NCBI GenBank assembly: GCA_015063845.1
Contig: SVTJ01000003.1
Span: 62,001-126,000 of the forward strand
Origin: Oscillospiraceae bacterium
Lineage (GTDB): Bacteria; Bacillota; Clostridia; Oscillospirales; CAG-272
DNA length: 64,000 bases
Direction: 5' to 3'
Within the stretch, counting starts at the first letter, position 1. Every line of letters starts with the position of its first letter. Below the pieces are notes generated by a model that saw nothing but the letters and a program-made list of their open reading frames with translations, had not been told where the DNA came from and ran no database searches. Shown here one piece after another: positions 1 to 64,000 of the stretch. Position numbers and translations under genes: made by a program.

Positions 1-1372
1 AATCGCACTCTACCTCAAAATACTCGTCGAAGAAAAATCCCATATAAGGCTTTGCGTCACGCCACGTAGCGAGGTCTTTTCTCGGCTTCTTGCCGCCTCT
101 GCCGATGGCGAATATCTGCTCTGCCATGGCTCTGTTTTCCTGAAGCAGTATTCCAAAGGGAGTGTCGTATTCAAGTGCCCATTCGATAACGGCGTCGGTC
201 ACCTTCTTTGCGTCCATACGGGAAATTACGTTCTTTGAAACGTCGTTCAGCTTATCAAAGTCGAAAAGACAGCCCGAAACGGACATCTTCTTGATGTTGA
301 ACGGGAAGTCGGTGTAGGGCTTGTCGGAATTCTGCATTCTCCACTCCTCATAGTTGGAGTTGAGAAGAGTCATTACGTACTCACACACTGCCTCGGGGCA
401 ATAGCCCATTCCCGTATAGTCGTCCATATTCGCTCCCATATCTCTCTTGGAGAGCTTTTTCTTGTTGCCGTTCTCGTCAAGACGCATTATCTGCGCTATG
501 TGCATATATTTTGGAGTCTTAAATCCGAGATATCTGAAAAGCTGAAGATGCTTTGCAAGGCTCGGCAGCCACTCCTCACCGCGAATTACGTGTGTCGTTC
601 CCATGAGGTGGTCGTCAACTGCGTGAGCAAAGTGGTACGTTGGAATACCGTCAGACTTAAGAAGCACGAAGTCTTCGTCATTTTCGGGGATTTCCATATT
701 ACCCTTTACAAGGTCAGTGAATTTTATCTTTCTGTCTGCATCTCCGTCAGCAAGTATGCGGAGAACGAAAGGATTTCCTGCCGCGAGATTTTTCTCCACG
801 TCCTCAAGCGTTATCTCTCTTGCTTTGAGCATCTCGGCTCTGCGGCTTTCTGCTTCTGCCTGCCAGTCAGTATTCTTTATTTCTTCCTTCTTGTTGACCG
901 CGAGAAGCTCCTCAAGCTCCTCAGCTGCCGTGAAACAGGGATATGCCTTACCTTCACTTACGAGTTGCTTTGCGAAAACGTGATATATAGGTCCTCTGAG
1001 GCTCTGCTTGTAAGGACCGTACGCGCCCTTATCGCAAACCTCTCCATTCTCGCCGAGCACCGCGCCCTCGTCAAAGTTTATGTTGTAGCGCGCGAGAGTT
1101 TTTATAAGTCCCTCAGCCGCTCCCTTAACTTCACGGCGCGCGTCGGTATCCTCAATTCTGAGATAAAGTACACCGCCGCTCTGGTGAGCAAGACGCTCCG
1201 CGACCGTTGTGGGGAAAAGTCCGCCAAAGTGTACAAAGCCCGTGGGGCTGGGTGCAAATCTCGTTACCTTTGCTCCCTCAGGAAGTACTCTTGCGGGATA
1301 TTCCGCTTCAATATCGGCGGTGGTCTTTGTTACGTTTGGAAATAGTAATTCTGCAAGTCTTTGATAGTCCAT
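1..1372 (-). CDS. gltX: glutamate--tRNA ligase, 3' end cut off by window
   Basis: Class I aminoacyl-tRNA synthetase that charges tRNA-Glu in the cytoplasm. The reading frame is open from ATG at 1372 to the window edge, so the C-terminal anticodon-binding end is missing. The N-terminal part carries the Rossmann HIGH-type motif as APSPTGFVHFGG (about residue 40) and a KMSKS-type loop KKLSKRD (about residue 295). RBS AGAAAGGA lies upstream of the start. The metallo-hydrolase gene ends 24 bp upstream on the same strand, so the two are probably co-transcribed. The identity rests on motifs and overall match; whether it also charges tRNA-Gln cannot be judged. Confidence 0.95.
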   Translation of the reverse strand, partial: MDYQRLAELLFPNVTKTTADIEAEYPARVLPEGAKVTRFAPSPTGFVHFGGLFPTTVAERLAHQSGGVLYLRIEDTDARREVKGAAEGLIKTLARYNINFDEGAVLGENGEVCDKGAYGPYKQSLRGPIYHVFAKQLVSEGKAYPCFTAAEELEELLAVNKKEEIKNTDWQAEAESRRAEMLKAREITLEDVEKNLAAGNPFVLRILADGDADRKIKFTDLVKGNMEIPENDEDFVLLKSDGIPTYHFAHAVDDHLMGTTHVIRGEEWLPSLAKHLQLFRYLGFKTPKYMHIAQIMRLDENGNKKKLSKRDMGANMDDYTGMGYCPEAVCEYVMTLLNSNYEEWRMQNSDKPYTDFPFNIKKMSVSGCLFDFDKLNDVSKNVISRMDAKKVTDAVIEWALEYDTPFGILLQENRAMAEQIFAIGRGGKKPRKDLATWRDAKPYMGFFFDEYFEVECD

Positions 1373-1396
1373 TTATGTTATCCTTTCTGGTTGTGT

Positions 1397-2011
1397 TCAA
1401 ATGTAGTAGGCGGCATTGTCAAGTGCCTCTCCGAGAAGCGCGGGCGCACCGTGCCCCGGATGTATCTTTAAGCTTTTATCAAGCGTGCGAAGCTTCTCAA
1501 GGGAGTTCCTCATTTCTCCCTCGTTGCCACCCCATAGGTCGCATCTGCCTATCGTGTCGGCAAAAAGTGTGTCACCCGTTACCAAAAAGCTTCCGCAATG
1601 ATAACAGACAGAGCCTTTTGAGTGTCCCGGAGTGTGTATGACCGTGACAGTCTCATCGCCAAGTGTTATCACGCTGCCATTATGCAACAGCTGTTCGGCG
1701 GGGAAGTGAACGCAATCTCTGCCAAAGAAAGTGTAATAAGCACTTTTATGCGCGTCGCCAAGCATCTCTGCATCATTCTCATGAATGTACAAGGGAACTG
1801 AAAATGCTTCCCTAAGAGTATCCACCGATACCGTGTGGTCAAAATGACCGTGGGTCAGAAGTATTCCATCAAGGACAGCGTTCTCATTCGAAAGAGATTT
1901 CTTTGTGGCATCCACTGAAACGACAGGGTCAATGACGAGAGCATGCCCATCTGAGATCAAAAGATATGTATTAGCCCCAAAAGAATAAGGGGAAACGGGC
2001 ACGATTCGCAT
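1397..2011 (-). CDS. MBL-fold metallo-hydrolase (glyoxalase II-like)
   Basis: A 204-residue single-domain metallo-beta-lactamase fold hydrolase. The metal-binding signature HGHFDH is at about residue 54, followed by the downstream ligands in HTPGHSKGS (about 126) and a C-terminal HPGHG. The size matches small hydroxyacylglutathione hydrolase-like proteins; the real substrate is unknown. Start ATG at 2011 has RBS AGGTGG. A promoter reading TAGACA-17-TATAAT (minus strand, 2046-2074) precedes it, and gltX follows after 24 bp, so this gene likely leads a two-gene operon. Confidence 0.85.
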   Translation of the reverse strand: MRIVPVSPYSFGANTYLLISDGHALVIDPVVSVDATKKSLSNENAVLDGILLTHGHFDHTVSVDTLREAFSVPLYIHENDAEMLGDAHKSAYYTFFGRDCVHFPAEQLLHNGSVITLGDETVTVIHTPGHSKGSVCYHCGSFLVTGDTLFADTIGRCDLWGGNEGEMRNSLEKLRTLDKSLKIHPGHGAPALLGEALDNAAYYI

Positions 2012-2045
2012 AAAATACCACCTATAAAAAATAAAACTTCATAAT

Positions 2046-2074
2046 ATTATACCACACAAGTGTTAAATTGTCTA
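2046..2074 (-). promoter_or_regulatory. SigA-type promoter for MBL hydrolase-gltX
   Basis: On the minus strand TAGACA (2074-2069), 17 bp spacer, TATAAT (2051-2046). It lies 35 bp before the hydrolase start. Confidence 0.65.
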
Positions 2075-2137
2075 TATTTTTAATTAAATTTGAAAATAAT
2101 TTTTTTGCGAACTTTCGCCGTATTTTTTACACAGTGC

Positions 2138-2166
2138 TTGAAAAAGAATAAAAACTTTGGTATAAT
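2138..2166 (+). promoter_or_regulatory. SigA-type promoter for degenerate isomerase-like gene
   Basis: TTGAAA (2138-2143), 17 bp, TATAAT (2161-2166). It is placed about 27 bp before the ATG of the gene at 2193, suggesting the gene is still transcribed. Confidence 0.65.
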
Positions 2167-2192
2167 AGTGCGCGAGGGGCGGTGAGAGCGTG

Positions 2193-3056
2193 ATGGATAT
2201 GATCGATATTCTTGAGAAGAACGTTTGGCAAAGCGCGGTCAACAAGGAGCTTATAGAGGCTATGAGACTTTGTGGCTGCGAAAAAAAATATATAGATGGA
2301 TCGGCATCGGATTATGAATGCTTTTGTGAGTTGCTGAGTGTGGCGAAAAAGATGCATGGGCACGATGCTCTCAACGCCTTTTTGCATAAGCTTGACCGCA
2401 GAGGAGATCTCGGAGTTTCCTATAAGGAACTGACCTTAGAAAACGCGCGGGCTATATGGCTGGGAGAAAACAAAAAAATATTTTCGTGTGACAACAAACA
2501 TTGTGAAAACAGTGTCGAAAAATATAATTTTTATAAATCCGTTTTGCTTCTTGATAGGATAGAAAAGAACACGGAAGATTACCGGTGTTTTATCGAAAAT
2601 CTAAAACACGGGTTGATGGAAAACCAAAGTGGAGTTTTAATGAGATTTTCCGAAAATACTTTTGCCGTACCTAATCCTTATCTTGCGGAATGTATATTCG
2701 GAGCTTGTCAAAAAATACAAAATGATATACTTTTATGTCAGATATTATGCGAAATAATTTTAGATAAAGAATGTCGAAAAAAACAAATATATATCGACAC
2801 GTACGGTAACTATAAATATGTCCACGATCTTATTTCTTTTCTGAACAAACACAATATGGGCGCATCGATATCTATTGCGGTACGAGTTGACGATGCGGTT
2901 GATGACGTGCTTTCCGCTTGTCAACTTTCAAATGATAAATGCTTCATTAATCCGTATATTGAAGTGACGAAAAATATTAGTAAGGAAAAGCTTTGTGATT
3001 TTAAAAAACATCTGTCAAGTATATATCCAATAGGTATGCTTACAGTTATCGAATAA
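2193..3056 (+). CDS. degenerate glucuronate isomerase (UxaC)-related protein
   Basis: A 287-residue protein. By eye it resembles parts of uronate isomerase UxaC: residues 33-44 (KKYIDGSASDYE) match the family's KYITGDASDYEKF-type block, a LDRRGDLG...NARAIW stretch matches the ELxRxFGI...IW block, and the end (IGMLTVIE) matches the GMLTDSR block. UxaC is about 470 residues. This version lacks the N-terminal metal-binding DYHCHL region, stops at GMLT, and is shortened in the middle, so isomerase activity is unlikely. The frame is intact and has a good promoter. It is more AT-rich than its neighbours. GTG at 2190 is an alternative start. The assignment is from remembered family sequence, so it is moderate only. 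Confidence 0.55.
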   Translation: MDMIDILEKNVWQSAVNKELIEAMRLCGCEKKYIDGSASDYECFCELLSVAKKMHGHDALNAFLHKLDRRGDLGVSYKELTLENARAIWLGENKKIFSCDNKHCENSVEKYNFYKSVLLLDRIEKNTEDYRCFIENLKHGLMENQSGVLMRFSENTFAVPNPYLAECIFGACQKIQNDILLCQILCEIILDKECRKKQIYIDTYGNYKYVHDLISFLNKHNMGASISIAVRVDDAVDDVLSACQLSNDKCFINPYIEVTKNISKEKLCDFKKHLSSIYPIGMLTVIE

Positions 3057-3057
3057 T

Positions 3058-3087
3058 AAAAAAGCGAGGAATGATCCTCGCTTTTTT
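3058..3087. terminator. bidirectional intrinsic terminator
   Basis: Stem AAAAAAGCGAGGA / TCCTCGCTTTTTT with loop ATGA between two convergent genes. The A and T tracts make it functional on both strands. Confidence 0.9.
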
Positions 3088-3088
3088 A

Positions 3089-4006
3089 TTAGTTTCCCAA
3101 ATATTTTTTTGCGGCTTCTATATCTAAACGTACTTGCTGTGCCATTGCTTGAACGCTTGGAAATTTTGTTTCTGCACGAATGAATTTAAGAAATTCGACA
3201 GTGATCTTCTTTCCGTAAATGTCTCCTTCAAAATCAAACAGATGGGTTTCAGCACAAAGAATATGTGTGTCCACGGTCGGGCGAAGCCCTACGTTTGTTA
3301 TTCCGTATCTTGTTTGATCATCGAACATTACGCGTGTTACGTAAACTCCGTTCTTAGGAAGAACGAGTTCTGCTTGAGGTATAATGTTCACGGTGGGAAA
3401 TCCGAGTTTTCTTGCCAAGTGCTGACCGCTTATTACATCGGATGTAATAGAAAACTGTCTTCCAAGGTATCCGGATGCCACATCCATTTGCCCTGCACTG
3501 ACGGCATCTCGTATGAGAGAAGAGCTCACGGTAACGTCTCCGACCTTTTGCTGAGGACAAATGCTGACAGTCGCACCGTTTGCCTCACATATTTTTTGCA
3601 AAAGGGAAGTGTTGCCCGTGCCACCGACACCAAAGGTATAGTTAAATCCGCATACTACGTGTTTTGCTTTGAGGTCTGTGAGCAGAAAATCGCGCACAAA
3701 GCTTTCTGCTGTCATTGAAAATATCTCTTTTGAAGGTTGAACGCTGATGAGAATATCCACACCAAGCATTTCAAGCAAGGAAAATTTATCCTCAATAGAG
3801 CACACCTGAGGTATAGGTTCTTTTGAAAAATAGCTTTTAGGAGGCTTTGCAAAGGTGAAAACGCAAAGAGGCAGTGCAAGCTTGTCTGCGTGGAGCTTTG
3901 CCTCTTTTATGACAGCTTGATGACCTATATGCACGCCGTCAAAACAACCGAGAGCAACTACACAAGGGCGTTCTGCTCTATATGAAAGCGTATCAAATAT
4001 GTCCAT
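3089..4006 (-). CDS. ribF: bifunctional riboflavin kinase / FAD synthetase
   Basis: Converts riboflavin to FMN and then FAD in the cytoplasm. The 305-residue length is usual for the family. The N-terminal FAD synthetase nucleotidyltransferase domain has GCFDGVHIGHQ (about residue 21). The C-terminal riboflavin kinase domain (about 180-305) has GQHLARKLGFPTVN. Start ATG at 4006 has RBS GGAGG. It stands alone, convergent with the upstream gene and divergent from rnf. Supply of FMN/FAD fits with the flavin-rich Rnf complex next door, but this is only proximity. Confidence 0.95.
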   Translation of the reverse strand: MDIFDTLSYRAERPCVVALGCFDGVHIGHQAVIKEAKLHADKLALPLCVFTFAKPPKSYFSKEPIPQVCSIEDKFSLLEMLGVDILISVQPSKEIFSMTAESFVRDFLLTDLKAKHVVCGFNYTFGVGGTGNTSLLQKICEANGATVSICPQQKVGDVTVSSSLIRDAVSAGQMDVASGYLGRQFSITSDVISGQHLARKLGFPTVNIIPQAELVLPKNGVYVTRVMFDDQTRYGITNVGLRPTVDTHILCAETHLFDFEGDIYGKKITVEFLKFIRAETKFPSVQAMAQQVRLDIEAAKKYLGN

Positions 4007-4167
4007 ACTCTACCTCCTTACCGTTAAATTATTACAAGTATACCACATTTATTGTAAAATTTCATACTGTTTTTGTAAATTTTAGTATCGGATAGATATT
4101 TGATAAAAAATTAACAAAACGAAGGGGTGAAAAATGTGCGTTTTGTATATAAAATGACAAAAAATCG

Positions 4168-4196
4168 TTGACATTTCGGATTCTTAATGTTATAAT
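4168..4196 (+). promoter_or_regulatory. consensus SigA promoter of the rnf operon
   Basis: TTGACA (4168-4173), exactly 17 bp, TATAAT (4191-4196), 38 bp before rnfC. This is a full-consensus promoter, implying strong constitutive expression. Confidence 0.85.
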
Positions 4197-4233
4197 ATTT
4201 AGCGTATATTATATATTTAAGGAGAAGTCTTGA

Positions 4234-5553
4234 ATGTTCAGATTGAATGGAATACATCTAAGGCATAACAAGAATACAGCAGATATGCCTCCTGTTCGCA
4301 TGAGCGTTCCTCAGAAAGTGGTGATGCAGATGTCTATGCACATCGGCGCGCCTGCCGTACCTTGTGTTAAGGTTGGGGATGAGGTCAAGGTCGGTCAGCT
4401 TATAGGGGAAAACGGGGCGGGACTTTGTTCTCCCGTATATTCGAGCGTATCCGGTAAGGTAAAAAAGATAGAAGAGATGGTGGCGCTTAACGGAGCGCAT
4501 ATTCAAGCGGTGGTTATTGAGAGCGACGGTGAGCAAGCTGTTTGCGAGAGCGTAAAGCCCCCTGTGGTAGAAAACAGAGAGCAGTTTCTCGAAGCTGTCA
4601 AGGCAAGCGGCATAGTTGGTCTTGGAGGAGCGGGATTTCCTACTTACGTAAAGCTTTCGGCTGACGTATCTAAGATAGACACTATCGTTGTAAACGGTGC
4701 TGAGTGCGAGCCTTACATAACCTCTGATACCAGAACTATGATTGACGATGCTGACGGCGTCGCGGAGGGTATCGCTCTGCTCATGAAGTACCTTGAGGTA
4801 AATCGTGTAGTCATAGGAATTGAGAAAAACAAGCCCAAATGTATCTCTGCTATGAAGAAAGCTATTGCTTCCTTAGCGGGTGTTGAGATCAAGTCTCTAC
4901 CTTCCGTTTATCCGCAGGGCGGAGAAAAGGTGCTTGTGTACCATACTCTCGGAAGAGTTATAAAAGAGGGCGCGCTGCCTCTTGATTGCGGTGTTGTCGT
5001 TATAAACTGTACAACAGTCGCAGCTATCGCGAAGTACGTAAAGACGGGAATGCCTCTCGTGGAAAAATGTGTTACGGTCGACGGTTCTGCCGTTGCAGAG
5101 CCTAAGAACATAATCGCTCCAATAGGCACGCCCGCCAAGGATGTATTTGAGTTTTGCGGAGGATTTAAAGCGGAGCCTACAAAAATATTGCTTGGCGGTC
5201 CAATGATGGGAGTTCCGCTTTCGGATATAGGCGCGCCGATAACAAAGCAAACAAACGCGCTTATCGCACTTGATAAAAAGGATGCAGTCGTACCTAAATC
5301 GACCGCTTGCATAAAGTGCGGAAAATGTGCCGCAACTTGTCCGTTCGGTCTTTCTCCGTGTGACATATCCGCCGCGATGAAGGCAGGGGATATGGAGGCG
5401 CTTGAAAAGCTTAAGGTCAACGTATGCATGGAATGCGGCTGTTGCGCGTATATATGTCCAGCTAAAAAGGATATAGTACAAAATCATAAAATAGCTAAGG
5501 CGAGACTAAGAAAATATCAGATGGCGAAGAAGGAGGAGAAAAAGAATGGATAA
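4234..5553 (+). CDS. rnfC: Rnf complex subunit RnfC
   Basis: Peripheral subunit of the membrane Rnf complex (ferredoxin:NAD+ oxidoreductase that pumps Na+ or H+). It carries the NADH/FMN site and two [4Fe-4S] clusters. The 439-residue protein has a biotinyl-like N-terminal part, a central GLGGAGFPTYVK block and a VNGAECEPY motif. At the C-terminus are the cluster motifs CIKCGKCAATCP (about residue 359) and CMECGCCAYICP (about 398). The start ATG follows GGAGA. It is the first gene of rnfCDGEAB, with an 8-nt overlap into rnfD. The short form without the long proteobacterial C-terminal repeat is typical of clostridia. Confidence 0.96.
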   Translation: MFRLNGIHLRHNKNTADMPPVRMSVPQKVVMQMSMHIGAPAVPCVKVGDEVKVGQLIGENGAGLCSPVYSSVSGKVKKIEEMVALNGAHIQAVVIESDGEQAVCESVKPPVVENREQFLEAVKASGIVGLGGAGFPTYVKLSADVSKIDTIVVNGAECEPYITSDTRTMIDDADGVAEGIALLMKYLEVNRVVIGIEKNKPKCISAMKKAIASLAGVEIKSLPSVYPQGGEKVLVYHTLGRVIKEGALPLDCGVVVINCTTVAAIAKYVKTGMPLVEKCVTVDGSAVAEPKNIIAPIGTPAKDVFEFCGGFKAEPTKILLGGPMMGVPLSDIGAPITKQTNALIALDKKDAVVPKSTACIKCGKCAATCPFGLSPCDISAAMKAGDMEALEKLKVNVCMECGCCAYICPAKKDIVQNHKIAKARLRKYQMAKKEEKKNG

Positions 5554-6454
5554 CAATGTTCTTTTGGTGTCCCCGTCTCCGCATATAAGATTTAAGCATT
5601 CAACCACAACGATAATGCTCGACGTTATTATTGCGCTATGTCCCGCTCTTATCGCGTCGGTAATACTTTTCGGTCTTCGCGCGCTTGCGGTAATTGCTGT
5701 ATGCGTGTCTGTTTGTGTGCTCTCCGAGTGGCTGTTTGAGCTTATCTGTAAGAGAGACGTGACGGTCGGAGACTTGTCTGCCGTTGTTACGGGTATCATA
5801 CTCGCACTCAACCTGCCTGTTCGCATTCCTCTTTGGCAGGCGGCAGTCGGAAGTATCGTTGCGATAGTGGTTGTAAAGCAGCTTTTTGGCGGTATCGGAT
5901 GTAATTTTGCGAACCCCGCAATTACTGCAAGAATAGTTATGGTGCTCTCGTTTTCTGCAACTATGTCGGATTTCTCGACAAAGGTAGATGCCATCAGCTC
6001 AGCAACGCCTCTCAGCGGCGGTGAGATGCCGTCGTATCTCGATCTTTTTCTTGGCAGACACGGTGGCTCGCTCGGAGAGACCTGCGCGCTCGCTATACTT
6101 ATAGGAGGTGCTTATCTGCTTATCCGTCACGTTATTACGTGGCATACTCCCGTGGTATATATTGGAACTGTCGCGCTGTTCTCCTTAGCGCTTGGAGAAG
6201 ATCCGCTTGCGGCGATACTTACGGGCGGCGTTATGTTTGGCGCGTTCTTTATGGCGACTGATTATTCCACCACACCTCATACTAAGTGGGGTAAGGTAGT
6301 ATTCGGTCTTGGTTGTGGACTTATCACGGTACTTATTCGTGTATTCGGTAGCTATCCCGAGGGTGTTTCGTTTGCGATACTCTTTATGAATATCCTCACA
6401 CCTTACATTGGTAAGTGGACAAGAAAAAAGGTCTTTGGAGGTGTAAAAAAATGA
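5546..6454 (+). CDS. rnfD: Rnf complex subunit RnfD
   Basis: Integral membrane subunit of Rnf carrying a covalently bound FMN. The 302-residue protein has about nine hydrophobic segments. The flavinylation site is in VDAISSATPLSGG, where the T of SSAT (about residue 153) is the expected FMN-threonine; the family motif is usually SGAT, so here it is S-S-A-T. Its start overlaps the rnfC end by 8 nt and its stop overlaps the rnfG start as ATGA, so translation is coupled. Confidence 0.95.
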   Translation: MDNNVLLVSPSPHIRFKHSTTTIMLDVIIALCPALIASVILFGLRALAVIAVCVSVCVLSEWLFELICKRDVTVGDLSAVVTGIILALNLPVRIPLWQAAVGSIVAIVVVKQLFGGIGCNFANPAITARIVMVLSFSATMSDFSTKVDAISSATPLSGGEMPSYLDLFLGRHGGSLGETCALAILIGGAYLLIRHVITWHTPVVYIGTVALFSLALGEDPLAAILTGGVMFGAFFMATDYSTTPHTKWGKVVFGLGCGLITVLIRVFGSYPEGVSFAILFMNILTPYIGKWTRKKVFGGVKK

Positions 6455-6981
6455 AAAACACATCTCTTAAGAGCATAATAGTTTTGGTTTCAATATGCCT
6501 GTTTATAGCTGTCGCAATGGCAGCAATAAATATGGTGACAGCTCCTAAGATAGAGGAGCAGAGAATAGCGGCAGAGCAAGAAGCTCTTGCGGCTGTTTTG
6601 CCCGAAAACGACGGCTTTGAAAAGGTGGACATTGCAGGTCTTCCCGAAAGTGTGACTGATGTTTACCGTGATAAGGACGGCGACGGAGCGGTTGCTATGC
6701 TGTCGGTAAAGGGCTATGATGCCTCAAAGCCCATGTCGGTGGCGGTCGGCTTTAATTCCGATGGAACTATTTCGAAGCTCGTGGTAATATCCGCAAGCGG
6801 TGAGACCTCGGGCATAGGCAGTAAGGTGACGGCACCTGAGTTTGCCGCTCAGTTTGAGGGCAAGGACGCGTCTCTTGAGGGCGTTGATGCTATAAGCGGA
6901 GCGACGATATCCTCGTCGTCTTTGATAAATGCCGTTCGTGATAGCTTTGTGGCATACGGACTGATAAAGGAGGCGAAGTGA
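6451..6981 (+). CDS. rnfG: Rnf complex subunit RnfG
   Basis: Membrane-anchored FMN-binding subunit. The 176-residue protein has one N-terminal membrane helix and an extracytoplasmic FMN_bind domain ending in DAISGATISSSS, where the T of SGAT (about residue 152) is the covalent FMN attachment site. The start at 6451 was chosen because RBS GGAGG lies 9 nt upstream and the codon forms an ATGA overlap with rnfD; an upstream in-frame ATG at 6415 lies inside rnfD. A flavin transferase (ApbE) is needed for modification and none is encoded in this window. Confidence 0.95.
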   Translation: MKNTSLKSIIVLVSICLFIAVAMAAINMVTAPKIEEQRIAAEQEALAAVLPENDGFEKVDIAGLPESVTDVYRDKDGDGAVAMLSVKGYDASKPMSVAVGFNSDGTISKLVVISASGETSGIGSKVTAPEFAAQFEGKDASLEGVDAISGATISSSSLINAVRDSFVAYGLIKEAK

Positions 6982-7697
6982 TGAGTAAATTTCAAAACTT
7001 TATCAAGGGAATAATAAAAGAGAATCCCGTACTCGTGCTTGTGCTCGGTACTTGTCCCACGCTTGCTATTACAACGTCTGTACTTAACGCTCTTGGAATG
7101 GGCGTTGCGGCAACGGTTGTCCTGCTTTGCTCCAATATGGCGATATCCGCTTTACGTAACGTCATTCCAGATAAGGTGCGTATACCTTGCTATATCGTAC
7201 TTATTGCGGGTTTTGTAACAATGGTTGAAATGGTAATGCACGCATTCGTGCCCGATCTTTACGAATCTCTTGGAATATTCCTATCACTTATAGTCGTCAA
7301 CTGCATAATCCTCGGCAGAGCCGAGATGTATGCAAGCAAGAATAAGGTCGTTGATTCGGCAATCGATGCTTTGGGAATGGGCATAGGATTTACACTTGCG
7401 CTGTTTATCATGTCCTCTATAAGAGAGATAATAGGAGCAGGCACTTGGTGCGGTCTTGCGATACCGTTCTTGGCTGACTACAAGATAATGATTCTCACAA
7501 TGGCTCCGGGCGGATTTTTTGTGTTCGGTTGCCTTATCGCGCTTGTAAATAAGCTTACAAAGAACAAAAACGTAAAAACAAGAATAGGCTGCTCGGGCTG
7601 TCCCTCTGCAAGTCTTTGCGGAATGAATAAAAAGGACGGCTGCGAGGAGTGCGCAAAAACAAACGGGGAAGGAGAAGTAAACGATGGAAATGCTTAA
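6981..7697 (+). CDS. rnfE: Rnf complex subunit RnfE with Cys-rich C-terminal tail
   Basis: Integral membrane subunit, one of the two homologous half-barrel proteins (with RnfA) that hold the intramembrane iron site. It has six predicted helices, and the LGTCPTLAITTS motif near residue 24 carries the conserved cysteine. At 238 residues it is about 30-35 longer than common RnfE. The extra C-terminus is a hydrophilic tail with five cysteines spaced CX2CX5CX7CX2C (starting CSGCPSASLC). The tail is described further in findings. The start ATG at 6981 overlaps the rnfG stop (TGATG); GTG at 6978 is an alternative. Confidence 0.94.
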   Translation: MSKFQNFIKGIIKENPVLVLVLGTCPTLAITTSVLNALGMGVAATVVLLCSNMAISALRNVIPDKVRIPCYIVLIAGFVTMVEMVMHAFVPDLYESLGIFLSLIVVNCIILGRAEMYASKNKVVDSAIDALGMGIGFTLALFIMSSIREIIGAGTWCGLAIPFLADYKIMILTMAPGGFFVFGCLIALVNKLTKNKNVKTRIGCSGCPSASLCGMNKKDGCEECAKTNGEGEVNDGNA

Positions 7698-8283
7698 ATC
7701 TCTCATTATGATCCTTATGACCTCGGTGTTGGTTAATAACTACGTGCTCTCCCGCTTTCTCGGTATCTGTCCGTTTCTTGGCGTTTCTAAGAAGATAGAC
7801 CAGGCAACGGGAATGGGCCTTGCTGTTACGTTCGTTATGCTTATGGCAACTGCGGCGACCTACCCGATACAGTACTATCTGCTTGAACCGAATGGACTTG
7901 GATATATGAGAACTATCGTATTTATTCTCGTTATAGCTGCACTCGTTCAGCTCGTTGAGATAATACTTAAGAAGTATATACCCGCGCTTCATGCGTCTCT
8001 CGGTATATATCTTCCTCTTATAACTACCAACTGTGCGGTGCTTGGTGTTACTATCAACAATATAAACGACGGTTACAACTTCCTTGAATCAATGGTCAAT
8101 TCCTTCGGTGTAGGACTTGGATTTTTGCTTGCTATGGTGCTCTTTGCGGGTGTCAGATCCCGTCTTGAGAACGCAAATCCTCCCAAGGCATTTGAAGGAC
8201 TTCCCATAACGCTCGTCTCGGCATCCATAGTCGCAATGTCTTTCTTCGGCTTTGCAGGACTTGTGGAAGGCTTGTTTGCGTAA
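7684..8283 (+). CDS. rnfA: Rnf complex subunit RnfA
   Basis: Integral membrane subunit homologous to RnfE and inverted relative to it in the membrane. The 199 residues are of standard length with six helices. The signatures NNYVLSRFLGICPFLGVS near the N-terminus and TTNCAVLG (about residue 118) carry the two conserved membrane cysteines. RBS GGAG precedes the ATG, which overlaps the end of rnfE by 14 nt. Confidence 0.96.
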   Translation: MEMLKSLIMILMTSVLVNNYVLSRFLGICPFLGVSKKIDQATGMGLAVTFVMLMATAATYPIQYYLLEPNGLGYMRTIVFILVIAALVQLVEIILKKYIPALHASLGIYLPLITTNCAVLGVTINNINDGYNFLESMVNSFGVGLGFLLAMVLFAGVRSRLENANPPKAFEGLPITLVSASIVAMSFFGFAGLVEGLFA

Positions 8284-8296
8284 AGGGGGTGTGGCT

Positions 8297-9121
8297 ATGA
8301 ATCCGATTTTGGTTGCGGCACTTGTTGTCGTTGGAATAGGCGCTGCGTGCGCCGTGATGCTTGTTGTAGCTTCTAAGTTTTTCTCGGTCGAGGAAAACGA
8401 GACGGCTCAAAAAATAAGAGAATGTCTGCCGGGTGCCAACTGCGGCGCTTGCGGATATGCGGGCTGCGACGGATATGCCAAGGCTCTTGCTGAGAAAGAG
8501 GGAATAAAGACAAATCTTTGTATCCCCGGTGGCGATGGTGTTTCAAAGCAGATATCCGATATTCTCGGCGTTGAGTACGAGGACGTCGTTGAGCAGGTCG
8601 CCGTTGTACATTGTAACGGTCACCGCAATACCGCAAAAATGAAAAACGATTACGCGGGAATACATACCTGTGAGGCAGCAAAGCTCTATTACGGTGGGCA
8701 GGGAAGCTGCGTATACGGATGTATAGGCTTTGGCGATTGCGTGGCAGCTTGCCCTCAAAACGCCATTTGTGTTGATAATGGAGTGGCAAGAGTTGATACG
8801 AGGTCTTGTATCGGCTGCGGAGTTTGTGTAAAAGCTTGTCCCAAAGGACTTATCAGCCTTATAGCGGATAGAGAGAGCGTGCTTGTGCTTTGTAACAACA
8901 CCGAAAAGGGAGCTGTCGTCAGAGCGCAGTGCGAAAGCGGCTGTATAGGCTGTAAGAAGTGTGAGAAGAATTGCGAGGCAGGGGCAATAAAGGTGGTCAA
9001 CAACCTTGCTGTTGTTGACTACGATAAATGCACAAGATGTAACAAGTGCGCAGAGAACTGTCCCGTGGGCTGCATACTTATCTCCGACTTCCAAGGTGTG
9101 CATAATTACAAGTATAACTAA
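8297..9121 (+). CDS. rnfB: Rnf complex subunit RnfB (ferredoxin-accepting)
   Basis: Peripheral iron-sulfur subunit that accepts electrons from reduced ferredoxin. The 274-residue protein has an N-terminal membrane helix (about 1-25), then the 4Fe-4S domain CLPGANCGACGYAGC (about residue 42-56). Four ferredoxin-type Cys motifs follow in the C-terminal half (CIGFGDCVAACP, CIGCGVCVKACP, CIGCKKCEKNC, CTRCNKCAENCP). The start at 8297 has RBS AAGGGGGTG; the frame is open back to 8252 but no RBS supports that. It is the last gene of the operon and is followed by a strong terminator. Confidence 0.95.
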   Translation: MNPILVAALVVVGIGAACAVMLVVASKFFSVEENETAQKIRECLPGANCGACGYAGCDGYAKALAEKEGIKTNLCIPGGDGVSKQISDILGVEYEDVVEQVAVVHCNGHRNTAKMKNDYAGIHTCEAAKLYYGGQGSCVYGCIGFGDCVAACPQNAICVDNGVARVDTRSCIGCGVCVKACPKGLISLIADRESVLVLCNNTEKGAVVRAQCESGCIGCKKCEKNCEAGAIKVVNNLAVVDYDKCTRCNKCAENCPVGCILISDFQGVHNYKYN

Positions 9122-9130
9122 AAGAGTAAA

Positions 9131-9165
9131 ATGCCATCGGTCAGTGCTGACCGATGGCATTTTTA
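9131..9165 (+). terminator. rnf operon terminator
   Basis: Perfect 14-bp inverted repeat ATGCCATCGGTCAG / CTGACCGATGGCAT followed by TTTTT, 10 bp after the rnfB stop. Confidence 0.92.
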
Positions 9166-9245
9166 GGTTGTTTTGTATATATAACAGACATAATTTGGTG
9201 AAAAAAAAGCAACACAAATAAAAATATTTTTTTTGAAAAATATGC

Positions 9246-9274
9246 TTGACAAATGTAATTTGATGTGTTATAAT
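9246..9274 (+). promoter_or_regulatory. consensus SigA promoter for the tRNA pair
   Basis: TTGACA (9246-9251), 17 bp, TATAAT (9269-9274), 32 bp before tRNA-Thr. Confidence 0.85.
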
Positions 9275-9306
9275 ATATACCGTTGCGTAAGGCGACGATG
9301 AAAATT

Positions 9307-9381
9307 GCTGGTGTGGCTCAATGGCAGAGCAGCTGATTTGTAATCAGCAGGTTGTTGGTTCGACTCCGATCACCAGCTCCA
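9307..9381 (+). tRNA. tRNA-Thr (anticodon TGT)
   Basis: 75-nt cloverleaf. The acceptor stem GCTGGTG pairs with CACCAGC, the anticodon loop TTTGTAA is held by CTGA/TCAG, the T loop reads GGTTCGACTCC, and the 3' CCA is encoded. Confidence 0.95.
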
Positions 9382-9384
9382 TAT

Positions 9385-9469
9385 GGGGGATTTCCCGAGC
9401 GGCCAAAGGGGGCAGACTGTAAATCTGTTGTCACTGACTTCGGTGGTCCGAATCCACCATCCCCCACCA
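9385..9469 (+). tRNA. tRNA-Tyr (anticodon GTA)
   Basis: 85-nt class II tRNA with a long variable arm. The acceptor stem GGGGGAT pairs with ATCCCCC, the anticodon loop CTGTAAA gives GTA, and CCA is encoded. It lies 3 nt after tRNA-Thr, so both come from one transcript. Confidence 0.95.
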
Positions 9470-9475
9470 AGCAAA

Positions 9476-9503
9476 GAAACCACTACAATGTAGTGGTTTT
9501 TTG
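9476..9503 (+). terminator. terminator of tRNA pair
   Basis: Stem AACCACTA / TAGTGGTT with loop CAATG, followed by a T run, just after tRNA-Tyr. Confidence 0.85.
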
Positions 9504-9633
9504 CTTTTATTTTTATAATGTATGATCAAGGTTCGTTCCCGCCTTTTAAAAAATTGCAAAACTCAACCGTTGGTATATTGCATTTTGCGAGATGTTGTGT
9601 TATTATAATATTGTAAAAAGGGGGTGTAAACCT

Positions 9634-10548
9634 ATGGAGTATATATTCAAATCGAAAGATATAACAAAAAGCTATAAGCATCGCAAGGCGCTGAATGGCG
9701 TTACTATGAATATCAAAAAAGGTGATATTTATGGTTTTGTCGGTGAGAACGGATCTGGTAAGACAACTATTATAAGAGTAATTACAGGACTTATTTTTCC
9801 GGATTCGGGCAGCTTTGAGCTGTTCGGTATCGCGAATACATCGCCGCAGATACTGACTGCAAGAAAAAAACTTGGCGCGATCGTTGAATCTCCGTCCATA
9901 TATCTCAATATGTCAGCCTACGAAAACCTGAAGATGCAGTCTGTCATCTTGGGCTCCTATGATGAAAACAAGATCAAGGAAGTACTGTCTTTAGTAGGTC
10001 TTTCCTATCTTGAAAACGACAAGAAAAAAGCAGGGGATTTTTCTCTCGGTATGCGTCAAAGGCTTGGCATCGCTATGGCGCTTTTGAACGATCCCGAGCT
10101 GCTTATACTTGACGAGCCTATGAACGGACTTGATCCTGCGGGTATCGTCGAGATACGCGAGCTTATCTTAAAGCTTAATAAGGAAAAGGGCATTACCTTC
10201 CTTATCTCCTCTCATATTTTGACGGAGCTCTCACTTGTAGCGACCAATTACGGTATTATATCAAAAGGTAAAATAATAAAGGAAGTTTCCGCTGAGCAGC
10301 TTAAAAACGAATGCAGGAATTATACTCACATTGAGGTGGACGACGTCGAGGCACTTGTATCTGTCCTTGAGAAGCAATATGACTTTGATACAGATGCAAA
10401 CGGAGCGAAGGTGTACGGGGACGTATCGCTGAATGATATGCTTTCGGGAATCATTGATGCGGGTATTGCCATAAAAGCCATCAACACCGTGAAATCAAGC
10501 ATTGAGGATTATTACTTGTCTGTGATAGGAGGTAATAAAAATGACTGA
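9634..10548 (+). CDS. ABC transporter ATP-binding protein (BcrA type)
   Basis: A 304-residue cytoplasmic ATPase of an ABC exporter. Walker A GENGSGKTT is at about residue 38, the signature FSLGMRQR at about 133, and Walker B LLILDEPMNGLDP at about 152, followed by an H-loop SSH. A C-terminal extension of about 80 residues resembles BcrA/lantibiotic-immunity-type ATPases. The start at 9634 has a strong GGGGGTG RBS. It overlaps the permease gene by 8 nt. The substrate is unknown; antimicrobial peptide or lantibiotic self-protection is the common role of this family. Confidence 0.9.
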   Translation: MEYIFKSKDITKSYKHRKALNGVTMNIKKGDIYGFVGENGSGKTTIIRVITGLIFPDSGSFELFGIANTSPQILTARKKLGAIVESPSIYLNMSAYENLKMQSVILGSYDENKIKEVLSLVGLSYLENDKKKAGDFSLGMRQRLGIAMALLNDPELLILDEPMNGLDPAGIVEIRELILKLNKEKGITFLISSHILTELSLVATNYGIISKGKIIKEVSAEQLKNECRNYTHIEVDDVEALVSVLEKQYDFDTDANGAKVYGDVSLNDMLSGIIDAGIAIKAINTVKSSIEDYYLSVIGGNKND

Positions 10549-11356
10549 TCTGATAAAAACCGACCTTAAGCGTATATTTAAAGATAAGCTGTTCTTGATC
10601 ACCTGTATCATTGCGGTAGCCCTTGCTATTTTTTCTCCGCTTTTGAACGTGCTTATCTATTCCGCGCTTGATGCGCTTGAATCCCTCGAATTGCTCGGAA
10701 TGATGCCAACGGCAAAATCCTTCTTCTTCCAGTCGTTTCTTCCTGGAAACAATATGGGCTTTATAATGCCTATTCTTGTCGCAATTATCCTTTGTAAGGA
10801 CTTCGGGCAGGGTACGGTAAGAAACAAGATCATTTGCGGACATTCAAGACGAGCTATATTCCTGTCAATGTTTATATCAAGCTCGGTCGTATCGTCAATT
10901 ATAATGCTGGGGCAGGGACTTATAACGCTTTTCTTCTCGCTAATATTCTTTGACTATTCGGCAGAAGCTTTTACGTTTTCGGAACTTGGCTATTTCTTGC
11001 TTTCCGTTCTTTTCGAACTATTGATCTACGTATTTATTTCCGCCATTATCTCATTCTTGTGCGTATCTATGAAAAACGCGGGCCTTGCTGTGGTTATGTA
11101 CGTAGCGATCAATTTCCTTTTTGCCATTGTCGGTTCTGTTACAATGATAGCTAGCACATTTGCACAGGCAGATACACTTGGATACAAGGTGCTGGAAATT
11201 CTTAACAACGCCAATGTTTTCACGTCTACGCTGATAGGTAGCGGAGTTACCTACTCGGCGAAGGATATTTTCTATATCCTTATGCCAAGCGTTGGTGGTA
11301 GCGTGCTTGCCGTATTGTTTGGAATACTGATATTTAACAAGAAGAATCTGAAATAA
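10541..11356 (+). CDS. ABC-2 type permease
   Basis: The 271-residue membrane partner of the preceding ATPase. It has about six hydrophobic segments, with a first helix near residues 18-38 and a long extracytoplasmic region after it that includes FFFQSFLPGNN. The layout is typical of BcrB/ABC-2 permeases. Translation is coupled by the 8-nt overlap with the ATPase gene. No two-component system or peptide gene is adjacent, so the substrate cannot be assigned. Confidence 0.85.
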   Translation: MTDLIKTDLKRIFKDKLFLITCIIAVALAIFSPLLNVLIYSALDALESLELLGMMPTAKSFFFQSFLPGNNMGFIMPILVAIILCKDFGQGTVRNKIICGHSRRAIFLSMFISSSVVSSIIMLGQGLITLFFSLIFFDYSAEAFTFSELGYFLLSVLFELLIYVFISAIISFLCVSMKNAGLAVVMYVAINFLFAIVGSVTMIASTFAQADTLGYKVLEILNNANVFTSTLIGSGVTYSAKDIFYILMPSVGGSVLAVLFGILIFNKKNLK

Positions 11357-11361
11357 ATTGA

Positions 11362-11395
11362 AGAACACAGGGAGAAGATCCCTGTGTTCTTTTTC
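11362..11395 (+). terminator. terminator of ABC exporter operon
   Basis: Perfect 11-bp stem GAACACAGGGA / TCCCTGTGTTC, loop GAAGA, then T-rich tail. Confidence 0.9.
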
Positions 11396-11424
11396 TCAAT
11401 AGAAACAAAAAATCGGCAAAACGC

Positions 11425-11453
11425 TTGACACGGCACGATTTATGGTGTATCAT
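11425..11453 (+). promoter_or_regulatory. SigA promoter for DUF1836 gene
   Basis: TTGACA (11425-11430), 17 bp, TATCAT (11448-11453), 36 bp before the ATG. Confidence 0.75.
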
Positions 11454-11488
11454 AGTATTGATTACTAAATTATATAAGGAGATATATT

Positions 11489-12148
11489 ATGACAGAGCAT
11501 GAGCTTAAGGCACTTGTTGCCGATGCAGTGAACGATGCGGAGCTGAGATCGGAGGATATCCCCGCTATTGATCTGTACGTTGACCAGATAATAAATCTTG
11601 TGTCAAGTAAGCTTGACGAGGGCTCTGAGAGATACCGTGATCGTCAGCTTACCAAAACTATGATAAATAACTATTCTAAGGATAGGATAATAATGCCCGT
11701 TAAGGGTAAGAAATACAACAAGGAGCAGATATTGCAGATGCTCTGCGTGTATTCACTCAAGAGTACGCTCTCGATAGGTGAGATAAAAAGATTGCTTTGG
11801 GGTATTTACGGAATAGAGGGCTTTAGTGACGAAGATCTTGTGAATCTTTATGACGGATATCAGAATATAAAGCAGGAGAGCAGAGAACACTCGAGCGAAT
11901 TGCTTGATAAGTTGATCGATGATAATTCTATTGACGTTACCGATGACAAGGATTACGCGCTTACTATCTTTGCGCTTGTTGCTTTCAGCGCACACCTTAA
12001 GAGTATGGCTCAGGCAATGATAGAGGCGAAGTATCCCGAGCCTGTTGAAGAGGAAGAAGAAAAGGAAAAAGAAAAGGTCAAGGAAAAGAAAGAAAAAAAG
12101 GAAAAACCAAAGAAAAAGAAAAAAGACGATGAAAAATCGGAGAACTAA
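11489..12148 (+). CDS. DUF1836 domain protein with charged tail
   Basis: A 219-residue cytoplasmic protein. Residues about 50-160 match DUF1836, a Firmicutes family of unknown function with a winged-helix/MerR-like look: LTKTMINNYSK then MLCVYSLKSTLSIGEIKRLL. The last 40 residues are almost only E and K (EEEEEKEKEKVKEKKEKK) and are likely disordered or coiled-coil. RBS AAGGAGA is 7 nt from the start. It is a single-gene unit with its own promoter and terminator. A DNA-binding role is inferred from the fold resemblance only. Confidence 0.75.
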   Translation: MTEHELKALVADAVNDAELRSEDIPAIDLYVDQIINLVSSKLDEGSERYRDRQLTKTMINNYSKDRIIMPVKGKKYNKEQILQMLCVYSLKSTLSIGEIKRLLWGIYGIEGFSDEDLVNLYDGYQNIKQESREHSSELLDKLIDDNSIDVTDDKDYALTIFALVAFSAHLKSMAQAMIEAKYPEPVEEEEEKEKEKVKEKKEKKEKPKKKKKDDEKSEN

Positions 12149-12177
12149 AAAAGAGGCTGTAATACAGCCTCTTTTTT
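12147..12177. terminator. terminator after DUF1836 gene, shared with spoIIR
   Basis: Stem AAAAAGAGGCTGT / ACAGCCTCTTTTT with loop AAT, between convergent genes. Confidence 0.9.
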
Positions 12178-12191
12178 GTCGTAGAGTACAA

Positions 12192-12794
12192 CTAAAAAGC
12201 CTCTTCGAGGGCTTCGAGTATTTTAAAGCGTGCCTCATATGCAGGCTCTTTGGTCTCTGTGATGACCTTGTACTGCTCGGGTGTCAGTCCAACTGCGATA
12301 AAAGCGTCCTCATTTGTTTGTGCCTTTGAAGCGGCATCAAGACAAAGTGGGGGGAAGAGCACGCACCACCAGTTTTCGCCCTTTGCCTCTCCTATAAGGA
12401 CTTGGAGTGAAAGATATTTTCCCGAAGGAAAGCAAAGCGAGCCATAGGTCTTGGTGGGGTAATCTTCCTCACAAAGTCGCACCTCGACCTCATATGAGTA
12501 TCCCAGTCTTTCCACCTCAGCTTTAGCGCATTTTTGTATTTCTTCAAGATTTGCAAGCGTACGCTCTTTTGCCTCTTCAAGATCTGCGCAATCTGCACTT
12601 ATAAGGTCACTTCTTGAAAGAATTGCGTCTCTTACGCAAAGCTTGAGCGCTTGATCTTCGTTGCTGTCGGAGTTTGCGATAACGTGCAAGCGCATAACGC
12701 TGTCGTATATCTTTTCCTCACCGTGAACGGGCATAAGTCCGATGATTGATATGATGAGGCAAACGGTAATAACAAACGTAAGTATTTTTTTCAT
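12192..12794 (-). CDS. spoIIR: stage II sporulation protein R
   Basis: A secreted forespore signal protein that triggers SpoIIGA cleavage of pro-SigE in the mother cell. The 200-residue protein has an N-terminal signal or anchor segment (about 1-24), then the family core beginning YDSVMRLHVIANSDSNEDQ, KLCVRDAIL and a C-terminal CVLFPPLC region. The start ATG at 12794 is preceded by AAGGAGC then T6. That SD sits in the 3' arm of a stem with a T tract, described separately. It lies downstream of, and on the same strand as, the hisS operon. Confidence 0.93.
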   Translation of the reverse strand: MKKILTFVITVCLIISIIGLMPVHGEEKIYDSVMRLHVIANSDSNEDQALKLCVRDAILSRSDLISADCADLEEAKERTLANLEEIQKCAKAEVERLGYSYEVEVRLCEEDYPTKTYGSLCFPSGKYLSLQVLIGEAKGENWWCVLFPPLCLDAASKAQTNEDAFIAVGLTPEQYKVITETKEPAYEARFKILEALEEAF

Positions 12795-12849
12795 AAAAAA
12801 GCTCCTTTTGTGTTGTGATATACTATCATTTCACCAAAAGGAGCGTTTT
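12795..12849 (-). terminator. terminator-like hairpin masking the spoIIR RBS
   Basis: On the minus strand GCTCCTTTTG (12844-12835), a 24-nt loop, CAAAAGGAGC (12810-12801), then TTTTTT and the spoIIR ATG. After one mismatch the A and T tracts extend the stem by four pairs. It can end hisS-operon transcripts and also pair away the spoIIR SD (AAGGAG). Confidence 0.8.
12827..12835 (-). promoter_or_regulatory. possible SigF -10 element for spoIIR
   Basis: GGTGAAATG on the minus strand fits the Bacillus subtilis SigF -10 consensus GGHRARHTD at every position. No matching -35 (GYWWA) is found at the right 15-16 bp spacing, so this is a partial match. A start from it would fall near 12819, inside the hairpin loop. 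Confidence 0.4.
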
Positions 12850-12858
12850 ATTCATTTT

Positions 12859-13197
12859 TTAGAAAATTTCCAACAATATCTCACGGTAGCTCATATTGCT
12901 GTTGAGTGTCCATTCGCCGAGGAGCAAAGAGATATCGTCGCCCTTTCCCTTGGAACGCAGATACATCAAAAAAACGAGATCGTTTTTTATTATCCCTTTT
13001 TCTTTGAGAATAAGGGAGAGCTGCTTGTCGTTTATGGGTGAGGAGACGGTAAGAATCTCCTTTTTGTCGGGCTTTACAAAAGCGTACATATCATTTGCGA
13101 CCGAAATGATGAGGCAGGCAAGAAAAACAGATACGAGAAAAAGAGGAATGATTATTCCAAGAGCGCGTCGCGCGCCTATATTCGTTTGTTCTGCCAT
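12859..13197 (-). CDS. short MltG/YceG N-terminal-like membrane protein
   Basis: A 112-residue protein with one membrane helix (about residues 12-35) and an outside domain of about 75 residues. The pattern ILTVSSPINDKQLSLILKEK, GIIKNDLVFLMYLRSKG then GEWTLNSNMSYREIL is like the LysM-like N-terminal part of endolytic transglycosylase MltG. The catalytic YceG domain is absent, so it is not a lytic enzyme; it may bind glycan. Start at 13197 has RBS GGAGG. It is the last gene of the hisS operon and begins 14 bp after the CPBP gene. Confidence is moderate because the match is by pattern. Confidence 0.6.
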   Translation of the reverse strand: MAEQTNIGARRALGIIIPLFLVSVFLACLIISVANDMYAFVKPDKKEILTVSSPINDKQLSLILKEKGIIKNDLVFLMYLRSKGKGDDISLLLGEWTLNSNMSYREILLEIF

Positions 13198-13211
13198 ATG
13201 CTTTCCTCCGT

Positions 13212-14174
13212 TTATAACCAAGCAATAATAAGTGCGATTATGTAAACGACAAGGCAAGCGATAGCCGACGGAGCTTTAATGACTTCAAGGTAAGAAGCGC
13301 GTATTTTTTCGGGCTTTGTGATAACAGGCTGGCGGTAATCCGCAGAATATCCGCGATAGAGATACTTTTTGTATAGTCTTGACGCCTGAGCGCAGAAAAC
13401 TATTGCGGATATAAAGAATAGGAGTGCTACCAAAAATACGAAAAATCCAGAACTGCTCAGTCTGTAAAGCGCGTTCATATACGGCTGACCAAAAATACCG
13501 AAAAGATTGTAGAAAAAATGTACTATCATCGCCCCGAAAAGCGAGCGAGTGGAATAAAGTGTGAGAGCGAGTATTGCACCTGCGAACAGATATACGGGGA
13601 GGTTTATAATGTTGAAATGTAAGAGACCGAAGAAAAGCGAGCTGAATATCACCGCTCTTATGACACCGCCTTTTTCGTATTCATAGCAAACGATGCCTCG
13701 ATATACGAACTCCTCGCAAACAGCGGGAAGCACGGCGTATGCTAAGATGAGATATAGCTTTGAGGTGACAGTTCCGTTATCCTTTGAGATAAAGGTATCG
13801 TACAGAGAAAAGTTCGAAGAAAGGCTGTCAAGACCGTCAAAGAGAACGCTCAGCAACAATCCGCCCGTTATCATAAGCACGGCGGCAGATAACATAAGCG
13901 GAATAGAGGAGAGGGACGGCAGCTTCAAGCGCAGATGTGATATGTAGCTCTCTCCGCTGAAACGACACCATATAGCGGCAGGGAGCAGAAATATCATCAT
14001 TTGCAATATGACTACGCTGAAATACTCATTCTCTCTGTTTATAAGAGTGAGGTCAATTATCTTGGAAAGGAGCAATAGAATATACGTTGCGAGCACGACC
14101 ACAGTCGGCTGAAGCACAATGGTTTTGCCTTTGTTGCTCGGCTTTTTTTGCTGCTTAGCGGCTTTGCTTTTCAT
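13212..14174 (-). CDS. CPBP family intramembrane metalloprotease
   Basis: A 320-residue polytopic membrane protein of the CAAX/Abi (CPBP) protease family. The catalytic motifs are present: CEEFVYRGI (EExxxR type, about residue 180), FGLLHFN (FxxxH, about 208) and HFFYNLFG (about 256). The N-terminus (about 1-18) is Lys-rich and cytoplasmic. Substrates are not known; relatives serve in protein modification, bacteriocin immunity or sporulation. The start ATG at 14174 overlaps the previous gene by 20 nt, with AAAGGAG upstream. Confidence 0.85.
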   Translation of the reverse strand: MKSKAAKQQKKPSNKGKTIVLQPTVVVLATYILLLLSKIIDLTLINRENEYFSVVILQMMIFLLPAAIWCRFSGESYISHLRLKLPSLSSIPLMLSAAVLMITGGLLLSVLFDGLDSLSSNFSLYDTFISKDNGTVTSKLYLILAYAVLPAVCEEFVYRGIVCYEYEKGGVIRAVIFSSLFFGLLHFNIINLPVYLFAGAILALTLYSTRSLFGAMIVHFFYNLFGIFGQPYMNALYRLSSSGFFVFLVALLFFISAIVFCAQASRLYKKYLYRGYSADYRQPVITKPEKIRASYLEVIKAPSAIACLVVYIIALIIAWL

Positions 14175-14745
14175 TGGTCCGCATAACTCCTTTCTCGGTA
14201 ATAATAGTATCCACACAAAAGTCTGTTTTATTCGAGGGAAGCGTGTAGCAAGTGCACACGCTGTACGCAACGCCAATGCTGCGTACCTTTGCTACGGCGA
14301 GAAAACGGTCATAATAGCCTTTTCCGTAGCCAATACGCGAGCCACGCATATCAAATGCCAGCGCGGGAACGAGACATATACAATCGCAAGGGAACTCAAT
14401 ACGCTCCGCATCGTCCTGCGGCTCGGGAATTCCGTAAGCACCCTCGTGTAGCTCATCAAGGCTGCGTACGTAGCGAAAATCAAGCTCACAGCTTTGCGTC
14501 AGTGATATAGGGAATGCCACGCGAACCCCACTTTTCAAAAGATACTCTGCAAACGGCAGTACGTTTGGTTCTCCCTTTACGGGATAAAACAGCAAAACTG
14601 TATCCGCCGTGACCTGCTTTTTTAGCTGTTCGAATATCTCTTTGTCAAGCTCAGCTCTTTGCGTGTCGGACAAGCTGGCGCGTATTTGTCTGAAGTGCTT
14701 ACGCGCTTCGGACTTATCCGAAAACTCAGTTCGCGATAACTGCAT
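14155..14745 (-). CDS. 5-formyltetrahydrofolate cyclo-ligase
   Basis: ATP-dependent conversion of 5-formyl-THF to 5,10-methenyl-THF in the cytoplasm. The 196-residue length is usual. It has the N-terminal KSEARKHFRQIR basic segment, the substrate-binding PVKGEPNVLPF loop (about residue 57), and the C-terminal signature AFDMRGSRIGYGKGYYDRFL (about 125-145). It overlaps the DJ-1 gene by 20 nt and the CPBP gene by 20 nt. Folate salvage connects it in theme with folT-folC about 28 kb away. Confidence 0.93.
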   Translation of the reverse strand: MQLSRTEFSDKSEARKHFRQIRASLSDTQRAELDKEIFEQLKKQVTADTVLLFYPVKGEPNVLPFAEYLLKSGVRVAFPISLTQSCELDFRYVRSLDELHEGAYGIPEPQDDAERIEFPCDCICLVPALAFDMRGSRIGYGKGYYDRFLAVAKVRSIGVAYSVCTCYTLPSNKTDFCVDTIITEKGVMRTNEKQSR

Positions 14746-15265
14746 TTTTTAAGTTGTCGGCATATTCCTTGCCGCGGTAAAGCTCAACTATCTTAAGCCC
14801 CATCTCAAGTGCCGCGCCCATACCCTTTGCCGTGAGCACCTTGCCATCAAGCACTACTTTAAGCTCGGGCACGGTAGCGCCTATAAGTCTATCTTCAAAT
14901 CCCGGGTAGCAGACAGCCTGCTTGCCAACTAAAAGCCCCATATCTCCAAGTATCGACGGAGCGGCGCAGATAGCGGCAATATAGCAGCCCTTGTCAACGG
15001 CAAGACGAACGGTATCCGTTACCGTTTTGCTTGCTGCAAGATTGAGCGTTCCCGGCATACCGCCCGGAAGAAACACCATGTCCATATCGTCAGCGCAAAG
15101 CTCTTTGTCGGCGATATCGGCAAGCACGGTAATTCCGTGCGCTCCCGTGACGGACTTTCCACCAACGCCAATAGTAGTTACCTCAATAGACGCGCGGCGC
15201 ATAAGATCGAGAGGGCAGAGAGCTTCTATTTCCTCAAACCCCTCGGCTAAAAACATATATATCAT
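14726..15265 (-). CDS. DJ-1/PfpI family protein
   Basis: A 179-residue single-domain flavodoxin-like protein of the DJ-1/ThiJ/YajL type. The acidic residue is in AEGFEEIEA (about 7-15), the nucleophile-elbow cysteine in AAICAAPSIL (about 100), and a GCYPGFEDR-like CYPGFEDRL block is present. Roles in the family include deglycase or chaperone activity; the exact role is open. The start at 15265 has RBS CGGAGA, while longer in-frame starts lie in hisS. It begins 19 bp after hisS. Confidence 0.88.
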   Translation of the reverse strand: MIYMFLAEGFEEIEALCPLDLMRRASIEVTTIGVGGKSVTGAHGITVLADIADKELCADDMDMVFLPGGMPGTLNLAASKTVTDTVRLAVDKGCYIAAICAAPSILGDMGLLVGKQAVCYPGFEDRLIGATVPELKVVLDGKVLTAKGMGAALEMGLKIVELYRGKEYADNLKNAVIAN

Positions 15266-15284
15266 AGTTTTCTCCGTACAGTAG

Positions 15285-16586
15285 TTATTTTGCGAAGTAT
15301 TCGCCAAGAGCGTCAAGTGAGACCTCGCACTCCTCACGAGCTTCAAGGTCTTTTATCTTGACAACGCCTCTCTCAAGCTCGCTCGAGCCCATAATGGCGA
15401 TGTGGCTGTAATGTCCCTTAACGGCGTAGTCGATCTGCTTGCCGAACTTCTTTGCGCCCATAAAGAGAGCGGAAGTCACGCCAAGGCTCTGGAGCTTGTC
15501 CGTGAGCTTCATATACTCGGTGTAGGGAACGTCATCAAAGCGGGTAACGAGCACCTTTCTCTCGACCTTGTAAAGGTCAGGAATGAGGTCGTGTGTTACG
15601 AGGAAGTTTTCAAGCGTAACGTCACCCATTCCGTAGCCAACGCCCGATACCTTTGCGTTCTTTACGAAAAGACCGACAAGATTGTCGTATCTTCCACCAC
15701 CGAACATAGCGCGGTTGTTCTCGGGAGCATTGTCAAATACCTCGAAAACAGTTCCCGTATAGTAGTCAAGACCACGAATTATGCCAAAGTCAAACACACA
15801 GTACTTGTCAAGCTCCAATGTGCGGAGCGCACGGAAGAGATCGAGCAGCTCGCCCGAGCCCACGCTGTCTGGGCAAAGAGCGGTTGCCTCATCAACGCTC
15901 ATCGTGTAGAGCGCGTCAATCTTTGCTATCTTGTCTGCATCAAGACCGAGCTCGGTCATATCCTTTTCATAGCTCTCGCGGCTTACCTTGTTCTTGCGGT
16001 CAACTACCTTTGAAACAAGTCTTGCGCCCTCTGCATCCTTGCCTGTGATAGCGGCGATAACGTCGTTGAAGAAGCGGCGGTTGTTGATGCGGACGGTAAA
16101 CATGCTTTCGTCAGCACCGAATGCCTTCATTATGCGGATAGCGCTGACGATGACCTCAAGGTCTGCCTCGTAGGTGTCGCAGCCGAAAACGTCGACGTTG
16201 AGCTGCCAGAACTCACGAAGTCTGCCGCGCTGAGTTGCCTCATAGCGGTACATATTGGGGATAGAAAACCAGCGGAGAGGGAAGGAAAGCTCGTTTATCT
16301 TGCCCGCTACCATACGCGCGACGGTAGGTGTCATCTCTGGGCGTATTGCGAGAGAGCGGTCTGCTCTGTCAAGAAAATTGTAGGTCTGCTTGGTAGCTAT
16401 CTCCTCACCGCTCTTTGCAGCATAGAGCTCAAGAGACTCGAGCATAGGACCATTGTATTCTTCAAATGCCGCGACCTCGAGAGCCTCGCGTATCTTTCCG
16501 AAGAACCAGTTACGAACTCTCATGTCGTCGGGATAAAAATCTCTTGTTCCCTTATAGGGCTTGGTTGATAAAAGCTGTGCGCACAT
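15285..16586 (-). CDS. hisS: histidine--tRNA ligase
   Basis: Class II aminoacyl-tRNA synthetase that charges tRNA-His. The 433-residue protein has motif 2 in the LRWFSIPNMYRYEATQRGRL region (about residue 100), the HisA-type peptide GLDYYTGTVFEVF (about 265) and motif 3 with GGGRYDNLVG (about 288). The C-terminal anticodon domain is present. The start at 16586 has RBS AAAGGA. It leads a minus-strand operon of five genes behind a full-consensus promoter. Confidence 0.96.
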   Translation of the reverse strand: MCAQLLSTKPYKGTRDFYPDDMRVRNWFFGKIREALEVAAFEEYNGPMLESLELYAAKSGEEIATKQTYNFLDRADRSLAIRPEMTPTVARMVAGKINELSFPLRWFSIPNMYRYEATQRGRLREFWQLNVDVFGCDTYEADLEVIVSAIRIMKAFGADESMFTVRINNRRFFNDVIAAITGKDAEGARLVSKVVDRKNKVSRESYEKDMTELGLDADKIAKIDALYTMSVDEATALCPDSVGSGELLDLFRALRTLELDKYCVFDFGIIRGLDYYTGTVFEVFDNAPENNRAMFGGGRYDNLVGLFVKNAKVSGVGYGMGDVTLENFLVTHDLIPDLYKVERKVLVTRFDDVPYTEYMKLTDKLQSLGVTSALFMGAKKFGKQIDYAVKGHYSHIAIMGSSELERGVVKIKDLEAREECEVSLDALGEYFAK

Positions 16587-16630
16587 ATATGATATCCTTT
16601 CAAAAAAGAAAAATATAAACAATTATATCA

Positions 16631-16659
16631 ATTATAGCACAAATAAGCAGCTTTGTCAA
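16631..16659 (-). promoter_or_regulatory. consensus SigA promoter of hisS operon
   Basis: Minus strand TTGACA (16659-16654), 17 bp, TATAAT (16636-16631). Confidence 0.85.
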
Positions 16660-16703
16660 TTAAATATATATACTGAAATAGGAAAAAATTTTATTGCAAC
16701 CGC

Positions 16704-16731
16704 TTGACTTTAATATTCAAAGTGCTATAAT
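16704..16731 (+). promoter_or_regulatory. SigA promoter for MATE gene
   Basis: TTGACT (16704-16709), 16 bp, TATAAT (16726-16731), about 80 bp before the start. Confidence 0.7.
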
Positions 16732-16810
16732 TAATAGGGATAATAAGGTACGGGTATGTCTATTTATCCTGTGTCGACAATGAAAATATAGAGAAACGAT
16801 GGGGGGAATA

Positions 16811-18196
16811 ATGGATAAAGCAGTAACGCCAAAAGAGCGATATTTGAAAAGAATAATGTTTTTCTCGATACCGCTTATGCTGTCGGGTCTTTTACAGTCG
16901 CTTTATAATGCGCTCGACTTAGTCGTTGTCAGCCGTTTTGACGGTCAGGCGGCGATAGCCGCTGTAGGAAGCACTACGTCGCTGACGGCTCTCATACTCA
17001 ATCTTTTTATGGGTCTTTCTGTCGGCGCGGGTATTTGCGTAGCTCATGGAATCGGAGCTAAGCAGTATGACGACGTCAAAAAGACGGTGCGCACCGCGGT
17101 GGCAACAGCTCTTTTACTTGGCGTATTCGTTGCGGTCATAGGCTTTTTCCTCGCTCCGCAGATGCTCAAATGGATGGGAACTCCCGCAGATGTTATCGAC
17201 GGCGCATCCATTTACGTAAAGATATTCTTTCTCGGCGCACCTTTTTCGATACTTTATAACTATTGTGCCTCAATGCTCAGAGCCGCAGGAGACTCCAAGC
17301 GTCCGCTGATATTCCTTTCCGTATCGGGAATAGTAAAGCTTGTGCTTAACATTTTGTTTGTTGCGGTATTCCATATGGGTGTTGCGGGAGTTGCCCTTGC
17401 AACTATTCCTGCGCACATACTGTCGTGTATTATGATACTTATACATATGCGCAAGACGGACGGTTGTCTGCATTTTTCCTTTAAGGAGATGCGTATATAT
17501 AAGGATAAGCTTGTGAAGATACTCGTCATTGGTATTCCGTCGGGAATACAGCGTTCGCTGTTTTCTCTTGCAAACGTGGTTATTCAGTCGTCTATTAACA
17601 GTCTCGGCTCAACGGTAATGGCGGGAAGCGCGGCTTCTCAAAACATAGAGAGCCTTGTCTACGTCGTATATAACGCGTTCTACGAGGGAGCTCTTACCTT
17701 TACGGGTCAGGCGGTCGGCGCAAAGAAATACAAGCAGATAAAGAAGATACTTATCACTGCCGTGGCGTGTATAATGATAGTGGTCGCGGTGCTCACACCT
17801 TTCCTGTTGATATTCAAGGACGCTCTGCTCTCGATATATCTGCCTGATAATCCCGAGGCAATGGGGGCGGCTTCCGTAAGATATATGATACTTGTGCTGA
17901 CTTACTTCCTGTGTGGAATAATGGAGGTCGGAAGCGCAGGTCTTCGAGGTATGGGACGGTCGACGCTGTCAATGATAATCTCTCTCATAGGCGCGTGCCT
18001 TTTGAGAATAGTTTGGGTGAAAACAGTATTCTTAATAATTCCCACAGCGTGGTGCATATACTTGTCGATGCCCGTATCGTGGGTGCTGACGTCGGCAGTG
18101 CTGTTTATATTCGTGGCAGTGGTGGTAAGAAAGGCTATCAAAAACGAGGAAATCCGTCAGAGCAATAAACAAAAGCTTGCCGAAAAGGCAGATTGA
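16811..18196 (+). CDS. MATE family efflux transporter
   Basis: A 461-residue cation-driven multidrug antiporter with about 12 helices in two MatE repeats. The first repeat begins MLSGLLQSLYNALDLVVVSR and contains GLSVGAGICVAHGIGA; the second begins near GIPSGIQRSLFSLANVVIQS. The start ATG at 16811 is preceded by GGGGGG at a suitable distance; ATG at 16799 would lack an RBS. It is convergent with a second MATE gene of a different subgroup. Confidence 0.9.
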   Translation: MDKAVTPKERYLKRIMFFSIPLMLSGLLQSLYNALDLVVVSRFDGQAAIAAVGSTTSLTALILNLFMGLSVGAGICVAHGIGAKQYDDVKKTVRTAVATALLLGVFVAVIGFFLAPQMLKWMGTPADVIDGASIYVKIFFLGAPFSILYNYCASMLRAAGDSKRPLIFLSVSGIVKLVLNILFVAVFHMGVAGVALATIPAHILSCIMILIHMRKTDGCLHFSFKEMRIYKDKLVKILVIGIPSGIQRSLFSLANVVIQSSINSLGSTVMAGSAASQNIESLVYVVYNAFYEGALTFTGQAVGAKKYKQIKKILITAVACIMIVVAVLTPFLLIFKDALLSIYLPDNPEAMGAASVRYMILVLTYFLCGIMEVGSAGLRGMGRSTLSMIISLIGACLLRIVWVKTVFLIIPTAWCIYLSMPVSWVLTSAVLFIFVAVVVRKAIKNEEIRQSNKQKLAEKAD

Positions 18197-18207
18197 GAAT
18201 AAAGACT

Positions 18208-18242
18208 AAGAGGTCGGAACACCGTGTTCCGACCTCTTTTTT
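18208..18242. terminator. bidirectional terminator between two MATE genes
   Basis: Stem AGAGGTCGGAACA / TGTTCCGACCTCT with a short loop and T run, placed between convergent stops. Confidence 0.9.
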
Positions 18243-18246
18243 GCTA

Positions 18247-19617
18247 TCAAAGTCTTTCCGCAAGCGACTTCTTTCGCTTCCATATTCCCGAAAGGAAGTA
18301 TATAAGGCTGGGTATCGCATATCCGTAGGGAGCGAGACCGTAGCCGAGAACAAAGCCGAAAAAGCCCATATCAAGGACTATTCCAAATAGGTAGCTAAGA
18401 CCGATGCGGAGCGCAACGCCGTCAAGAATAGCCAGCACCATACCAAGCTTCGCGTTACCAATACCCTGAATAAATGCTCCCGTTCCTCTCATGACCGCAA
18501 AAGCAGGGAACATCCAGAGTATAGCGCGAACAAATGTAGAGGACATCTCGTGTACTGCGGGGTCACTTGAGAAAAGCATAAACATCTGCTTACCGAGAAG
18601 TACGTAGAGCAGCATAAATATGACAGTCATCACAGCGGATATTATCCACGCGTTGTAGACAACCTTTTTTGCCCTTTCCTTATTTCCCGCACCTATATTC
18701 TGACTTATCATAGGCATAGCGGCGTATTGAATACCCTGAGATATCTTGTTGACTATATCGTCTATTCTCACTCCGACACCGAAGGTTGCGGAAGCGACCA
18801 CACCCGCCTGATTGATAAGCGAGTTTACGAACAGCATAGAAATGTTGATAAATCCCGACTGTATAGCCATAGGCGTTCCAAGGCTGATTATCATACCGAT
18901 ATACTTTTTTCTCGGTTTGAAATTGTCTTTTGAAAATTCAAATCCAAAGGCGTGTCTTTTCTTGTAAAGATAGAAAATCGAGAATATAAAGGATACCGCC
19001 TGACCGATAATAGTCGCCCACGCAGCGCCCGCAACGCCCCAACCGAAAATACCCGTAAAGAGTATGTCAAGCGCAAGATTGAGCACAGAGGCAATGCCGA
19101 TAAATATAAAAGGGCTCTTTGCGTCTCCCATACCGCGAAGCACAGCGGAGACCATATTATAGCCTGCCGTGAATAAAAGTCCGACCGTGCATATAACAAG
19201 GTAGTCCATTGCCATATCGTATGCTTCGGTGGGCACGTTTATAAGGTTAAGTATACCGTGACGCGCAATAAGTATCGCGCTTGCTATTATTAAAGAGAGA
19301 ATCAAAACGAACTCCGTCAGCGTGCCGACGATATCGTTCATCTCCTTTTTCTTTTTTGCGCCGAGTGCCTGCGCAATAAGTACCTGTCCCGCATTTGAGA
19401 AACCAAGACAGATCATCGTGGCAAAGTTGACTATCTGGCTGCTCTGTGCAACAGCAGAAAGACCGTACGTTCCGACATAATGCCCGACGATTATCATATC
19501 TATCGTGCTGTAAAGCACCTGCAAGGCATTTGATGCCATAAACGGCAGAGCAAACAGTATCAGCTGCCGCGCAATATTTCCTTTTGTAAAATCCTTTGAT
19601 AATCTTTTTGTACTCAC
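18247..19617 (-). CDS. MATE family efflux transporter (second copy)
   Basis: A 456-residue MATE antiporter with about 12 helices. The N-terminal repeat starts FALPFMASNALQVLYSTIDM and has GHYVGTYGLSAVAQSSQ; the second repeat starts near GTPMAIQSGFINISMLFVNS. It is only distantly like the convergent neighbour. The start codon is GTG at 19617 with RBS GGAG 8 nt upstream. Its 5' end faces the esterase gene, so the 136-bp gap holds divergent promoters. Confidence 0.9.
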   Translation of the reverse strand: MSTKRLSKDFTKGNIARQLILFALPFMASNALQVLYSTIDMIIVGHYVGTYGLSAVAQSSQIVNFATMICLGFSNAGQVLIAQALGAKKKKEMNDIVGTLTEFVLILSLIIASAILIARHGILNLINVPTEAYDMAMDYLVICTVGLLFTAGYNMVSAVLRGMGDAKSPFIFIGIASVLNLALDILFTGIFGWGVAGAAWATIIGQAVSFIFSIFYLYKKRHAFGFEFSKDNFKPRKKYIGMIISLGTPMAIQSGFINISMLFVNSLINQAGVVASATFGVGVRIDDIVNKISQGIQYAAMPMISQNIGAGNKERAKKVVYNAWIISAVMTVIFMLLYVLLGKQMFMLFSSDPAVHEMSSTFVRAILWMFPAFAVMRGTGAFIQGIGNAKLGMVLAILDGVALRIGLSYLFGIVLDMGFFGFVLGYGLAPYGYAIPSLIYFLSGIWKRKKSLAERL

Positions 19618-19694
19618 TTTTAATACTCCGTTTCTGATTCACCCAATATTTTAACACAAAATCAAAAAAATGTAAAGAGAGTGAGATTAAACTC

Positions 19695-19723
19695 TTTACT
19701 TTTTTTAAAAACTGTGCTATAAT
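19695..19723 (+). promoter_or_regulatory. SigA promoter for esterase-metallopeptidase pair
   Basis: TTTACT (19695-19700), 17 bp, TATAAT (19718-19723), 31 bp before the ATG at 19754. Confidence 0.65.
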
Positions 19724-19753
19724 GTCGCCAACGAGAAGAAAAGGAGCGGGACA

Positions 19754-20767
19754 ATGAAATACCGTGAGGAAAAGAGCGCGGCGGATATACATAAGCAGGT
19801 ATATCTCGACGGGATAAACGCCGTTATCGCGCACAGACAGAGAGATGCAAGAAAAAGCAGAGACGAATACATAAAGGGCGTTTTCGACGCGCAGGAGAAG
19901 TACCGTGAGGAGCTTTGCAGAATGCTCGGCTGGCCGCTTGTCGGACAGCCGAGAGAGGGGATCCCCGCCGTTAAGAGTGATTTGCTCTCCGTCGAGGACG
20001 GCTATTCGGTTTACCGTATGAGCTTCGACGTGCTCGACGGCTTGACAATGACGGGATTGCTATTCAAGATAGATACAGACGAGAAAAAGCCGCTCGTGAT
20101 AATGCAGCACGGCGGACTTGGAACGCCTGAGCTTATGTCGGGAGTTTACGGAAGCACCACCAATCTCAACGATATGCTCCAGAGAACGATAAGGTACGGC
20201 GTGCACGCATTTGCCCCACAGCTCCTTTTGTGGGATGATAAAAAGCAACACCCCGTCGTCTTTGACCGCCGCGCGATAGACGCAAGGCTCAAACGTGTCG
20301 GTAGCTCGATAACTGCGCTTGAGATCTACGGAATACAGAGGATACTCGACTATTTCGAGGCGCAGAGCTACGTAAAGAGCTTTGGTATGATAGGACTGTC
20401 CTACGGTGGCTTTTATACCCTCTATACAACCGCCGTTGAGACGCGTATAAAGGCGGCAGTAAGCGCGATATTCTTCAACACGAGAGACGCGTATCCGTGG
20501 TCGGATTGGACGTGGACGTCGTCTGCGTATAAGTTTGATGATGCCGAGATCGCCTGCCTTGTCTATCCCCGTAAGCTGTGCATAAGGATAGCCGATAACG
20601 ACGAGCTTTTCGACGTAAAGGGCGGAGAAGCGTCATTCGAGCGACTTCGCGAGCTTTGCAAGAGTGTCGGCACGGATTGGGTGAGCTTTGGCATTTTTGA
20701 GGGTAAGCACGAATATCCCCATGACGACGAGAGCATAGTCAGCCTCGTAGAAGAGATATCCAAATGA
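19754..20767 (+). CDS. alpha/beta hydrolase (esterase-like)
   Basis: A 337-residue soluble alpha/beta hydrolase. The nucleophile elbow GLSYGGFYTLY is at about residue 213-223 (G-x-S-x-G), with an oxyanion-type HGGLGTPE block at about 118. A later aspartate (RIADNDELFDVKG) and histidine (FEGKHEYPHDD) complete the triad. There is no signal peptide. It resembles acetylxylan-esterase-like or dienelactone-hydrolase-like proteins; the substrate is unknown. It ends with an ATGA overlap into the next gene. Confidence 0.8.
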   Translation: MKYREEKSAADIHKQVYLDGINAVIAHRQRDARKSRDEYIKGVFDAQEKYREELCRMLGWPLVGQPREGIPAVKSDLLSVEDGYSVYRMSFDVLDGLTMTGLLFKIDTDEKKPLVIMQHGGLGTPELMSGVYGSTTNLNDMLQRTIRYGVHAFAPQLLLWDDKKQHPVVFDRRAIDARLKRVGSSITALEIYGIQRILDYFEAQSYVKSFGMIGLSYGGFYTLYTTAVETRIKAAVSAIFFNTRDAYPWSDWTWTSSAYKFDDAEIACLVYPRKLCIRIADNDELFDVKGGEASFERLRELCKSVGTDWVSFGIFEGKHEYPHDDESIVSLVEEISK

Positions 20768-21321
20768 TTTATTACACGATAATCAGAAGCGACAGACAGA
20801 CGCTTGCCTTGCAGATAAAGGATGGCGAGGTCATAGTCCGCGCGCCGAGAAAAACAAAGGATAATCATATAAAGCAGTTCGTGCTTGAGCATTATGACTG
20901 GATAGAGGAGCAGCTTTGCCGATATAAAAAAAGAGAGGCCGCGCTTGACGCGATCCCCAAGCTTTCTGAGGCAGAGACAGCCGCACTCAAAAAAAGGGCA
21001 AAGGAAGTCTTTGCCGAGAGGACGGAATGCTTTGCGAGAGTGCTCGGAGTTGAATACGGAAGGATAAGTATACGGTGTCAGAGAACACGCTGGGGGAGCT
21101 GTACCGCAAAGGGGGACCTTAGCTTTAATGCCGCGCTTATGCTCGCGCCGCCAGAGGTACTCGACAGCGTGGTAGCGCACGAGCTGTGCCACCGCAAATA
21201 TATGAACCATTCAGAGGCGTTTTATGCTGAGCTTGAAAGGGTTATGCCCGAATACCGTAAGTGCAGAAAATGGCTGCGTGAAAACGGAGATGTTCTTCTC
21301 AGAAAAATTGGAAACGTATAA
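20764..21321 (+). CDS. YgjP-type zinc metallopeptidase (DUF45/M48-like)
   Basis: A 185-residue soluble protein. The zinc motif HELCH (HExxH) is at about residue 139-143, with the downstream glutamate in the MPEYRKCRKWL region. The core RCQRTRWGSCTAKGDLSFN is diagnostic for the YgjP/DUF45 family. The function of the family is not settled. Translation is coupled to the esterase by ATGA. Confidence 0.88.
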   Translation: MIYYTIIRSDRQTLALQIKDGEVIVRAPRKTKDNHIKQFVLEHYDWIEEQLCRYKKREAALDAIPKLSEAETAALKKRAKEVFAERTECFARVLGVEYGRISIRCQRTRWGSCTAKGDLSFNAALMLAPPEVLDSVVAHELCHRKYMNHSEAFYAELERVMPEYRKCRKWLRENGDVLLRKIGNV

Positions 21322-21323
21322 AT

Positions 21324-21353
21324 AAAAAAGGCGGATAGCTCCGCCTTTTTTTT
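21324..21353 (+). terminator. terminator after metallopeptidase gene
   Basis: Stem AAAAGGCGGA / TCCGCCTTTT, loop TAGC, then T run. Confidence 0.88.
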
Positions 21354-21417
21354 TGCATAAAACGGTATTTTAGGGAAATACTTATCTTGTTACTATATAC
21401 CGTGAAAGGAGATAAAA

Positions 21418-21852
21418 ATGGTAGAAAAGGATACTATAAGATTACTCCGCGAATGTGATGCGGGGGTGAAGATGGGAATTTCATCAATAGATGATGTCAT
21501 TGCTTCGGTAAGCTCCGAGGAGCTCAAGACCTTGCTGATCAATTGCCGTTCCGAGCATGCAAAGCTTGAGTGTGAGCTTGACGAGCTTTTGAAGGATTAT
21601 CATGACGAGGGAAAAGACCCCAATCTGATGGCGAAGGGAATGTCCTGGGTGAAGACAAACGTTATGCTTGCGATGGACGGCTCTGATGCCACAATAGCCG
21701 ACCTTATGACGGACGGATGTGATATGGGTGTCAAATCACTCTCGAAATATCTTAACCAATATGCCGCGGCAGACGAGGTGTCGAAGGATATCGCAAAACG
21801 CCTTATCAAGATAGAGGCAGACCTTGCTGTAAATATGAGAGGCTTTTTGTAA
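21418..21852 (+). CDS. DUF2383-like four-helix protein
   Basis: A 144-residue all-helical soluble protein of the ferritin-like DUF2383/PA2169 group: an N-terminal RECDAGVKMGISSIDDVI helix, a middle helix LLINCRSEHAKLECELDELL, then KGMSWVKTNVML and a final helix rich in K and D. The function is unknown; relatives are often linked to stress. RBS AAAGGAG is 7 nt before the ATG. It is a monocistronic gene directly ahead of rnpB. Confidence 0.65.
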   Translation: MVEKDTIRLLRECDAGVKMGISSIDDVIASVSSEELKTLLINCRSEHAKLECELDELLKDYHDEGKDPNLMAKGMSWVKTNVMLAMDGSDATIADLMTDGCDMGVKSLSKYLNQYAAADEVSKDIAKRLIKIEADLAVNMRGFL

Positions 21853-21866
21853 TATATTCTTCTCGC

Positions 21867-21895
21867 TTGACAAAAAAATCCATTTGTGATATAAT
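21867..21895 (+). promoter_or_regulatory. consensus SigA promoter of rnpB
   Basis: TTGACA (21867-21872), 17 bp, TATAAT (21890-21895), which places the start at about 21902, the predicted RNA 5' end. Confidence 0.85.
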
Positions 21896-21901
21896 CAATC
21901 G

Positions 21902-22255
21902 GTAAGCTTGCTAAACGGTCGCGCGGTATGGTGCCGAAAGGTATTACCGTGAGGAAAGTCCGGGCTTCACAGGGCAGGGTAGCTGATAACGTCAGCCGGA
22001 GGTAACTCCCGGGAAAGTGCAACAGAAATAAACCGCCGATGCTTGTCGGTAAGGATGGAAAGGCGAGGTAAGAGCTCACCCACTCCTACGGTAACGTAGG
22101 TTTGCTGTAAACCCTATCCGAAGCAACACCGTATTTGGATCGTTTGCCCGACGTATATCCAAGGGTGGCACGGGGATATCCCCGAAGCTTATCGGCGACG
22201 GTAAGCGAAGATTGATGACCGTTCACGACAGAACCCGGCTTATCGGCGGGCTTAT
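21902..22255 (+). ncRNA. rnpB: RNase P RNA, catalytic subunit
   Basis: The conserved core is plain: GAGGAAAGTCCGGGC (about 21950), the GTGCAACAGAAATA block (about 22017) and ACGACAGAACCCGGCTTA near the 3' end. P1 can be built from TAAGCTTGCT (21903-21912) and GGCGGGCTTA (22245-22254), and P2 from AACGGTC with GACCGTT. About 354 nt, bacterial type A look. It processes the 5' ends of pre-tRNAs together with RnpA. Confidence 0.95.
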
Positions 22256-22295
22256 AAAAAAGTGAGATGTCTTTTCTGACATCTCACTTTTTTTG
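22256..22295. terminator. rnpB terminator, also facing a convergent gene
   Basis: Stem AAGTGAGATGTC / GACATCTCACTT with loop TTTTCT and flanking A and T tracts, working on both strands. The last codons and stop of the minus-strand small protein lie in its 3' arm. Confidence 0.9.
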
Positions 22296-22520
22296 TTCTC
22301 TCATAGCAATATCCAACGCGAAGCTGCCAATAAAAACTGTGGCAAGACTCATTGCTGTATGCTCGAGCATAAATAAGAGCGTGCTTGACGGTATGTAATT
22401 AAATGCTTCAATGCGTGTATAGAGTAAAACGAATACCGAGTGACAAAGAACAGCGTATAGCCCAAATATAAGCATTAACGCTGACGGACGAGAATGTGGC
22501 AAAGAGGTGATTTTATTCAT
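22284..22520 (-). CDS. small membrane protein, unknown function
   Basis: A 78-residue protein with two hydrophobic helices (about residues 12-34 and 48-70) and a charged end REQKK. I do not recognise a family. The start at 22520 is preceded by AAGGAGA; the frame extends upstream to 22565 without an RBS. A promoter (TTGTAA-17-TATAAT) stands about 80 bp upstream. Its stop lies inside the rnpB terminator. Confidence 0.6.
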   Translation of the reverse strand: MNKITSLPHSRPSALMLIFGLYAVLCHSVFVLLYTRIEAFNYIPSSTLLFMLEHTAMSLATVFIGSFALDIAMREQKK

Positions 22521-22602
22521 TATTTTGTATTCTCCTTTTTTACTTGGTAAAATGTGACAATTCAAGAAAACAAGCTCACGGCAATGCCGATATCACGTAT
22601 TT

Positions 22603-22631
22603 ATTATACTTTATGAGCAATAATTTTACAA
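22603..22631 (-). promoter_or_regulatory. SigA promoter for small membrane protein
   Basis: Minus strand TTGTAA (22631-22626), 17 bp, TATAAT (22608-22603). Confidence 0.6.
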
Positions 22632-22651
22632 CGCACAATTATTGGAAATTG

Positions 22652-22732
22652 AAAATGCGACAAAATAATGTTTAAATTAATTAATAAATAAAAACTATAA
22701 ATGCATAATATTCATATGTCTTGTCGCATTTT
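22652..22732. repeat. 12-bp inverted repeat in AT-rich divergent gap
   Basis: AAAATGCGACAA (22652-22663) and its exact reverse complement TTGTCGCATTTT (22721-22732), 57 bp apart. The 327-bp gap between the small membrane protein start and the DUF6514 gene is otherwise AT-rich with several TGCAT-like words and no ORF that looks real. Confidence 0.6.
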
Positions 22733-22847
22733 GTAGATATAAGCGTCAAAACTGTACATACATATGTTTGCATGCATATTTATGCACGATATACAATTAA
22801 TGCGTTGTGTTATAATGCTTTTGCAATCCAAGAAAGGACGATGAATT

Positions 22848-23123
22848 ATGACAAAATCATTTGAAGATCGTACTTGTGTCAAAATGAATGTTTTGAATGA
22901 AAAACGCATAGAGCAAGTACAGTACAAGCTTTATTTCTGTGAAACGGAGGGTAGTGGATTTTACATATTCTACGTGAACGACAAATGTAACGTATCGGCT
23001 GAGACCGTGTTTGCTTCAAAAGAAGAGACAGAGAGATTGTTTGATATGATATGCGAAGGAAGAGTATCCTGTGAACACCTTGCGGATGTTATATCGGATT
23101 ACAAACACTCACTCATTTGTTAA
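22848..23123 (+). CDS. DUF6514-like small protein
   Basis: A 91-residue soluble protein. The end (VSCEHLADVISDYKHSL) resembles the HLxDVIEDF ending of DUF6514, a Clostridia family of unknown function. The middle YKLYFCETEGSGFYIFYVND looks like two beta strands. RBS AAAGGA precedes the ATG, and a TATAAT lies at 22811-22816. It sits upstream of nrdR but has its own spacing and so may be separate. Confidence 0.5.
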   Translation: MTKSFEDRTCVKMNVLNEKRIEQVQYKLYFCETEGSGFYIFYVNDKCNVSAETVFASKEETERLFDMICEGRVSCEHLADVISDYKHSLIC

Positions 23124-23137
23124 ATTTTTGTAAGCTA

Positions 23138-23166
23138 TTTACATTCGTATAAAAATATGGTAAAAT
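23138..23166 (+). promoter_or_regulatory. SigA promoter for nrdR
   Basis: TTTACA (23138-23143), 17 bp, TAAAAT (23161-23166). No clear NrdR box pair was seen around it. Confidence 0.6.
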
Positions 23167-23215
23167 AAGCAAGGAGATATCCAAAATACGTGGTTGCAAC
23201 AGAAAGGACTGCCTT

Positions 23216-23263
23216 ATGGCAGTATTATTCGAAGATGAAATGTCCCGCTTGCTCTTGCCCTGA
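23216..23263 (+). other. possible 15-codon leader ORF overlapping nrdR start
   Basis: ATG at 23216 follows AAAGGA at 7-8 nt and is open for 15 codons (MAVLFEDEMSRLLLP) in a frame different from nrdR. It ends 26 nt inside nrdR. Expression is unproven. Confidence 0.25.
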
Positions 23264-23678
23264 CAGTAAAGTTATTGATTCCCGCCCTGTGGAGGACGGA
23301 AACAGCATTCGCCGTCGTCGCGAATGTCTTGAGTGCCAGAAGCGTTTTACCACATTTGAAATAATCGAAACGGTGCAGATATTCGTTACTAAAAAGAATG
23401 GAAGCAAGGAGCTTTTTGATAGAAATAAGCTTCTTACGGGTCTGCTCAAGGCGTGTCAAAAGAGACCTGTCAATGCCGAGGAGATAGTTAACGAGATAGA
23501 GAGCGAATTGCAAAATTCGCTGTCTAACGAAATAACGACGGTCGAGATCGGCGAGATGGTCATGAACAAGCTAAAGCAGAGAGATGAGGTCGCGTACGTG
23601 CGCTTCGCATCTGTCTATCGCGAGTTTAAGGACATCGAGACATTCCTTGCGGCTCTTAAGCAGCTTCAAAAGAGCTGA
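23235..23678 (+). CDS. nrdR: transcriptional repressor NrdR
   Basis: Nucleotide-sensing repressor of ribonucleotide reductase genes. The 147-residue protein has the N-terminal zinc ribbon CPAC...CLEC (residues 3-34, beginning MKCPACSC) and an ATP-cone domain (about 49-139). The start at 23235 is chosen because NrdR almost always begins MKCP. That ATG has no good SD nearby; an in-frame GTG at 23190 has AAGGAG 12 nt upstream and would add 15 residues. No ribonucleotide reductase gene is in the window. Confidence 0.94.
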   Translation: MKCPACSCPDSKVIDSRPVEDGNSIRRRRECLECQKRFTTFEIIETVQIFVTKKNGSKELFDRNKLLTGLLKACQKRPVNAEEIVNEIESELQNSLSNEITTVEIGEMVMNKLKQRDEVAYVRFASVYREFKDIETFLAALKQLQKS

Positions 23679-23697
23679 ACGCTACATTTAATTTAAT

Positions 23698-23733
23698 AAA
23701 AAGGACCTCAAGAGCTCTTGAGGTCCTTTTTAT
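23698..23733 (+). terminator. nrdR terminator
   Basis: Long stem AAAAAGGACCTCAAGAG / CTCTTGAGGTCCTTTTT shortly after the nrdR stop. Confidence 0.9.
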
Positions 23734-23839
23734 ATGACAAGATACACGTTGTAATGCGTAAAATACGACAAGCAACGATGTTTTTAGCACTGTTCACGGA
23801 TAATTAACAAAAAACTTTTAAAAAACTTTTGAAAAGTAC

Positions 23840-23868
23840 TTGACAAAGAGAGTTAAAAGTGTTAAATT
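23840..23868 (+). promoter_or_regulatory. SigA promoter of heat-shock operon
   Basis: TTGACA (23840-23845), 17 bp, TAAATT (23863-23868). The expected start is about 23876, directly before the CIRCE operator. Confidence 0.7.
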
Positions 23869-23878
23869 ATATACGTGG

Positions 23879-23905
23879 TTAGCACTTAAAAGCTAAGAGT
23901 GCTAA
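23879..23905 (+). promoter_or_regulatory. CIRCE operator (HrcA binding site)
   Basis: TTAGCACTT, 9 bp, GAGTGCTAA. One mismatch from the consensus TTAGCACTC-N9-GAGTGCTAA. It lies at the start of transcription of hrcA, so HrcA should repress its own operon until heat or misfolded protein draws GroEL away. Confidence 0.95.
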
Positions 23906-23966
23906 AAACGGTATGAAGCATTGGTTCAAATGCTCCATATGTCAAAACGCAGAAGAGGAGGACACC

Positions 23967-25058
23967 ATGGCAAACGAAAATCCCGTTTTGAGTGAACGAA
24001 AAAAGCAGATACTTAAAGCGATAGTCGAAGCTCATATAGAGGGCGGAGAGCCTGTTGGATCAAAATATATCCTGCAAAATACGCTTATGTCCTGCTCGTC
24101 GGCGACCATAAGAAACGAGATGGCGGAGCTCGAGCAGATGGGATATCTTGTTCAGCCTCACACTTCGGCGGGTAGAGTGCCAAGTGAGGCGGGATACAGA
24201 TTTTACGTTGACGCGCTTGTGGAGCAGTACGCGAGAACGACACACGACGTAGTCAAGATAAATCAACTTCTCAAGGCAAAGATGACGGAGATAGACCAGA
24301 TACTCGATACGGCATCGCGTCTGGCGTCTACGATGACAAATTATACGGGTATCGCTATAAAGCCCAAAGCAAGCTCGGTAACTATGTCGCGCTTCGAGAT
24401 CATATCTATTGATAGAAAACAATTCGCAATGGTTATGATAACGTCGGGCGGAACGGTGAAAACTAAGAAGGTACACACCGATATGCCTATTCCCGATGAC
24501 GCACTTCCAAAGCTCTCGGAGCTTATAAACGTGCTTCTTTGCGGCATTGGCGCGGATATGATAACTCTCCCGATAATTATGGAAATGGAAAATGAAATGG
24601 GAGACGCAGCATTCCTTGTTAATCCCGCTGTCAAATGCGTTTATGAGGTGATGAGCGAGATAGACGGAGGACAGCTCAAGTTCTCGGGTCTTAATCATCT
24701 TCTCAAATATCCGGAATATTCGGATACACAACAGCTTGGTCAGCTGCTCGGCACGCTTGAGGATCAGGATGAGATACTCGACCTTGTATCTAGTGCTGAG
24801 AGCGACGAAATAAACGTACTCATTGGCTCGGAGAGCCCTGTAAAAGTAATGAACAACTCAGCTCTTGTGTTCAAGCCGATAAAAAAGAACGGCAGAACGG
24901 TGGGAGTTATAGGCGTTCTCGGACCGAGACGAATGAACTACCGACAGGTGCTTAAAACTATCGATGAGATAGGCGGCAGCATATCGGTGATGTTCGACGA
25001 GGAAAAACAATTGAGTGACGGAAGTAACAGAAAGGCGGATGATGATGGAAGACAATAA
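23967..25058 (+). CDS. hrcA: heat-inducible transcription repressor HrcA
   Basis: Repressor that binds CIRCE. The 363-residue protein has an N-terminal winged helix (about 1-75: ERKKQILKAIVEAHIEGGEP, SSATIRNEMAELEQMGYL, HTSAGRVPSEAGYRFYV) followed by the GAF-like dimerisation and regulatory domain. The start ATG at 23967 has RBS GAGGAG; an upstream in-frame ATG at 23913 lacks one. It is the first gene of hrcA-grpE-dnaK-dnaJ-prmA. Confidence 0.96.
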   Translation: MANENPVLSERKKQILKAIVEAHIEGGEPVGSKYILQNTLMSCSSATIRNEMAELEQMGYLVQPHTSAGRVPSEAGYRFYVDALVEQYARTTHDVVKINQLLKAKMTEIDQILDTASRLASTMTNYTGIAIKPKASSVTMSRFEIISIDRKQFAMVMITSGGTVKTKKVHTDMPIPDDALPKLSELINVLLCGIGADMITLPIIMEMENEMGDAAFLVNPAVKCVYEVMSEIDGGQLKFSGLNHLLKYPEYSDTQQLGQLLGTLEDQDEILDLVSSAESDEINVLIGSESPVKVMNNSALVFKPIKKNGRTVGVIGVLGPRRMNYRQVLKTIDEIGGSISVMFDEEKQLSDGSNRKADDDGRQ

Positions 25059-25632
25059 GGAAATGAATATTCCCCAGACCGAGGAAGTCGCAAAAGAAAC
25101 CGAAACGGCATGCGAAAACGGCACGGCTGAGCAGGTGTGTGAGGAAAAGAAGTCAAAGGTAGACAAGAAAAAGCTTAAGAAAGCCGAGGAGGAGATAGCG
25201 GCTCTTAATGAGAAGCTTTCCGAGGCGGAAGATAAGTACATGAGACTTTACGCGGAATACGATAATTTCCGTAAGCGCTCACAAAAGGAGAAAGAGGGAA
25301 CGTACACAGATGCATACGTAGATGCTCTGACACAGATACTTCCCATTCTCGACAATCTTGAGCGCGCAGCCGCATACGGCGGAGAGGATAAAGAACATCC
25401 TCTTGCAAAAGGTCTTGAGCTTACTCTAAAGAGCTTTGCGGAGACACTTGAAAAAATGGGCGTTTGCGAGATCCCCGCTCTTGGAGAGAAGTTCGACCCC
25501 AACGTCCACAACGCGGTAATGCACGTTGACGACGAGGCGTTTGGAGAAAGCGAAGTCGTCGAGGTCTTTATGAAGGGATACGCAAAGGGCGATAAGGTCC
25601 TTCGCTATTCAATGGTCAAGGTGGCAAATTAA
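25045..25632 (+). CDS. grpE: nucleotide exchange factor GrpE
   Basis: DnaK co-chaperone that drives ADP release. The 195-residue protein has an acidic, disordered N-terminus (about 1-40), a long coiled coil (KAEEEIAALNEKLSEAEDKY, then RLYAEYDNFRKRSQKEKE) and a C-terminal beta domain with FDPNVHNAVMHV. Three ATG codons in a row (25039, 25042, 25045) follow AAAGGCGG; the exact start is uncertain. It overlaps the hrcA end by 14 nt. Confidence 0.95.
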   Translation: MEDNKEMNIPQTEEVAKETETACENGTAEQVCEEKKSKVDKKKLKKAEEEIAALNEKLSEAEDKYMRLYAEYDNFRKRSQKEKEGTYTDAYVDALTQILPILDNLERAAAYGGEDKEHPLAKGLELTLKSFAETLEKMGVCEIPALGEKFDPNVHNAVMHVDDEAFGESEVVEVFMKGYAKGDKVLRYSMVKVAN

Positions 25633-25637
25633 ACACG

Positions 25638-25657
25638 GACCGTCCGAGACGGCGGTC
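25638..25657 (+). other. stem-loop between grpE and dnaK
   Basis: GACCGTC / GGCGGTC with loop CGAGAC and no T run. It may be an mRNA processing or stability element in the operon; function is inferred only. Confidence 0.4.
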
Positions 25658-25715
25658 AAAACAAATCAAGAAAACAATAAAAATAAAAAAATAAACCCAT
25701 AAGGAGGAAAAGAAA

Positions 25716-27548
25716 ATGGGAAAGATCATCGGTATAGATTTAGGTACAACAAACTCTTGCGTAGCGGTATTTGAGGGCAACGAGCCTATCGTTATTCCCA
25801 ATCCCGAAGGAGCAAGAACGACACCCTCTGTTATAGCGTTTACAAAGACGGGAGAAAGAATAGTAGGTCAGGTCGCAAAGCGTCAGGCTATTACAAACCC
25901 CGAAAGAACTATCATCTCTATCAAGCGTGAGATGGGTTCGGCATACAAGAAGGATATAGACGGCAAGGCGTACACACCTCAGGAGTTTTCCGCAATGGTG
26001 CTCCAGAAGCTTAAGGCAGACGCTGAGGCTTACCTCGGTTCTTCCGTAACTCAGGCTGTTATCACAGTTCCCGCATACTTTACAGACGCTCAGCGTCAGG
26101 CAACTAAGGACGCAGGAAAGATCGCAGGTCTCGAGGTGCTTCGTATAATCAACGAGCCTACTGCTGCAGCTCTTGCATACGGTATGGATAAGGAAACAGA
26201 CCAGAAGATACTCGTATTTGACCTTGGCGGCGGTACGTTCGACGTATCCGTTCTCGAGATCTCCGACGGCGTATTTGAGGTTCTTGCAACCAAGGGTAAC
26301 AACCGTCTCGGCGGTGATGACTTCGACCAGAGAATTATCGACTGGATGGTAGAGAAGTTCAAGGCAGAGAACGGTGTTGACCTTCGCAACGATAAGATGG
26401 TTATGCAGAGACTTAAGGAAGCTGCCGAGAAGGCAAAGATCGAGCTCTCGGGTATGACGAGCACGAACATCAACCTGCCCTTTATCACAGCAACAGCTGC
26501 AGGACCTCTCCACTTCGATGCAACTCTCACAAGAGCTGAGTTTGACAGGATCACAGCAGACCTCGTTGAGGCTACAATGACACCTACAAAGCAGGCTCTC
26601 GCTGATGCAGGCGTTTCCGTATCCGAGATAGATAAGATACTTCTTGTAGGCGGTTCTACAAGAATCCCCGCAGTTCAGGATGCTGTTAAGAAGTACCTTG
26701 GCAAGGAGCCCTTCAAGGGCATCAACCCCGACGAGTGCGTTGCTATCGGTGCAGCTATACAGGGCGGTGTTCTCGGCGGTGACGTTAAGGACCTTCTCCT
26801 TCTCGACGTTACACCTCTGTCTCTCGGTATTGAGACACTCGGCGGTGTATTCAACAAGATAATCGAAAGAAACACCACTATCCCCGTAAAGAAGAGCCAG
26901 GTATACTCCACAGCGGCTGACGGACAGACCTCTGTTCAGATCCACGTTCTTCAGGGTGAGCGTGAGATGGCAAGATACAACACGACTCTCGGTGAGTTTA
27001 TTCTTGACGGTATTCCCGCAGCTCCCCGCGGAGTTCCTCAGATCGAGGTAACCTTTGATATCGACGCTAACGGTATAGTTAACGTAAGCGCAAAGGATCT
27101 CGGCACAGGCAAGGAGCAGCACGTAACCATCCAGTCCTCTACAAATATGTCCAAGGAAGACATAGAGAAGGCTGTTAAGGACGCTGAAAAGTTCGCAGAA
27201 GAGGATAGAAAGGCTAAGGAAGCAGTTGATACAAAGAACCACGCTGACAGCCTTATATTCCAGTCCAACAAGACTCTTGATGAAATAGGCGACAAGCTTC
27301 CCGAAAGCGACAAGGCAGACGTTAAGGCTGCGCTTGAAAAGCTCAAGGAAACCGTTAAGACAGACAACACCGAGGCTATCAAGGCTGACACTGAGGCTCT
27401 TGAAAAGGCATTCTACGCACTCTCTGAGAAGCTCTATAAGCAGTCTGGTGCTCAGGGCGCAGATGCTGGTATGGGTGGCGACGCAGGCGCAAACGGCGGC
27501 GACGGCACGTATTACAACGCTGACTACGAGGATAAGACTAACGAATAA
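25716..27548 (+). CDS. dnaK: molecular chaperone DnaK (Hsp70)
   Basis: ATP-dependent chaperone, 610 residues, standard length for Firmicutes DnaK. The N-terminal ATPase has [16 protein letters not shown] (about 5-20), [15 protein letters not shown]-type phosphate loop ([13 protein letters not shown], about 168) and [10 protein letters not shown] (about 311). The substrate-binding domain follows with [10 protein letters not shown], then a helical lid and a Gly/Asp-rich tail. RBS AAGGAGG. It is in the centre of the CIRCE-controlled operon. Confidence 0.98.
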
Positions 27549-27661
27549 TAAGGTTAGAGCGAAAACTCTATCGTAGAATTATTTGAGAACTTTTGCGGAA
27601 AGGTAGAATTCTATCTTTCCGCTAAAGTCGTATTTATATGGATAGAAATTACGGAGTAATT

Positions 27662-28804
27662 ATGGCAGAAAAAAGAGACTATTACGAGGTGCTCGGACTT
27701 TCAAAGGGCGCGGGAGACGCAGAGATAAAAAAGGCGTACCGCTCGATGGCTAAAAAATACCATCCTGATATGAACCCGGGAGACGCGGAAGCTGAGGCCA
27801 AATTCAAGGAAGTTAACGAGGCGTATGCTGTGCTGTCAGATGCCGACAAAAAGGCACAGTATGATCAGTTCGGTCATGCGGCATTCGATCAGACAGCAGG
27901 CGGCGGTTACGGCGGTGGCTTTGGCGGCTTCTCGGATTTCGGCGACCTTGGTGACATCTTCGGTAACATATTTGGCGGTGCTTTCGGTGGCTCGTCCGCT
28001 CGCAGACAAAATGCTCCTATGAGAGGAGAGGATGTCGGCGCGAGTGTGACGATCACCTTTGAGGAAGCAGCAACCGGAGTTAAGAAGGACGTTTCTTTCA
28101 ATCGCGTGCAGAAGTGTCCCGACTGCTCGGGAAGCGGAGCGGAAAAGGGAAGCAGTCCCGAAACTTGCTCTACGTGCGGCGGTCAGGGTCAAAGACGTAT
28201 AACTCAAAGACTTGGCGGCATGGCGTTCCAGAGCACGGCAACGTGTGACCGATGCAGAGGCACGGGTAAGATAATCAAAAATCCTTGCTCTAACTGTCGC
28301 GGAACGGGATATATAAAGGTCTCCAAGAAGCTCAGCGTCAATATCCCCGCGGGAATTGACGACGGTGAGCGCATCGCTCTTCGTTCTCAGGGCTGCGATG
28401 GCAGAAACGGAGGACCAACGGGTGACCTTATCATAACGGTCAACGTTAAGAGACACAGTATCTTCGAGCGTGACGGATACAACATCTATTGCGACGTGCC
28501 GATAACGGTTGCTGAGGCAACTCTTGGTGCAGAGATAGATGTTCCCACCCTTGAAGGAAATCAGAAATTTACCGTTCCCGAGGGAACTCAGCCCGGTACG
28601 CAATTTACACTCAAGCAAAAGGGAATGCCCTATGTGAACAATCAAAACCGCAGAGGAGACCTCATTTTCACGGTATCGGTCGAGATACCCAAGAGTCTTT
28701 CGGAGAAACAAAAGGAGCATATGCGCGCGTTTGCTAATGCTTGCGGTGAGAGCAACTACTCGAAAAAGAGCGGATTTTTCAAGAGAATTTTTGACAAAAA
28801 GTAA
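27662..28804 (+). CDS. dnaJ: chaperone DnaJ (Hsp40)
   Basis: Type I J-protein, 380 residues. J-domain (about 5-70) with the HPD motif in [11 protein letters not shown], then a Gly/Phe-rich linker (about 75-115). The zinc domain has four CxxCxGxG-type repeats ([32 protein letters not shown]), followed by the C-terminal substrate domains. The start at 27662 has RBS GGAG; the frame opens earlier at 27638 without one. It ends 11 bp before prmA. Confidence 0.97.
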
Positions 28805-28815
28805 GGAGCGGCATT

Positions 28816-29766
28816 ATGGATAAGGATTACGTTTGCGAGGATTGGGGAACTGAGACCGAATGGACGCAGTTCAAGGTCACAGTACCGCTTGAGCAGCTTG
28901 ACGACACGAGTGCGGTAATGAGTATGATATCAAATTATCTTCAGATAGAGGATTACAGCGATATCGATCTTAAGACCTGCTACGGCGATCTTATAGACGA
29001 GAGCATTCTCAATGCCGATAAGACTGTGGCGTCGGTGTCGGTTTATCTTCCCGCAAACAGCGGAACGGCAGATACCGTAAGCTTTCTAAAAAGTAGATTT
29101 GCAGACCTCGGTATCAACGCAACTCTTACTATAAGCGGCGTCTGTGAGGAAGACTGGGCTAATTCATGGAAAGCATACTATAAGCCGATAGAGATAGGCG
29201 AAAAGATAGTTATCGTTCCCGCATGGGAGAAATACGACGCGCCTGTTGGTAAGCTGGTAGTTCGAATGGACCCTGGAATGGCGTTCGGAACGGGAAGCCA
29301 CGAGACGACACGTCTTGTTATCGGACTTCTTGAAAAGTACGTGCGCGGCGGAGAACGTGTGCTTGATGTGGGTTGCGGAAGCGGAATACTCGCTATCTGC
29401 GCTTCAAAGCTTGGCGCGAAAGAGTGCTTTGCATATGATATCGATCCGGTTGCCGTTAAGGTCGCTAAAGAGAACGTTAAGGACAGCGGACTTGACAACG
29501 TGAAGTGCGACGTGTCCGACCTTCTTCGCGGAGTGGACAGAACTGGAGGCACGTATGACGTTATCTGCGCGAATATCGTCGCGGATATCATAATTCGTAT
29601 GACCCCCGATATCGGTGTGCATATGGGAGAGAATTCTGTTATTCTCGCATCGGGAATCATAACCGAGAGAGCTTGTGACGTTATCGAATGCTTTGAAAAG
29701 CACGGCTTGCGTATCGTGGAAAAAGCAGAGGAAAACGGCTGGTGCGCCCTCGTTGTCGGAAAGTAA
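28816..29766 (+). CDS. prmA: ribosomal protein L11 methyltransferase
   Basis: SAM-dependent methyltransferase that modifies ribosomal protein L11. The 316-residue protein has an N-terminal L11-recognition domain and then the catalytic domain with DPGMAFGTGSHETTRL (about 153) and motif I VLDVGCGSGILAI (about 181). A NIVADII block, in place of the usual NxxA, is at about 253. Placement behind dnaJ in the heat-shock operon is common in Firmicutes. Confidence 0.95.
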   Translation: MDKDYVCEDWGTETEWTQFKVTVPLEQLDDTSAVMSMISNYLQIEDYSDIDLKTCYGDLIDESILNADKTVASVSVYLPANSGTADTVSFLKSRFADLGINATLTISGVCEEDWANSWKAYYKPIEIGEKIVIVPAWEKYDAPVGKLVVRMDPGMAFGTGSHETTRLVIGLLEKYVRGGERVLDVGCGSGILAICASKLGAKECFAYDIDPVAVKVAKENVKDSGLDNVKCDVSDLLRGVDRTGGTYDVICANIVADIIIRMTPDIGVHMGENSVILASGIITERACDVIECFEKHGLRIVEKAEENGWCALVVGK

Positions 29767-29778
29767 TAAAACAAATTT

Positions 29779-29818
29779 TTCAGGGGAGCTTCCCGTAAGA
29801 AGCTCCCCTGAATTTTTT
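29779..29818 (+). terminator. terminator of heat-shock operon
   Basis: Stem TTCAGGGGAGCTTC / GAAGCTCCCCTGAA with loop CCGTAA, followed by TTTTTT. Confidence 0.92.
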
Positions 29819-29885
29819 ATCCGTATAAAGGCAAAAAAATCGATAGTTTGCGACAAAAAAACAGCCGTTTACTTATAATTATTTG

Positions 29886-29914
29886 TTGACAAACAGCCCT
29901 ATATATAGTATAAT
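29886..29914 (+). promoter_or_regulatory. consensus SigA promoter of surface operon
   Basis: TTGACA (29886-29891), 17 bp, TATAAT (29909-29914), 54 bp before the first gene. Confidence 0.85.
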
Positions 29915-29967
29915 ATTATTATGTATACCTATATATATTGAATTATGCTTAAAAATGGAGGTCCATT

Positions 29968-31032
29968 TTGTCATACAGAGATGAATTGAACGCTTGGCGT
30001 AAGGAAGCGGCAACACATAGAAAATTAGTTTTTTTGATAATCAAGATCACAGTGGTCGTTCTGACCGTTGCTTTTCTCGTTTCTACCGTTGCTCTTATCG
30101 TCGATCTTGCAGGTGGAGCGGGTATGGGCGGCTCGAGTGGAACAGCTGGTATGGGCGGCTCAAGTGGAACAGCTGGTATGGGCGGATCAGACGGAGACGA
30201 CAGCGGTGGAGCGAGTGGCTCTGATAGAAAAGCTCCAACCATTACCGTAAAAAACGGAGATGTAATATATCTTTTTGCGGGTGAGAACGCGCTTTGGAAG
30301 ACTTACGTGACTGTTAATGATAGTAGCGGTACGGGAAAAATAATGTCCGTAGACAGCTCAAACGTAAAGCTCGACGTTCCGGGTGTATATTCCGTGACGT
30401 ATACCGTTTCCGATAGTGCGGGAAACTCCAAGGATTATACCGTCAAGGTGGTGGTTACAAAGAAAGAATATTCCTATGACGGACTTATGGATAAGATAAA
30501 GCTGATAGTTGCGAGTGATAGCTTTGGTGCCGATGCTAATTCAACCACAAAACAGAAGGTAAAGGCGATATACAGCTACGTTAACAGCAAGACCAACGTG
30601 GCATTTGTGAATACGTCAAACACACCGAATATCGATAGAAAAAATTGGGAGACCGACTGGGTCGAAGAGGCGCATAGAACGCTTGCAAAAAATCAGGGAG
30701 ATTGCTATTCCTACTACTCACTCTCAAAGGCATTCTTTGAGTATTTCAAGATAGAGAACGTTGGAATACAAAGAGATAATACCAATATTCCAAGCGATCA
30801 GGGAACTCATTTCTGGTGTGTGGTCAACATTGGAACAGCAGAGGAAAAGCTGTGGTATTACTACGATGCAACGAGACTTGCGGGAAAGTTTTCATCGGAT
30901 AATTCATCGAACGGATGTCTTATGACATTGAATAAGATCAAGAGCTACACCCCGAACAAGGCTCTATCTTATGATTTCTACGAGTTTGATCCCTCTGACT
31001 ATCCGACAGTTTCAACAAAGGTCATCAGCTAA
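29968..31032 (+). CDS. membrane-anchored transglutaminase-like protein
   Basis: A 354-residue surface protein. One membrane helix (about residues 21-48) is followed by a Gly/Ser linker with a 9-residue repeat AGMGGSSGT (about 51-74). Then comes an Ig-like domain (about 88-170, ending VTYTVSDSAGNSKDYTVKV) and a transglutaminase-like domain. The presumed triad is Cys in NQGDCYSYYS, His in THFWCVV and Asp in WYYYDAT. The start is TTG at 29968 with RBS GGAGG 7 nt upstream. It leads an operon with Dlt-like genes, so a cell-envelope role is likely. The true reaction could be transglutaminase, protease or amidase. Confidence 0.82.
   Translation: MSYRDELNAWRKEAATHRKLVFLIIKITVVVLTVAFLVSTVALIVDLAGGAGMGGSSGTAGMGGSSGTAGMGGSDGDDSGGASGSDRKAPTITVKNGDVIYLFAGENALWKTYVTVNDSSGTGKIMSVDSSNVKLDVPGVYSVTYTVSDSAGNSKDYTVKVVVTKKEYSYDGLMDKIKLIVASDSFGADANSTTKQKVKAIYSYVNSKTNVAFVNTSNTPNIDRKNWETDWVEEAHRTLAKNQGDCYSYYSLSKAFFEYFKIENVGIQRDNTNIPSDQGTHFWCVVNIGTAEEKLWYYYDATRLAGKFSSDNSSNGCLMTLNKIKSYTPNKALSYDFYEFDPSDYPTVSTKVIS
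30118..30189 (+). repeat. 27-bp tandem repeat in the linker
   Basis: Two full copies (30118-30144, 30145-30171) and a partial third (30172-30189), nearly identical, encoding AGMGGSSGT. The unit length is a multiple of three, so copy change would keep the frame. Confidence 0.8.
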
Positions 31033-31046
31033 ACAGAGGAGTAAAA

Positions 31047-32540
31047 ATGCAAAAGAATATACTTGAATATCTCGAGGCGACAGCACCGCGTGTGCCCGAT
31101 AAAACAGCCTTTTCCACGGGCAAGGAGAGCATGACGTTCTCCGAGGTCTATGCACAGGCAAGAGCGATAGGCTCGCACCTTTGCCGAGAGGGGCTTTACG
31201 GCGAGAGCGTCGTGATATTTATGGACAAGCACCCAAGAACTGTAACGGCGTTCTGGGGAGTTATATATGCGGGCTGCTTCTACGTCTGCCTTGACGAAAA
31301 GATGCCCCGCGCGAGAATAGACGCAATACTTGAAAATCTTCGTCCGCGTGCCGTTATAGCGGATAAAAAGAATATCAAAACGGCTGAGAGCCTTGCTCTT
31401 GAGCGTACCTTCCTTTACGATGATATATGTGGGGCAGAGATAGATGCTGATGCCCTCGCAAAGGTAAGAAGCAGACAGTGTGATACGGATGCTATATACG
31501 TTGTGTTTACCTCGGGCTCTACGGGAGTACCTAAGGGGGTTGTGGCGTGTCACCGTTCGGTCATCGACTATACCGAAACGCTTACAAAGGCACTCGGCTT
31601 TAGCGAGGACACGGTGTTCGCAAATCAAACGCCGCTGTATTTCGACGCGCCTCTTAAGGAGCTTATGCCTACACTTAAGATGGGAGCAACTACGTATTTT
31701 GTGCCGAGAATGTTTTTCTCGTTCCCCGTAAAGCTTGTCGAGTATCTTGATACTTATAAGATAAACACCGTGTGCTGGGTAGTCTCCGCGCTTACGCAGA
31801 TATCCTCACTCGGTGCGCTCGAAGCTCATACGCCGAAGTATCTTACCACCGTTGCGTTTGGTAGCGAGGTCTTTCCGCGTAAGCAGTATGATATGTGGAG
31901 AGCTGCTCTTCCGAATGCGAGGTTTTTCAATCTCTACGGACCGACCGAGGCTACGGGAATGTCCTGCTATTGGTACGCGGACAGAGAGCTTTCCGAGGAC
32001 GAGTCTATACCCGTTGGACGCCCGTTTGATAACACCGATATAATACTTCTCGATGCTGATAATAAGCGTGCGGACGAGGGCGAGATATGTATCCGAGGAA
32101 CGTGTGTGACACTTGGATATTACAATGCCCCCGAGAGAACGGACGAGGCGTTCGTGCAAAATCCGCTTCAGAGGGCGTATAGAGAGATAATATACCGCAC
32201 GGGCGACATCGGAAGATACAACGAGCACGGAGAGCTTGTGTTCGTTTGCCGTAAGGACAACCAGATAAAGCATATGGGACACCGTATAGAGCTCGGCGAG
32301 ATAGAGAGTGCCGCTATGAAGCAGGACGGCGTTAACAGAGCGGTGTGCGTATATAACAAAGATAAAAAAGAAATAGTTATGTTTTATGTAGGAGAGAGCG
32401 ACGAAAAAATGCTTATGCAAGCTCTCGCTTCGTCTCTCCCGAGATATATGCTACCCGCAAACTATAAGCACATATCCGCGATACCGCTTACCGATAACGG
32501 CAAGGTGGACCGCAGAAGTCTTATGGTAATGACAGAATAA
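31047..32540 (+). CDS. dltA: D-alanine--carrier protein ligase-like (DltA-like)
   Basis: A 497-residue adenylation enzyme that would activate an amino acid, probably D-alanine, and load it onto the carrier protein encoded next. AMP-binding motif FTSGSTGVPKGVV is at about residue 153, NLYGPTEATGMS at about 295, a YRTGDIGRY block at about 385 and the catalytic lysine in NGKVDRRSL near the end. RBS GAGGAG. It lies 14 bp after the transglutaminase gene. The substrate cannot be proved from sequence. Confidence 0.85.
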   Translation: MQKNILEYLEATAPRVPDKTAFSTGKESMTFSEVYAQARAIGSHLCREGLYGESVVIFMDKHPRTVTAFWGVIYAGCFYVCLDEKMPRARIDAILENLRPRAVIADKKNIKTAESLALERTFLYDDICGAEIDADALAKVRSRQCDTDAIYVVFTSGSTGVPKGVVACHRSVIDYTETLTKALGFSEDTVFANQTPLYFDAPLKELMPTLKMGATTYFVPRMFFSFPVKLVEYLDTYKINTVCWVVSALTQISSLGALEAHTPKYLTTVAFGSEVFPRKQYDMWRAALPNARFFNLYGPTEATGMSCYWYADRELSEDESIPVGRPFDNTDIILLDADNKRADEGEICIRGTCVTLGYYNAPERTDEAFVQNPLQRAYREIIYRTGDIGRYNEHGELVFVCRKDNQIKHMGHRIELGEIESAAMKQDGVNRAVCVYNKDKKEIVMFYVGESDEKMLMQALASSLPRYMLPANYKHISAIPLTDNGKVDRRSLMVMTE

Positions 32541-32571
32541 TTCGTATATTACTTCGAAAGGAAAACTATAA

Positions 32572-32799
32572 ATGGAAAAGCTTTTAGAAATACTTGCGGA
32601 GCTTCACCCCGAGGTGGACTTCGAGACGACTGAGGACCTTATTGACGACGGAATTCTTGATTCGCTTGACATCGTGTCCTTGGTAGCTGCGATAGATACG
32701 GAATTCGACGTTACTGTCCCCGCTGAGGAGATAATTCCCGAAAACTTCAATAGCGCAAAAGCTTTGTTCGCGCTTATAACAAAGCTTGACGAGGAATAA
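32572..32799 (+). CDS. dltC: carrier protein (DltC-like)
   Basis: A 75-residue acyl/aminoacyl carrier protein. The phosphopantetheine attachment serine is in DDGILDSLDIVSL (about residue 26). The end reads SAKALFALITKL. Its place between the adenylating enzyme and the MBOAT protein supports the D-alanyl carrier role. RBS AAAGGA. Confidence 0.88.
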   Translation: MEKLLEILAELHPEVDFETTEDLIDDGILDSLDIVSLVAAIDTEFDVTVPAEEIIPENFNSAKALFALITKLDEE

Positions 32800-32806
32800 G
32801 TAGGGA

Positions 32807-34396
32807 ATGCTTTTTACCTCATATGGATTTATTGCCTTTTTGGCAATTATGTTCGCCGTTTATTTCCTTGCGCCCAAAAAGTGGCAATGGGTGACGTTGC
32901 TGATTGGAAGCTACGTATTTTACGCGTTTGCGGGACTTGAATATTTGGTGTTTATTCTTTTTACCACCGTATCCGCGTACGTTATCTCACGGCTTCTCAA
33001 GAGTGCGCTTGACAAAGAGAACGGCTATATTGAAAAAAGCAGAGACACGCTTTCAAAGGAAGAGAGAAAGGCATACAGAGCAAAAGCCAAGAAAAAGAGA
33101 TTTCACATTCTTCTTTGGGGACTTGTGCTGAACTTTGGTGTGCTTGCCGTTCTTAAATATACGGCGTTTGCAGTGCACAACGTAAACGGAGTTCTATCGC
33201 TTTTCGGCAGAGAGGGATTGACGGTTCCATCACTTCTTTTGCCTATGGGAATATCGTTTTACACCTTCCAGACGATGGGATATCTTATAGACGTTTACAG
33301 AGCGAAGGCAGAGGTTGAGAAAAATCCCGCGAAGCTCGCGCTGTTCGTGTCGTTCTTCCCACAGCTGGTACAAGGACCTATATCAAGATTTTCCGACCTT
33401 GGCGCGCAGTTGACAGCGCCTCACAAATTCGAGACTAAGACCTTTACGTTCGGTCTTCAGAGAATACTTTGGGGTTACTTTAAAAAGCTTGTTATAGCTG
33501 ACCGAGTGCTCGTAGCTATGAATACCATGCTTGATGCCCCCGAGGACTTCAAAGGAGTGTACGTCCTTCTGCTCATATTGCTGTATTCTATACAGATATA
33601 CGCAGACTTTACAGGCGGTATAGATATCACCATAGGTATTGCAGAGGCGATGGGAATAAAGCTTGCCGAAAACTTTGATAGACCGTTCTCCTCAAGGTCC
33701 ACAAAGGAATACTGGAGACGCTGGCATATCACGATGGGTACGTGGTTTAAGGACTACATATTCACACCGCTTTCGGTCACCGCACCCGTTATGAAGCTCA
33801 ATAAATTCCTGTCGGGTAAGATAGGCAGACGCGCCGCGAGCAAGACGGTCGCGTATATAGCGAGCGGAGTTACGTGGTTTTTGACAGGACTTTGGCACGG
33901 TGCGGGCTGGAACTTTATCGTTTGGGGCTTGCTTAACTGTCTTGTTATAATAGTTTCCGAGGCACTTGAGCCTACGTACAATAAGTTCCACGACCGTTTT
34001 CCAAGACTTACCTCGTCCGCGGCGTACGGCAAATTTATGGCGGTAAGAACCTTCCTTTTGATGGGACTTATCCGCTCGCTCGATTGCTATCGCAACGTAG
34101 GCGTTACGTTCACTATGTGGGGAAGTATGTTTACCTTTAAGGGTATCGGTTCCTTGTTTAGCGGTGGAATATTCGAGCTTGGTCTCGGACTTACCGACTT
34201 CATAATTATCCTTGTCGGTGTTTGCGTCGTGTATGCAATCAGCAATATGCACGCGAAGGGAAGTGTCAGAGAAAGACTTTGGCAGCGCCCCGTGCTTTCT
34301 GCGGCTCTTTGCGTAACGCTGTTCTTAGCTGTCATAATGCTCGGCGCGTATGGCGCAGGATATGACGCTTCTCAGTTTATCTACAACCAATTCTAA
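32807..34396 (+). CDS. dltB: MBOAT family acyltransferase (DltB-like)
   Basis: A 529-residue polytopic membrane O-acyltransferase. The family's active-site histidine is in TGLWHGAGWNFIVWG (about residue 364). Earlier marks are LLPMGISFYTFQTMGYLID (about 145) and RFSDLGAQL. It should pass the aminoacyl group from the carrier across the membrane. The start has only a weak GGGA RBS 7 bp after dltC, suggesting coupling. It could also be related to alginate O-acetyltransferase AlgI; the neighbours favour DltB. Confidence 0.87.
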   Translation: MLFTSYGFIAFLAIMFAVYFLAPKKWQWVTLLIGSYVFYAFAGLEYLVFILFTTVSAYVISRLLKSALDKENGYIEKSRDTLSKEERKAYRAKAKKKRFHILLWGLVLNFGVLAVLKYTAFAVHNVNGVLSLFGREGLTVPSLLLPMGISFYTFQTMGYLIDVYRAKAEVEKNPAKLALFVSFFPQLVQGPISRFSDLGAQLTAPHKFETKTFTFGLQRILWGYFKKLVIADRVLVAMNTMLDAPEDFKGVYVLLLILLYSIQIYADFTGGIDITIGIAEAMGIKLAENFDRPFSSRSTKEYWRRWHITMGTWFKDYIFTPLSVTAPVMKLNKFLSGKIGRRAASKTVAYIASGVTWFLTGLWHGAGWNFIVWGLLNCLVIIVSEALEPTYNKFHDRFPRLTSSAAYGKFMAVRTFLLMGLIRSLDCYRNVGVTFTMWGSMFTFKGIGSLFSGGIFELGLGLTDFIIILVGVCVVYAISNMHAKGSVRERLWQRPVLSAALCVTLFLAVIMLGAYGAGYDASQFIYNQF

Positions 34397-34419
34397 TAGA
34401 TTTTAATTAGGAATACTAA

Positions 34420-35439
34420 ATGAAAAAACGAATTTTGATAACCGTTTGCGCTCTGCTGATCACCTGCCTTTTACTCGGTCTTTTGCAAGCGCTGGTGGTC
34501 CCAAAATATATATCCAATCCCGAGGGGCTTCTCGTAGGTGAATACTATGCCGAGGCAGGGGAGCACGACGTCGTGTTTATCGGCGACTGCGAGGTGTACG
34601 AGACCTTTATACCCGCATATTTGTGGGAAAAGCACGGTATATCGTCATACGTGCGCGGAAGTGCTCAGCAGCTGACGTGGCAGTCGTATTATCTGCTTGA
34701 GGATACTCTCAGATACGAAAAGCCTAAGGCGGTGGTGTTCAACGTTCTCGCTCTAAAATACGGAGAGCCGCAGAATGAGGCATATAACCGAATGACGCTC
34801 GACGGAATGAAATGGTCAAAAACAAAGATAGACGCAATTAGAGCATCTATGACCGAGGACGAAAGCTTTGTCGACTACGTGTTTCCGCTTCTCCGCTTCC
34901 ACTCGAGAATAACAGAGCTTGAAAAGAATGACTTCAAGTATATGTTCAAGGACAAAAAGGTATCGCACAGCGGATACCTTATGCAAAAGAATATCGTGCC
35001 TATGGAGAGTGCCGATGCGACAGAGGGCAGAGAGCTGCTTGACTACACGTTGCCAAAAAATTCGATGGACTATCTTGAAAAAATGAGAGCGCTGTGTGAG
35101 CAAAACGGAGTGGAGCTCATACTTATAAAATCACCTACCAATTCGTGGGGGTATTGGTGGTATGACGAATGGGACGAGCAGGTCAGAGAATATGCGACCG
35201 AAAAGCAGCTTACATATTACAACCTTATTCCCGAAACGGAGAATATCGGTATTGACTATACCACCGATACGTATGATAAGGGAGTTCACCTCAACGTCTA
35301 CGGCGCGGAGAAAACTACCGACTATTTCGGCAAGATACTCAAAGAAAAGCACGGTCTTGGAGATGTGACGCACAGCGATGCTCATATAGCCGCTTGGGGT
35401 GCGCGTGTTGAGGAATACAAAAAGGAAAGAAATTCATAA
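34420..35439 (+). CDS. DltD-like/SGNH-like surface protein with GDC motif
   Basis: A 339-residue protein with one N-terminal membrane helix (about 5-27) and an outside domain. FIGDCEVYETFIP (about residue 46) sits where SGNH/DltD/AlgX-like proteins usually have a serine (GDS or GSS). The late block DKGVHLNVYGAEKTTDYF (about 285) gives the expected Asp-x-x-His pair. By position it should complete transfer to teichoic acid or another acceptor. The Ser-to-Cys change is discussed in findings. The family assignment is moderate. Confidence 0.7.
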   Translation: MKKRILITVCALLITCLLLGLLQALVVPKYISNPEGLLVGEYYAEAGEHDVVFIGDCEVYETFIPAYLWEKHGISSYVRGSAQQLTWQSYYLLEDTLRYEKPKAVVFNVLALKYGEPQNEAYNRMTLDGMKWSKTKIDAIRASMTEDESFVDYVFPLLRFHSRITELEKNDFKYMFKDKKVSHSGYLMQKNIVPMESADATEGRELLDYTLPKNSMDYLEKMRALCEQNGVELILIKSPTNSWGYWWYDEWDEQVREYATEKQLTYYNLIPETENIGIDYTTDTYDKGVHLNVYGAEKTTDYFGKILKEKHGLGDVTHSDAHIAAWGARVEEYKKERNS

Positions 35440-35450
35440 GGAGCTTGGGT

Positions 35451-36005
35451 ATGAAGATTTTAAGAATAATAATTGCGCTTTTGCTTGTTGCGATCTGCAT
35501 ATTGTCTTGCGTTGCGTGTGAAAAGGACAGTGATACGTCTGCCGACAGTGGCAGTCCGTCATCAACAAAGAAGGATAATGAAGATAAAGACAGCGACGGC
35601 ACTGTAAAGATGTACGTTAAGTATAACGACGTCAAAATAGCGATTGGCGCTAAGGCGGACAGCATTATTGAAGCACTTGGCGAGCCTCAGAGCAAGACCG
35701 AGATCGGTGACTGCGGAGGACTTGGCGCACAGGTCAAGTACGTATATCCGTCTATTGAGGTCTACGTTCTTGAAAGCAAGACCGAGGGTAACATTATCGA
35801 CCAGATAACCTTCCGTGACGATATAGTCAGTACCCCCGAGGGTGTTTGCATAGGAGCTACTGTTTCCGAGGCAAAAGAGGCACTTGGTAAGCCTACATCC
35901 GAAACCGAAAAGGCTCTGCTTTATACAAGCGGAAAATACACGCTCAAGCTAAGCATCAGCGACGGTGCTGTCAGTGAGATAAACTATATAACACAAACCA
36001 ATTAA
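35451..36005 (+). CDS. lipoprotein with duplicated BamE-like motif
   Basis: A 184-residue lipoprotein. The signal peptide ends with ILSC or CVAC (lipobox near residue 20-24), followed by an acidic Ser/Asp-rich linker. Two repeat-like segments follow: IGAKADSIIEALGEPQSK and IGATVSEAKEALGKPTSE, each recalling the short helix-turn of SmpA/BamE-type folds. The function is unknown. The start ATG at 35451 has AAGGAG; TTG at 35445 is too close to it. It is the last gene of the surface operon, 11 bp after the DltD-like gene. Confidence 0.7.
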   Translation: MKILRIIIALLLVAICILSCVACEKDSDTSADSGSPSSTKKDNEDKDSDGTVKMYVKYNDVKIAIGAKADSIIEALGEPQSKTEIGDCGGLGAQVKYVYPSIEVYVLESKTEGNIIDQITFRDDIVSTPEGVCIGATVSEAKEALGKPTSETEKALLYTSGKYTLKLSISDGAVSEINYITQTN

Positions 36006-36010
36006 AAAAC

Positions 36011-36046
36011 AAACTCGTCGGACGTTATGTTCCGACGAGTTTTTGT
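36011..36046 (+). terminator. terminator of surface operon
   Basis: Perfect 12-bp stem AAACTCGTCGGA / TCCGACGAGTTT with an 8-nt loop and TT tail. Confidence 0.9.
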
Positions 36047-36057
36047 ATAAGGATGTA

Positions 36058-36873
36058 CTATATTATATTTTCTCTCTTTCTCGGCAGATCGCGGTTGCGG
36101 AATTTGAGGGCGGAAATGCCCACCTTTTTTGAAAAGAATTCCGAGAAATAGCTTTCGTTCTCAAAGCCCACGGCGTATGCGATCTCTTTTACCGACATCT
36201 CGCTTTCAAGCAAAAGTCTCTGGCTCTCACTCAGGCGTTTGTTGAGGATATACTGCTTTGGACTGATATTGAATACCTGCTTGAAGTAGTTTGAGAAATA
36301 CATCGTGCTGATATTCATAATTGCGGCAAGCTCTGAAAGGGAGATATTTCGCTTGTAGTTTTTATCTATATATGTAAGCACCGACTCAAATTTTATAAGG
36401 CTGTGCCTTTGCGCGCTTATCTCGGAGAAGAAGGGAGCAAGCAAAAGACTCATTGCGCCTTGTACCTTGAGATATGCTTCGTGGGTATTGCTCGCGTAAT
36501 TATCGGTGACACAACGGAAAAGGTATTCTGTCATCTCATCCGACGGTATGGAATAACGGTCGGAGAGATATCTGTAAAGCGCGAAAATAGGAGAATCTGC
36601 CGCAAAATGAATATAGTATTTGTTCATTTCTCCGTGTATCTCGCTCTGTACTACCGAGTAGGCAGGAATGAAGTACACTCTGCCAGGTACGAGGTCTATT
36701 GTTTTATCATAAAGATGCAGCTTTGCCGTGCCACTCGTGAGAAAATAAAGACGGTGATACTGTATTTGGTGGTGGTTTTTGTCCCACACTACGTCGTTCC
36801 ATTCCTCACCTATAAGCTCTTGAAGTGCAAAAACAACGGAATATCTATTGCTGTCAAAAATATGCTCGCTCAT
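36058..36873 (-). CDS. AraC family transcriptional regulator
   Basis: A 271-residue regulator. The N-terminal half (about 1-140) is a cupin-like sensing domain (HHQIQYHRLYFLTSGTAKLH, then PGRVYFIPAYSV). The C-terminal half has two helix-turn-helix units (about 170-262) with SLSELAAIMNISTMYFSNYF and the family signature VKEIAYAVGFENESYFSEFF. RBS AGGTGG. It is divergent from fucI, so it probably controls it in response to a sugar. Confidence 0.9.
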   Translation of the reverse strand: MSEHIFDSNRYSVVFALQELIGEEWNDVVWDKNHHQIQYHRLYFLTSGTAKLHLYDKTIDLVPGRVYFIPAYSVVQSEIHGEMNKYYIHFAADSPIFALYRYLSDRYSIPSDEMTEYLFRCVTDNYASNTHEAYLKVQGAMSLLLAPFFSEISAQRHSLIKFESVLTYIDKNYKRNISLSELAAIMNISTMYFSNYFKQVFNISPKQYILNKRLSESQRLLLESEMSVKEIAYAVGFENESYFSEFFSKKVGISALKFRNRDLPRKRENII

Positions 36874-36916
36874 ATTACCACCTAAATTTTGTTAATAAAA
36901 TTGTAGCTTTTGCCTA

Positions 36917-36945
36917 TTGAAAATATTATAATTCATATTTATAAT
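36917..36945 (+). promoter_or_regulatory. SigA promoter of fucI
   Basis: TTGAAA (36917-36922), 17 bp, TATAAT (36940-36945). A start near 36952 would place an inverted repeat directly downstream. Confidence 0.65.
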
Positions 36946-36959
36946 AAAATCAAGAGCAA

Positions 36960-36988
36960 ATTGAAAAATTGAGCTATTATTTTTCAAT
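36960..36988. promoter_or_regulatory. inverted repeat, candidate operator of fucI
   Basis: ATTGAAAAAT, 9 bp, ATTTTTCAAT: a perfect 10-bp inverted repeat between the fucI promoter and its RBS. A further ATTGAAAA copy overlaps the -35 at 36916. The AraC regulator is the obvious candidate binder. Confidence 0.5.
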
Positions 36989-37015
36989 AATTTTATTAGA
37001 AGGAGAAAACTAAAA

Positions 37016-38851
37016 ATGGCAAAGAACAGATATGTTGGTGATTATCCCGTTATCGGTATCCGTCCGTGTATCGACGGCAGAAGAGGACCTATGCAGCTTC
37101 GCGAGTCTCTCGAGCCCACCGTTTGGGCAATGGCAGAGGCGGCAAAGAAGCTCTTTGAGGAAAATCTTTTTTATTCTAACGGCGAACCCGTAAAGGTAGT
37201 TATGGCTGATACTTGCATCGGACGTGTTCCCGAGGCAGCTGCTTGCGCAGATAAGTTTAAGAAGGAAGGCGTTGCTATCACTCTTTCCGTAACCTCTTGC
37301 TGGTGCTACGGCTCCGAGACTATGGATATGGATCCCGACACAATAAAGGCAGTATGGGGCTTTAACGGAACAGAGCGTCCCGGAGCTGTTTATCTTGCGG
37401 CAGTTCTCGCAGGACACGCTCAGAAGGGACTTCCCGCGTTCGGTATCTACGGACACGAGGTTCAGGATGTTGGCGATGTTGGAGATATTCCCGAGGACGT
37501 TAAGGAAGACCTGCTTCGCTTTGGTCGTGCGGCTGTTGCTGTTGCAACCATGAGAGGAAAGTCCTATCTCCAGATAGGCTCTCAGTGCATGGGTATCGCA
37601 GGCTCTATCATCGACCAGGATATGATGGAAGCATACTTCGGCATGAGAGTTGAGTCTGTTGACGAGGTCGAGATACTTCGCCGTATGGAAGAAGGTATCT
37701 ATGACGAAGAGGAGTACCAGAAGGCACTTGCTTGGACGCTTGAGCACTGCAAGATGGGTAGAGACGACAACCCCGAAACAGTTGAATTCATGGGTGAGAC
37801 CCGCAAGATAAAGGTCTCCGATGAGGAGAAGATGAAGCAGTGGGAGTTCACGGTTAAGATGTACTGCATCATCAAGGACCTCATGGCAGGAAACGATAAG
37901 ATATCAGATGCGTTTAAGGAAGAGCAGTTAGGACACAACGCGATCGCGGGCGGATTCCAGGGACAGAGACAGTGGACAGACCACTGGCCCAACTGTGACT
38001 ACCCCGAGGCTCTGCTTTCCTCTACGTTCGACCATAACGGTGCGAGAGAGCCGTACACGCTTGCTACCGAGAACGACGTTCTCAACGGTATGTGTATGCT
38101 TATGATGAGACTTCTTACACACCGTGCTCAGATATTTGCAGACGTTCGTACATATTGGTCTGGTGACGCAACAAAGAGAGTTACGGGATATGACCTTGAT
38201 GGCAAGGCTAAGGAGTCCGACGGTATAATCCACCTTCTCAACTCGGGAGCTGCTTGTCTTGATGCTTGCGGTGAGTGCACCGACGAGAACGGCAACGCTA
38301 CCATGAAGAAGTGGTGGGAGGTTACTGACGAGGATATCAAGAAGATGACCGACGCTACCGTTTGGTGTGAGGCAGGTTTGGATAATTTCCGTGGCGGCGG
38401 ATTCTCCAGCCACTACACAACAAGAGCGGAAATGCCTTGTACTATGATAAGACTTAACCTTATAAAGGGACTTGGTCCTGTTCTTCAGATCGCTGAGGGT
38501 TGGACTGTAAAGCTTCCCGATGACGTTTCCGATACTCTTATGGAAAGAACAAATCCCACGTGGCCCTGCACATGGTTCGCACCCAGATGTGATGGTAAGG
38601 AGGGAAGCCCCTTCAAGACCGCATACGAGGTAATGCGTAACTGGGGAGCAAACCACGGAGCTATCTCCTACGGACATATCGGAGCAGACCTTATCACGAT
38701 GTGCTCGATGCTTCGTATTCCCGTATGTATGCATAACGTGCCCGAGGACGATATCTTCCGTCCCGCAGCATGGGGCGCATTCGGTATGGACAAGGAAGGA
38801 CAGGACTACAGAGCTTGTGCGACCTACGGTCCTATGTATAAGAAGTACTGA
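37016..38851 (+). CDS. fucI: L-fucose isomerase
   Basis: Interconverts L-fucose and L-fuculose (often also D-arabinose and D-ribulose) in the cytoplasm with Mn2+. The 611-residue protein matches FucI end to end: IGIRPCIDGRRGPMQLRES near the N-terminus, SCWCYGSETMDMDP, WGFNGTERPGAVYLAA, the metal ligands in ATENDVLNG and FADVRTYWSGD, and the final IPVCMHNVPEDD. RBS AAGGAGA. No fuculokinase, aldolase or permease is near, so the rest of the pathway must lie elsewhere. Confidence 0.95.
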   Translation: MAKNRYVGDYPVIGIRPCIDGRRGPMQLRESLEPTVWAMAEAAKKLFEENLFYSNGEPVKVVMADTCIGRVPEAAACADKFKKEGVAITLSVTSCWCYGSETMDMDPDTIKAVWGFNGTERPGAVYLAAVLAGHAQKGLPAFGIYGHEVQDVGDVGDIPEDVKEDLLRFGRAAVAVATMRGKSYLQIGSQCMGIAGSIIDQDMMEAYFGMRVESVDEVEILRRMEEGIYDEEEYQKALAWTLEHCKMGRDDNPETVEFMGETRKIKVSDEEKMKQWEFTVKMYCIIKDLMAGNDKISDAFKEEQLGHNAIAGGFQGQRQWTDHWPNCDYPEALLSSTFDHNGAREPYTLATENDVLNGMCMLMMRLLTHRAQIFADVRTYWSGDATKRVTGYDLDGKAKESDGIIHLLNSGAACLDACGECTDENGNATMKKWWEVTDEDIKKMTDATVWCEAGLDNFRGGGFSSHYTTRAEMPCTMIRLNLIKGLGPVLQIAEGWTVKLPDDVSDTLMERTNPTWPCTWFAPRCDGKEGSPFKTAYEVMRNWGANHGAISYGHIGADLITMCSMLRIPVCMHNVPEDDIFRPAAWGAFGMDKEGQDYRACATYGPMYKKY

Positions 38852-38858
38852 TAAAAAA

Positions 38859-38893
38859 CAAAACGGAGTTGAGATCTCTCAACTCCGTTTTTT
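38859..38893. terminator. bidirectional terminator after fucI
   Basis: Stem AAACGGAGTTGAGA / TCTCAACTCCGTTT with T run, between convergent genes. Confidence 0.9.
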
Positions 38894-40085
38894 AATATCC
38901 CATTGTTGTAAGCAGCTGGTATCTTACCGCACTCACAAACGTGTTATCACCTGATATAAGCAATATAGTGTCTTTGTTAAGCTCCTTTAGCGCGTTCTTG
39001 ACAATAGCCTTCTTGCTTTTTTCGGGTCCTATTATTCTCTCGATAGTATATCCCCGTTCCGTCAGCGCATCAACGTAAGCGTTCGCCAGAGCCTCATCGG
39101 GAAGACACAGTCTCACACGTCTTCCGCTGATATCCTTAAAGTCGGCAAGCGCGTCGCAGACGATGCCGATAGCGACGGGGGAGTGGGTGCTGTCGATTAT
39201 CATAAGCGGATTTATTGACACTACCTCGAATTTTGCGGGTATTGTCAGCTTTAAAAATCCGTTTGAGATAGCGTCTTCACTGATATCAAAGCCCTTACGA
39301 ACCAGCATCTCGACTGCTTCAAGCACGAGAACGGCGTTGTATATCTGGAAACGACCGCATAGGCGCAGGGAATAGTCCTTGCCCTTATATGAAAAGCTTG
39401 TATTTGTAAAGGAAAGTCTGCCGACCTTTATTGCCGATTTTTGCGGAAGGGTGAGACGGCAGCTTGCGGCATAGCAGGTGTCTGAGATTATCTTGTAGGC
39501 GTCATTGTTCTGCGGAACACTGACGATCTCCTCGATACCTCGGCATATATAAGAGCGTATGCGCACTATCTCCGCCTGACTGTTGCAGGGGATAGTGCCG
39601 CAGATTATTGCCGCGAAAGGGGGAGGTAGCTGGACGGACGGATCAATGCCGAAGTGATCGCTCTCAATTATGCATATCTCGCATTTTTTGTCGACGAATG
39701 CAAGAAGCGCGATGCACAAAAGTATCTCCGCGCCTACGGGCTCAAGAGCTACGTTCTCATCGTCGGTAGTCTGCTTTGCGGAGGCTCTTACCATCTCGGT
39801 ATAGTGAGCAAATTCGTCCATTGATATCGGTTTTCCGCCAATGCAAACGTTCTCTCTCGGTTCATCACGCAACGGCATACGCAGACATCCCACTCGGTAT
39901 CCCGCGCTTGTAAGAATAGAGGTGAGCATTTCCGCGCACACAGTCTTTCCGTTGCTTCCCGCAAGTCGAATATATTTAATTCTTTTTTGTGGCGAGCCAA
40001 GCCTTGCAAGCATACGCAGAAGCGCTCCCGTACTTTTTTTATCGGGGGCGCTTTTGATATGCTTTACGGCATTAACGTATGTCAC
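38892..40085 (-). CDS. degenerate FolC/Mur-ligase-like paralogue
   Basis: A 397-residue protein with the overall plan of folylpolyglutamate synthase. The P-loop GSNGKTVCAEML (about residue 43) is kept. The FolC signature EAGMGGRxDSTN is replaced by IESDHFGIDPSV and the DGAHNP motif by DSTHSP, so normal folate ligase activity is doubtful. The start is GTG at 40085 with a strong AGGAGG RBS. It is last in the minus-strand group plsY, methyltransferase, this gene. A conventional folC lies about 3 kb away (42935). It may ligate another substrate. Confidence 0.7.
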   Translation of the reverse strand: MTYVNAVKHIKSAPDKKSTGALLRMLARLGSPQKRIKYIRLAGSNGKTVCAEMLTSILTSAGYRVGCLRMPLRDEPRENVCIGGKPISMDEFAHYTEMVRASAKQTTDDENVALEPVGAEILLCIALLAFVDKKCEICIIESDHFGIDPSVQLPPPFAAIICGTIPCNSQAEIVRIRSYICRGIEEIVSVPQNNDAYKIISDTCYAASCRLTLPQKSAIKVGRLSFTNTSFSYKGKDYSLRLCGRFQIYNAVLVLEAVEMLVRKGFDISEDAISNGFLKLTIPAKFEVVSINPLMIIDSTHSPVAIGIVCDALADFKDISGRRVRLCLPDEALANAYVDALTERGYTIERIIGPEKSKKAIVKNALKELNKDTILLISGDNTFVSAVRYQLLTTMGY

Positions 40086-40100
40086 GGTCTGCCTCCTGGA

Positions 40101-41285
40101 TTAAAAATGATATTTGTCGGCGTCACCGCACAAGAATTTCTTGGCGGCAAGATATTCCTCGCGAGCCTTTTTTGCAGCGTCGGAATTTTCATCAAAATTC
40201 TTTTTACGAACTGCACGCAGCATTATATTCTTTGGCGTTTCATCGGGGTCTATAAGCTCAAGAGCCGCAGTGGTGTAGCCCTGTGCCTCAAGTCGCTTAA
40301 GACGGAGAGCATCAGTTGCGGCATCGCAAAGCTTCTGGCGAAGCATTGAATAATCGGTGATAAACGAGAGAGCCTCGCAATCTATCGAATGATTGAGCTC
40401 GTGGTGACAGCAGGGAGTGGAGAGTATAACATCCGCCTTCCATTGTGCAGCCTTTTTGAGAACTATATCGGTAGCAACGTCGCAAGCGTGAAGTGAGATA
40501 ACAAGCGAGGGAAGTGTATCCGTGTGATAATCGTTTATATCTCCACAAATAAATTCCAGTCCATCAAAGCCAACTCTTTTTGCTACTTCCGAGCAGTATT
40601 CAATAACGTCAGCCTTAAGGTCTATGCCTGTCATGCTGACCTCGTATTTCTTTACGTTTGCAAAATAGTGATACACAGCAAAGGAAAGATAGCTCTTTCC
40701 GCAGCAGAGGTCGCATATGCGTATCTTGCCCGTCGGAAGCTTGTCCTCGACGTCGCGCACAAGCTCAAGAAAACGGTTGATCTGTCTGAACTTTGACTGC
40801 TTTTTGTCATATACACGACCGCTTTTATCTGAAACTCCGAGTTCTGTGAGAAAAGGCTCGCTTCCGTCAAGAATATAGGACTTTTTGCGGTTGTTAGCGG
40901 CAGTTACAGGCGTTCCGTCAGCGGCGGATGAGAGTTTTCTTATGAGCTTATCACCGCCAAGAAGCACACGCTTTCCTTTGCTTGATACGCGGTATTCGCA
41001 CTCACCCTCGCGAGTGTATACGTTTATCTGTGAAAAGCTGTTAACTATATCAAGAAGTACGGCAATGTCTTGCTCTTTCAAAGCAATATTTTTGTGCGTT
41101 GCTTTGTTGTCGGCGTGAAAGATCTCTGCCTGTAAACAAGTCGAGCCCCCAAGCGAGATGGGGGACACGACAGCTTTGATTATTGTTTTATCTTTTGATT
41201 TTGAAAACACAGCCTTTTTGAGCGCATTCTTTTTTGCGGCGAGAAATACTGTCTCGCAAAGCTGCTGTTCTATCAAGATATCCAT
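40101..41285 (-). CDS. SAM-dependent methyltransferase (Methyltransf_32 type)
   Basis: A 394-residue soluble protein. The SAM-binding motif I is ICDLCCGKSYLSFAVYH (about residue 189). The motifs SLHACDVATD (about 255) and STPCCHHELN (about 280) match the Methyltransf_32 family, whose members are poorly characterised and may act on RNA. The N-terminal 170 residues have no assigned domain. It is 12 bp after plsY and 15 bp before the degenerate FolC gene. Confidence 0.8.
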   Translation of the reverse strand: MDILIEQQLCETVFLAAKKNALKKAVFSKSKDKTIIKAVVSPISLGGSTCLQAEIFHADNKATHKNIALKEQDIAVLLDIVNSFSQINVYTREGECEYRVSSKGKRVLLGGDKLIRKLSSAADGTPVTAANNRKKSYILDGSEPFLTELGVSDKSGRVYDKKQSKFRQINRFLELVRDVEDKLPTGKIRICDLCCGKSYLSFAVYHYFANVKKYEVSMTGIDLKADVIEYCSEVAKRVGFDGLEFICGDINDYHTDTLPSLVISLHACDVATDIVLKKAAQWKADVILSTPCCHHELNHSIDCEALSFITDYSMLRQKLCDAATDALRLKRLEAQGYTTAALELIDPDETPKNIMLRAVRKKNFDENSDAAKKAREEYLAAKKFLCGDADKYHF

Positions 41286-41297
41286 ATTACCTCTTAT

Positions 41298-42050
41298 TTA
41301 TTGTTCGGAGTTTGTATTGTCATCTGTCTTTGCAGGGGGAGCAACACTCTTTTTAAAGGAGAATTTGCTCTCGGTGCGGTTTTGCAGACGCTTGATATTG
41401 TCCTTGTGCTTGAATATAACGAGGAGTGCTATTATAAGTGCAAAAAGCACGTAAGGACAACCACCGTTGAGCCATACCTCGATTCCGTTAAGGATAAAAG
41501 GATACATAAGCACGCTCATTATTGATGCAAGCGAGAGATATTTTGTCATTGCAAGGATAGCGACGAAGAGCGCGAAAAGAATAATGAAAACAAAAGGATT
41601 GCACATGAGTATGGTTACAGCGGTCGTAACGACACCTTTGCCGCCCTTGAATTTGTAGAATATGGGGAATACGTGACCGAATACGCAAGCCATACCTGCC
41701 ATGTAAGCGCCGAGCTGACCGAAAAGCGCGTATCCGAAAAGGCAGGCGACCACAGCCTTGAGAGCATCGCCGAGCAACGTAAGTCCAGCTGCTTTTTTGC
41801 CGTATGTACGCATCATATTCGTCATACCCGCATTTTTGCTTCCGTGCTGGCGAATATCCTCGTGGTAGGTCTTACCAGAGATTATGATGGCGAAATTGAT
41901 GCTTCCGAGAAGATAACCGACGGCGATTATTGCGACCGCTCCAATTATCCAAAGTGCGAGGCTGGTGCCTTGTGAAAGAGTTCCAACGTGTGTCAGAATG
42001 TATGTTTGTAAAAAACCGTAACCAAATAAAGTATCAATAAACCAAGTCAT
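41298..42050 (-). CDS. plsY: glycerol-3-phosphate acyltransferase PlsY
   Basis: Integral membrane enzyme that transfers an acyl group from acyl-phosphate to glycerol-3-phosphate, the first step of phospholipid synthesis. The 250-residue protein shows the three PlsY motifs: GSINFAIIISG (about 55), RQHGSKNAGMTNMMRTYG (about 70) and GHVFPIFYKFKGGKGV (about 125). It has an extra N-terminal helix and a hydrophilic C-terminal tail compared with the usual 200 residues. The start at 42050 follows AAAGGA. Confidence 0.93.
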   Translation of the reverse strand: MTWFIDTLFGYGFLQTYILTHVGTLSQGTSLALWIIGAVAIIAVGYLLGSINFAIIISGKTYHEDIRQHGSKNAGMTNMMRTYGKKAAGLTLLGDALKAVVACLFGYALFGQLGAYMAGMACVFGHVFPIFYKFKGGKGVVTTAVTILMCNPFVFIILFALFVAILAMTKYLSLASIMSVLMYPFILNGIEVWLNGGCPYVLFALIIALLVIFKHKDNIKRLQNRTESKFSFKKSVAPPAKTDDNTNSEQ

Positions 42051-42139
42051 TGCGTATACCGTTCCTTTCGGCAAAAATAATCATACATCATAATTATATC
42101 ACAAATTAAATTTATAATCAAGAGATTTGAAAAATATTA

Positions 42140-42167
42140 TTGACAACTGCGGAAAAAGTGATATAAT
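42140..42167 (+). promoter_or_regulatory. SigA promoter of folT-folC
   Basis: TTGACA (42140-42145), 16 bp, TATAAT (42162-42167), about 36 bp before the THF aptamer. Confidence 0.75.
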
Positions 42168-42203
42168 ATAGTCGTGCAGAGAAAGAGAAAGCTCTGCAAG
42201 TTG

Positions 42204-42306
42204 TAGAAGAGTAAGGATATGAGCGTAAAGTGCTTGTCGGACGGGGAGTTGCCGATAGGACGAAAAGCCTTGTGGCTTGCGGCTCTTATCCTGCATCCCG
42301 CTTCAT
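42204..42306 (+). promoter_or_regulatory. tetrahydrofolate (THF) riboswitch aptamer
   Basis: Conserved pieces are in order: GAAGAGTAAGGAT, GAGCGTAAAGTGC, GCGGCTCTTATCC and TGCATCCCGCTTC. GAAG (42206-42209) pairs with CTTC (42301-42304). AGGATA-T-GAGC pairs with GCTC-T-TATCCT with a T.T mismatch, and AAGCC/GGCTT forms an inner hairpin. THF riboswitches are known in front of folT in Clostridia, and the next gene is folT. Confidence 0.88.
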
Positions 42307-42343
42307 ACGGCAAAAGGGTAGAATATAGAGAGCGAGTAGATTT

Positions 42344-42393
42344 CCTTCTTTATCCAGAGCCATATGCAGTTGGTGGGTAAAGGAGGTTTTTTT
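42344..42393 (+). terminator. THF riboswitch expression platform, terminator overlapping folT RBS
   Basis: CCTTCTTTATCC (42344-42355) can pair fully, with G-U pairs, with GGGTAAAGGAGG (42375-42386), which contains the folT SD. T7 (42387-42393) follows and then the ATG. GGGTAGA (42316-42322) could pair with TTTATCC (42349-42355) as an antiterminator. Confidence 0.75.
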
Positions 42394-42927
42394 ATGCGAG
42401 AAAAAAACAGCGTTTTTCGGACGGTCAGATCAATGACCGTGGCTGCAATGCTCGTCGCTATGAGCGTTGTCATCGGTATTTTTTGCAAGAGCTTTTTGAA
42501 CTTTGGCGCAGGACTTTTCAGGATTACTTTTGAAAATCTGCCAATAATACTCTCGGGTATTCTTTACGGTCCCATCGTTGGCGGACTTGTGGGAATATGC
42601 TCCGACCTTGTCAGCTATCTTTTGTCAAGTCAAGTATATCCGCCAAATATCATAGTTACCGCAGGTGCGGCGGCTGTTGGAATAGTCTCGGGAGTTATGG
42701 CGAAATACGTTGTTCGTAAGCAAGGTATGGCTCAGATAATACTCTCGGGTGCGGTGGCACATATCGTGGGTTCAATGATAATAAAACCGATAGGTCTTTA
42801 TCAGTTTTACGGTATACTCGTGCTTTGGAGAATACCGCTCTACCTTATTATCGCACCTATTGAGATACTTGTGCTTTGCCTTCTTTTCCGCAGAGAAAGC
42901 TTTAGGCGTATTGTTGATCGAAAGTGA
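42394..42927 (+). CDS. folT: folate ECF transporter S component FolT
   Basis: Membrane substrate-binding subunit of an energy-coupling-factor folate importer. The 177-residue protein has about six helices, with SMTVAAMLVAMSVVIG at the N-terminus and FENLPIILSGILYGPIVGGLVG (split about residues 47-68), typical of FolT. The shared EcfAA'T energising module is not in the window. The start at 42394 has SD AAAGGAGG, followed by T7. Its stop is 7 bp before folC, so uptake and polyglutamylation are controlled by one THF riboswitch. Confidence 0.92.
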   Translation: MREKNSVFRTVRSMTVAAMLVAMSVVIGIFCKSFLNFGAGLFRITFENLPIILSGILYGPIVGGLVGICSDLVSYLLSSQVYPPNIIVTAGAAAVGIVSGVMAKYVVRKQGMAQIILSGAVAHIVGSMIIKPIGLYQFYGILVLWRIPLYLIIAPIEILVLCLLFRRESFRRIVDRK

Positions 42928-42934
42928 GGAAAAT

Positions 42935-44203
42935 ATGGATTACACCCAATCATTGGATTATATACACAGCATAAGCTGGACATTTTGCAAGCCTGGACTT
43001 GAGCGTATAGGCAGGCTTTGCGAGCTGCTCGGTCATCCCGAGAGAAGCTTGAAATTTGTTCATGTGGCAGGCACTAACGGCAAGGGATCTTTCTGCTCGA
43101 TGATGTCGTCGATACTTACGAAAAGCGGATATAAAACAGGACTTTATACCTCCCCGTATATCAGATTTTTCAACGAGAGAATGTGTATTGACGGTGAGCC
43201 GATAAGTAATGATGAGCTTGCCGAGATAACCACCTATGTGCGTCCTCTTGCGGATTCTATGGAGGATACGCCTACCGAATTTGAGCTTATAACCGCGGTG
43301 GCACTTGAGTACTTTAAGAGAAACGGTTGTGATGTCGTTGTTCTTGAGGCGGGAATGGGTGGCAGACTTGATTCGACAAATATAATAAGAGAGCCGCTTT
43401 TGTCGGTCATTACGGGTATCGCTCTTGATCATACGGCATTCCTTGGAGATACGGTAGAGCAGATAGCAGCCGAAAAGGCGGGTATTATAAAGGATCACCG
43501 TCCCGTACTCTTTGGCGGAGACGACAAAGGTGCGGCAGACGTTATCGAAAGACGTGCAAAAGAGAATGGCTCCGAGTATTTTTCTGTCGACTATTCTGCG
43601 CTCTGCGTAAAGGCGGCAACGCTTGACGGTACTGAATTCAGCTTTGGTAAATGGGAGAATATGCGGCTCGGATTGCTCGCATTGTATCAGCCAAAAAACG
43701 CATGCGTTGTGCTGAGTGCCGTTGATATTCTTAGAAAATACGGGTTTGAAATTGACGAAAATGCTGTAAGAGAGGGAATAGCAGTAGCACGTTGGCAGGC
43801 GAGATTTGAGATAATTGACCGCACTCCGCTTACGATATTTGACGGTGCTCACAATCCGCAAGGAATTGACAGCGCGGTAGATAGCGTAAAGCACTATTTT
43901 GAGAATGACCGCGTGTATATACTGACGGGCGTTCTTCGCGATAAGGACTACACATATATTGCGTCGCGACTTTCCGAGATAGCGTCTAAGGCATTTGTTA
44001 TGAGCCCCGACAGTCCCCGTGCGCTGCCGTCCGAGGAATATGCGGACGTTCTTTCAAGCTTTGGCGTTCAAGCAACTCCATACACTTCTTTGAAAGAGGC
44101 ATATGAGGGCGCTGCGGAAGCTGCAAAACGCGATGGCGTTCCCCTTATCTGTCTCGGCTCGCTTTATACCTATTCCGAGCTTATGGAAGTAATGGGAAAG
44201 TGA
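42935..44203 (+). CDS. folC: folylpolyglutamate synthase / dihydrofolate synthase
   Basis: ATP-dependent ligase that adds glutamate to folates (and to dihydropteroate if bifunctional), trapping them in the cell. The 422-residue protein has the P-loop AGTNGKGSFCSM (about residue 45), LEAGMGGRLDSTN (about 138) and the C-terminal DGAHNPQGI (about 302). The start at 42935 has RBS GAGGA. It is the second gene of the THF-riboswitch operon. Confidence 0.95.
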   Translation: MDYTQSLDYIHSISWTFCKPGLERIGRLCELLGHPERSLKFVHVAGTNGKGSFCSMMSSILTKSGYKTGLYTSPYIRFFNERMCIDGEPISNDELAEITTYVRPLADSMEDTPTEFELITAVALEYFKRNGCDVVVLEAGMGGRLDSTNIIREPLLSVITGIALDHTAFLGDTVEQIAAEKAGIIKDHRPVLFGGDDKGAADVIERRAKENGSEYFSVDYSALCVKAATLDGTEFSFGKWENMRLGLLALYQPKNACVVLSAVDILRKYGFEIDENAVREGIAVARWQARFEIIDRTPLTIFDGAHNPQGIDSAVDSVKHYFENDRVYILTGVLRDKDYTYIASRLSEIASKAFVMSPDSPRALPSEEYADVLSSFGVQATPYTSLKEAYEGAAEAAKRDGVPLICLGSLYTYSELMEVMGK

Positions 44204-44206
44204 ATT

Positions 44207-44242
44207 TAATAGGGGACTTTTCTAAAAAAGCCCCCTATTTTT
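44207..44242 (+). terminator. folT-folC terminator
   Basis: ATAGGGG(A)CTTTT / AAAAG(C)CCCCTAT stem with T5 tail right after the folC stop. Confidence 0.85.
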
Positions 44243-44318
44243 GTTGGATAGTCTAGGAGTTATATGTGCGAATATCCCTATATATTCTCAAGATTTGCCA
44301 TTGACGGTAAATTAGGTA

Positions 44319-44347
44319 TTGACAGGATTTTGTATTTGTGGTAAAAT
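44319..44347 (+). promoter_or_regulatory. SigA promoter of queT
   Basis: TTGACA (44319-44324), 17 bp, TAAAAT (44342-44347). The start falls at the 5' end of the riboswitch. Confidence 0.75.
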
Positions 44348-44353
44348 ATCCGT

Positions 44354-44396
44354 CGTGAGTTCGTAACCATCCTCACGTAAAACAAAACTAAGGAGA
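44354..44396 (+). promoter_or_regulatory. preQ1-I riboswitch
   Basis: P1 CGTGAG (44354-44359) pairs with CTCACG (44372-44377), loop TTCGTAACCATC. The A-rich tail TAAAACAAAACTAAGGAG carries the family ACTAAGG ending. The SD AAGGAG is part of the tail, so control is probably on translation: ligand binding folds the tail into a pseudoknot and hides the SD. Confidence 0.9.
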
Positions 44397-44404
44397 ATAG
44401 AATA

Positions 44405-44899
44405 ATGAAAAAACGAAAAAGGTTATTGTTTATTTGTCAGGGTGCTATAATTGCCGCGGCTTACGTAGTGCTAACCTATTTGTCTTCAATGGTGGGACTA
44501 AGCTCGGGAGTGATCCAGATAAGGCTCTCGGAAATGCTGTGCATTCTTCCCGTGTTTACACCTGCTGCAATACCTGGGCTGTACCTTGGATGCTTGCTGG
44601 CGAATATACTTACGGGAGCAGTTTGGCTTGATGTGCTGGTTGGTCCGATAGCAACGCTCATTGGTGCGCTTGGAACGTATGCACTTCGTAAGAACAAATG
44701 GCTCGCGCCCTTACCCCCCGTGCTATCAAACGCACTTATCGTACCTTTTGTTTTGGCATACGGCTACGAAATGAGCGAGGCAATATCCGTAATGATGCTC
44801 ACCGTCGGCATAGGTGAGATAATATCAGCGGGAATTCTTGGCATGATACTTTACTTCGCACTCTATAAAAACTCAGAGAGAATATTCAGAATAGAATAA
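44405..44899 (+). CDS. queT: QueT family queuosine-precursor ECF transporter subunit
   Basis: A 164-residue membrane S component that takes up a queuosine precursor (preQ0/preQ1 type). It has about five or six helices. The signature GVIQIRLSEMLCILPVFTP is at about residue 36, and the protein ends KNSERIF. The preQ1 riboswitch directly upstream confirms the assignment. RBS AAGGAG belongs to that riboswitch. Confidence 0.93.
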   Translation: MKKRKRLLFICQGAIIAAAYVVLTYLSSMVGLSSGVIQIRLSEMLCILPVFTPAAIPGLYLGCLLANILTGAVWLDVLVGPIATLIGALGTYALRKNKWLAPLPPVLSNALIVPFVLAYGYEMSEAISVMMLTVGIGEIISAGILGMILYFALYKNSERIFRIE

Positions 44900-44939
44900 A
44901 AAAAGGCTGACTTACATTTTTGTAAGTCAGCCTTTTTTT
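44897..44939. terminator. bidirectional terminator between queT and putP
   Basis: Long stem AAAGGCTGACTTACA / TGTAAGTCAGCCTTT with A and T tracts, between convergent genes. Confidence 0.9.
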
Positions 44940-44947
44940 GTTGTTTG

Positions 44948-46504
44948 TTATTCTCCAGCCTTAACAGCTTCGAAATCTTCCTCGATCTCCTTGGAGGGCT
45001 GCTTTGTGAGAAGCGAAACCACAACTATGCAGATAGCGGAGAAGATGAACGCGGGGAGAAGCTCGTATATAGCGAATACTCCGCCGAGCTTGCTGATGAC
45101 AAGCTTCCAAAGGAATACCATACCGCCACCGCTGAGCATACCCGCGATAGCGCCTGCGCGTGTCGTTCTCTTCCAGAACAGAGAGAACAGCATGATAGGA
45201 CCGAATGTAGCACCGAATCCTGCCCAAGCGAAAGAAACTATCTTGAAGATAACGCTGTTTTCATCAAGTGCGATTATCATTGCAACAAGTGCGATAACAA
45301 GAAGAGTTATTCTTGTTACGAGCATTATCTGCTTGTCATTTGCTTTCTTGTGGATCACACCGCCGAAAATGTTCTTAGCAACAGCACTTGCAGCGATAAG
45401 AAGGTAGGAGTCGGAGGAGCTGATGGTTGCAGCGAGAATTCCTGCCATAACGAATCCTGCGAGAATAGCAGGCAGAGAAGAAGTAGCAAGCGTTATAAAG
45501 ATGTTTTCTGCGCCCGACTGGGTGAGATGAGCAACGGGGAAGAGAGTTCTTCCCATGATTCCGATAAATACTGCAACAGCCAAGGAAATTACGACCCAGA
45601 CCATAGCGATACGTCTTGAGGGCTTTAGCTCCTTTTCGTCGCGAATAGCCATGAAGCGGAGAAGCACCTGAGGCATACCGAAGTATCCAAGTCCCCAAGC
45701 CATCATAGAGCAGATGGAAAGCAGACCGTAGGGAAGCTTTTCACCGAACTGAGGCGCGCCGTTAACTACCTGCTGTGTGCCGTCAACAGTTGTGGGGTTA
45801 GCCAATCCAAAAAACTCAACAAATCCGGGAATACTCTTGGAGTTTTCGATGATCGCTCCAAATCCGCCTGCGCTTATCGTGCCGATAGTTACTATAACGA
45901 CAAGAGCTATTATCATAACTATACCCTGCATAAAGTCGGATGCGCTCTCAGCCAAAAATCCGCCGAGGATAGTGTAGAGAAGCACGAATATCGCGCCAAC
46001 TATCATCATAGCGATGTAAGGCAGACCAAATAGCTGAGCGAACAGCTTACCGCAGGTGACAAAGCAGCTTGCCGCGTAAACCGTAAAGAATATAAGAATA
46101 AAGAGTGCGGCAATCGTCATGATGACCTTATTCTTCTCACGGAAACGGTTGGAGAAGAAGTCGGGAAGCGTGATAGAGTTGTTTGCGCGAACACTGTATC
46201 TGCGCAATCTCTTGGAAACGATAAGCCAGTTGAGATAAGTACCGAGCGCAAGTCCGATAGCCGTCCAGGCAGCATCTGCAAGACCGCACCAATAAGCAAG
46301 ACCTGGCAGACCCATAAGCAGCCAGCCGCTCATGTCCGATGCTTCGGCACTCATAGCAGTCACCCAAGGTCCGAGTGAACGTCCGCCGAGAAAGTAATTA
46401 TCCGAGCTTTTATTGGCTCTTTTAGCGTAAATAATACCAATCGCTATTACCGCAGCCATATATATGACCATCGCGATCAGTATCTGTATTGTTTTGCTAT
46501 CCAT
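44948..46504 (-). CDS. putP: sodium/proline symporter
   Basis: A 518-residue sodium:solute symporter with about 13 helices. The N-terminal FLGGRSLGPWVTAMSAEASD and SGWLLMGLPGLAY blocks, and FVMAGILAATISSSDSYLL in the middle, match PutP; the paired serines there are Na+ ligands in the family. Start at 46504 has RBS AAGGAGG, while the longer frame to 46561 has none. It is monocistronic with its own promoter and terminator. Confidence 0.93.
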   Translation of the reverse strand: MDSKTIQILIAMVIYMAAVIAIGIIYAKRANKSSDNYFLGGRSLGPWVTAMSAEASDMSGWLLMGLPGLAYWCGLADAAWTAIGLALGTYLNWLIVSKRLRRYSVRANNSITLPDFFSNRFREKNKVIMTIAALFILIFFTVYAASCFVTCGKLFAQLFGLPYIAMMIVGAIFVLLYTILGGFLAESASDFMQGIVMIIALVVIVTIGTISAGGFGAIIENSKSIPGFVEFFGLANPTTVDGTQQVVNGAPQFGEKLPYGLLSICSMMAWGLGYFGMPQVLLRFMAIRDEKELKPSRRIAMVWVVISLAVAVFIGIMGRTLFPVAHLTQSGAENIFITLATSSLPAILAGFVMAGILAATISSSDSYLLIAASAVAKNIFGGVIHKKANDKQIMLVTRITLLVIALVAMIIALDENSVIFKIVSFAWAGFGATFGPIMLFSLFWKRTTRAGAIAGMLSGGGMVFLWKLVISKLGGVFAIYELLPAFIFSAICIVVVSLLTKQPSKEIEEDFEAVKAGE

Positions 46505-46549
46505 ATAGAGAACCTCCTTAAAATGATGGCAAAAAAGTAAATATAGACC

Positions 46550-46578
46550 ATTATACCACATATTTTCAAAAAATGCAA
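46550..46578 (-). promoter_or_regulatory. SigA promoter of putP
   Basis: Minus strand TTGCAT (46578-46573), 17 bp, TATAAT (46555-46550). Confidence 0.65.
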
Positions 46579-46642
46579 CGAAAAATTTACAATATTAGTG
46601 GCTTTTTTGAAAATAAAATTTTTGGAAAGTGAGAAAAAGTTA

Positions 46643-46671
46643 TTGAATTGAGGCGAAAAATATGTTATAAT
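46643..46671 (+). promoter_or_regulatory. SigA promoter of cdaA
   Basis: TTGAAT (46643-46648), 17 bp, TATAAT (46666-46671). The 65-nt leader holds a small CGCGC/GCGCG hairpin with loop GAAGT. Confidence 0.7.
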
Positions 46672-46735
46672 AAGATGATAATTTGTATTTACCGCGCGAA
46701 GTGCGCGATCTTACAACGGCTAAGGAGGTGTCCTA

Positions 46736-47623
46736 ATGGGAGGATTTGGTGAGTTTTTCGGTGTGATGGGAACTTTTTTAAATAAGTTTTTCGTCCAGAC
46801 AGTAATAAACATACGCATAAGGGATATCATTGATATCCTGCTGCTCACGTTCGTGCTGTTCTTCGTTTATACGCTTATTCGAGACAGCCGCGCTTGGAAA
46901 TTGCTTGTCGGACTTGGAGTGCTTTTGCTTATATCCATAATTTCCGAGGCGTTCGATATGAATGCGCTCAGCTTTATTTTCAGTGACTTCCAATCGGTAG
47001 GACTTCTCGCAATACTCGTCTTGTTCCAGCCTGAGCTCAGAACTGCGCTTGAAAAGGTGGGTGGAACGCCTATAACGGGAATCAAGAGCATATCGGCGGA
47101 GTCTAAAGACCTTGCTACGAGAAATGCAGAGATAGACGCTATTTGTACAGCGGCAAGTGAGCTTTCCAGAGATAAGGTGGGTGCGTTGATAGTAATTGAG
47201 CGCTCAACCAAGCTTGGAGACTTTGTGAAATCGGGCGTTTACGTAGATGCAACGATATCTCCGTATATGCTGAGAAACATATTTTTCAACAATGCGCCGC
47301 TTCACGACGGTGCGGTCATAATACGTAACAGCCGTATATGCGCGGCAGGCTGTTTCTTGCCTCTTTCCACAAAAGAGGATATCGACAAGGACCTTGGTAC
47401 GCGTCACAGAGCGGCAATAGGACTTACAGAAATAAGCGACGCGCTTGTTATCGTAGTTTCCGAGGAGACGGGAACGGTATCTCTTTCTATTGACGGTAAT
47501 CTTGAGCGTAATTACAATTATAACACGTTGAAGCAGGCGCTTAATACGCATCTCAACCCCCTCGGAACTGTTGAGAGCGCAAAGCACAGAACGTCCAAAT
47601 CTCGCAAGAAGGGCTCTAAGTGA
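46736..47623 (+). CDS. cdaA: diadenylate cyclase CdaA
   Basis: Membrane enzyme making c-di-AMP from two ATP. The 295-residue protein has three N-terminal helices (about 25-110) and a DAC domain. The catalytic motifs are PLHDGAVIIR (DGA, about residue 188) and LGTRHRAAIGL (RHR, about 220). RBS AAGGAGG. The usual partner cdaR is missing; a 61-residue membrane protein stands in its place. Confidence 0.95.
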   Translation: MGGFGEFFGVMGTFLNKFFVQTVINIRIRDIIDILLLTFVLFFVYTLIRDSRAWKLLVGLGVLLLISIISEAFDMNALSFIFSDFQSVGLLAILVLFQPELRTALEKVGGTPITGIKSISAESKDLATRNAEIDAICTAASELSRDKVGALIVIERSTKLGDFVKSGVYVDATISPYMLRNIFFNNAPLHDGAVIIRNSRICAAGCFLPLSTKEDIDKDLGTRHRAAIGLTEISDALVIVVSEETGTVSLSIDGNLERNYNYNTLKQALNTHLNPLGTVESAKHRTSKSRKKGSK

Positions 47624-47639
47624 GATAAAGGAGGGCAAA

Positions 47640-47825
47640 ATGAATAAGCATACACATGAGCACAACGACGGCTCCTACGTCGTCAAGAAAAGTAAAAAGT
47701 CAAGCATTTTCGCGTTTATAATTTGCTTTTTGATAGCGTTTGTTATATGGGCTTATACTATGTCGTACGGTGACGGCGCAGACGTGCCCGAGGATAACGA
47801 TACCGTAACCGAAGAGACGGCATGA
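47640..47825 (+). CDS. CdaR/YbbR-position single-helix mini-protein
   Basis: A 61-residue protein with a His-rich start (MNKHTHEHNDG), a basic patch, one membrane helix (about 24-44, IFAFIICFLIAFVIWAYTMS) and an acidic outside tail. The helix resembles the N-terminal YbbR/CdaR anchor, which regulates CdaA, but no YbbR domain follows. RBS AAGGAGG is strong. It lies 16 bp after cdaA and overlaps the next gene by 4 nt, so it is in the operon. The family assignment is inferred from position and helix only. Confidence 0.6.
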   Translation: MNKHTHEHNDGSYVVKKSKKSSIFAFIICFLIAFVIWAYTMSYGDGADVPEDNDTVTEETA

Positions 47826-49537
47826 GCGAAAAGAAAGTGGCAGATGAGCTTTACCGCCGTTTTTGCGTGGGAGGAATTTCACTATCTCCAGACGCGGACG
47901 AGGGGGAAGCTTGCCTAATAGCAGCAAAGCAATTGAAGCGTGCAGGGATAAACCCTGCACGACTTCGTTTTGATATTTACAAAAGATCGGTGGACGCGAG
48001 GAAAAGACACGACGTAAGGATAGTATATTCGGTTGCTGTCAGCGCGCCCGACGGTGTTCGAGCAAAGGCACTCGATGCGCTTAAAGGCAAGGTCACGCCT
48101 ATAAACGACCGTCCGCTGGATATAAGCTTTGGCGAAGAAAAAACAAACGTATCTCCGTTGGTAGTCGGAATGGGACCGTGCGGTCTTTTCTGCGCACTGC
48201 TACTCGCAGAAAACGGATATTGCCCCACGATAATCGATAGAGGCGACGGCATAAGAGCGAGAGTGGAGAAGACTCAAAGATTTTTTGAGAGCGGAGAGCT
48301 TGATACCGAGAGCAATATACAGTTTGGAGCGGGTGGCGCGGGTACGTTTTCTGACGGAAAGCTGATGACCCGAGTAAACGACGCAAGGGTGAATTATATA
48401 CTTCGCCGTTTTTGTGATTTCGGTGCTCCAAACGAGATACTCACATCGGCAAAGCCACATATCGGCACTGACCTTTTGGTCGGTATAGTTGACAAAATAC
48501 TTGACCGCATCTCCGAGCTTGGCGGAAGAGTTATATACAGATGCAGGCTCGACGGTATAGAGGAGCTTGCGGACGGCACGATACGTGCTAAAACTACGTC
48601 GGGCGATATAAATTGCTCGGCACTTGTAATGGCGATAGGCCATAGTGCGAGAGATACTTATAGCTGGCTCTTGAAAAAGGGCTTTGCGGTTGAGCCTAAA
48701 CCATTTTCTCTCGGAGTGAGAATAGAGCATATTCAGGAAGACATAGATAAGACTCTTCTTGGAGATTTTGCGGGACATCCGAGGCTCGGTCACGCCGAGT
48801 ATCATTTGTCGGATACTTCTTCGGGCAGGGGCGTTTATACTTTTTGTATGTGCCCCGGCGGTGAGGTAGTGGCTGCGTCAAGTGAGGAGGGCGGTGTTGT
48901 TGTTAACGGAATGAGTAAGCACGCGAGAGACGGCAAAAACGCAAATTCCGCACTTCTTGCATCCGTCCGTCCCGAGGACTACGGAGCTACTCCCGAGGGA
49001 GCGATAGCACTTCAGCGTCGTCTTGAAGTACTCGCTTTTGAGAGCGCGGGAGGTGACTATCATGCACCTATACAGACCGTAGGAGATTTTATCTGCGGTG
49101 TCAGCACGCACGAGCCCACAAAAATATTGCCGACTTATAGGGGAGGCAAGGTAAGGGCTGTACGCCTCGATAAGATTTTGCCCCAGTACGTTACGGATGA
49201 GCTGAGGCTCGGGCTTAAGAGCTTTGATAAAAAGATAGGCGGTTTTGCCGCAGAGCATGCGGTGCTTACGGGTGTTGAGACCAGAAGCTCCGCGCCTGTC
49301 AGAATATTGAGAAACGATAGTCTTACGGCTATTGGACACGATAGAATATACCCCTCGGGTGAGGGTGCGGGCTATGCGGGAGGCATAACCAGCGCCGCGA
49401 TCGACGGAGTACGTGTAGCGACAGCTGTTATGGCTCGCTTTGCTCCGTGTGACGGTTGCGAAAACTGTTTTTGCGAGGTGACTGATGAAGGAAATAAAAA
49501 GAGAAAAGATATGGGAGAGGAAATACGTCTCGGGTGA
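47822..49537 (+). CDS. FAD-dependent dehydrogenase (COG2509-like)
   Basis: A 571-residue soluble flavoprotein. After an N-terminal domain of about 105 residues comes the dinucleotide-binding motif VVGMGPCGLFCALLLAENG (about residue 113), the loop NIQFGAGGAGTFSDGKL (about 163) and the C-terminal GEGAGYAGGITSAAIDG. The last part has a Cys group CDGCENCFC. It is of the uncharacterised FAD-dependent dehydrogenase type common in Firmicutes; the substrate is not known. ATGA overlap with the preceding mini-gene. Confidence 0.85.
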   Translation: MSEKKVADELYRRFCVGGISLSPDADEGEACLIAAKQLKRAGINPARLRFDIYKRSVDARKRHDVRIVYSVAVSAPDGVRAKALDALKGKVTPINDRPLDISFGEEKTNVSPLVVGMGPCGLFCALLLAENGYCPTIIDRGDGIRARVEKTQRFFESGELDTESNIQFGAGGAGTFSDGKLMTRVNDARVNYILRRFCDFGAPNEILTSAKPHIGTDLLVGIVDKILDRISELGGRVIYRCRLDGIEELADGTIRAKTTSGDINCSALVMAIGHSARDTYSWLLKKGFAVEPKPFSLGVRIEHIQEDIDKTLLGDFAGHPRLGHAEYHLSDTSSGRGVYTFCMCPGGEVVAASSEEGGVVVNGMSKHARDGKNANSALLASVRPEDYGATPEGAIALQRRLEVLAFESAGGDYHAPIQTVGDFICGVSTHEPTKILPTYRGGKVRAVRLDKILPQYVTDELRLGLKSFDKKIGGFAAEHAVLTGVETRSSAPVRILRNDSLTAIGHDRIYPSGEGAGYAGGITSAAIDGVRVATAVMARFAPCDGCENCFCEVTDEGNKKRKDMGEEIRLG

Positions 49538-51683
49538 TGCGGAGCGAGATGCGGCAATAGCCGATATTTCAAAGACGCTCGGAGTGTCGCTGCTTTTTGC
49601 GGTGCTACTTTATAACAGAGGCTATACTACTCCCGAAGAGGCAAGAAGATTTCTTTGCTTCGAGGAGACAGACCTGCACGATCCTTTTTTGCTTGCAGAT
49701 ATGCAAAAAGCTGTGGATAGGATACTCAGAGCTGTCGACAACGATGAAAAGATTTACATATACGGGGATTATGACGTTGACGGAGTTACGTCTGTCAGCG
49801 TGCTGTATTTGTACCTCACCTCGATAGGCGCGAGAGTAGGTATCAAAATACCCAAGCGAGAGGGAGAGGGCTATGGAGTTTCCATGGCGGCGATAGACAC
49901 GATAGCGGCAGACGGCTGTACACTTATAATCACTGTTGATACGGGAATAACGGCAAACGCTGAGGTCGAATACGCTAAGACCAAAGGAGTGGACTTTGTC
50001 GTTACAGACCATCACGAGTGTCACGGTGAGCTTCCCGAGGCATGCGCTGTGGTAAATCCCCACAGACCGGATTGCCCATATCCATTTAAAGAGCTTGCGG
50101 GAGTTGGCGTCGTATTCAAAACGGTATGTGCCTGTGCCATGGAAATAAGCGAAAGAGCTGGGGAGCGTGCGATAGACGGAGTTCGCAAGGTTTGCAACGA
50201 ATACGCAGATCTTGTGGCGGTCGGTACTATTGCGGACGTTATGCCTCTTGTCGATGAGAACAGACTTGTTGTCAGCCTTGGACTTTCAAAGCTGGAAAAA
50301 GGAACGGGAAGAGCGGGACTTGAGGCTCTTCTTGATGCGTCTACAAAGCGAGAGGGAGATGCCTCTAAGCGAAAAAAGGTGACGTCGGGAATGATAGGCT
50401 TTGGTATTGCGCCGAGAATAAATGCTGCGGGAAGAATAAGTGATGCGCTGATAGCAGTCAAGCTTATGCTCGCTGACGACGAAGACGAGGTGGCAGCATA
50501 TACAGAGGAGCTTTGCGAGACCAACAGACAGCGACAGATAGAGGAGAACCGCATAGCTGCCGAAGCTTATGAGATGCTTGAGAACAGCTGTGATTATGAT
50601 AATGATAAAGTCATAGTGCTCGCGCACGATAACTGGCAGCAGGGAATTATAGGAATAGTTTCTTCGAGGATAACCGAGAAATACGGACTTCCGTCTATTC
50701 TTGTGTCTTTCTGCGGATCTGACGGAGATGAGCCACATGCTCTTGACGACGGAAAAGGTTCGGGAAGAAGCATAAAAGGACTTAATCTCGTAGAGGCTCT
50801 CGGAGCTTGCGAGGACCTGCTTGTAAAGTACGGCGGACACGAGCTTGCGGCGGGACTTACCGTCAAGAGAGGTCAGCTTGAAGAGTTCAGAAAACGCATA
50901 AATGAGTACGCTGATGCTCATATGACAGAGGATATGTTCCGCATAAGTCTTTTTGCGGAATGCGAGCTTTCTATGAATGAGGTCAATCTTGAGTTTGCAA
51001 CGGAGCTTCAAAGACTTGAGCCGTTCGGAATAGGAAACGCATCGCCGCAGTTTGTTATGAATGATGTGAACGTCAGAAGGATCACTTCCATAGGCGGAGG
51101 AAAGCATACAAAGCTGATATTGCAGAAGGACGGCATATGTATGACGGCTATGTATTTTGGCGTTGGAGAGGGCGAGCTTGGAGTAGAAGAGGGAGATGAC
51201 GTTGACGTGCTGTTCAATATCGACGTTAACGATTACAAAAACGTTCGAAGCGCGCAGATGATACTCCATGATATCAGACTTTGCCAGGCTTATGCAGGTA
51301 AGCTCGATGAAGAAAAGCGAAGATACGAGCAGATAAAGGCAGGAGACGCATATCTGATCGAGGAGTGCGTTATTCCCACAAGAGATGATTTTGCGAGAGT
51401 ATATACTGCTCTACGCAGAGAATACCGTGCGGGAAATAATATACTCGATACCAAGGGAATTCTCAAACTTGTGAATACATCAGCACAGGAGCGAATAGGA
51501 TACGTAAAGCTGAAATACGTTCTCAGAATACTCAATGAGCTGAGTATATGCGTTGTTGAGGAGCTGGGAAGTGATATTTATAGATTTGAGATATTTTTTA
51601 ATGCGAACAAGACGAATATAGAAAAGTCGTCTATACTAAAAAAGCTCAAGAGCCAATGTGCAAACAGACAGTGCGCTGATTGA
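49485..51683 (+). CDS. recJ: single-stranded-DNA exonuclease RecJ
   Basis: 5'-3' ssDNA exonuclease for repair and recombination. The 732-residue protein has the DHH motifs YGDYDVDGVTSVSVLY (about residue 90), TVDTGI (about 150) and VTDHHECHGELPEA (about 170). The DHHA1 region follows with GGHELAAGLT, then an OB-fold and a C-terminal domain. The start at 49485 has GAGGTGA but overlaps the previous gene by 53 nt; a later start would cut conserved N-terminus. Confidence 0.94.
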   Translation: MKEIKREKIWERKYVSGDAERDAAIADISKTLGVSLLFAVLLYNRGYTTPEEARRFLCFEETDLHDPFLLADMQKAVDRILRAVDNDEKIYIYGDYDVDGVTSVSVLYLYLTSIGARVGIKIPKREGEGYGVSMAAIDTIAADGCTLIITVDTGITANAEVEYAKTKGVDFVVTDHHECHGELPEACAVVNPHRPDCPYPFKELAGVGVVFKTVCACAMEISERAGERAIDGVRKVCNEYADLVAVGTIADVMPLVDENRLVVSLGLSKLEKGTGRAGLEALLDASTKREGDASKRKKVTSGMIGFGIAPRINAAGRISDALIAVKLMLADDEDEVAAYTEELCETNRQRQIEENRIAAEAYEMLENSCDYDNDKVIVLAHDNWQQGIIGIVSSRITEKYGLPSILVSFCGSDGDEPHALDDGKGSGRSIKGLNLVEALGACEDLLVKYGGHELAAGLTVKRGQLEEFRKRINEYADAHMTEDMFRISLFAECELSMNEVNLEFATELQRLEPFGIGNASPQFVMNDVNVRRITSIGGGKHTKLILQKDGICMTAMYFGVGEGELGVEEGDDVDVLFNIDVNDYKNVRSAQMILHDIRLCQAYAGKLDEEKRRYEQIKAGDAYLIEECVIPTRDDFARVYTALRREYRAGNNILDTKGILKLVNTSAQERIGYVKLKYVLRILNELSICVVEELGSDIYRFEIFFNANKTNIEKSSILKKLKSQCANRQCAD

Positions 51684-51709
51684 GCTGTTGATTACGAGGT
51701 TTATTATCT

Positions 51710-53929
51710 ATGTCAAAAGAGGACAAATCAAACGTATCAAGGCTTTTCCAAATGCTTGAAGCAACGGGAAAGAATTACGATATAGAAAAGATAAGAAGCG
51801 CGTATGAGTACGCGGCTGCTCTCCACGAGGGACAGTTCCGTGTCAGCGGAGAGCCTTATATCTCTCACCCCATCGCGGTGGCTGAGATAGTGGCGAGCCT
51901 TGAGCTTGACACTAATTCCATATGTGCCGCTCTGTTGCACGATACTGTCGAGGACTGCTCCGAAAAGACAGACCTTAAGGAGATAGAGAAGCGTTTCGGC
52001 GCAGAGGTCGCAATGCTTGTCGACGGACTTACAAAGCTTGTCACTCTTTATATCGAGGACAAGGAGGAGGCGCACATTGAAAATCTGCGCAAGATGCTCC
52101 TTGCGATGTCAAAGGACGTCAGAGTAATATTTATCAAACTCTGTGACAGGCTTCACAATATGCGTACGCTTGACGCAAAGCCCGATCCAAAGAGACGTTC
52201 AACAGCACTTGAAACAATGCACGTCTACGCGCCTCTTGCGCATAGACTCGGTATGCAAAAGATAAAGCAGGAGCTTGAAAATCTTTGCATCTCTTATCTC
52301 GACCCAATCGGATATGAGGAGGTCGAGAGCTATATCAAGGAGAAATACGGAGAGAGCGTCGGATTTATTGAGAACGTAACTGCGCAGGTAGAAACCAAGC
52401 TGCGTGAGAATTGCATACATTTCGCGCTCAAGGGTCGTATCAAGTCAGCGTACAGTATATATCGCAAGATGTATAACCAAAACAAGAGCTTTGACCAGAT
52501 ATACGACTTTTACGCGATGAGGATAATCGTGGATACCGAGCTTGAATGCTATACGGCGCTTGGACTTATCCATGAGATGTTTAAGTCGATACCGGGTAGA
52601 TTTAAGGATTATATCTCCACGCCTAAGCCCAATATGTACCGCTCGCTCCATACGACTGTCATAGGAAGCGACGGAATTCCGTTTGAGGTTCAGATAAGAA
52701 CGTGGGAGATGCATCACGTTGCCGAATACGGTATCGCGGCGCATTGGAAATACAAGTCGGGAGAAAAGTCCAAAGAGGATATGGACAAGAAGCTTGAATG
52801 GATATCCAAGCTTGTTGAGACCGAAAGCGGAGTAAAAGACCCCGACGAATTTCTCAATGCTCTTAAGACCGATATCTTCCAGGATGAGACGTTTGTCTTT
52901 ACTCCTAAGGGAGACGTGCTTGCTCTTCCTCAGAGAGCGACGCTTATCGACTTTGCATACGCCATTCACTCTGGTGTAGGTAACTCGATGATAGGCGCCA
53001 AGATAAACGGAATGATAGTCCCGATAGACAGCTCACCCGAAACGGGAGATATCGTGGAGATACTTACGTCTCAGAGCTCCAAGGGACCCAGCCGCGATTG
53101 GCTTACGATAGTAAAGACCAGTGAGGCGAGAACCAAGATACGCGCTTGGTTTAAGAAGGAAAAGAGAGCGGACAATATCGTTGCGGGTAAGGCAATGGTG
53201 GATACCGAATTCAAGAGGTGGAAGAGACCGTTTACCGAAACGCAAAGAAATGATATCGTCGCAACCGTCGGACAAAGAATAGGCTTCAACAGTGCAGACG
53301 ACCTTTACAATACGCTTGGCTACGGCGGTATTTCCATGACCAAGGTGGCAGGTAAGCTGCACGACGAATTTGAAAAGACGGTAGCTGCGCCTGAGCCCGA
53401 GGTCAAGGAAGACATAAAGGCAGAACAGATAAAGACCACAATACCAAAGAATATCAAGTCCAATGGCGGAATCGTCGTTGACGGAGAAAACGGCTGTCAA
53501 GTCAAGTTTGCCAAGTGCTGTAATCCGCTTCCGGGAGATACTGTTATCGGATTTATCACCAAGGGATTTGGTATATCTATTCATAAACACGACTGTCCCA
53601 ACGTTCAGGTAATGATGCAAAATCCCGACAATACCGATAGATTTGTAGAGGCACATTGGGAAAAGGGACAGAATATGGGTACGCAGGATATGTACGAGGC
53701 ACAGCTTTGCGTTTACGTTGAGGATCGTCTCGGCATAGTTGCGGATATATCCGTCGCTCTTTCGGATATGAGGGTGTTTCTGCTTCAGATAAATACCACG
53801 AAGAGCGGTGCGGATAAGACGGTGGTCAATCTTACGGTCAGCTGTAAGAACGTCGATCACTACCATTCCATCGTTTCACGTCTGCGCTCAATTTCGGGCG
53901 TCATCGATATAACGAGAGGATTTTCATAA
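51710..53929 (+). CDS. relA: bifunctional (p)ppGpp synthetase/hydrolase
   Basis: Stringent-response enzyme Rel/SpoT of 739 residues. The HD hydrolase domain is intact (SHPIAVAEI, then LLHDTVEDC at about 75). The synthetase domain has YDFYAMRIIV and VQIRTWEMHHVAEYGIAAHW (about 325). A TGS domain (about 388-450, VLALPQRATLIDFAYAIHS), a Zn-finger-like region with CCNPLPGD and a C-terminal ACT domain complete it. This is the usual full-length layout, so both activities are expected. Confidence 0.96.
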   Translation: MSKEDKSNVSRLFQMLEATGKNYDIEKIRSAYEYAAALHEGQFRVSGEPYISHPIAVAEIVASLELDTNSICAALLHDTVEDCSEKTDLKEIEKRFGAEVAMLVDGLTKLVTLYIEDKEEAHIENLRKMLLAMSKDVRVIFIKLCDRLHNMRTLDAKPDPKRRSTALETMHVYAPLAHRLGMQKIKQELENLCISYLDPIGYEEVESYIKEKYGESVGFIENVTAQVETKLRENCIHFALKGRIKSAYSIYRKMYNQNKSFDQIYDFYAMRIIVDTELECYTALGLIHEMFKSIPGRFKDYISTPKPNMYRSLHTTVIGSDGIPFEVQIRTWEMHHVAEYGIAAHWKYKSGEKSKEDMDKKLEWISKLVETESGVKDPDEFLNALKTDIFQDETFVFTPKGDVLALPQRATLIDFAYAIHSGVGNSMIGAKINGMIVPIDSSPETGDIVEILTSQSSKGPSRDWLTIVKTSEARTKIRAWFKKEKRADNIVAGKAMVDTEFKRWKRPFTETQRNDIVATVGQRIGFNSADDLYNTLGYGGISMTKVAGKLHDEFEKTVAAPEPEVKEDIKAEQIKTTIPKNIKSNGGIVVDGENGCQVKFAKCCNPLPGDTVIGFITKGFGISIHKHDCPNVQVMMQNPDNTDRFVEAHWEKGQNMGTQDMYEAQLCVYVEDRLGIVADISVALSDMRVFLLQINTTKSGADKTVVNLTVSCKNVDHYHSIVSRLRSISGVIDITRGFS

Positions 53930-53952
53930 TACAACGGAGGAATTATCGTAAA

Positions 53953-54411
53953 ATGATAGCGGTGATACAAAGAGTTTCGAGCGCTACAGTAAAGGTTGAC
54001 GGAGAGCTTGTCGGTAGCTGCGGACAAGGACTTTGCGTGCTTCTCGGTGTTGCTAAAGGAGATACGCAGGCTGATGCGGACGCACTTTCGAGAAAGATAC
54101 TCAATCTGCGTATATTTGAAGACGATGCGGGTAAGATGAACCGCTCTGTTCTTGACGTTGGCGGAGGAATGCTCATAGTATCCAATTTTACGTTGCTTGC
54201 CGCGTATAAAAAGGGAAATCGCCCCGATTATATGGGGGCGGCTGCACCTGACGAGGCGAATGAACTTTACGAGTATTTTGCGGGACTTTGTGCAGAGCAC
54301 GTGCCCGTGGGGCGCGGAGTGTTTGGCGCTGATATGAAGGTCGATATCGCAAACGACGGGCCCGTTACCATAGTTATGGACAGCGCGGTGCTGCTGGGCA
54401 AGCAGGGATAA
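53953..54411 (+). CDS. dtd: D-aminoacyl-tRNA deacylase
   Basis: Hydrolyses D-amino acids from mischarged tRNA. The 152-residue protein has RVSSATVKVDGE (about 7), SNFTLLAAYKKGNRPDY (about 78; most family members have SQFTL) and the cross-subunit motif NDGPVTIVMDS (about 135). It follows relA, an association found widely in Firmicutes. RBS AACGGAGG lies upstream, 13 nt from the ATG. Confidence 0.95.
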   Translation: MIAVIQRVSSATVKVDGELVGSCGQGLCVLLGVAKGDTQADADALSRKILNLRIFEDDAGKMNRSVLDVGGGMLIVSNFTLLAAYKKGNRPDYMGAAAPDEANELYEYFAGLCAEHVPVGRGVFGADMKVDIANDGPVTIVMDSAVLLGKQG

Positions 54412-54435
54412 TTCCATAAAGACAAGGAAGACGTT

Positions 54436-55929
54436 ATGATTATTAGATTAGAGTCACCGATAAACAGATATTACGTGCAAACGCTCGCTATGATATTCTT
54501 TCCGGGCGAGAAGTTTGGCGAGGACGAGCTTATAAAGACAGACGTTTCATCGCTTTTTGTGCGTACGGAAAACACCGAAACCGGTGTATTTGCGTATGCA
54601 GAGGCAAGCTTTGAGGGGAAGATTAGCAAGGCAGAATATACAGCGGAGAAGAGCGATGGCAGAACGGCGGAGAGAACGCTGAAGCTTGCGGTCGGAGGAG
54701 CTGTTATTCATGCGCTCGGAGAGCTTGTCGGCTACCGTCCCGCGTGGGGAATGCTCATAGGAGTGCGTCCCTCAAAGGTGGCAAGCGAGATGCTCAATGC
54801 GGGTATGAGCAAGACTAAAGTAAAAAGGATACTTAATACAGATTATCTTGTTATTCCCAAAAAAGCCGCGCTTGCGACGGATATTGCCGTCACAGAGAAG
54901 AGAATAGTCGGAGAACCGTCTGCAAAGGATTGCAGCGTTTACGTGTCTATTCCTTTTTGTCCTTCAAGATGCTCGTACTGCTCGTTCGTATCCTATACCT
55001 CAAAGAGATTGCTATCTCTTATTCCCGAGTATTTGGAGAAGCTTAAGACGGATATAAAAGGACAGTTCGATATAATCAAAAAGCTTGGACTTCGTGTGCG
55101 CACTGTATATATCGGAGGAGGTACTCCTACCATACTCGACGAGCGACAGCTTGAGGAGTTACTCAGATTTATCAGTGAGCAGACAGACGTGTCATTGCTT
55201 GACGAATATACACTTGAAGCAGGCAGACCCGACACTATAACGGCTGAAAAATTTGCGATAGCCAAGGCGTACGGTGTCACGAGAGTGAGCGTAAATCCGC
55301 AGAGCCTCTGTGATGAAGTTCTTTGCGGCATAGGAAGAAGCCACACGGCAGAGGACTTTTTCCGTGCTTACGATATAGCGAAGGCGTCGGGTATAAAGAC
55401 AGTAAACGTTGACCTTATCGCAGGACTTCCTGCGGATAACTTCAAGCGCTTTTCGGCAACGGTGGACCGCATAATTGCTCTTGACCCCGAGAACATAACA
55501 GTGCATACGTTCTGCGTTAAAAAGAGCGCGGAGATATTGCGCTTGAATTCGCGTATATATTCGGTTCACGGCGGAGACGCGGGAAAATGCGTGGACTATT
55601 CGCAGATAAAGATACAGCAGGCAGATTACGTGCCGTACTATATGTATAGACAGAAAAATACCGTGGGAAACTATGAGAACGTAGGCTTTGCAAAGACGGG
55701 ACACGAGGGACTTTACAACATCTACATGATGGAAGAGATACACTCGATATTCGCCGCAGGAGCAGGGGCTGTCAGCAAGCTTGTGGACAACACGGGAGCA
55801 TACGGTAAATCTGCAAATATAGAAAGACTGTTCCACAACAAATATCCCTATGAATATCTCACGGAGGATAGGAATAGTATGTTTGAGGAAGCCGCACTGA
55901 AGTTTTATACCGAGCACGGTCTGCTTTGA
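54436..55929 (+). CDS. hemZ: coproporphyrinogen dehydrogenase HemZ-like radical SAM protein
   Basis: A 497-residue radical SAM enzyme of the HemN/HemZ family. The cluster motif CPSRCSYCSFVSY (CxxxCxxC) is at about residue 175. GGGTPTILDERQL (about 228) and VSVNPQSLCDEVL (about 278) follow. The N-terminal 160 residues are the HemZ-type extension with MLIGVRPSKVA. It could oxidise coproporphyrinogen III anaerobically, but no other heme genes are near, and related HemW-like proteins are chaperones; activity is open. Confidence 0.85.
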   Translation: MIIRLESPINRYYVQTLAMIFFPGEKFGEDELIKTDVSSLFVRTENTETGVFAYAEASFEGKISKAEYTAEKSDGRTAERTLKLAVGGAVIHALGELVGYRPAWGMLIGVRPSKVASEMLNAGMSKTKVKRILNTDYLVIPKKAALATDIAVTEKRIVGEPSAKDCSVYVSIPFCPSRCSYCSFVSYTSKRLLSLIPEYLEKLKTDIKGQFDIIKKLGLRVRTVYIGGGTPTILDERQLEELLRFISEQTDVSLLDEYTLEAGRPDTITAEKFAIAKAYGVTRVSVNPQSLCDEVLCGIGRSHTAEDFFRAYDIAKASGIKTVNVDLIAGLPADNFKRFSATVDRIIALDPENITVHTFCVKKSAEILRLNSRIYSVHGGDAGKCVDYSQIKIQQADYVPYYMYRQKNTVGNYENVGFAKTGHEGLYNIYMMEEIHSIFAAGAGAVSKLVDNTGAYGKSANIERLFHNKYPYEYLTEDRNSMFEEAALKFYTEHGLL

Positions 55930-55962
55930 GGCGCGGATACTCATTTGTTAGGAGGAAGCACC

Positions 55963-56835
55963 GTGAAGGTAGCTGAGCTTATAAAAAGATGCGATGAGGA
56001 TTTTGAAAAAAGACTGTATTCCATCGCGGATAAAATACATATCGATGGGGTAAGGCTAATAAGCTTGTCAGGACCTACCTGCTCGGGAAAGACAACCGCG
56101 GCAGAGATGCTCGCAAAGCGTCTCGAGACCTACGGAAAGCGGGTGCATATAGTGTCTATCGACGATTTTTATTACGACAGAGACTATTTGCATAAGCTTT
56201 CAAAGAGCAAGGGACTTGACGGCATCGATTATGATAGTGTTGATACGATAGACCTTTGCGCGCTTGGGACGTTCGTTGAGGAAATGTATTCGGAGGACGA
56301 GGTCCGATGCCCTGTGTTTGATTTTAAAACGGGAATGAGAGCAGGGGAGAGAAGAATAAGCGCAGGAGACAACGATCTCTTTATCTTTGAGGGGATCCAG
56401 GCAATATATCCCGAGGTCACCGCACTTTTCTCGTCTCACGGCTACGCGAGCGTTTATATTGCTCCGCTAAGCTCGATATATGTCGGAGACGAAGAGTTTA
56501 CTCCCAATGAGATAAGACTTCTTCGACGTTTGGTTCGAGATACAAATTTCAGAGGCGCTGACGTAGAGTTTACCCTCGAGCTTTGGGAGAGCGTAAGACA
56601 AAACGAAGAGAGAAATATTTTTCCGTATGCGGACGGCTGTATCTACAAGATAAATTCCACACAGGAATATGAGCTGTCCATACTAAAGCCTTTCCTTGAG
56701 AATATACTCTCACCGATACGTCCGCAATCAAAGTATTACGTACATACAAGACGTATACTTAAACAGATCGCTACGGTAGAGGCGGCTGACGCGTCTCTTA
56801 TCGGAAAGAACTCACTTTACAGAGAATTCGTATAA
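55963..56835 (+). CDS. uridine kinase-like nucleoside kinase
   Basis: A 290-residue P-loop kinase. Walker A GPTCSGKTT is at about residue 38, the uridine-kinase motif SIDDFYYDRDY at about 65, and the DYDSVDTIDL and RLVRDTNFRGA blocks fit the family. A nucleoside (uridine/cytidine-like) substrate is likely. The start is GTG at 55963 with AGGAGG 6-7 nt upstream; earlier in-frame TTG codons lie in or before that RBS. Its stop is 4 bp before a large inverted repeat. Confidence 0.85.
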   Translation: MKVAELIKRCDEDFEKRLYSIADKIHIDGVRLISLSGPTCSGKTTAAEMLAKRLETYGKRVHIVSIDDFYYDRDYLHKLSKSKGLDGIDYDSVDTIDLCALGTFVEEMYSEDEVRCPVFDFKTGMRAGERRISAGDNDLFIFEGIQAIYPEVTALFSSHGYASVYIAPLSSIYVGDEEFTPNEIRLLRRLVRDTNFRGADVEFTLELWESVRQNEERNIFPYADGCIYKINSTQEYELSILKPFLENILSPIRPQSKYYVHTRRILKQIATVEAADASLIGKNSLYREFV

Positions 56836-56838
56836 CAT

Positions 56839-56963
56839 ACACCGCCCATTACGCTACATAGTCGGACGCACGCGCCACGGTATGAATACCCAAAGCGCGC
56901 GGCGAATAAGATTTTAGTGCGGCTCTTGCTCCTTTGCGAGAGCACGAATGTAATGGGCGGTGT
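56839..56963 (+). other. candidate structured RNA leader of flippase gene
   Basis: A perfect 14-bp inverted repeat, ACACCGCCCATTAC (56839-56852) and GTAATGGGCGGTGT (56950-56963), encloses 97 nt. Inside are GGTA-TGAA-TACC flanked by GCGC/GCGC, and CTCTTGC / GCGAGAG with GTG/CAC outside it. The 3' outer arm holds the GGGCGGTG that is the only SD-like sequence of the next gene. Not recognised as a known class. Confidence 0.5.
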
Positions 56964-56969
56964 TTGCGA

Positions 56970-58568
56970 TTGAAAAGAGCTGATACGTCGCTGGGTAAAA
57001 GCGAGCGCACGTTTATGTCGGGCGTTCTCGTGCTCACGGCTTCTACTATAATTGTCAAAATAATTGGTCTTGCGTATAAGATCCCCCTATTGTCCGTTAT
57101 GGGAGCAGAGGGAATGGGGTATTTCAATTCGGCGTATGAGATATATGCGCTTTTATGCGGTATATCCACGTCGGGACTTCCCATAGCCGTGTCTATGCTT
57201 ATCTCTTCCGCAAAGGAGGAGGGGGATCTCTCAAAGCAGAGAGGTGTGTTCAGAACGGCATCTGCGTTGCTTCTGACAAAAGGAATACTGAGTGCCGCGC
57301 TTCTTGCGCTGTTTGCGCGTTCACTCTCCCGATTTATCGGTAATACCGACGCATATCTTGCGATCCTTGCGATATCTCCCGCATTGCTGTTTTCTTGTAT
57401 TTCGGGCGCAATACGGTCGTATTTTCAAGGGCACAGGAGAATGGCGCCCACCGCAATCTCTCAACTTATTGAGGCACTCGGAAAACTAATATTCGGTGTC
57501 GCGTTTGCTTGCCTTGCGCTAAAGATGGGGTTGGGAATACCAACAGCAGCTGCGTTTGCAGTTATGGGCGTCTCTCTCGGAAGCCTTCTCGCGGCTTTGT
57601 TTCTTGTCGTAAAAAGAGCAATGGAGAGCACGGAAAAAAAGATAAAAACAGCTAATAAAAAAGGCGGCTACGTATTTTCACTGTTGCACATATCCTTGCC
57701 GATAACCCTCGGCTCTGCTCTTATGGGAAGCACGAGGATGTTAGATATGGCACTTATAATGAGACGACTTCAGGATATAGGCGTAAGTGCCGCTGAGGCA
57801 AATAGAATATACGGTTCTTATACCACGCTTGCTTTGCCGATATACGGTCTTGTTCCAGCGTTTATTCCGCCCATAACCGAGAGCCTTATACCAAGGCTTT
57901 CAGCGGTTGCGGGTACGGATAGGCTTGACGAACAAAGGGGAGCTGTCGCAAGCTCTATGAGACTTACCTTGCTTCTCGCTATCCCGTCTGCTATGGGAGT
58001 AGCTTTGTATTCTTCGCAGATAATTGGGTTGCTTTTTGGTAACGGTGACGCAAGTGCTGTCGGCGCTCCGCTCTTGTCTGCGCTTGGTGTGTCAGTGCTG
58101 CTTACCTGTATGATAACTACCGTTACGGCTATTCTTCAGTCGTATAAAAAAGTTATAGCGCCGATAGCCGCTCTGGCGGCAGGTGCTGCGGTCAAAGCGG
58201 TGAGCGCGTATTTTCTTATCGGCAATCCCGACGTAAGGGAGATGGGCGCGCCGATAAGCACGCTTTTATTCAATGTTACAGTTCTTGCTATCGACCTTGT
58301 TTTCGTATACCGTGTTGTACCGCGTGGTACAGGTATGCTTAAGACGTTGCCTCGATGCGCGGTGTCAGGCGCGATAGCTATGATAATATCATATGCTACG
58401 TATCTCGCGCTCTCTAAGCATATCAGCGTGACGGCAGTTCCTTTCTTGGCGGCACTTATCGTGGCGGTCGTGGCATATTTTGTGCTTGCTTATGCTTTTG
58501 GAATAGTCAGCAAGGACGATATTTCAGTTGTTTCAAGAAAAAGCGGTGACGTTCACCGCTCAAAATAA
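56970..58568 (+). CDS. SpoVB/MurJ-type polysaccharide flippase
   Basis: A 532-residue membrane protein with about 14 helices of the MOP superfamily (SpoVB/MurJ-like lipid-linked oligosaccharide flippase). The start of the core, GVLVLTASTIIVKIIGLAYK then VMGAEGMGYFNSAYEIY, is typical of SpoVB proteins. It could serve spore cortex or cell-wall synthesis. The start is uncertain: TTG at 56970 and TTG at 56964 follow GGGCGGTG; ATG at 57015 (before SGVLVL) has no RBS. It lies 12 bp before mazG. Confidence 0.85.
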   Translation: MKRADTSLGKSERTFMSGVLVLTASTIIVKIIGLAYKIPLLSVMGAEGMGYFNSAYEIYALLCGISTSGLPIAVSMLISSAKEEGDLSKQRGVFRTASALLLTKGILSAALLALFARSLSRFIGNTDAYLAILAISPALLFSCISGAIRSYFQGHRRMAPTAISQLIEALGKLIFGVAFACLALKMGLGIPTAAAFAVMGVSLGSLLAALFLVVKRAMESTEKKIKTANKKGGYVFSLLHISLPITLGSALMGSTRMLDMALIMRRLQDIGVSAAEANRIYGSYTTLALPIYGLVPAFIPPITESLIPRLSAVAGTDRLDEQRGAVASSMRLTLLLAIPSAMGVALYSSQIIGLLFGNGDASAVGAPLLSALGVSVLLTCMITTVTAILQSYKKVIAPIAALAAGAAVKAVSAYFLIGNPDVREMGAPISTLLFNVTVLAIDLVFVYRVVPRGTGMLKTLPRCAVSGAIAMIISYATYLALSKHISVTAVPFLAALIVAVVAYFVLAYAFGIVSKDDISVVSRKSGDVHRSK

Positions 58569-58580
58569 AGGAGTTTTAAA

Positions 58581-59393
58581 ATGACTACAAAGGAAAAGAT
58601 CCAACATTTGATGAATAAAGAGAACTATTCTTTTGATGACCTCGTGCTGATCATGGAGGTACTTCGATCTGAGGAAGGTTGTCCGTGGGATAGAGAGCAG
58701 ACGCACAAGAGCATAAGAAAGGACTTTATCGAGGAGACCTATGAGGTCATAGAGGCGATAGATACCGAAGACCCCACACTTATGCGAGAGGAGCTTGGTG
58801 ACGTGCTGTTGCAGGTGGTGTTCCACGCTCGTATCGAAGAGGAAGAGGGAAGATGCAATATAGATGACGTTGCAAACGATATATGCGTAAAGCTTATACA
58901 CCGCCATCCTCACGTTTTCGGTGACGTTGTTGCGGAAACGTCGGATAAGGTGCTCTCAAATTGGGAAATGATAAAGAGCGAGGAAAAAGAGAGAGTGACA
59001 GTTACCGATAAGCTTCGCGCTATTCCCCCTATGCTTCCCGCACTTATGAGAGCGGAGAAGGTAGGTAAGAAAGCGTCCTGCTTTGACTTTCCCGACACGG
59101 AGAGTGTCATGGATAAGCTGAGCGAGGAATTTTGCGAGCTCTCTGAGGCAATAGACGAAGGAGAAAACGCTCACATTGAGGAAGAAATGGGAGATTTGTT
59201 GCTTACCGTTACTTCTCTTTGCCGTAAGCTTGGTGTTGATCCCGAGGTGGCGTTGAACAAAGCTACCGATAAGTTTATCTATAGATTTGAAACTGTTGAA
59301 AACGTAACTATCGAGCGCAAAATGAACATAAAAGAGATGACAATGACAGAGCTTGATGCGATTTGGGATGAAATTAAACATAAAAAGCAATAA
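58581..59393 (+). CDS. mazG: nucleoside triphosphate pyrophosphohydrolase MazG
   Basis: Hydrolyses NTPs to NMP and PPi, a housekeeping enzyme. The 270-residue protein has two MazG domains. The first has CPWDREQTHKSIRKDFIEE and EELGDVLLQVVFHARI (about 35-90). The second has LSEEFCELSEAIDEG and HIEEEMGDLLLTV (about 178-215), with the metal-binding ExxED-type residues. RBS AAGGAG. It is commonly next to hup and rqcP in Firmicutes, as here. Confidence 0.94.
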   Translation: MTTKEKIQHLMNKENYSFDDLVLIMEVLRSEEGCPWDREQTHKSIRKDFIEETYEVIEAIDTEDPTLMREELGDVLLQVVFHARIEEEEGRCNIDDVANDICVKLIHRHPHVFGDVVAETSDKVLSNWEMIKSEEKERVTVTDKLRAIPPMLPALMRAEKVGKKASCFDFPDTESVMDKLSEEFCELSEAIDEGENAHIEEEMGDLLLTVTSLCRKLGVDPEVALNKATDKFIYRFETVENVTIERKMNIKEMTMTELDAIWDEIKHKKQ

Positions 59394-59430
59394 AAAGTTA
59401 AAAAAATTGGAGAAAAAAACAAAAAAACTC

Positions 59431-59459
59431 TTGTAATTACTGAAAAAATGTGTTATAAT
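59431..59459 (+). promoter_or_regulatory. SigA promoter of HU gene
   Basis: TTGTAA (59431-59436), 17 bp, TATAAT (59454-59459), 68 bp before the ATG. Confidence 0.7.
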
Positions 59460-59527
59460 GTGTATGTAATTCGGAGGTGGATATAATTCCACACGGAAAA
59501 TAAAAATACAGAAAGGTAAAAAATATC

Positions 59528-59800
59528 ATGAACAAGACACAGCTCGTAGACGTAGTAGTAGCAAAGACCGGTATGAAGAAGAAGGAGGCAGAGGCTGCAG
59601 TTAACGCTATGACTGAGGCTATCACAGAGGCTCTCAAGGCTGGCGATAAGGTACAGCTCATCGGCTTCGGTACATTTGACGTTAAGGCAAGTGCTGCAAG
59701 AGAGGGACGTAACCCCAGAACAGGCGAGACCATCAAGATCGCAGCTTCCAAGAGACCCGTATTCTCCGCTGGTAGCGCACTTAAGAACGCTGTTAACTAA
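59528..59800 (+). CDS. hup: DNA-binding protein HU
   Basis: A 90-residue histone-like nucleoid protein acting as a dimer. It starts MNKTQLVDVVVAKTGMKKKE and has the DNA-arm signature GRNPRTGETIKIAASKRPVF (about 55-75). RBS AGAAAGG lies 14 nt upstream. Codon choice is like dnaK (many GCT, AAG, CTC), in line with high expression. It has its own promoter and terminator. Confidence 0.97.
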   Translation: MNKTQLVDVVVAKTGMKKKEAEAAVNAMTEAITEALKAGDKVQLIGFGTFDVKASAAREGRNPRTGETIKIAASKRPVFSAGSALKNAVN

Positions 59801-59817
59801 TTTGTTTTATGAAATTC

Positions 59818-59845
59818 GGGCGATGGTTTTCCGTCGCCCTTTTTC
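59818..59845 (+). terminator. HU gene terminator
   Basis: Stem GGGCGATGG / CCGTCGCCC, loop TTTT, then T5. Confidence 0.88.
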
Positions 59846-59863
59846 ATCGCAAACGGAGGAAAT

Positions 59864-60109
59864 ATGAGACTTGATAAATACCTTAAGGTGTCGAGAATAA
59901 TCAAGCGCAGAACAGTGGCTAACGATGCATGCGACGCAGAACACGTTACAGTAAACGGACGTCGCGCAAAAGCATCGTACGACGTAAAGGTAGGAGATAT
60001 CCTTGAGATAACCTTTGGTCAAAGAACGCTTAAGCTGCGTGTAAAAGAGGTTAAGGACAGCGTCGCAAAGGCGGATGCCGCAACTATGTACGAGATAATA
60101 GAGGAATAG
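59864..60109 (+). CDS. rqcP: S4-domain RNA-binding protein RqcP
   Basis: An 81-residue S4 protein (YabO/RqcP, HslR-like) that works in ribosome quality control with RqcH on stalled 50S subunits. It starts [17 protein letters not shown], and the loop [16 protein letters not shown] (about 27-45) is the S4 signature. RBS ACGGAGG. It is followed by yabP, the usual order in spore-formers. Confidence 0.92.
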
Positions 60110-60117
60110 TCCTCTCA

Positions 60118-60146
60118 GAATAAAGAGAGAATACTCCGCATATGAT
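60118..60146 (+). promoter_or_regulatory. SigE-like sporulation promoter of yabP
   Basis: GAATAAA (60118-60124), 14 bp, CATATGAT (60139-60146). This fits the Bacillus subtilis SigE consensus KHATATT-N14/15-CATACAHT at 5 of 7 and 6 of 8 positions. The yabP operon is SigE-dependent in B. subtilis. The -10 lies in the 5' arm of the hairpin, so the start falls in the loop. Confidence 0.6.
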
Positions 60147-60174
60147 TTAACAAAGTCGTATGCGGAGGTTTTTT
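60134..60174 (+). terminator. terminator-like hairpin masking the yabP RBS
   Basis: CTCCGCATATGA (60134-60145), 10-nt loop, TCGTATGCGGAG (60156-60167): 12 pairs with one G-U. Then G, T6 and the yabP ATG. The SD GGAGG is in the 3' arm. It can end rqcP transcripts and hide the yabP SD. Confidence 0.82.
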
Positions 60175-60441
60175 ATGGCTGAAAGGACGAGAATACTGTG
60201 TTTGACGGATAGAAATGACCTGAGAATAACCGGAGTTGAGGAGGTCATAAGCTTCGATGAAAACGGAGCAGAGCTGAGATGTGAAAATGGCAGACTTTTT
60301 GTTGACGGTGAGAACATACACATCTCCAATCTAAATACCGATAGCGGTGAGGTGAATATAACGGGTAAAATAAACGCTATGAGCTATGCGGATGAGACGG
60401 ATAAAAAACGTCGCGGCACGCTCGGAAGACTGTTTGGCTGA
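60175..60441 (+). CDS. yabP: sporulation protein YabP (YabP/YqfC family)
   Basis: An 88-residue protein of the YabP/YqfC family, required for spore formation in relatives. The core reads ILCLTDRNDLRITGVEEVIS then GRLFVDGENIHISNLNTDSG and ends GRLFG. The start at 60175 was chosen because GGAGG is 7-8 nt upstream; an in-frame ATG at 60160 lies in the hairpin arm. Its stop overlaps the yabQ start (TGATG). Confidence 0.92.
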   Translation: MAERTRILCLTDRNDLRITGVEEVISFDENGAELRCENGRLFVDGENIHISNLNTDSGEVNITGKINAMSYADETDKKRRGTLGRLFG

Positions 60442-60947
60442 TGGAAATATTACCCGGTCTTTTACTAAAGCTTTTGCTGCTGTGTGCCTGCCTTGGTGCA
60501 GCGGTGGGGATGTTGTGCGATGCCTTTGAACTTATTTGTTCATTTTTGAAGAAAAAGGGGGCGCGGTGGAGAGCCGCGCGCTTTTTTGGCGACTTTGTGG
60601 CTGTGCTCGTTGCCGCTCTCGGCGTGATAGTACTTTGCTATTATTTCAATAATGGAACAGTCAGGGGGTTTTGCTTTTTGGGAGTGATTGCGGGATTTTT
60701 TGTTTATAGATATACAATATCACGTCCGTTTTGCGTGCTTGTACAGTGGGCTTTTGGTATATTATTCAAGATTTTTCGCATAGTTTTGCTTCCTTTTGCT
60801 AAAATTTTTACATTTTTGGTGAAAATTTTAAGAAAAACCAAATTTTATCTTGCTAAAGTACTTGAAAAAAATATGCTGTTGGTGTATAATGTAATTAAGT
60901 ATAAGTATATATATAAGAAGTCGAGAAAAGGTTTTATTGACGTCTAA
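60441..60947 (+). CDS. yabQ: spore cortex biosynthesis protein YabQ
   Basis: A 168-residue membrane protein with four or five helices. The N-terminal half (LLLLCACLGAAVGMLCDAFE) matches YabQ, which is needed for spore cortex formation. The C-terminal part is basic. Translation is coupled to yabP by TGATG overlap. The 3' end contains a vegetative-type promoter for divIC. Confidence 0.88.
   Translation: MEILPGLLLKLLLLCACLGAAVGMLCDAFELICSFLKKKGARWRAARFFGDFVAVLVAALGVIVLCYYFNNGTVRGFCFLGVIAGFFVYRYTISRPFCVLVQWAFGILFKIFRIVLLPFAKIFTFLVKILRKTKFYLAKVLEKNMLLVYNVIKYKYIYKKSRKGFIDV
60862..60890 (+). promoter_or_regulatory. SigA promoter of divIC inside yabQ
   Basis: TTGAAA (60862-60867), 17 bp, TATAAT (60885-60890), within the last 90 bp of yabQ and about 76 bp before divIC. 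Confidence 0.7.
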
Positions 60948-60965
60948 TGCAAAACGGAGGAAAAA

Positions 60966-61268
60966 ATGGCAGGAAGGAAGTATTTCGCGGATAAAAAGAA
61001 AACGCCAACGATCATCGTCGGTACGCTTCTTGCGCTTTTGCTTGTCTTTGCTATTGCATTCTTTTTGTGGAGCGTCATGCGATATAACGAGATCGAGGAA
61101 CAGAAGAAAGAAAAAGAAGAGTATATACTTGAGCTGAGTAACGATATCGATAAGCTTGAATATCTTGTCGATGCGCCATTGGATGACGAGTATAAGATAC
61201 GCGTTGCCAGAGAAAAGCTCGGAATGTGCTTTCCTGACGAGATAATATATCACACCGAATATAACTGA
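60966..61268 (+). CDS. divIC: cell division protein DivIC (septum formation initiator)
   Basis: A 100-residue bitopic membrane protein of the divisome. A cytoplasmic basic N-terminus is followed by one helix (about 15-38), a coiled coil (about 40-72) and the family ending AREKLGMCFPDEIIY (about 80-95). RBS AACGGAGG. The order rqcP-yabP-yabQ-divIC is as in B. subtilis. Confidence 0.93.
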   Translation: MAGRKYFADKKKTPTIIVGTLLALLLVFAIAFFLWSVMRYNEIEEQKKEKEEYILELSNDIDKLEYLVDAPLDDEYKIRVAREKLGMCFPDEIIYHTEYN

Positions 61269-61294
61269 CAATAAAGAGAAAGGACGTGCGTAAC

Positions 61295-63217
61295 ATGAAT
61301 GCTACACGCTCAAATGCGGCTGAGTATTTCTTCCATCAAGGAACTAATTACAAAGCGTACGAATATCTCGGCTCACATCCGTGCGAGAACGGCGGATACG
61401 TTTTCAGGGTATGGGCTCCAAACGCTACGAGGATATTTCTCGTGGGCGACTTTTGTGACTGGCAGCTCGGTGTGCCTATGGACAGGGTGTCCGAGGGCGG
61501 AGTGTGGGAATGTACGGTAGAAAACGCTAAAGTCGGTGACCGTTATAAGTATAAGATACTCAACGGAACACAGTGTCATCTTAAATCCGACCCGTACTGC
61601 TTCTCGGCAGAATGTCCGCCTGACACGGCATCTGTTATATGTGATATCGAGGGCTACAAATGGAGAGACATGGGCTGGCTTGCTTACAGAAACAGCAAGG
61701 CGGGAAGGATGTACTCCGAGCCTATGAATATATACGAAGTACACCTCGGTTCGTGGAAGAGACACGAGGACGGTGAGTATTATACCTATGCAGAGCTTGC
61801 GAGCGAGCTCGCTCCGTACGTCAAGCAGATGGGATATACTCATATCGAGATTATGCCTGTCGCAGAGCATCCGTTTGACGGATCGTGGGGATATCAGATC
61901 TGCTCTTATTATGCTCCTACCGCGAGGTACGGAAGTCCTAAAGACTTTATGGCTTTTGTGGACAGCATGCACGAGGCAGGGATAGGCGTTATAGTTGACT
62001 GGGTGCCTGCTCATTTTCCAAAGGACGAGCACGGACTTTACGAGTTTGACGGACAACCGCTGTATGAATACCAGGGAGTTGACCGCATTGAGCACGCAGG
62101 CTGGGGAACAAGACGCTTTGACGTTGGAAGAAACGAGGTCGAATGCTTCCTTGTTTCAAATGCTGACTTTTGGCTGAGATATTATCATATTGACGCGCTC
62201 AGAGTTGATGCGGTCGCTTCGATGATATATCTCGACTACGACAGAAGACCCGATGAATGGGTGCCTAACGTCTACGGAGATAACCGCTGTCTTGAAGCGA
62301 TAGCATTTTTCAGAAAGCTCAATTCACATATCAAGGGTGCTTATCCCGATGTGCTTATGATTGCTGAGGAGTCAACCGCTTGGGGCAACGTTACTACGTT
62401 TGAGAATGGTGGCTTGGGCTTCGATATGAAGTGGAATATGGGCTGGATGAACGATACTCTTGCGTATGCTGAGGTCGATCCGCTGTATAGAAAATTCGAG
62501 CACGAAAAAATGACATTTTCACTGACGTACTCGTTTAGTGAAAAATATATTTTGCCAATATCTCACGATGAAGTGGTTCACGGAAAGAAATCCTTCCTTG
62601 ACAGAATGACAGGTGACTATTGGCAGAAGTTCGCCGGGACGAGAGCCTTTATGGGCTATATGATGACGCATCCCGGAAAAAAGCTGATGTTTATGGGAGG
62701 CGAGATAGGACAGTTCCGTGAGTGGGACTATGAGGGCCAGATAGAGTGGTTCTTGCTCGACTATGACGCTCATGCCAAGATACAAAGGTTCTCGGCAGAG
62801 CTTAATCAGCTTTATCTTAAGACACCTGCCCTGTGGCAGAGAGATGGCGGCTGGGACGGATTTCAGTGGATAGACGCTGATAACCGAGACCAAAGTATAA
62901 TCTCTTATCGCAGGATAGATAATGACGGTAAGGAAGTTATTGTTCTTATTAACTTTACTCCCGTCACGTATGAGGATTACCGTATCGGAGTTCCCGAGGC
63001 GGGTCTGTACAGAGAAATACTAAACTCCGATGACGAACGCTACGGCGGTAGCGGCGTTGTAAACACGGGCAATCTCAAGAGTGAGAGCGTACCGTGGAAC
63101 GGACTAGGTAACTCTATCAGAATGAGAGTCCCTCCTCTCGCAGTGACCATTCTCAAGTGTGCGAGGCGCGCACCCAAACCGCGAAACAATAGTAGATCAA
63201 AGACCCCAAATATATAA
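61295..63217 (+). CDS. glgB: 1,4-alpha-glucan branching enzyme
   Basis: Makes alpha-1,6 branches in glycogen. The 640-residue protein has an N-terminal CBM48 (about 38-125, FRVWAPNATRIFLVGDFCDW) and a GH13 catalytic barrel. The GH13 regions are DWVPAHFPKDEHGL (about 235), DALRVDAVASM (nucleophile Asp, about 305), IAEESTAW (acid Glu, about 359) and ISHDEVVHGK (about 425). The start at 61295 has AAAGGA; GTG at 61286 is too close. It precedes glgC, so glycogen storage is likely. Confidence 0.96.
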   Translation: MNATRSNAAEYFFHQGTNYKAYEYLGSHPCENGGYVFRVWAPNATRIFLVGDFCDWQLGVPMDRVSEGGVWECTVENAKVGDRYKYKILNGTQCHLKSDPYCFSAECPPDTASVICDIEGYKWRDMGWLAYRNSKAGRMYSEPMNIYEVHLGSWKRHEDGEYYTYAELASELAPYVKQMGYTHIEIMPVAEHPFDGSWGYQICSYYAPTARYGSPKDFMAFVDSMHEAGIGVIVDWVPAHFPKDEHGLYEFDGQPLYEYQGVDRIEHAGWGTRRFDVGRNEVECFLVSNADFWLRYYHIDALRVDAVASMIYLDYDRRPDEWVPNVYGDNRCLEAIAFFRKLNSHIKGAYPDVLMIAEESTAWGNVTTFENGGLGFDMKWNMGWMNDTLAYAEVDPLYRKFEHEKMTFSLTYSFSEKYILPISHDEVVHGKKSFLDRMTGDYWQKFAGTRAFMGYMMTHPGKKLMFMGGEIGQFREWDYEGQIEWFLLDYDAHAKIQRFSAELNQLYLKTPALWQRDGGWDGFQWIDADNRDQSIISYRRIDNDGKEVIVLINFTPVTYEDYRIGVPEAGLYREILNSDDERYGGSGVVNTGNLKSESVPWNGLGNSIRMRVPPLAVTILKCARRAPKPRNNSRSKTPNI

Positions 63218-63232
63218 AAAACGGAGGAAATT

Positions 63233-64000
63233 ATGTCTAGAAACAAGGAATGTGTTGCAATGCTTTTGGCAGGCGGACAGGGAAGCCGTCTGTATGCTCT
63301 TACGGAGACTAATGCAAAGCCTGCCGTACCTTTTGGCGGCAAGTACAGAATAATCGACTTCCCGCTTTCAAACTGCGTAAATTCGGGAATAGATACGGTG
63401 GGAGTTCTCACACAGTATCAGCCTCTTATGCTTAACGAATATATAGGAAACGGTCTGCCGTGGGATCTTGACAGAGCCTACGGAGGAGTTCAGATACTCC
63501 CGCCTTATCAGGGAAAGAACGGAGCAGACTGGTACAAGGGTACAGCAAACGCTATATATCAGAACCTTCAGTTTATCAACAGATACGATCCCGAATACGT
63601 TATCATTCTTTCGGGTGACCATATCTACAAGATGGACTACGCAAAGATGCTCGACTTCCATAAGAAGACGGGCGCTGACTGTACTATCGCCGTTATCGAC
63701 GTGCCCCGTGAGGAGGCAAGTCGCTTCGGTATCATGAGTGCAGATGCTGACGGAAAGATATTCAAGTTTACCGAAAAGCCAAAGAACCCCGATAGCACGC
63801 TCGCTTCTATGGGTATTTACATATTCACGAAGTCCGTGCTTGAGAAGTACCTTTGCGAGGACGCTGAGGATCCCACAAGCTCAAATGACTTCGGTAAGAA
63901 TATAATTCCCAATATGCTTGGCGGCGGCGAAAAGCTTATGGCGTATCCGTTTGCGGGATATTGGAAGGACGTCGGAACGATAGCTTCTCTTTGGGAGACA
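63233..64000 (+). CDS. glgC: glucose-1-phosphate adenylyltransferase, cut by window end
   Basis: Makes ADP-glucose, the committed step of glycogen synthesis. The frame is open to the edge (256 residues seen of about 390-420). The nucleotide motif [20 protein letters not shown] is at about 11, [11 protein letters not shown] at about 44, the catalytic [10 protein letters not shown] at about 130 and FTEKPKNP at about 180. The C-terminal beta-helix is beyond the window. RBS ACGGAGG. Typical operon partner of glgB. Confidence 0.96.

Follow-up and report, generated by a model that had tools for sequence, protein, structure and literature searches.

Putative promoter-embedded hairpins at the sporulation genes spoIIR and yabP of an uncultured Clostridia clade: candidate guards against read-through expression

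At the transposase genes of IS10 and IS50/Tn5, RNA that reads in from outside folds over the Shine-Dalgarno sequence (SD), while the RNA from the gene's own promoter does not. Terminator hairpins that contain the SD are known as expression platforms among THF and FMN riboswitches. B. subtilis confines SpoIIR synthesis to the forespore and YabP synthesis to the mother cell, and sporulation depends on that separation. For the B. subtilis gene sigG (spoIIIG), the accessible text of PMC5942855 describes a hairpin that, by prediction, prevents read-through RNA of the spoIIG operon from being translated and that is unable to form when transcription starts at the promoter of sigG itself. In phage T4, according to the available portions of PMC3014915 and PMC2988022, long early transcripts of gene e and of homing endonuclease genes (I-TevI, segB, and others) lock the SD, and a late promoter in the region encoding the 5′ strand yields RNA without that strand.

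We analyzed a 64,000-nt stretch of DNA (the window; all coordinates are window positions) for which an earlier note had claimed the same build at three genes, namely, a stem of 10 to 12 bp with the SD in its 3′ arm, a T tract, and an ATG. All of these elements are present in the sequence, and the existence of all three builds, at spoIIR, folT, and yabP, is confirmed (Table 1). The stems comprise 10 (spoIIR), 13 (folT, G-U included), and 15 (yabP, longer than claimed) pairs, with loops of 24 nt, 17 nt, and AACA, respectively, and they stand directly before T6, T7, and T6 tracts in the shape of an intrinsic terminator. The gene names given in the note agree with Pfam matches to Spore_II_R, ECF_trnsprt, and YabP. 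A scan for stems of at least 10 pairs with an SD in the 3′ arm, followed by T5-8 and a start codon no more than 2 nt away, picked out three places in the window. Block-wise dinucleotide shuffling, repeated 60 times, gave a mean of 0.017 and a maximum of 1.

Table 1. Features of the spoIIR, folT, and yabP loci.
Feature	Position	Strand	Remark
spoIIR (Spore_II_R)	12192..12794	-	Pfam PF09551, E 1.5e-45
spoIIR 5′ arm GCTCCTTTTG	12844-12835	-	between -35 and -10
spoIIR 3′ arm CAAAAGGAGC	12810-12801	-	includes SD AAGGAG
spoIIR T6 tract	12800-12795	-	SD-ATG interval
spoIIR ATG	12794-12792	-	
spoIIR -35-like box GAATAA	12848..12853	-	upstream in 25/25 genus spoIIR loci
spoIIR -10-like region GGTGAAATGAT	12825..12835	-	AATGAT-type motif, +23 from GAATAA, 23/25 loci; presumably sigma-F/G-like
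Predicted spoIIR transcription start	12817 (+/- few nt)	-	in loop; placed 7 nt past -10
ORF upstream of spoIIR	12859..13257	-	co-directional, possible read-through source; weak YceG-like match (PF02618, E 0.00094, under Pfam cutoff)
THF riboswitch aptamer	42205..42305	+	Rfam RF01831, 85.6 bits (gathering 36)
folT 5′ arm CCTTCTTTATCCA	42344-42356	+	
folT 3′ arm TGGGTAAAGGAGG	42374-42386	+	includes SD AAAGGAGG
folT T7 tract	42387-42393	+	ATG next (42394)
folT (ECF transporter S component)	42394..42927	+	Pfam PF12822; THF aptamer upstream
HU gene upstream of yabP	59528..59800	+	Pfam PF00216
S4-domain gene adjoining yabP upstream	59864..60109	+	Pfam PF01479; possible read-through source
yabP -35-like box GAATAAA	60118..60124	+	21 nt 5′ of CATA, 21/21 genus loci
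yabP 5′ arm CTCCGCATATGATTT	60134-60148	+	
yabP -10-like box CATATGAT	60139..60146	+	within 5′ arm; presumably sigma-E-like
yabP 3′ arm AAGTCGTATGCGGAG	60153-60167	+	SD GCGGAGG (final G = 60168)
Predicted yabP transcription start	60154 (+/- few nt)	+	near loop/3′ arm border; placed 7 nt past -10
yabP T6 tract	60169-60174	+	between SD and ATG, preceded by G
yabP	60175..60441	+	Pfam PF07873, E 2.2e-17; then yabQ (PF09578)

The note had also suggested that a shared control logic joins the three genes. The shape is indeed common to all of them; a single logic is not, as promoters appear to lie inside the hairpin at spoIIR and yabP, while at folT both arms belong to the gene's own mRNA. Because that mRNA carries both arms, with promoter and aptamer upstream, one device for all three genes was rejected. 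The folT hairpin is the expression platform of a THF riboswitch and a case separate from spoIIR and yabP; by its predicted fold, a single hairpin in the gene's own mRNA would serve as both terminator and SD lock. The SD lies in the stem at 21 of 23 readable THF loci, 20 of which also have T4 or more. A fourth convincing case in the genome (L012) is an FMN-riboswitch gene, in which the aptamer is followed by a terminator/SD hairpin and a T tract. Nothing tested separates folT or L012 from the known class of THF and FMN platforms.

At spoIIR and yabP, -35-like and -10-like boxes at fixed spacing lie around or in the 5′ arm; these embedded promoters had been missed by the earlier reading. The spoIIR spacing is fixed in 23 of 25 genus loci, and its GAATAA box is unlike the GYATA-type -35 of B. 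subtilis sigma-F-type promoters. The yabP locus has a -35 and a CATA-type -10, also at fixed spacing, which we take from consensus motifs to be of the sigma-E type. The element [GT][ACT]ATA stands exactly 21 nt 5′ of CATA in 21/21 genus yabP loci; of the remaining 444 CATA sites at these loci, 4 have a -35 at this spacing. (The yabP counts cover 21 of the 25 genus genomes; the loci of G003, G014, and G016 have no YabP match, and G024 was left out.)

We consider it probable that the hairpin at spoIIR and yabP is a guard against read-through that has the sporulation promoter of the gene itself embedded in it. At spoIIR the 5′ arm occupies the -35/-10 spacer, and at yabP it contains the -10. The start sites, termination, translation block, and benefit at these two genes are inferred as follows. 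Because the predicted starts lie inside the hairpins, the gene's own RNA would lack the 5′ arm, and with it the terminator; its SD would be free, behind a leader of 21 to 23 nt. Read-through RNA, for which the weakly YceG-like ORF before spoIIR and the HU and S4 genes before yabP are candidate sources, would hold both arms and stop at the T6 tract; if some of it escaped termination, its SD would be paired.

To compare the two kinds of RNA, the span from the -35 to the start codon was folded, using predicted start sites. In these models, median SD openness was 0.00 in read-through RNA versus 0.66 in own RNA for spoIIR and 0.03 versus 0.51 for yabP; own-RNA openness was below 0.25 in L055, L075, L087, L117, L120, and L121. 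The median z score of the read-through fold was -6.0 for spoIIR and -5.7 for yabP. The folds thereby bear out, as predictions, the terminator shape and SD lock that the note had proposed. At least three SD bases pair 5′ of the predicted start in 23/25 spoIIR and 17/21 yabP loci, and this pairing is joined by T4 or more before the ATG in 20/25 and 15/21, respectively; genus members are related, and all genus counts are taken without kinship correction. Covariation at yabP, sampled from the 16 of 21 loci that could be anchored, gave standard pairs in 109 of 128 inner cells, a value reached by 0 of 5,000 partner permutations. At spoIIR covariation is weak (82/108 cells, reached by 276 of 5,000 permutations). 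Comparison thus shows fixed promoter spacing, arm position, retained pairing, and, at yabP, covariation. The retention of pairing in homologous loci, on which the note's reading had been staked, was found at spoIIR, at yabP, and in 20 of the 23 readable THF loci for folT. The T run is missing in 5/25 genus spoIIR loci, and 2 of those 5 lack the lock as well, so the proposed guard is dispensable.

These hairpins could also reflect economy of space, with the upstream genes' terminator placed on top of the following promoter and SD where the intergenic space is short, and with the lock and the hidden 5′ arm arising as unselected side effects. Such packing would suit hairpins that lie at most about 15 nt (spoIIR) or 25 nt (yabP) past the upstream stop codon, and the 4 of 21 yabP loci that keep the promoter-embedded terminator alone, with the SD outside the hairpin. 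Plain terminators followed by a chance ATG also match the pattern, and 10 of 50 genus stems precede ORFs of <60 codons. However, in the examples inspected, terminators elsewhere in the genome usually precede the next promoter, and half of the genus genes that have the stem are sporulation genes. The converse variant, a lock without a T tract, exists at 2 of 21 yabP loci (L084 and L074) and at spoIIR loci L032, L037, and L038, and economy of termination does not predict it. On this evidence, we regard packing as an unlikely explanation.

We hold it to be far less probable still that the hairpin attenuates the gene's own mRNA, with a start 5′ of the 5′ arm, both arms in the transcript, and folding set by a regulator or by the state of growth. 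The folT gene does behave in this way through its THF aptamer, and FMN-riboswitch genes of the genus share the shape, but no Rfam aptamer was found near spoIIR or yabP, and the promoter boxes keep a conserved spacing around the 5′ arm. The boxes follow almost directly on the end of the upstream coding region, so there is no room for a leader at either gene. A DNA operator, in which a repressor binds an inverted repeat over promoter and SD, would account for the near-perfect inverted repeat that spans the -10 region; it deserves hardly any credence, as loop length varies widely (3 to 29 nt for yabP and 17 to 38 nt for spoIIR among class A loci), the letters of the arms change between genes and distant species while pairing stays, and the frequent G-U pairs are sensible in RNA only.

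The pattern GGAG N0-3 T5 N0-3 ATG occurs at 31 places in the whole genome, versus 11 for the reversed pattern. Thirty of the 31 places were examined in this search, which was limited to the GGAG core and ATG starts (no locus was available for the other one), and at 4 of them an evident stem stands before a convincing gene (spoIIR, folT, yabP, and L012). Strong stems before ORFs of 9 to 64 codons (L006, L013, L017, L019, and L025) look like plain terminators. A looser scan of a 464-kb part of the genome (the window plus 20 stretches of 20 kb), which gave 261 terminator-like places, also yielded L135, L148, L152, and window position 33877 (TTG starts), as well as window position 40051, where T4 precedes a 96-codon ORF antisense to neighboring minus-strand ORFs; we read all of these as incidental. 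With only 4 convincing genes among 30 places, a device that is frequent genome-wide was rejected for this genome; the device is real but rare there, and finding three in one window is partly luck.

The 26 genus genomes contain 140 distinct GGAG-T6-ATG places (141 minus one duplicate context, L040/L041), and a stem is present at 50 of them, versus 1.96 expected. Half of the 40 stem-bearing genes (20) are spoIIR, yabP, or ylmC/ymxH, the last in three genus members and with other letters, and 6 of the 40 follow a THF or FMN aptamer or resemble genes that do. The predicted enrichment in sporulation and riboswitch genes is therefore seen at the genus level, and the earlier interpretation as a whole is partly supported. 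The build is not restricted to these classes; it also occurs in the genus at metabolic genes with sigma-A-like promoters.

In this genus, T6 often separates SD and ATG at genes that have no stem. It was found at 72 stemless genes, a set that leaves out two spoIIR loci with interrupted stems (L031 and L052), and 22 of the 72 have a sigma-A-like promoter (10 of 12 positions or better) in the same place. A T run alone is accordingly no proof of termination, and T6 before the ATG was rejected as such. When the 72 proteins were compared with NCBIfam, no sporulation family was among the first 25 of 549 matched families.

Outside the genus, the spoIIR hairpin recurs with other letters at L275, L279, L332, and L333. 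From 68 spoIIR loci, 41 with a match reaching the protein start were chosen, and 39 of these had a start codon; order-level loci L127-L134 were left out of the analysis. A strong lock was present at 11 of the 39, where mononucleotide shuffling of the 72 nt upstream would give 1.32. Bacillales account for three of these 11, and their hairpin is of another kind, with a short loop; L286 is rich in A-U and G-U pairs. Strong locks showed no significant relation to upstream orientation in this small sample (co-directional, 8/22; divergent, 3/14; unclear, 0/3), so the idea that the hairpin occurs only beside co-directional genes is unsupported for these loci. The yabP design appears in another family of the order (L077); among 15 order-level loci it was found once, and the promoter is visible at 7 of the 15.

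On balance, we lean toward a broader view, in which promoter-embedded terminator/SD-lock hairpins are the standard insulator for spoIIR, yabP, and ylmC/ymxH in this uncultured Clostridia clade. In that case, RNA would be completed and translated only if it came from the proper developmental sigma factor. The letters would change over time with promoter and pairing kept, and the design would have evolved once more at spoIIR in other Clostridia. Both spoIIR and yabP lie directly 3′ of genes expected to be active in growing cells, and a hairpin confined to read-through RNA could provide leak-proof expression in about 60 bases with no protein factor. The sequence signature consists of promoter boxes around one arm, the SD in the other arm, and a U tract before the ATG. 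Because the design can be recognized from sequence, start sites and sigma-factor assignments become testable in unculturable bacteria. For annotation, a terminator right before a start codon need not mean a silent gene or a wrong start.

In the literature covered, which mostly lacks subscription journals, we found no description of promoter-embedded terminators at spoIIR or yabP, which is weak evidence of absence; the accessible parts of PMC10907184 and PMC3890552 hold nothing decisive. The IS10 and IS50/Tn5 locks belong to mobile elements, whereas spoIIR and yabP are developmental genes. The T4 systems serve phage timing, and a terminator role is not among the features described in the available portions of PMC3014915 and PMC2988022. 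The sigG system is alike in being a read-through lock at a sporulation gene, but its hairpin of 20 or more pairs is presented as a translation block, and the word terminator is absent from the text of PMC5942855. Compared with sigG as described there, the hairpins at spoIIR and yabP carry a U tract, serve other genes, and have the 5′ arm inside the promoter. The logic of the lock is thus already familiar from sigG of B. subtilis and from phage T4; what is new is the repeated addition of a predicted U-tract terminator at sporulation genes.

The earlier note had described a hairpin with the SD in its 3′ arm, a T run and an immediate ATG at three genes, spoIIR, folT and yabP; all three are present as claimed (see the table). 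The comparison with shuffled sequence that it called for gave a mean of 0.017 such builds per shuffled window (60 shuffles). The identities of spoIIR and yabP, the latter followed by yabQ, were borne out by Pfam, and folT encodes an ECF S component (Pfam) downstream of a THF aptamer (Rfam).

Across the whole genome, GGAG-T5-ATG occurs at 31 places, versus 11 for the reversed pattern, and 4 of the 30 places examined (the three above and locus L012) combine a stem with a convincing gene. In 26 genomes of the genus, this one included, a stricter T6 pattern gave 141 matches versus 23 for the control. A strong stem with GGAG in its 3′ arm was found at 50 of 140 distinct T6 places, versus 1.96 expected after shuffling of upstream bases; T6 also precedes the ATG of many genus genes that have no stem. 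Of these 50 stems, 40 lead into a frame of 60 codons or more: yabP (11), spoIIR (6), the ECF family of L012 (4), ylmC/ymxH (3), mgtE (3), folT (2) and others (11, including GDSL lipases, GH43, a rhamnosidase and rbfA). An FMN aptamer is present at three of the ECF genes; the fourth, L203, has a short flank, and the aptamer scan gave no match there. Terminator-like GGGAGCC-T5/6-ATG hairpins with short frames recur in this genome (L006, L013, L017, and L019) and are perhaps a dispersed repeat.

The folT hairpin is an ordinary THF riboswitch expression platform, with stem, SD and T run kept in 20 of 23 readable THF loci of relatives. When the SD arm was held open in folding, sequence directly 3′ of the aptamer paired with the 5′ half of the terminator, a plausible antiterminator in this model. 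The mgtE leaders of three genus members share a ATAGGGAA-like motif and matched no Rfam family at gathering score (L159 alone had weak subthreshold matches); they may be an attenuator, responsive to magnesium or based on a leader peptide, that has not been described before. Five S-box-like leaders (L266, with a checked Rfam SAM match, and L216, L226, L241, and L272, grouped by similarity) have a terminator and then an ATG opening just 5 to 23 codons.

Hairpins with the SD in the 3′ arm, in the window and in fetched loci
Feature	Coordinates	Stem pairs	T run	Remark
spoIIR hairpin		10	T6	SD in 3′ arm, ATG after T run
folT hairpin		13	T7	SD in 3′ arm, ATG after T run
yabP hairpin		15	T6	SD in 3′ arm, ATG after T run
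FMN riboswitch, ECF S component	L012:1334-1515 (G000:C7 near 114444)			SD within terminator hairpin
mgtE leader	L159:1240-1515			ends in SD-in-terminator hairpin; short upstream ORF with own SD
mgtE leader	L169:660-940			ends in SD-in-terminator hairpin; short upstream ORF with own SD
mgtE leader	L228:1-170			ends in SD-in-terminator hairpin

At spoIIR and yabP, promoter boxes surround the 5′ arm. A −35-like box precedes the CATA of yabP, which sits within the 5′ arm, by exactly 21 nt in 21/21 genus loci, versus 4/444 other CATA sites of those loci. GAATAA is present in 25/25 genus spoIIR loci, with an AATGAT-type box at +23 in 23/25, and the 5′ arm occupies the spacer between them. By B. subtilis precedent, we label the spoIIR promoter sigma-F-like and the yabP promoter sigma-E-like. 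If RNA starts 7 nt beyond the −10, its first base would lie within the loop or on the border of the 3′ arm. Sigma-A-like boxes overlap or abut the 5′ arm at four vegetative-looking genes (L168, GH43; L193, unknown; L156, rhamnosidase; L197, DUF11), so the design may not be sporulation specific.

Read-through RNA, modeled by folding from the −35 onward, had the SD shut (median openness, 0.00 for spoIIR and 0.03 for yabP), versus mostly open in RNA folded from the predicted start (0.66 and 0.51; below 0.25 in six loci). In these folds, the SD pairs with bases upstream of that start, forming a lock, and is followed by T4 or more in 20/25 spoIIR and 15/21 yabP genus loci. In four yabP loci, the promoter-embedded terminator is retained and the SD lies past it. 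The lock is present but the T run missing in two yabP and three spoIIR loci, and two spoIIR loci lack both; since some loci keep just one half, terminator and lock can each exist separately.

Selection on pairing in homologous loci was supported for yabP and only weakly for spoIIR. With arms anchored at fixed points and partners permuted 5,000 times, inner pairs were standard in 109/128 yabP cells, exceeding every permutation, and in 82/108 spoIIR cells, a count reached by 276. Outside the genus, a strong lock was found in 11 of 39 spoIIR loci (1.32 expected), with no significant link to a co-directional neighbor. The spoIIR arms of L275, L279, L332, and L333 are quite different from those in the genus; their 3′ arms include the SD or an AGG, and a run of T5-7 is present. 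In L077, also outside the genus, yabP has its promoter within the terminator and its SD downstream. In Bacillales (L331, L336, and L339), spoIIR carries a conserved short-loop hairpin of its own, CACTGTCTTAGTAAGGACGGTG, immediately before and touching the SD.

The spoIIR/yabP design is open to direct testing. A limited literature search did not find in print an SD lock joined to a U-tract terminator and repeated at these genes and ylmC/ymxH. The B. subtilis sigG hairpin, as described in PMC5942855, is predicted to keep read-through RNA from being translated and is absent from RNA of sigG's own promoter; the same principle is described for T4 gene e and for several homing endonuclease genes (PMC3014915, PMC2988022).
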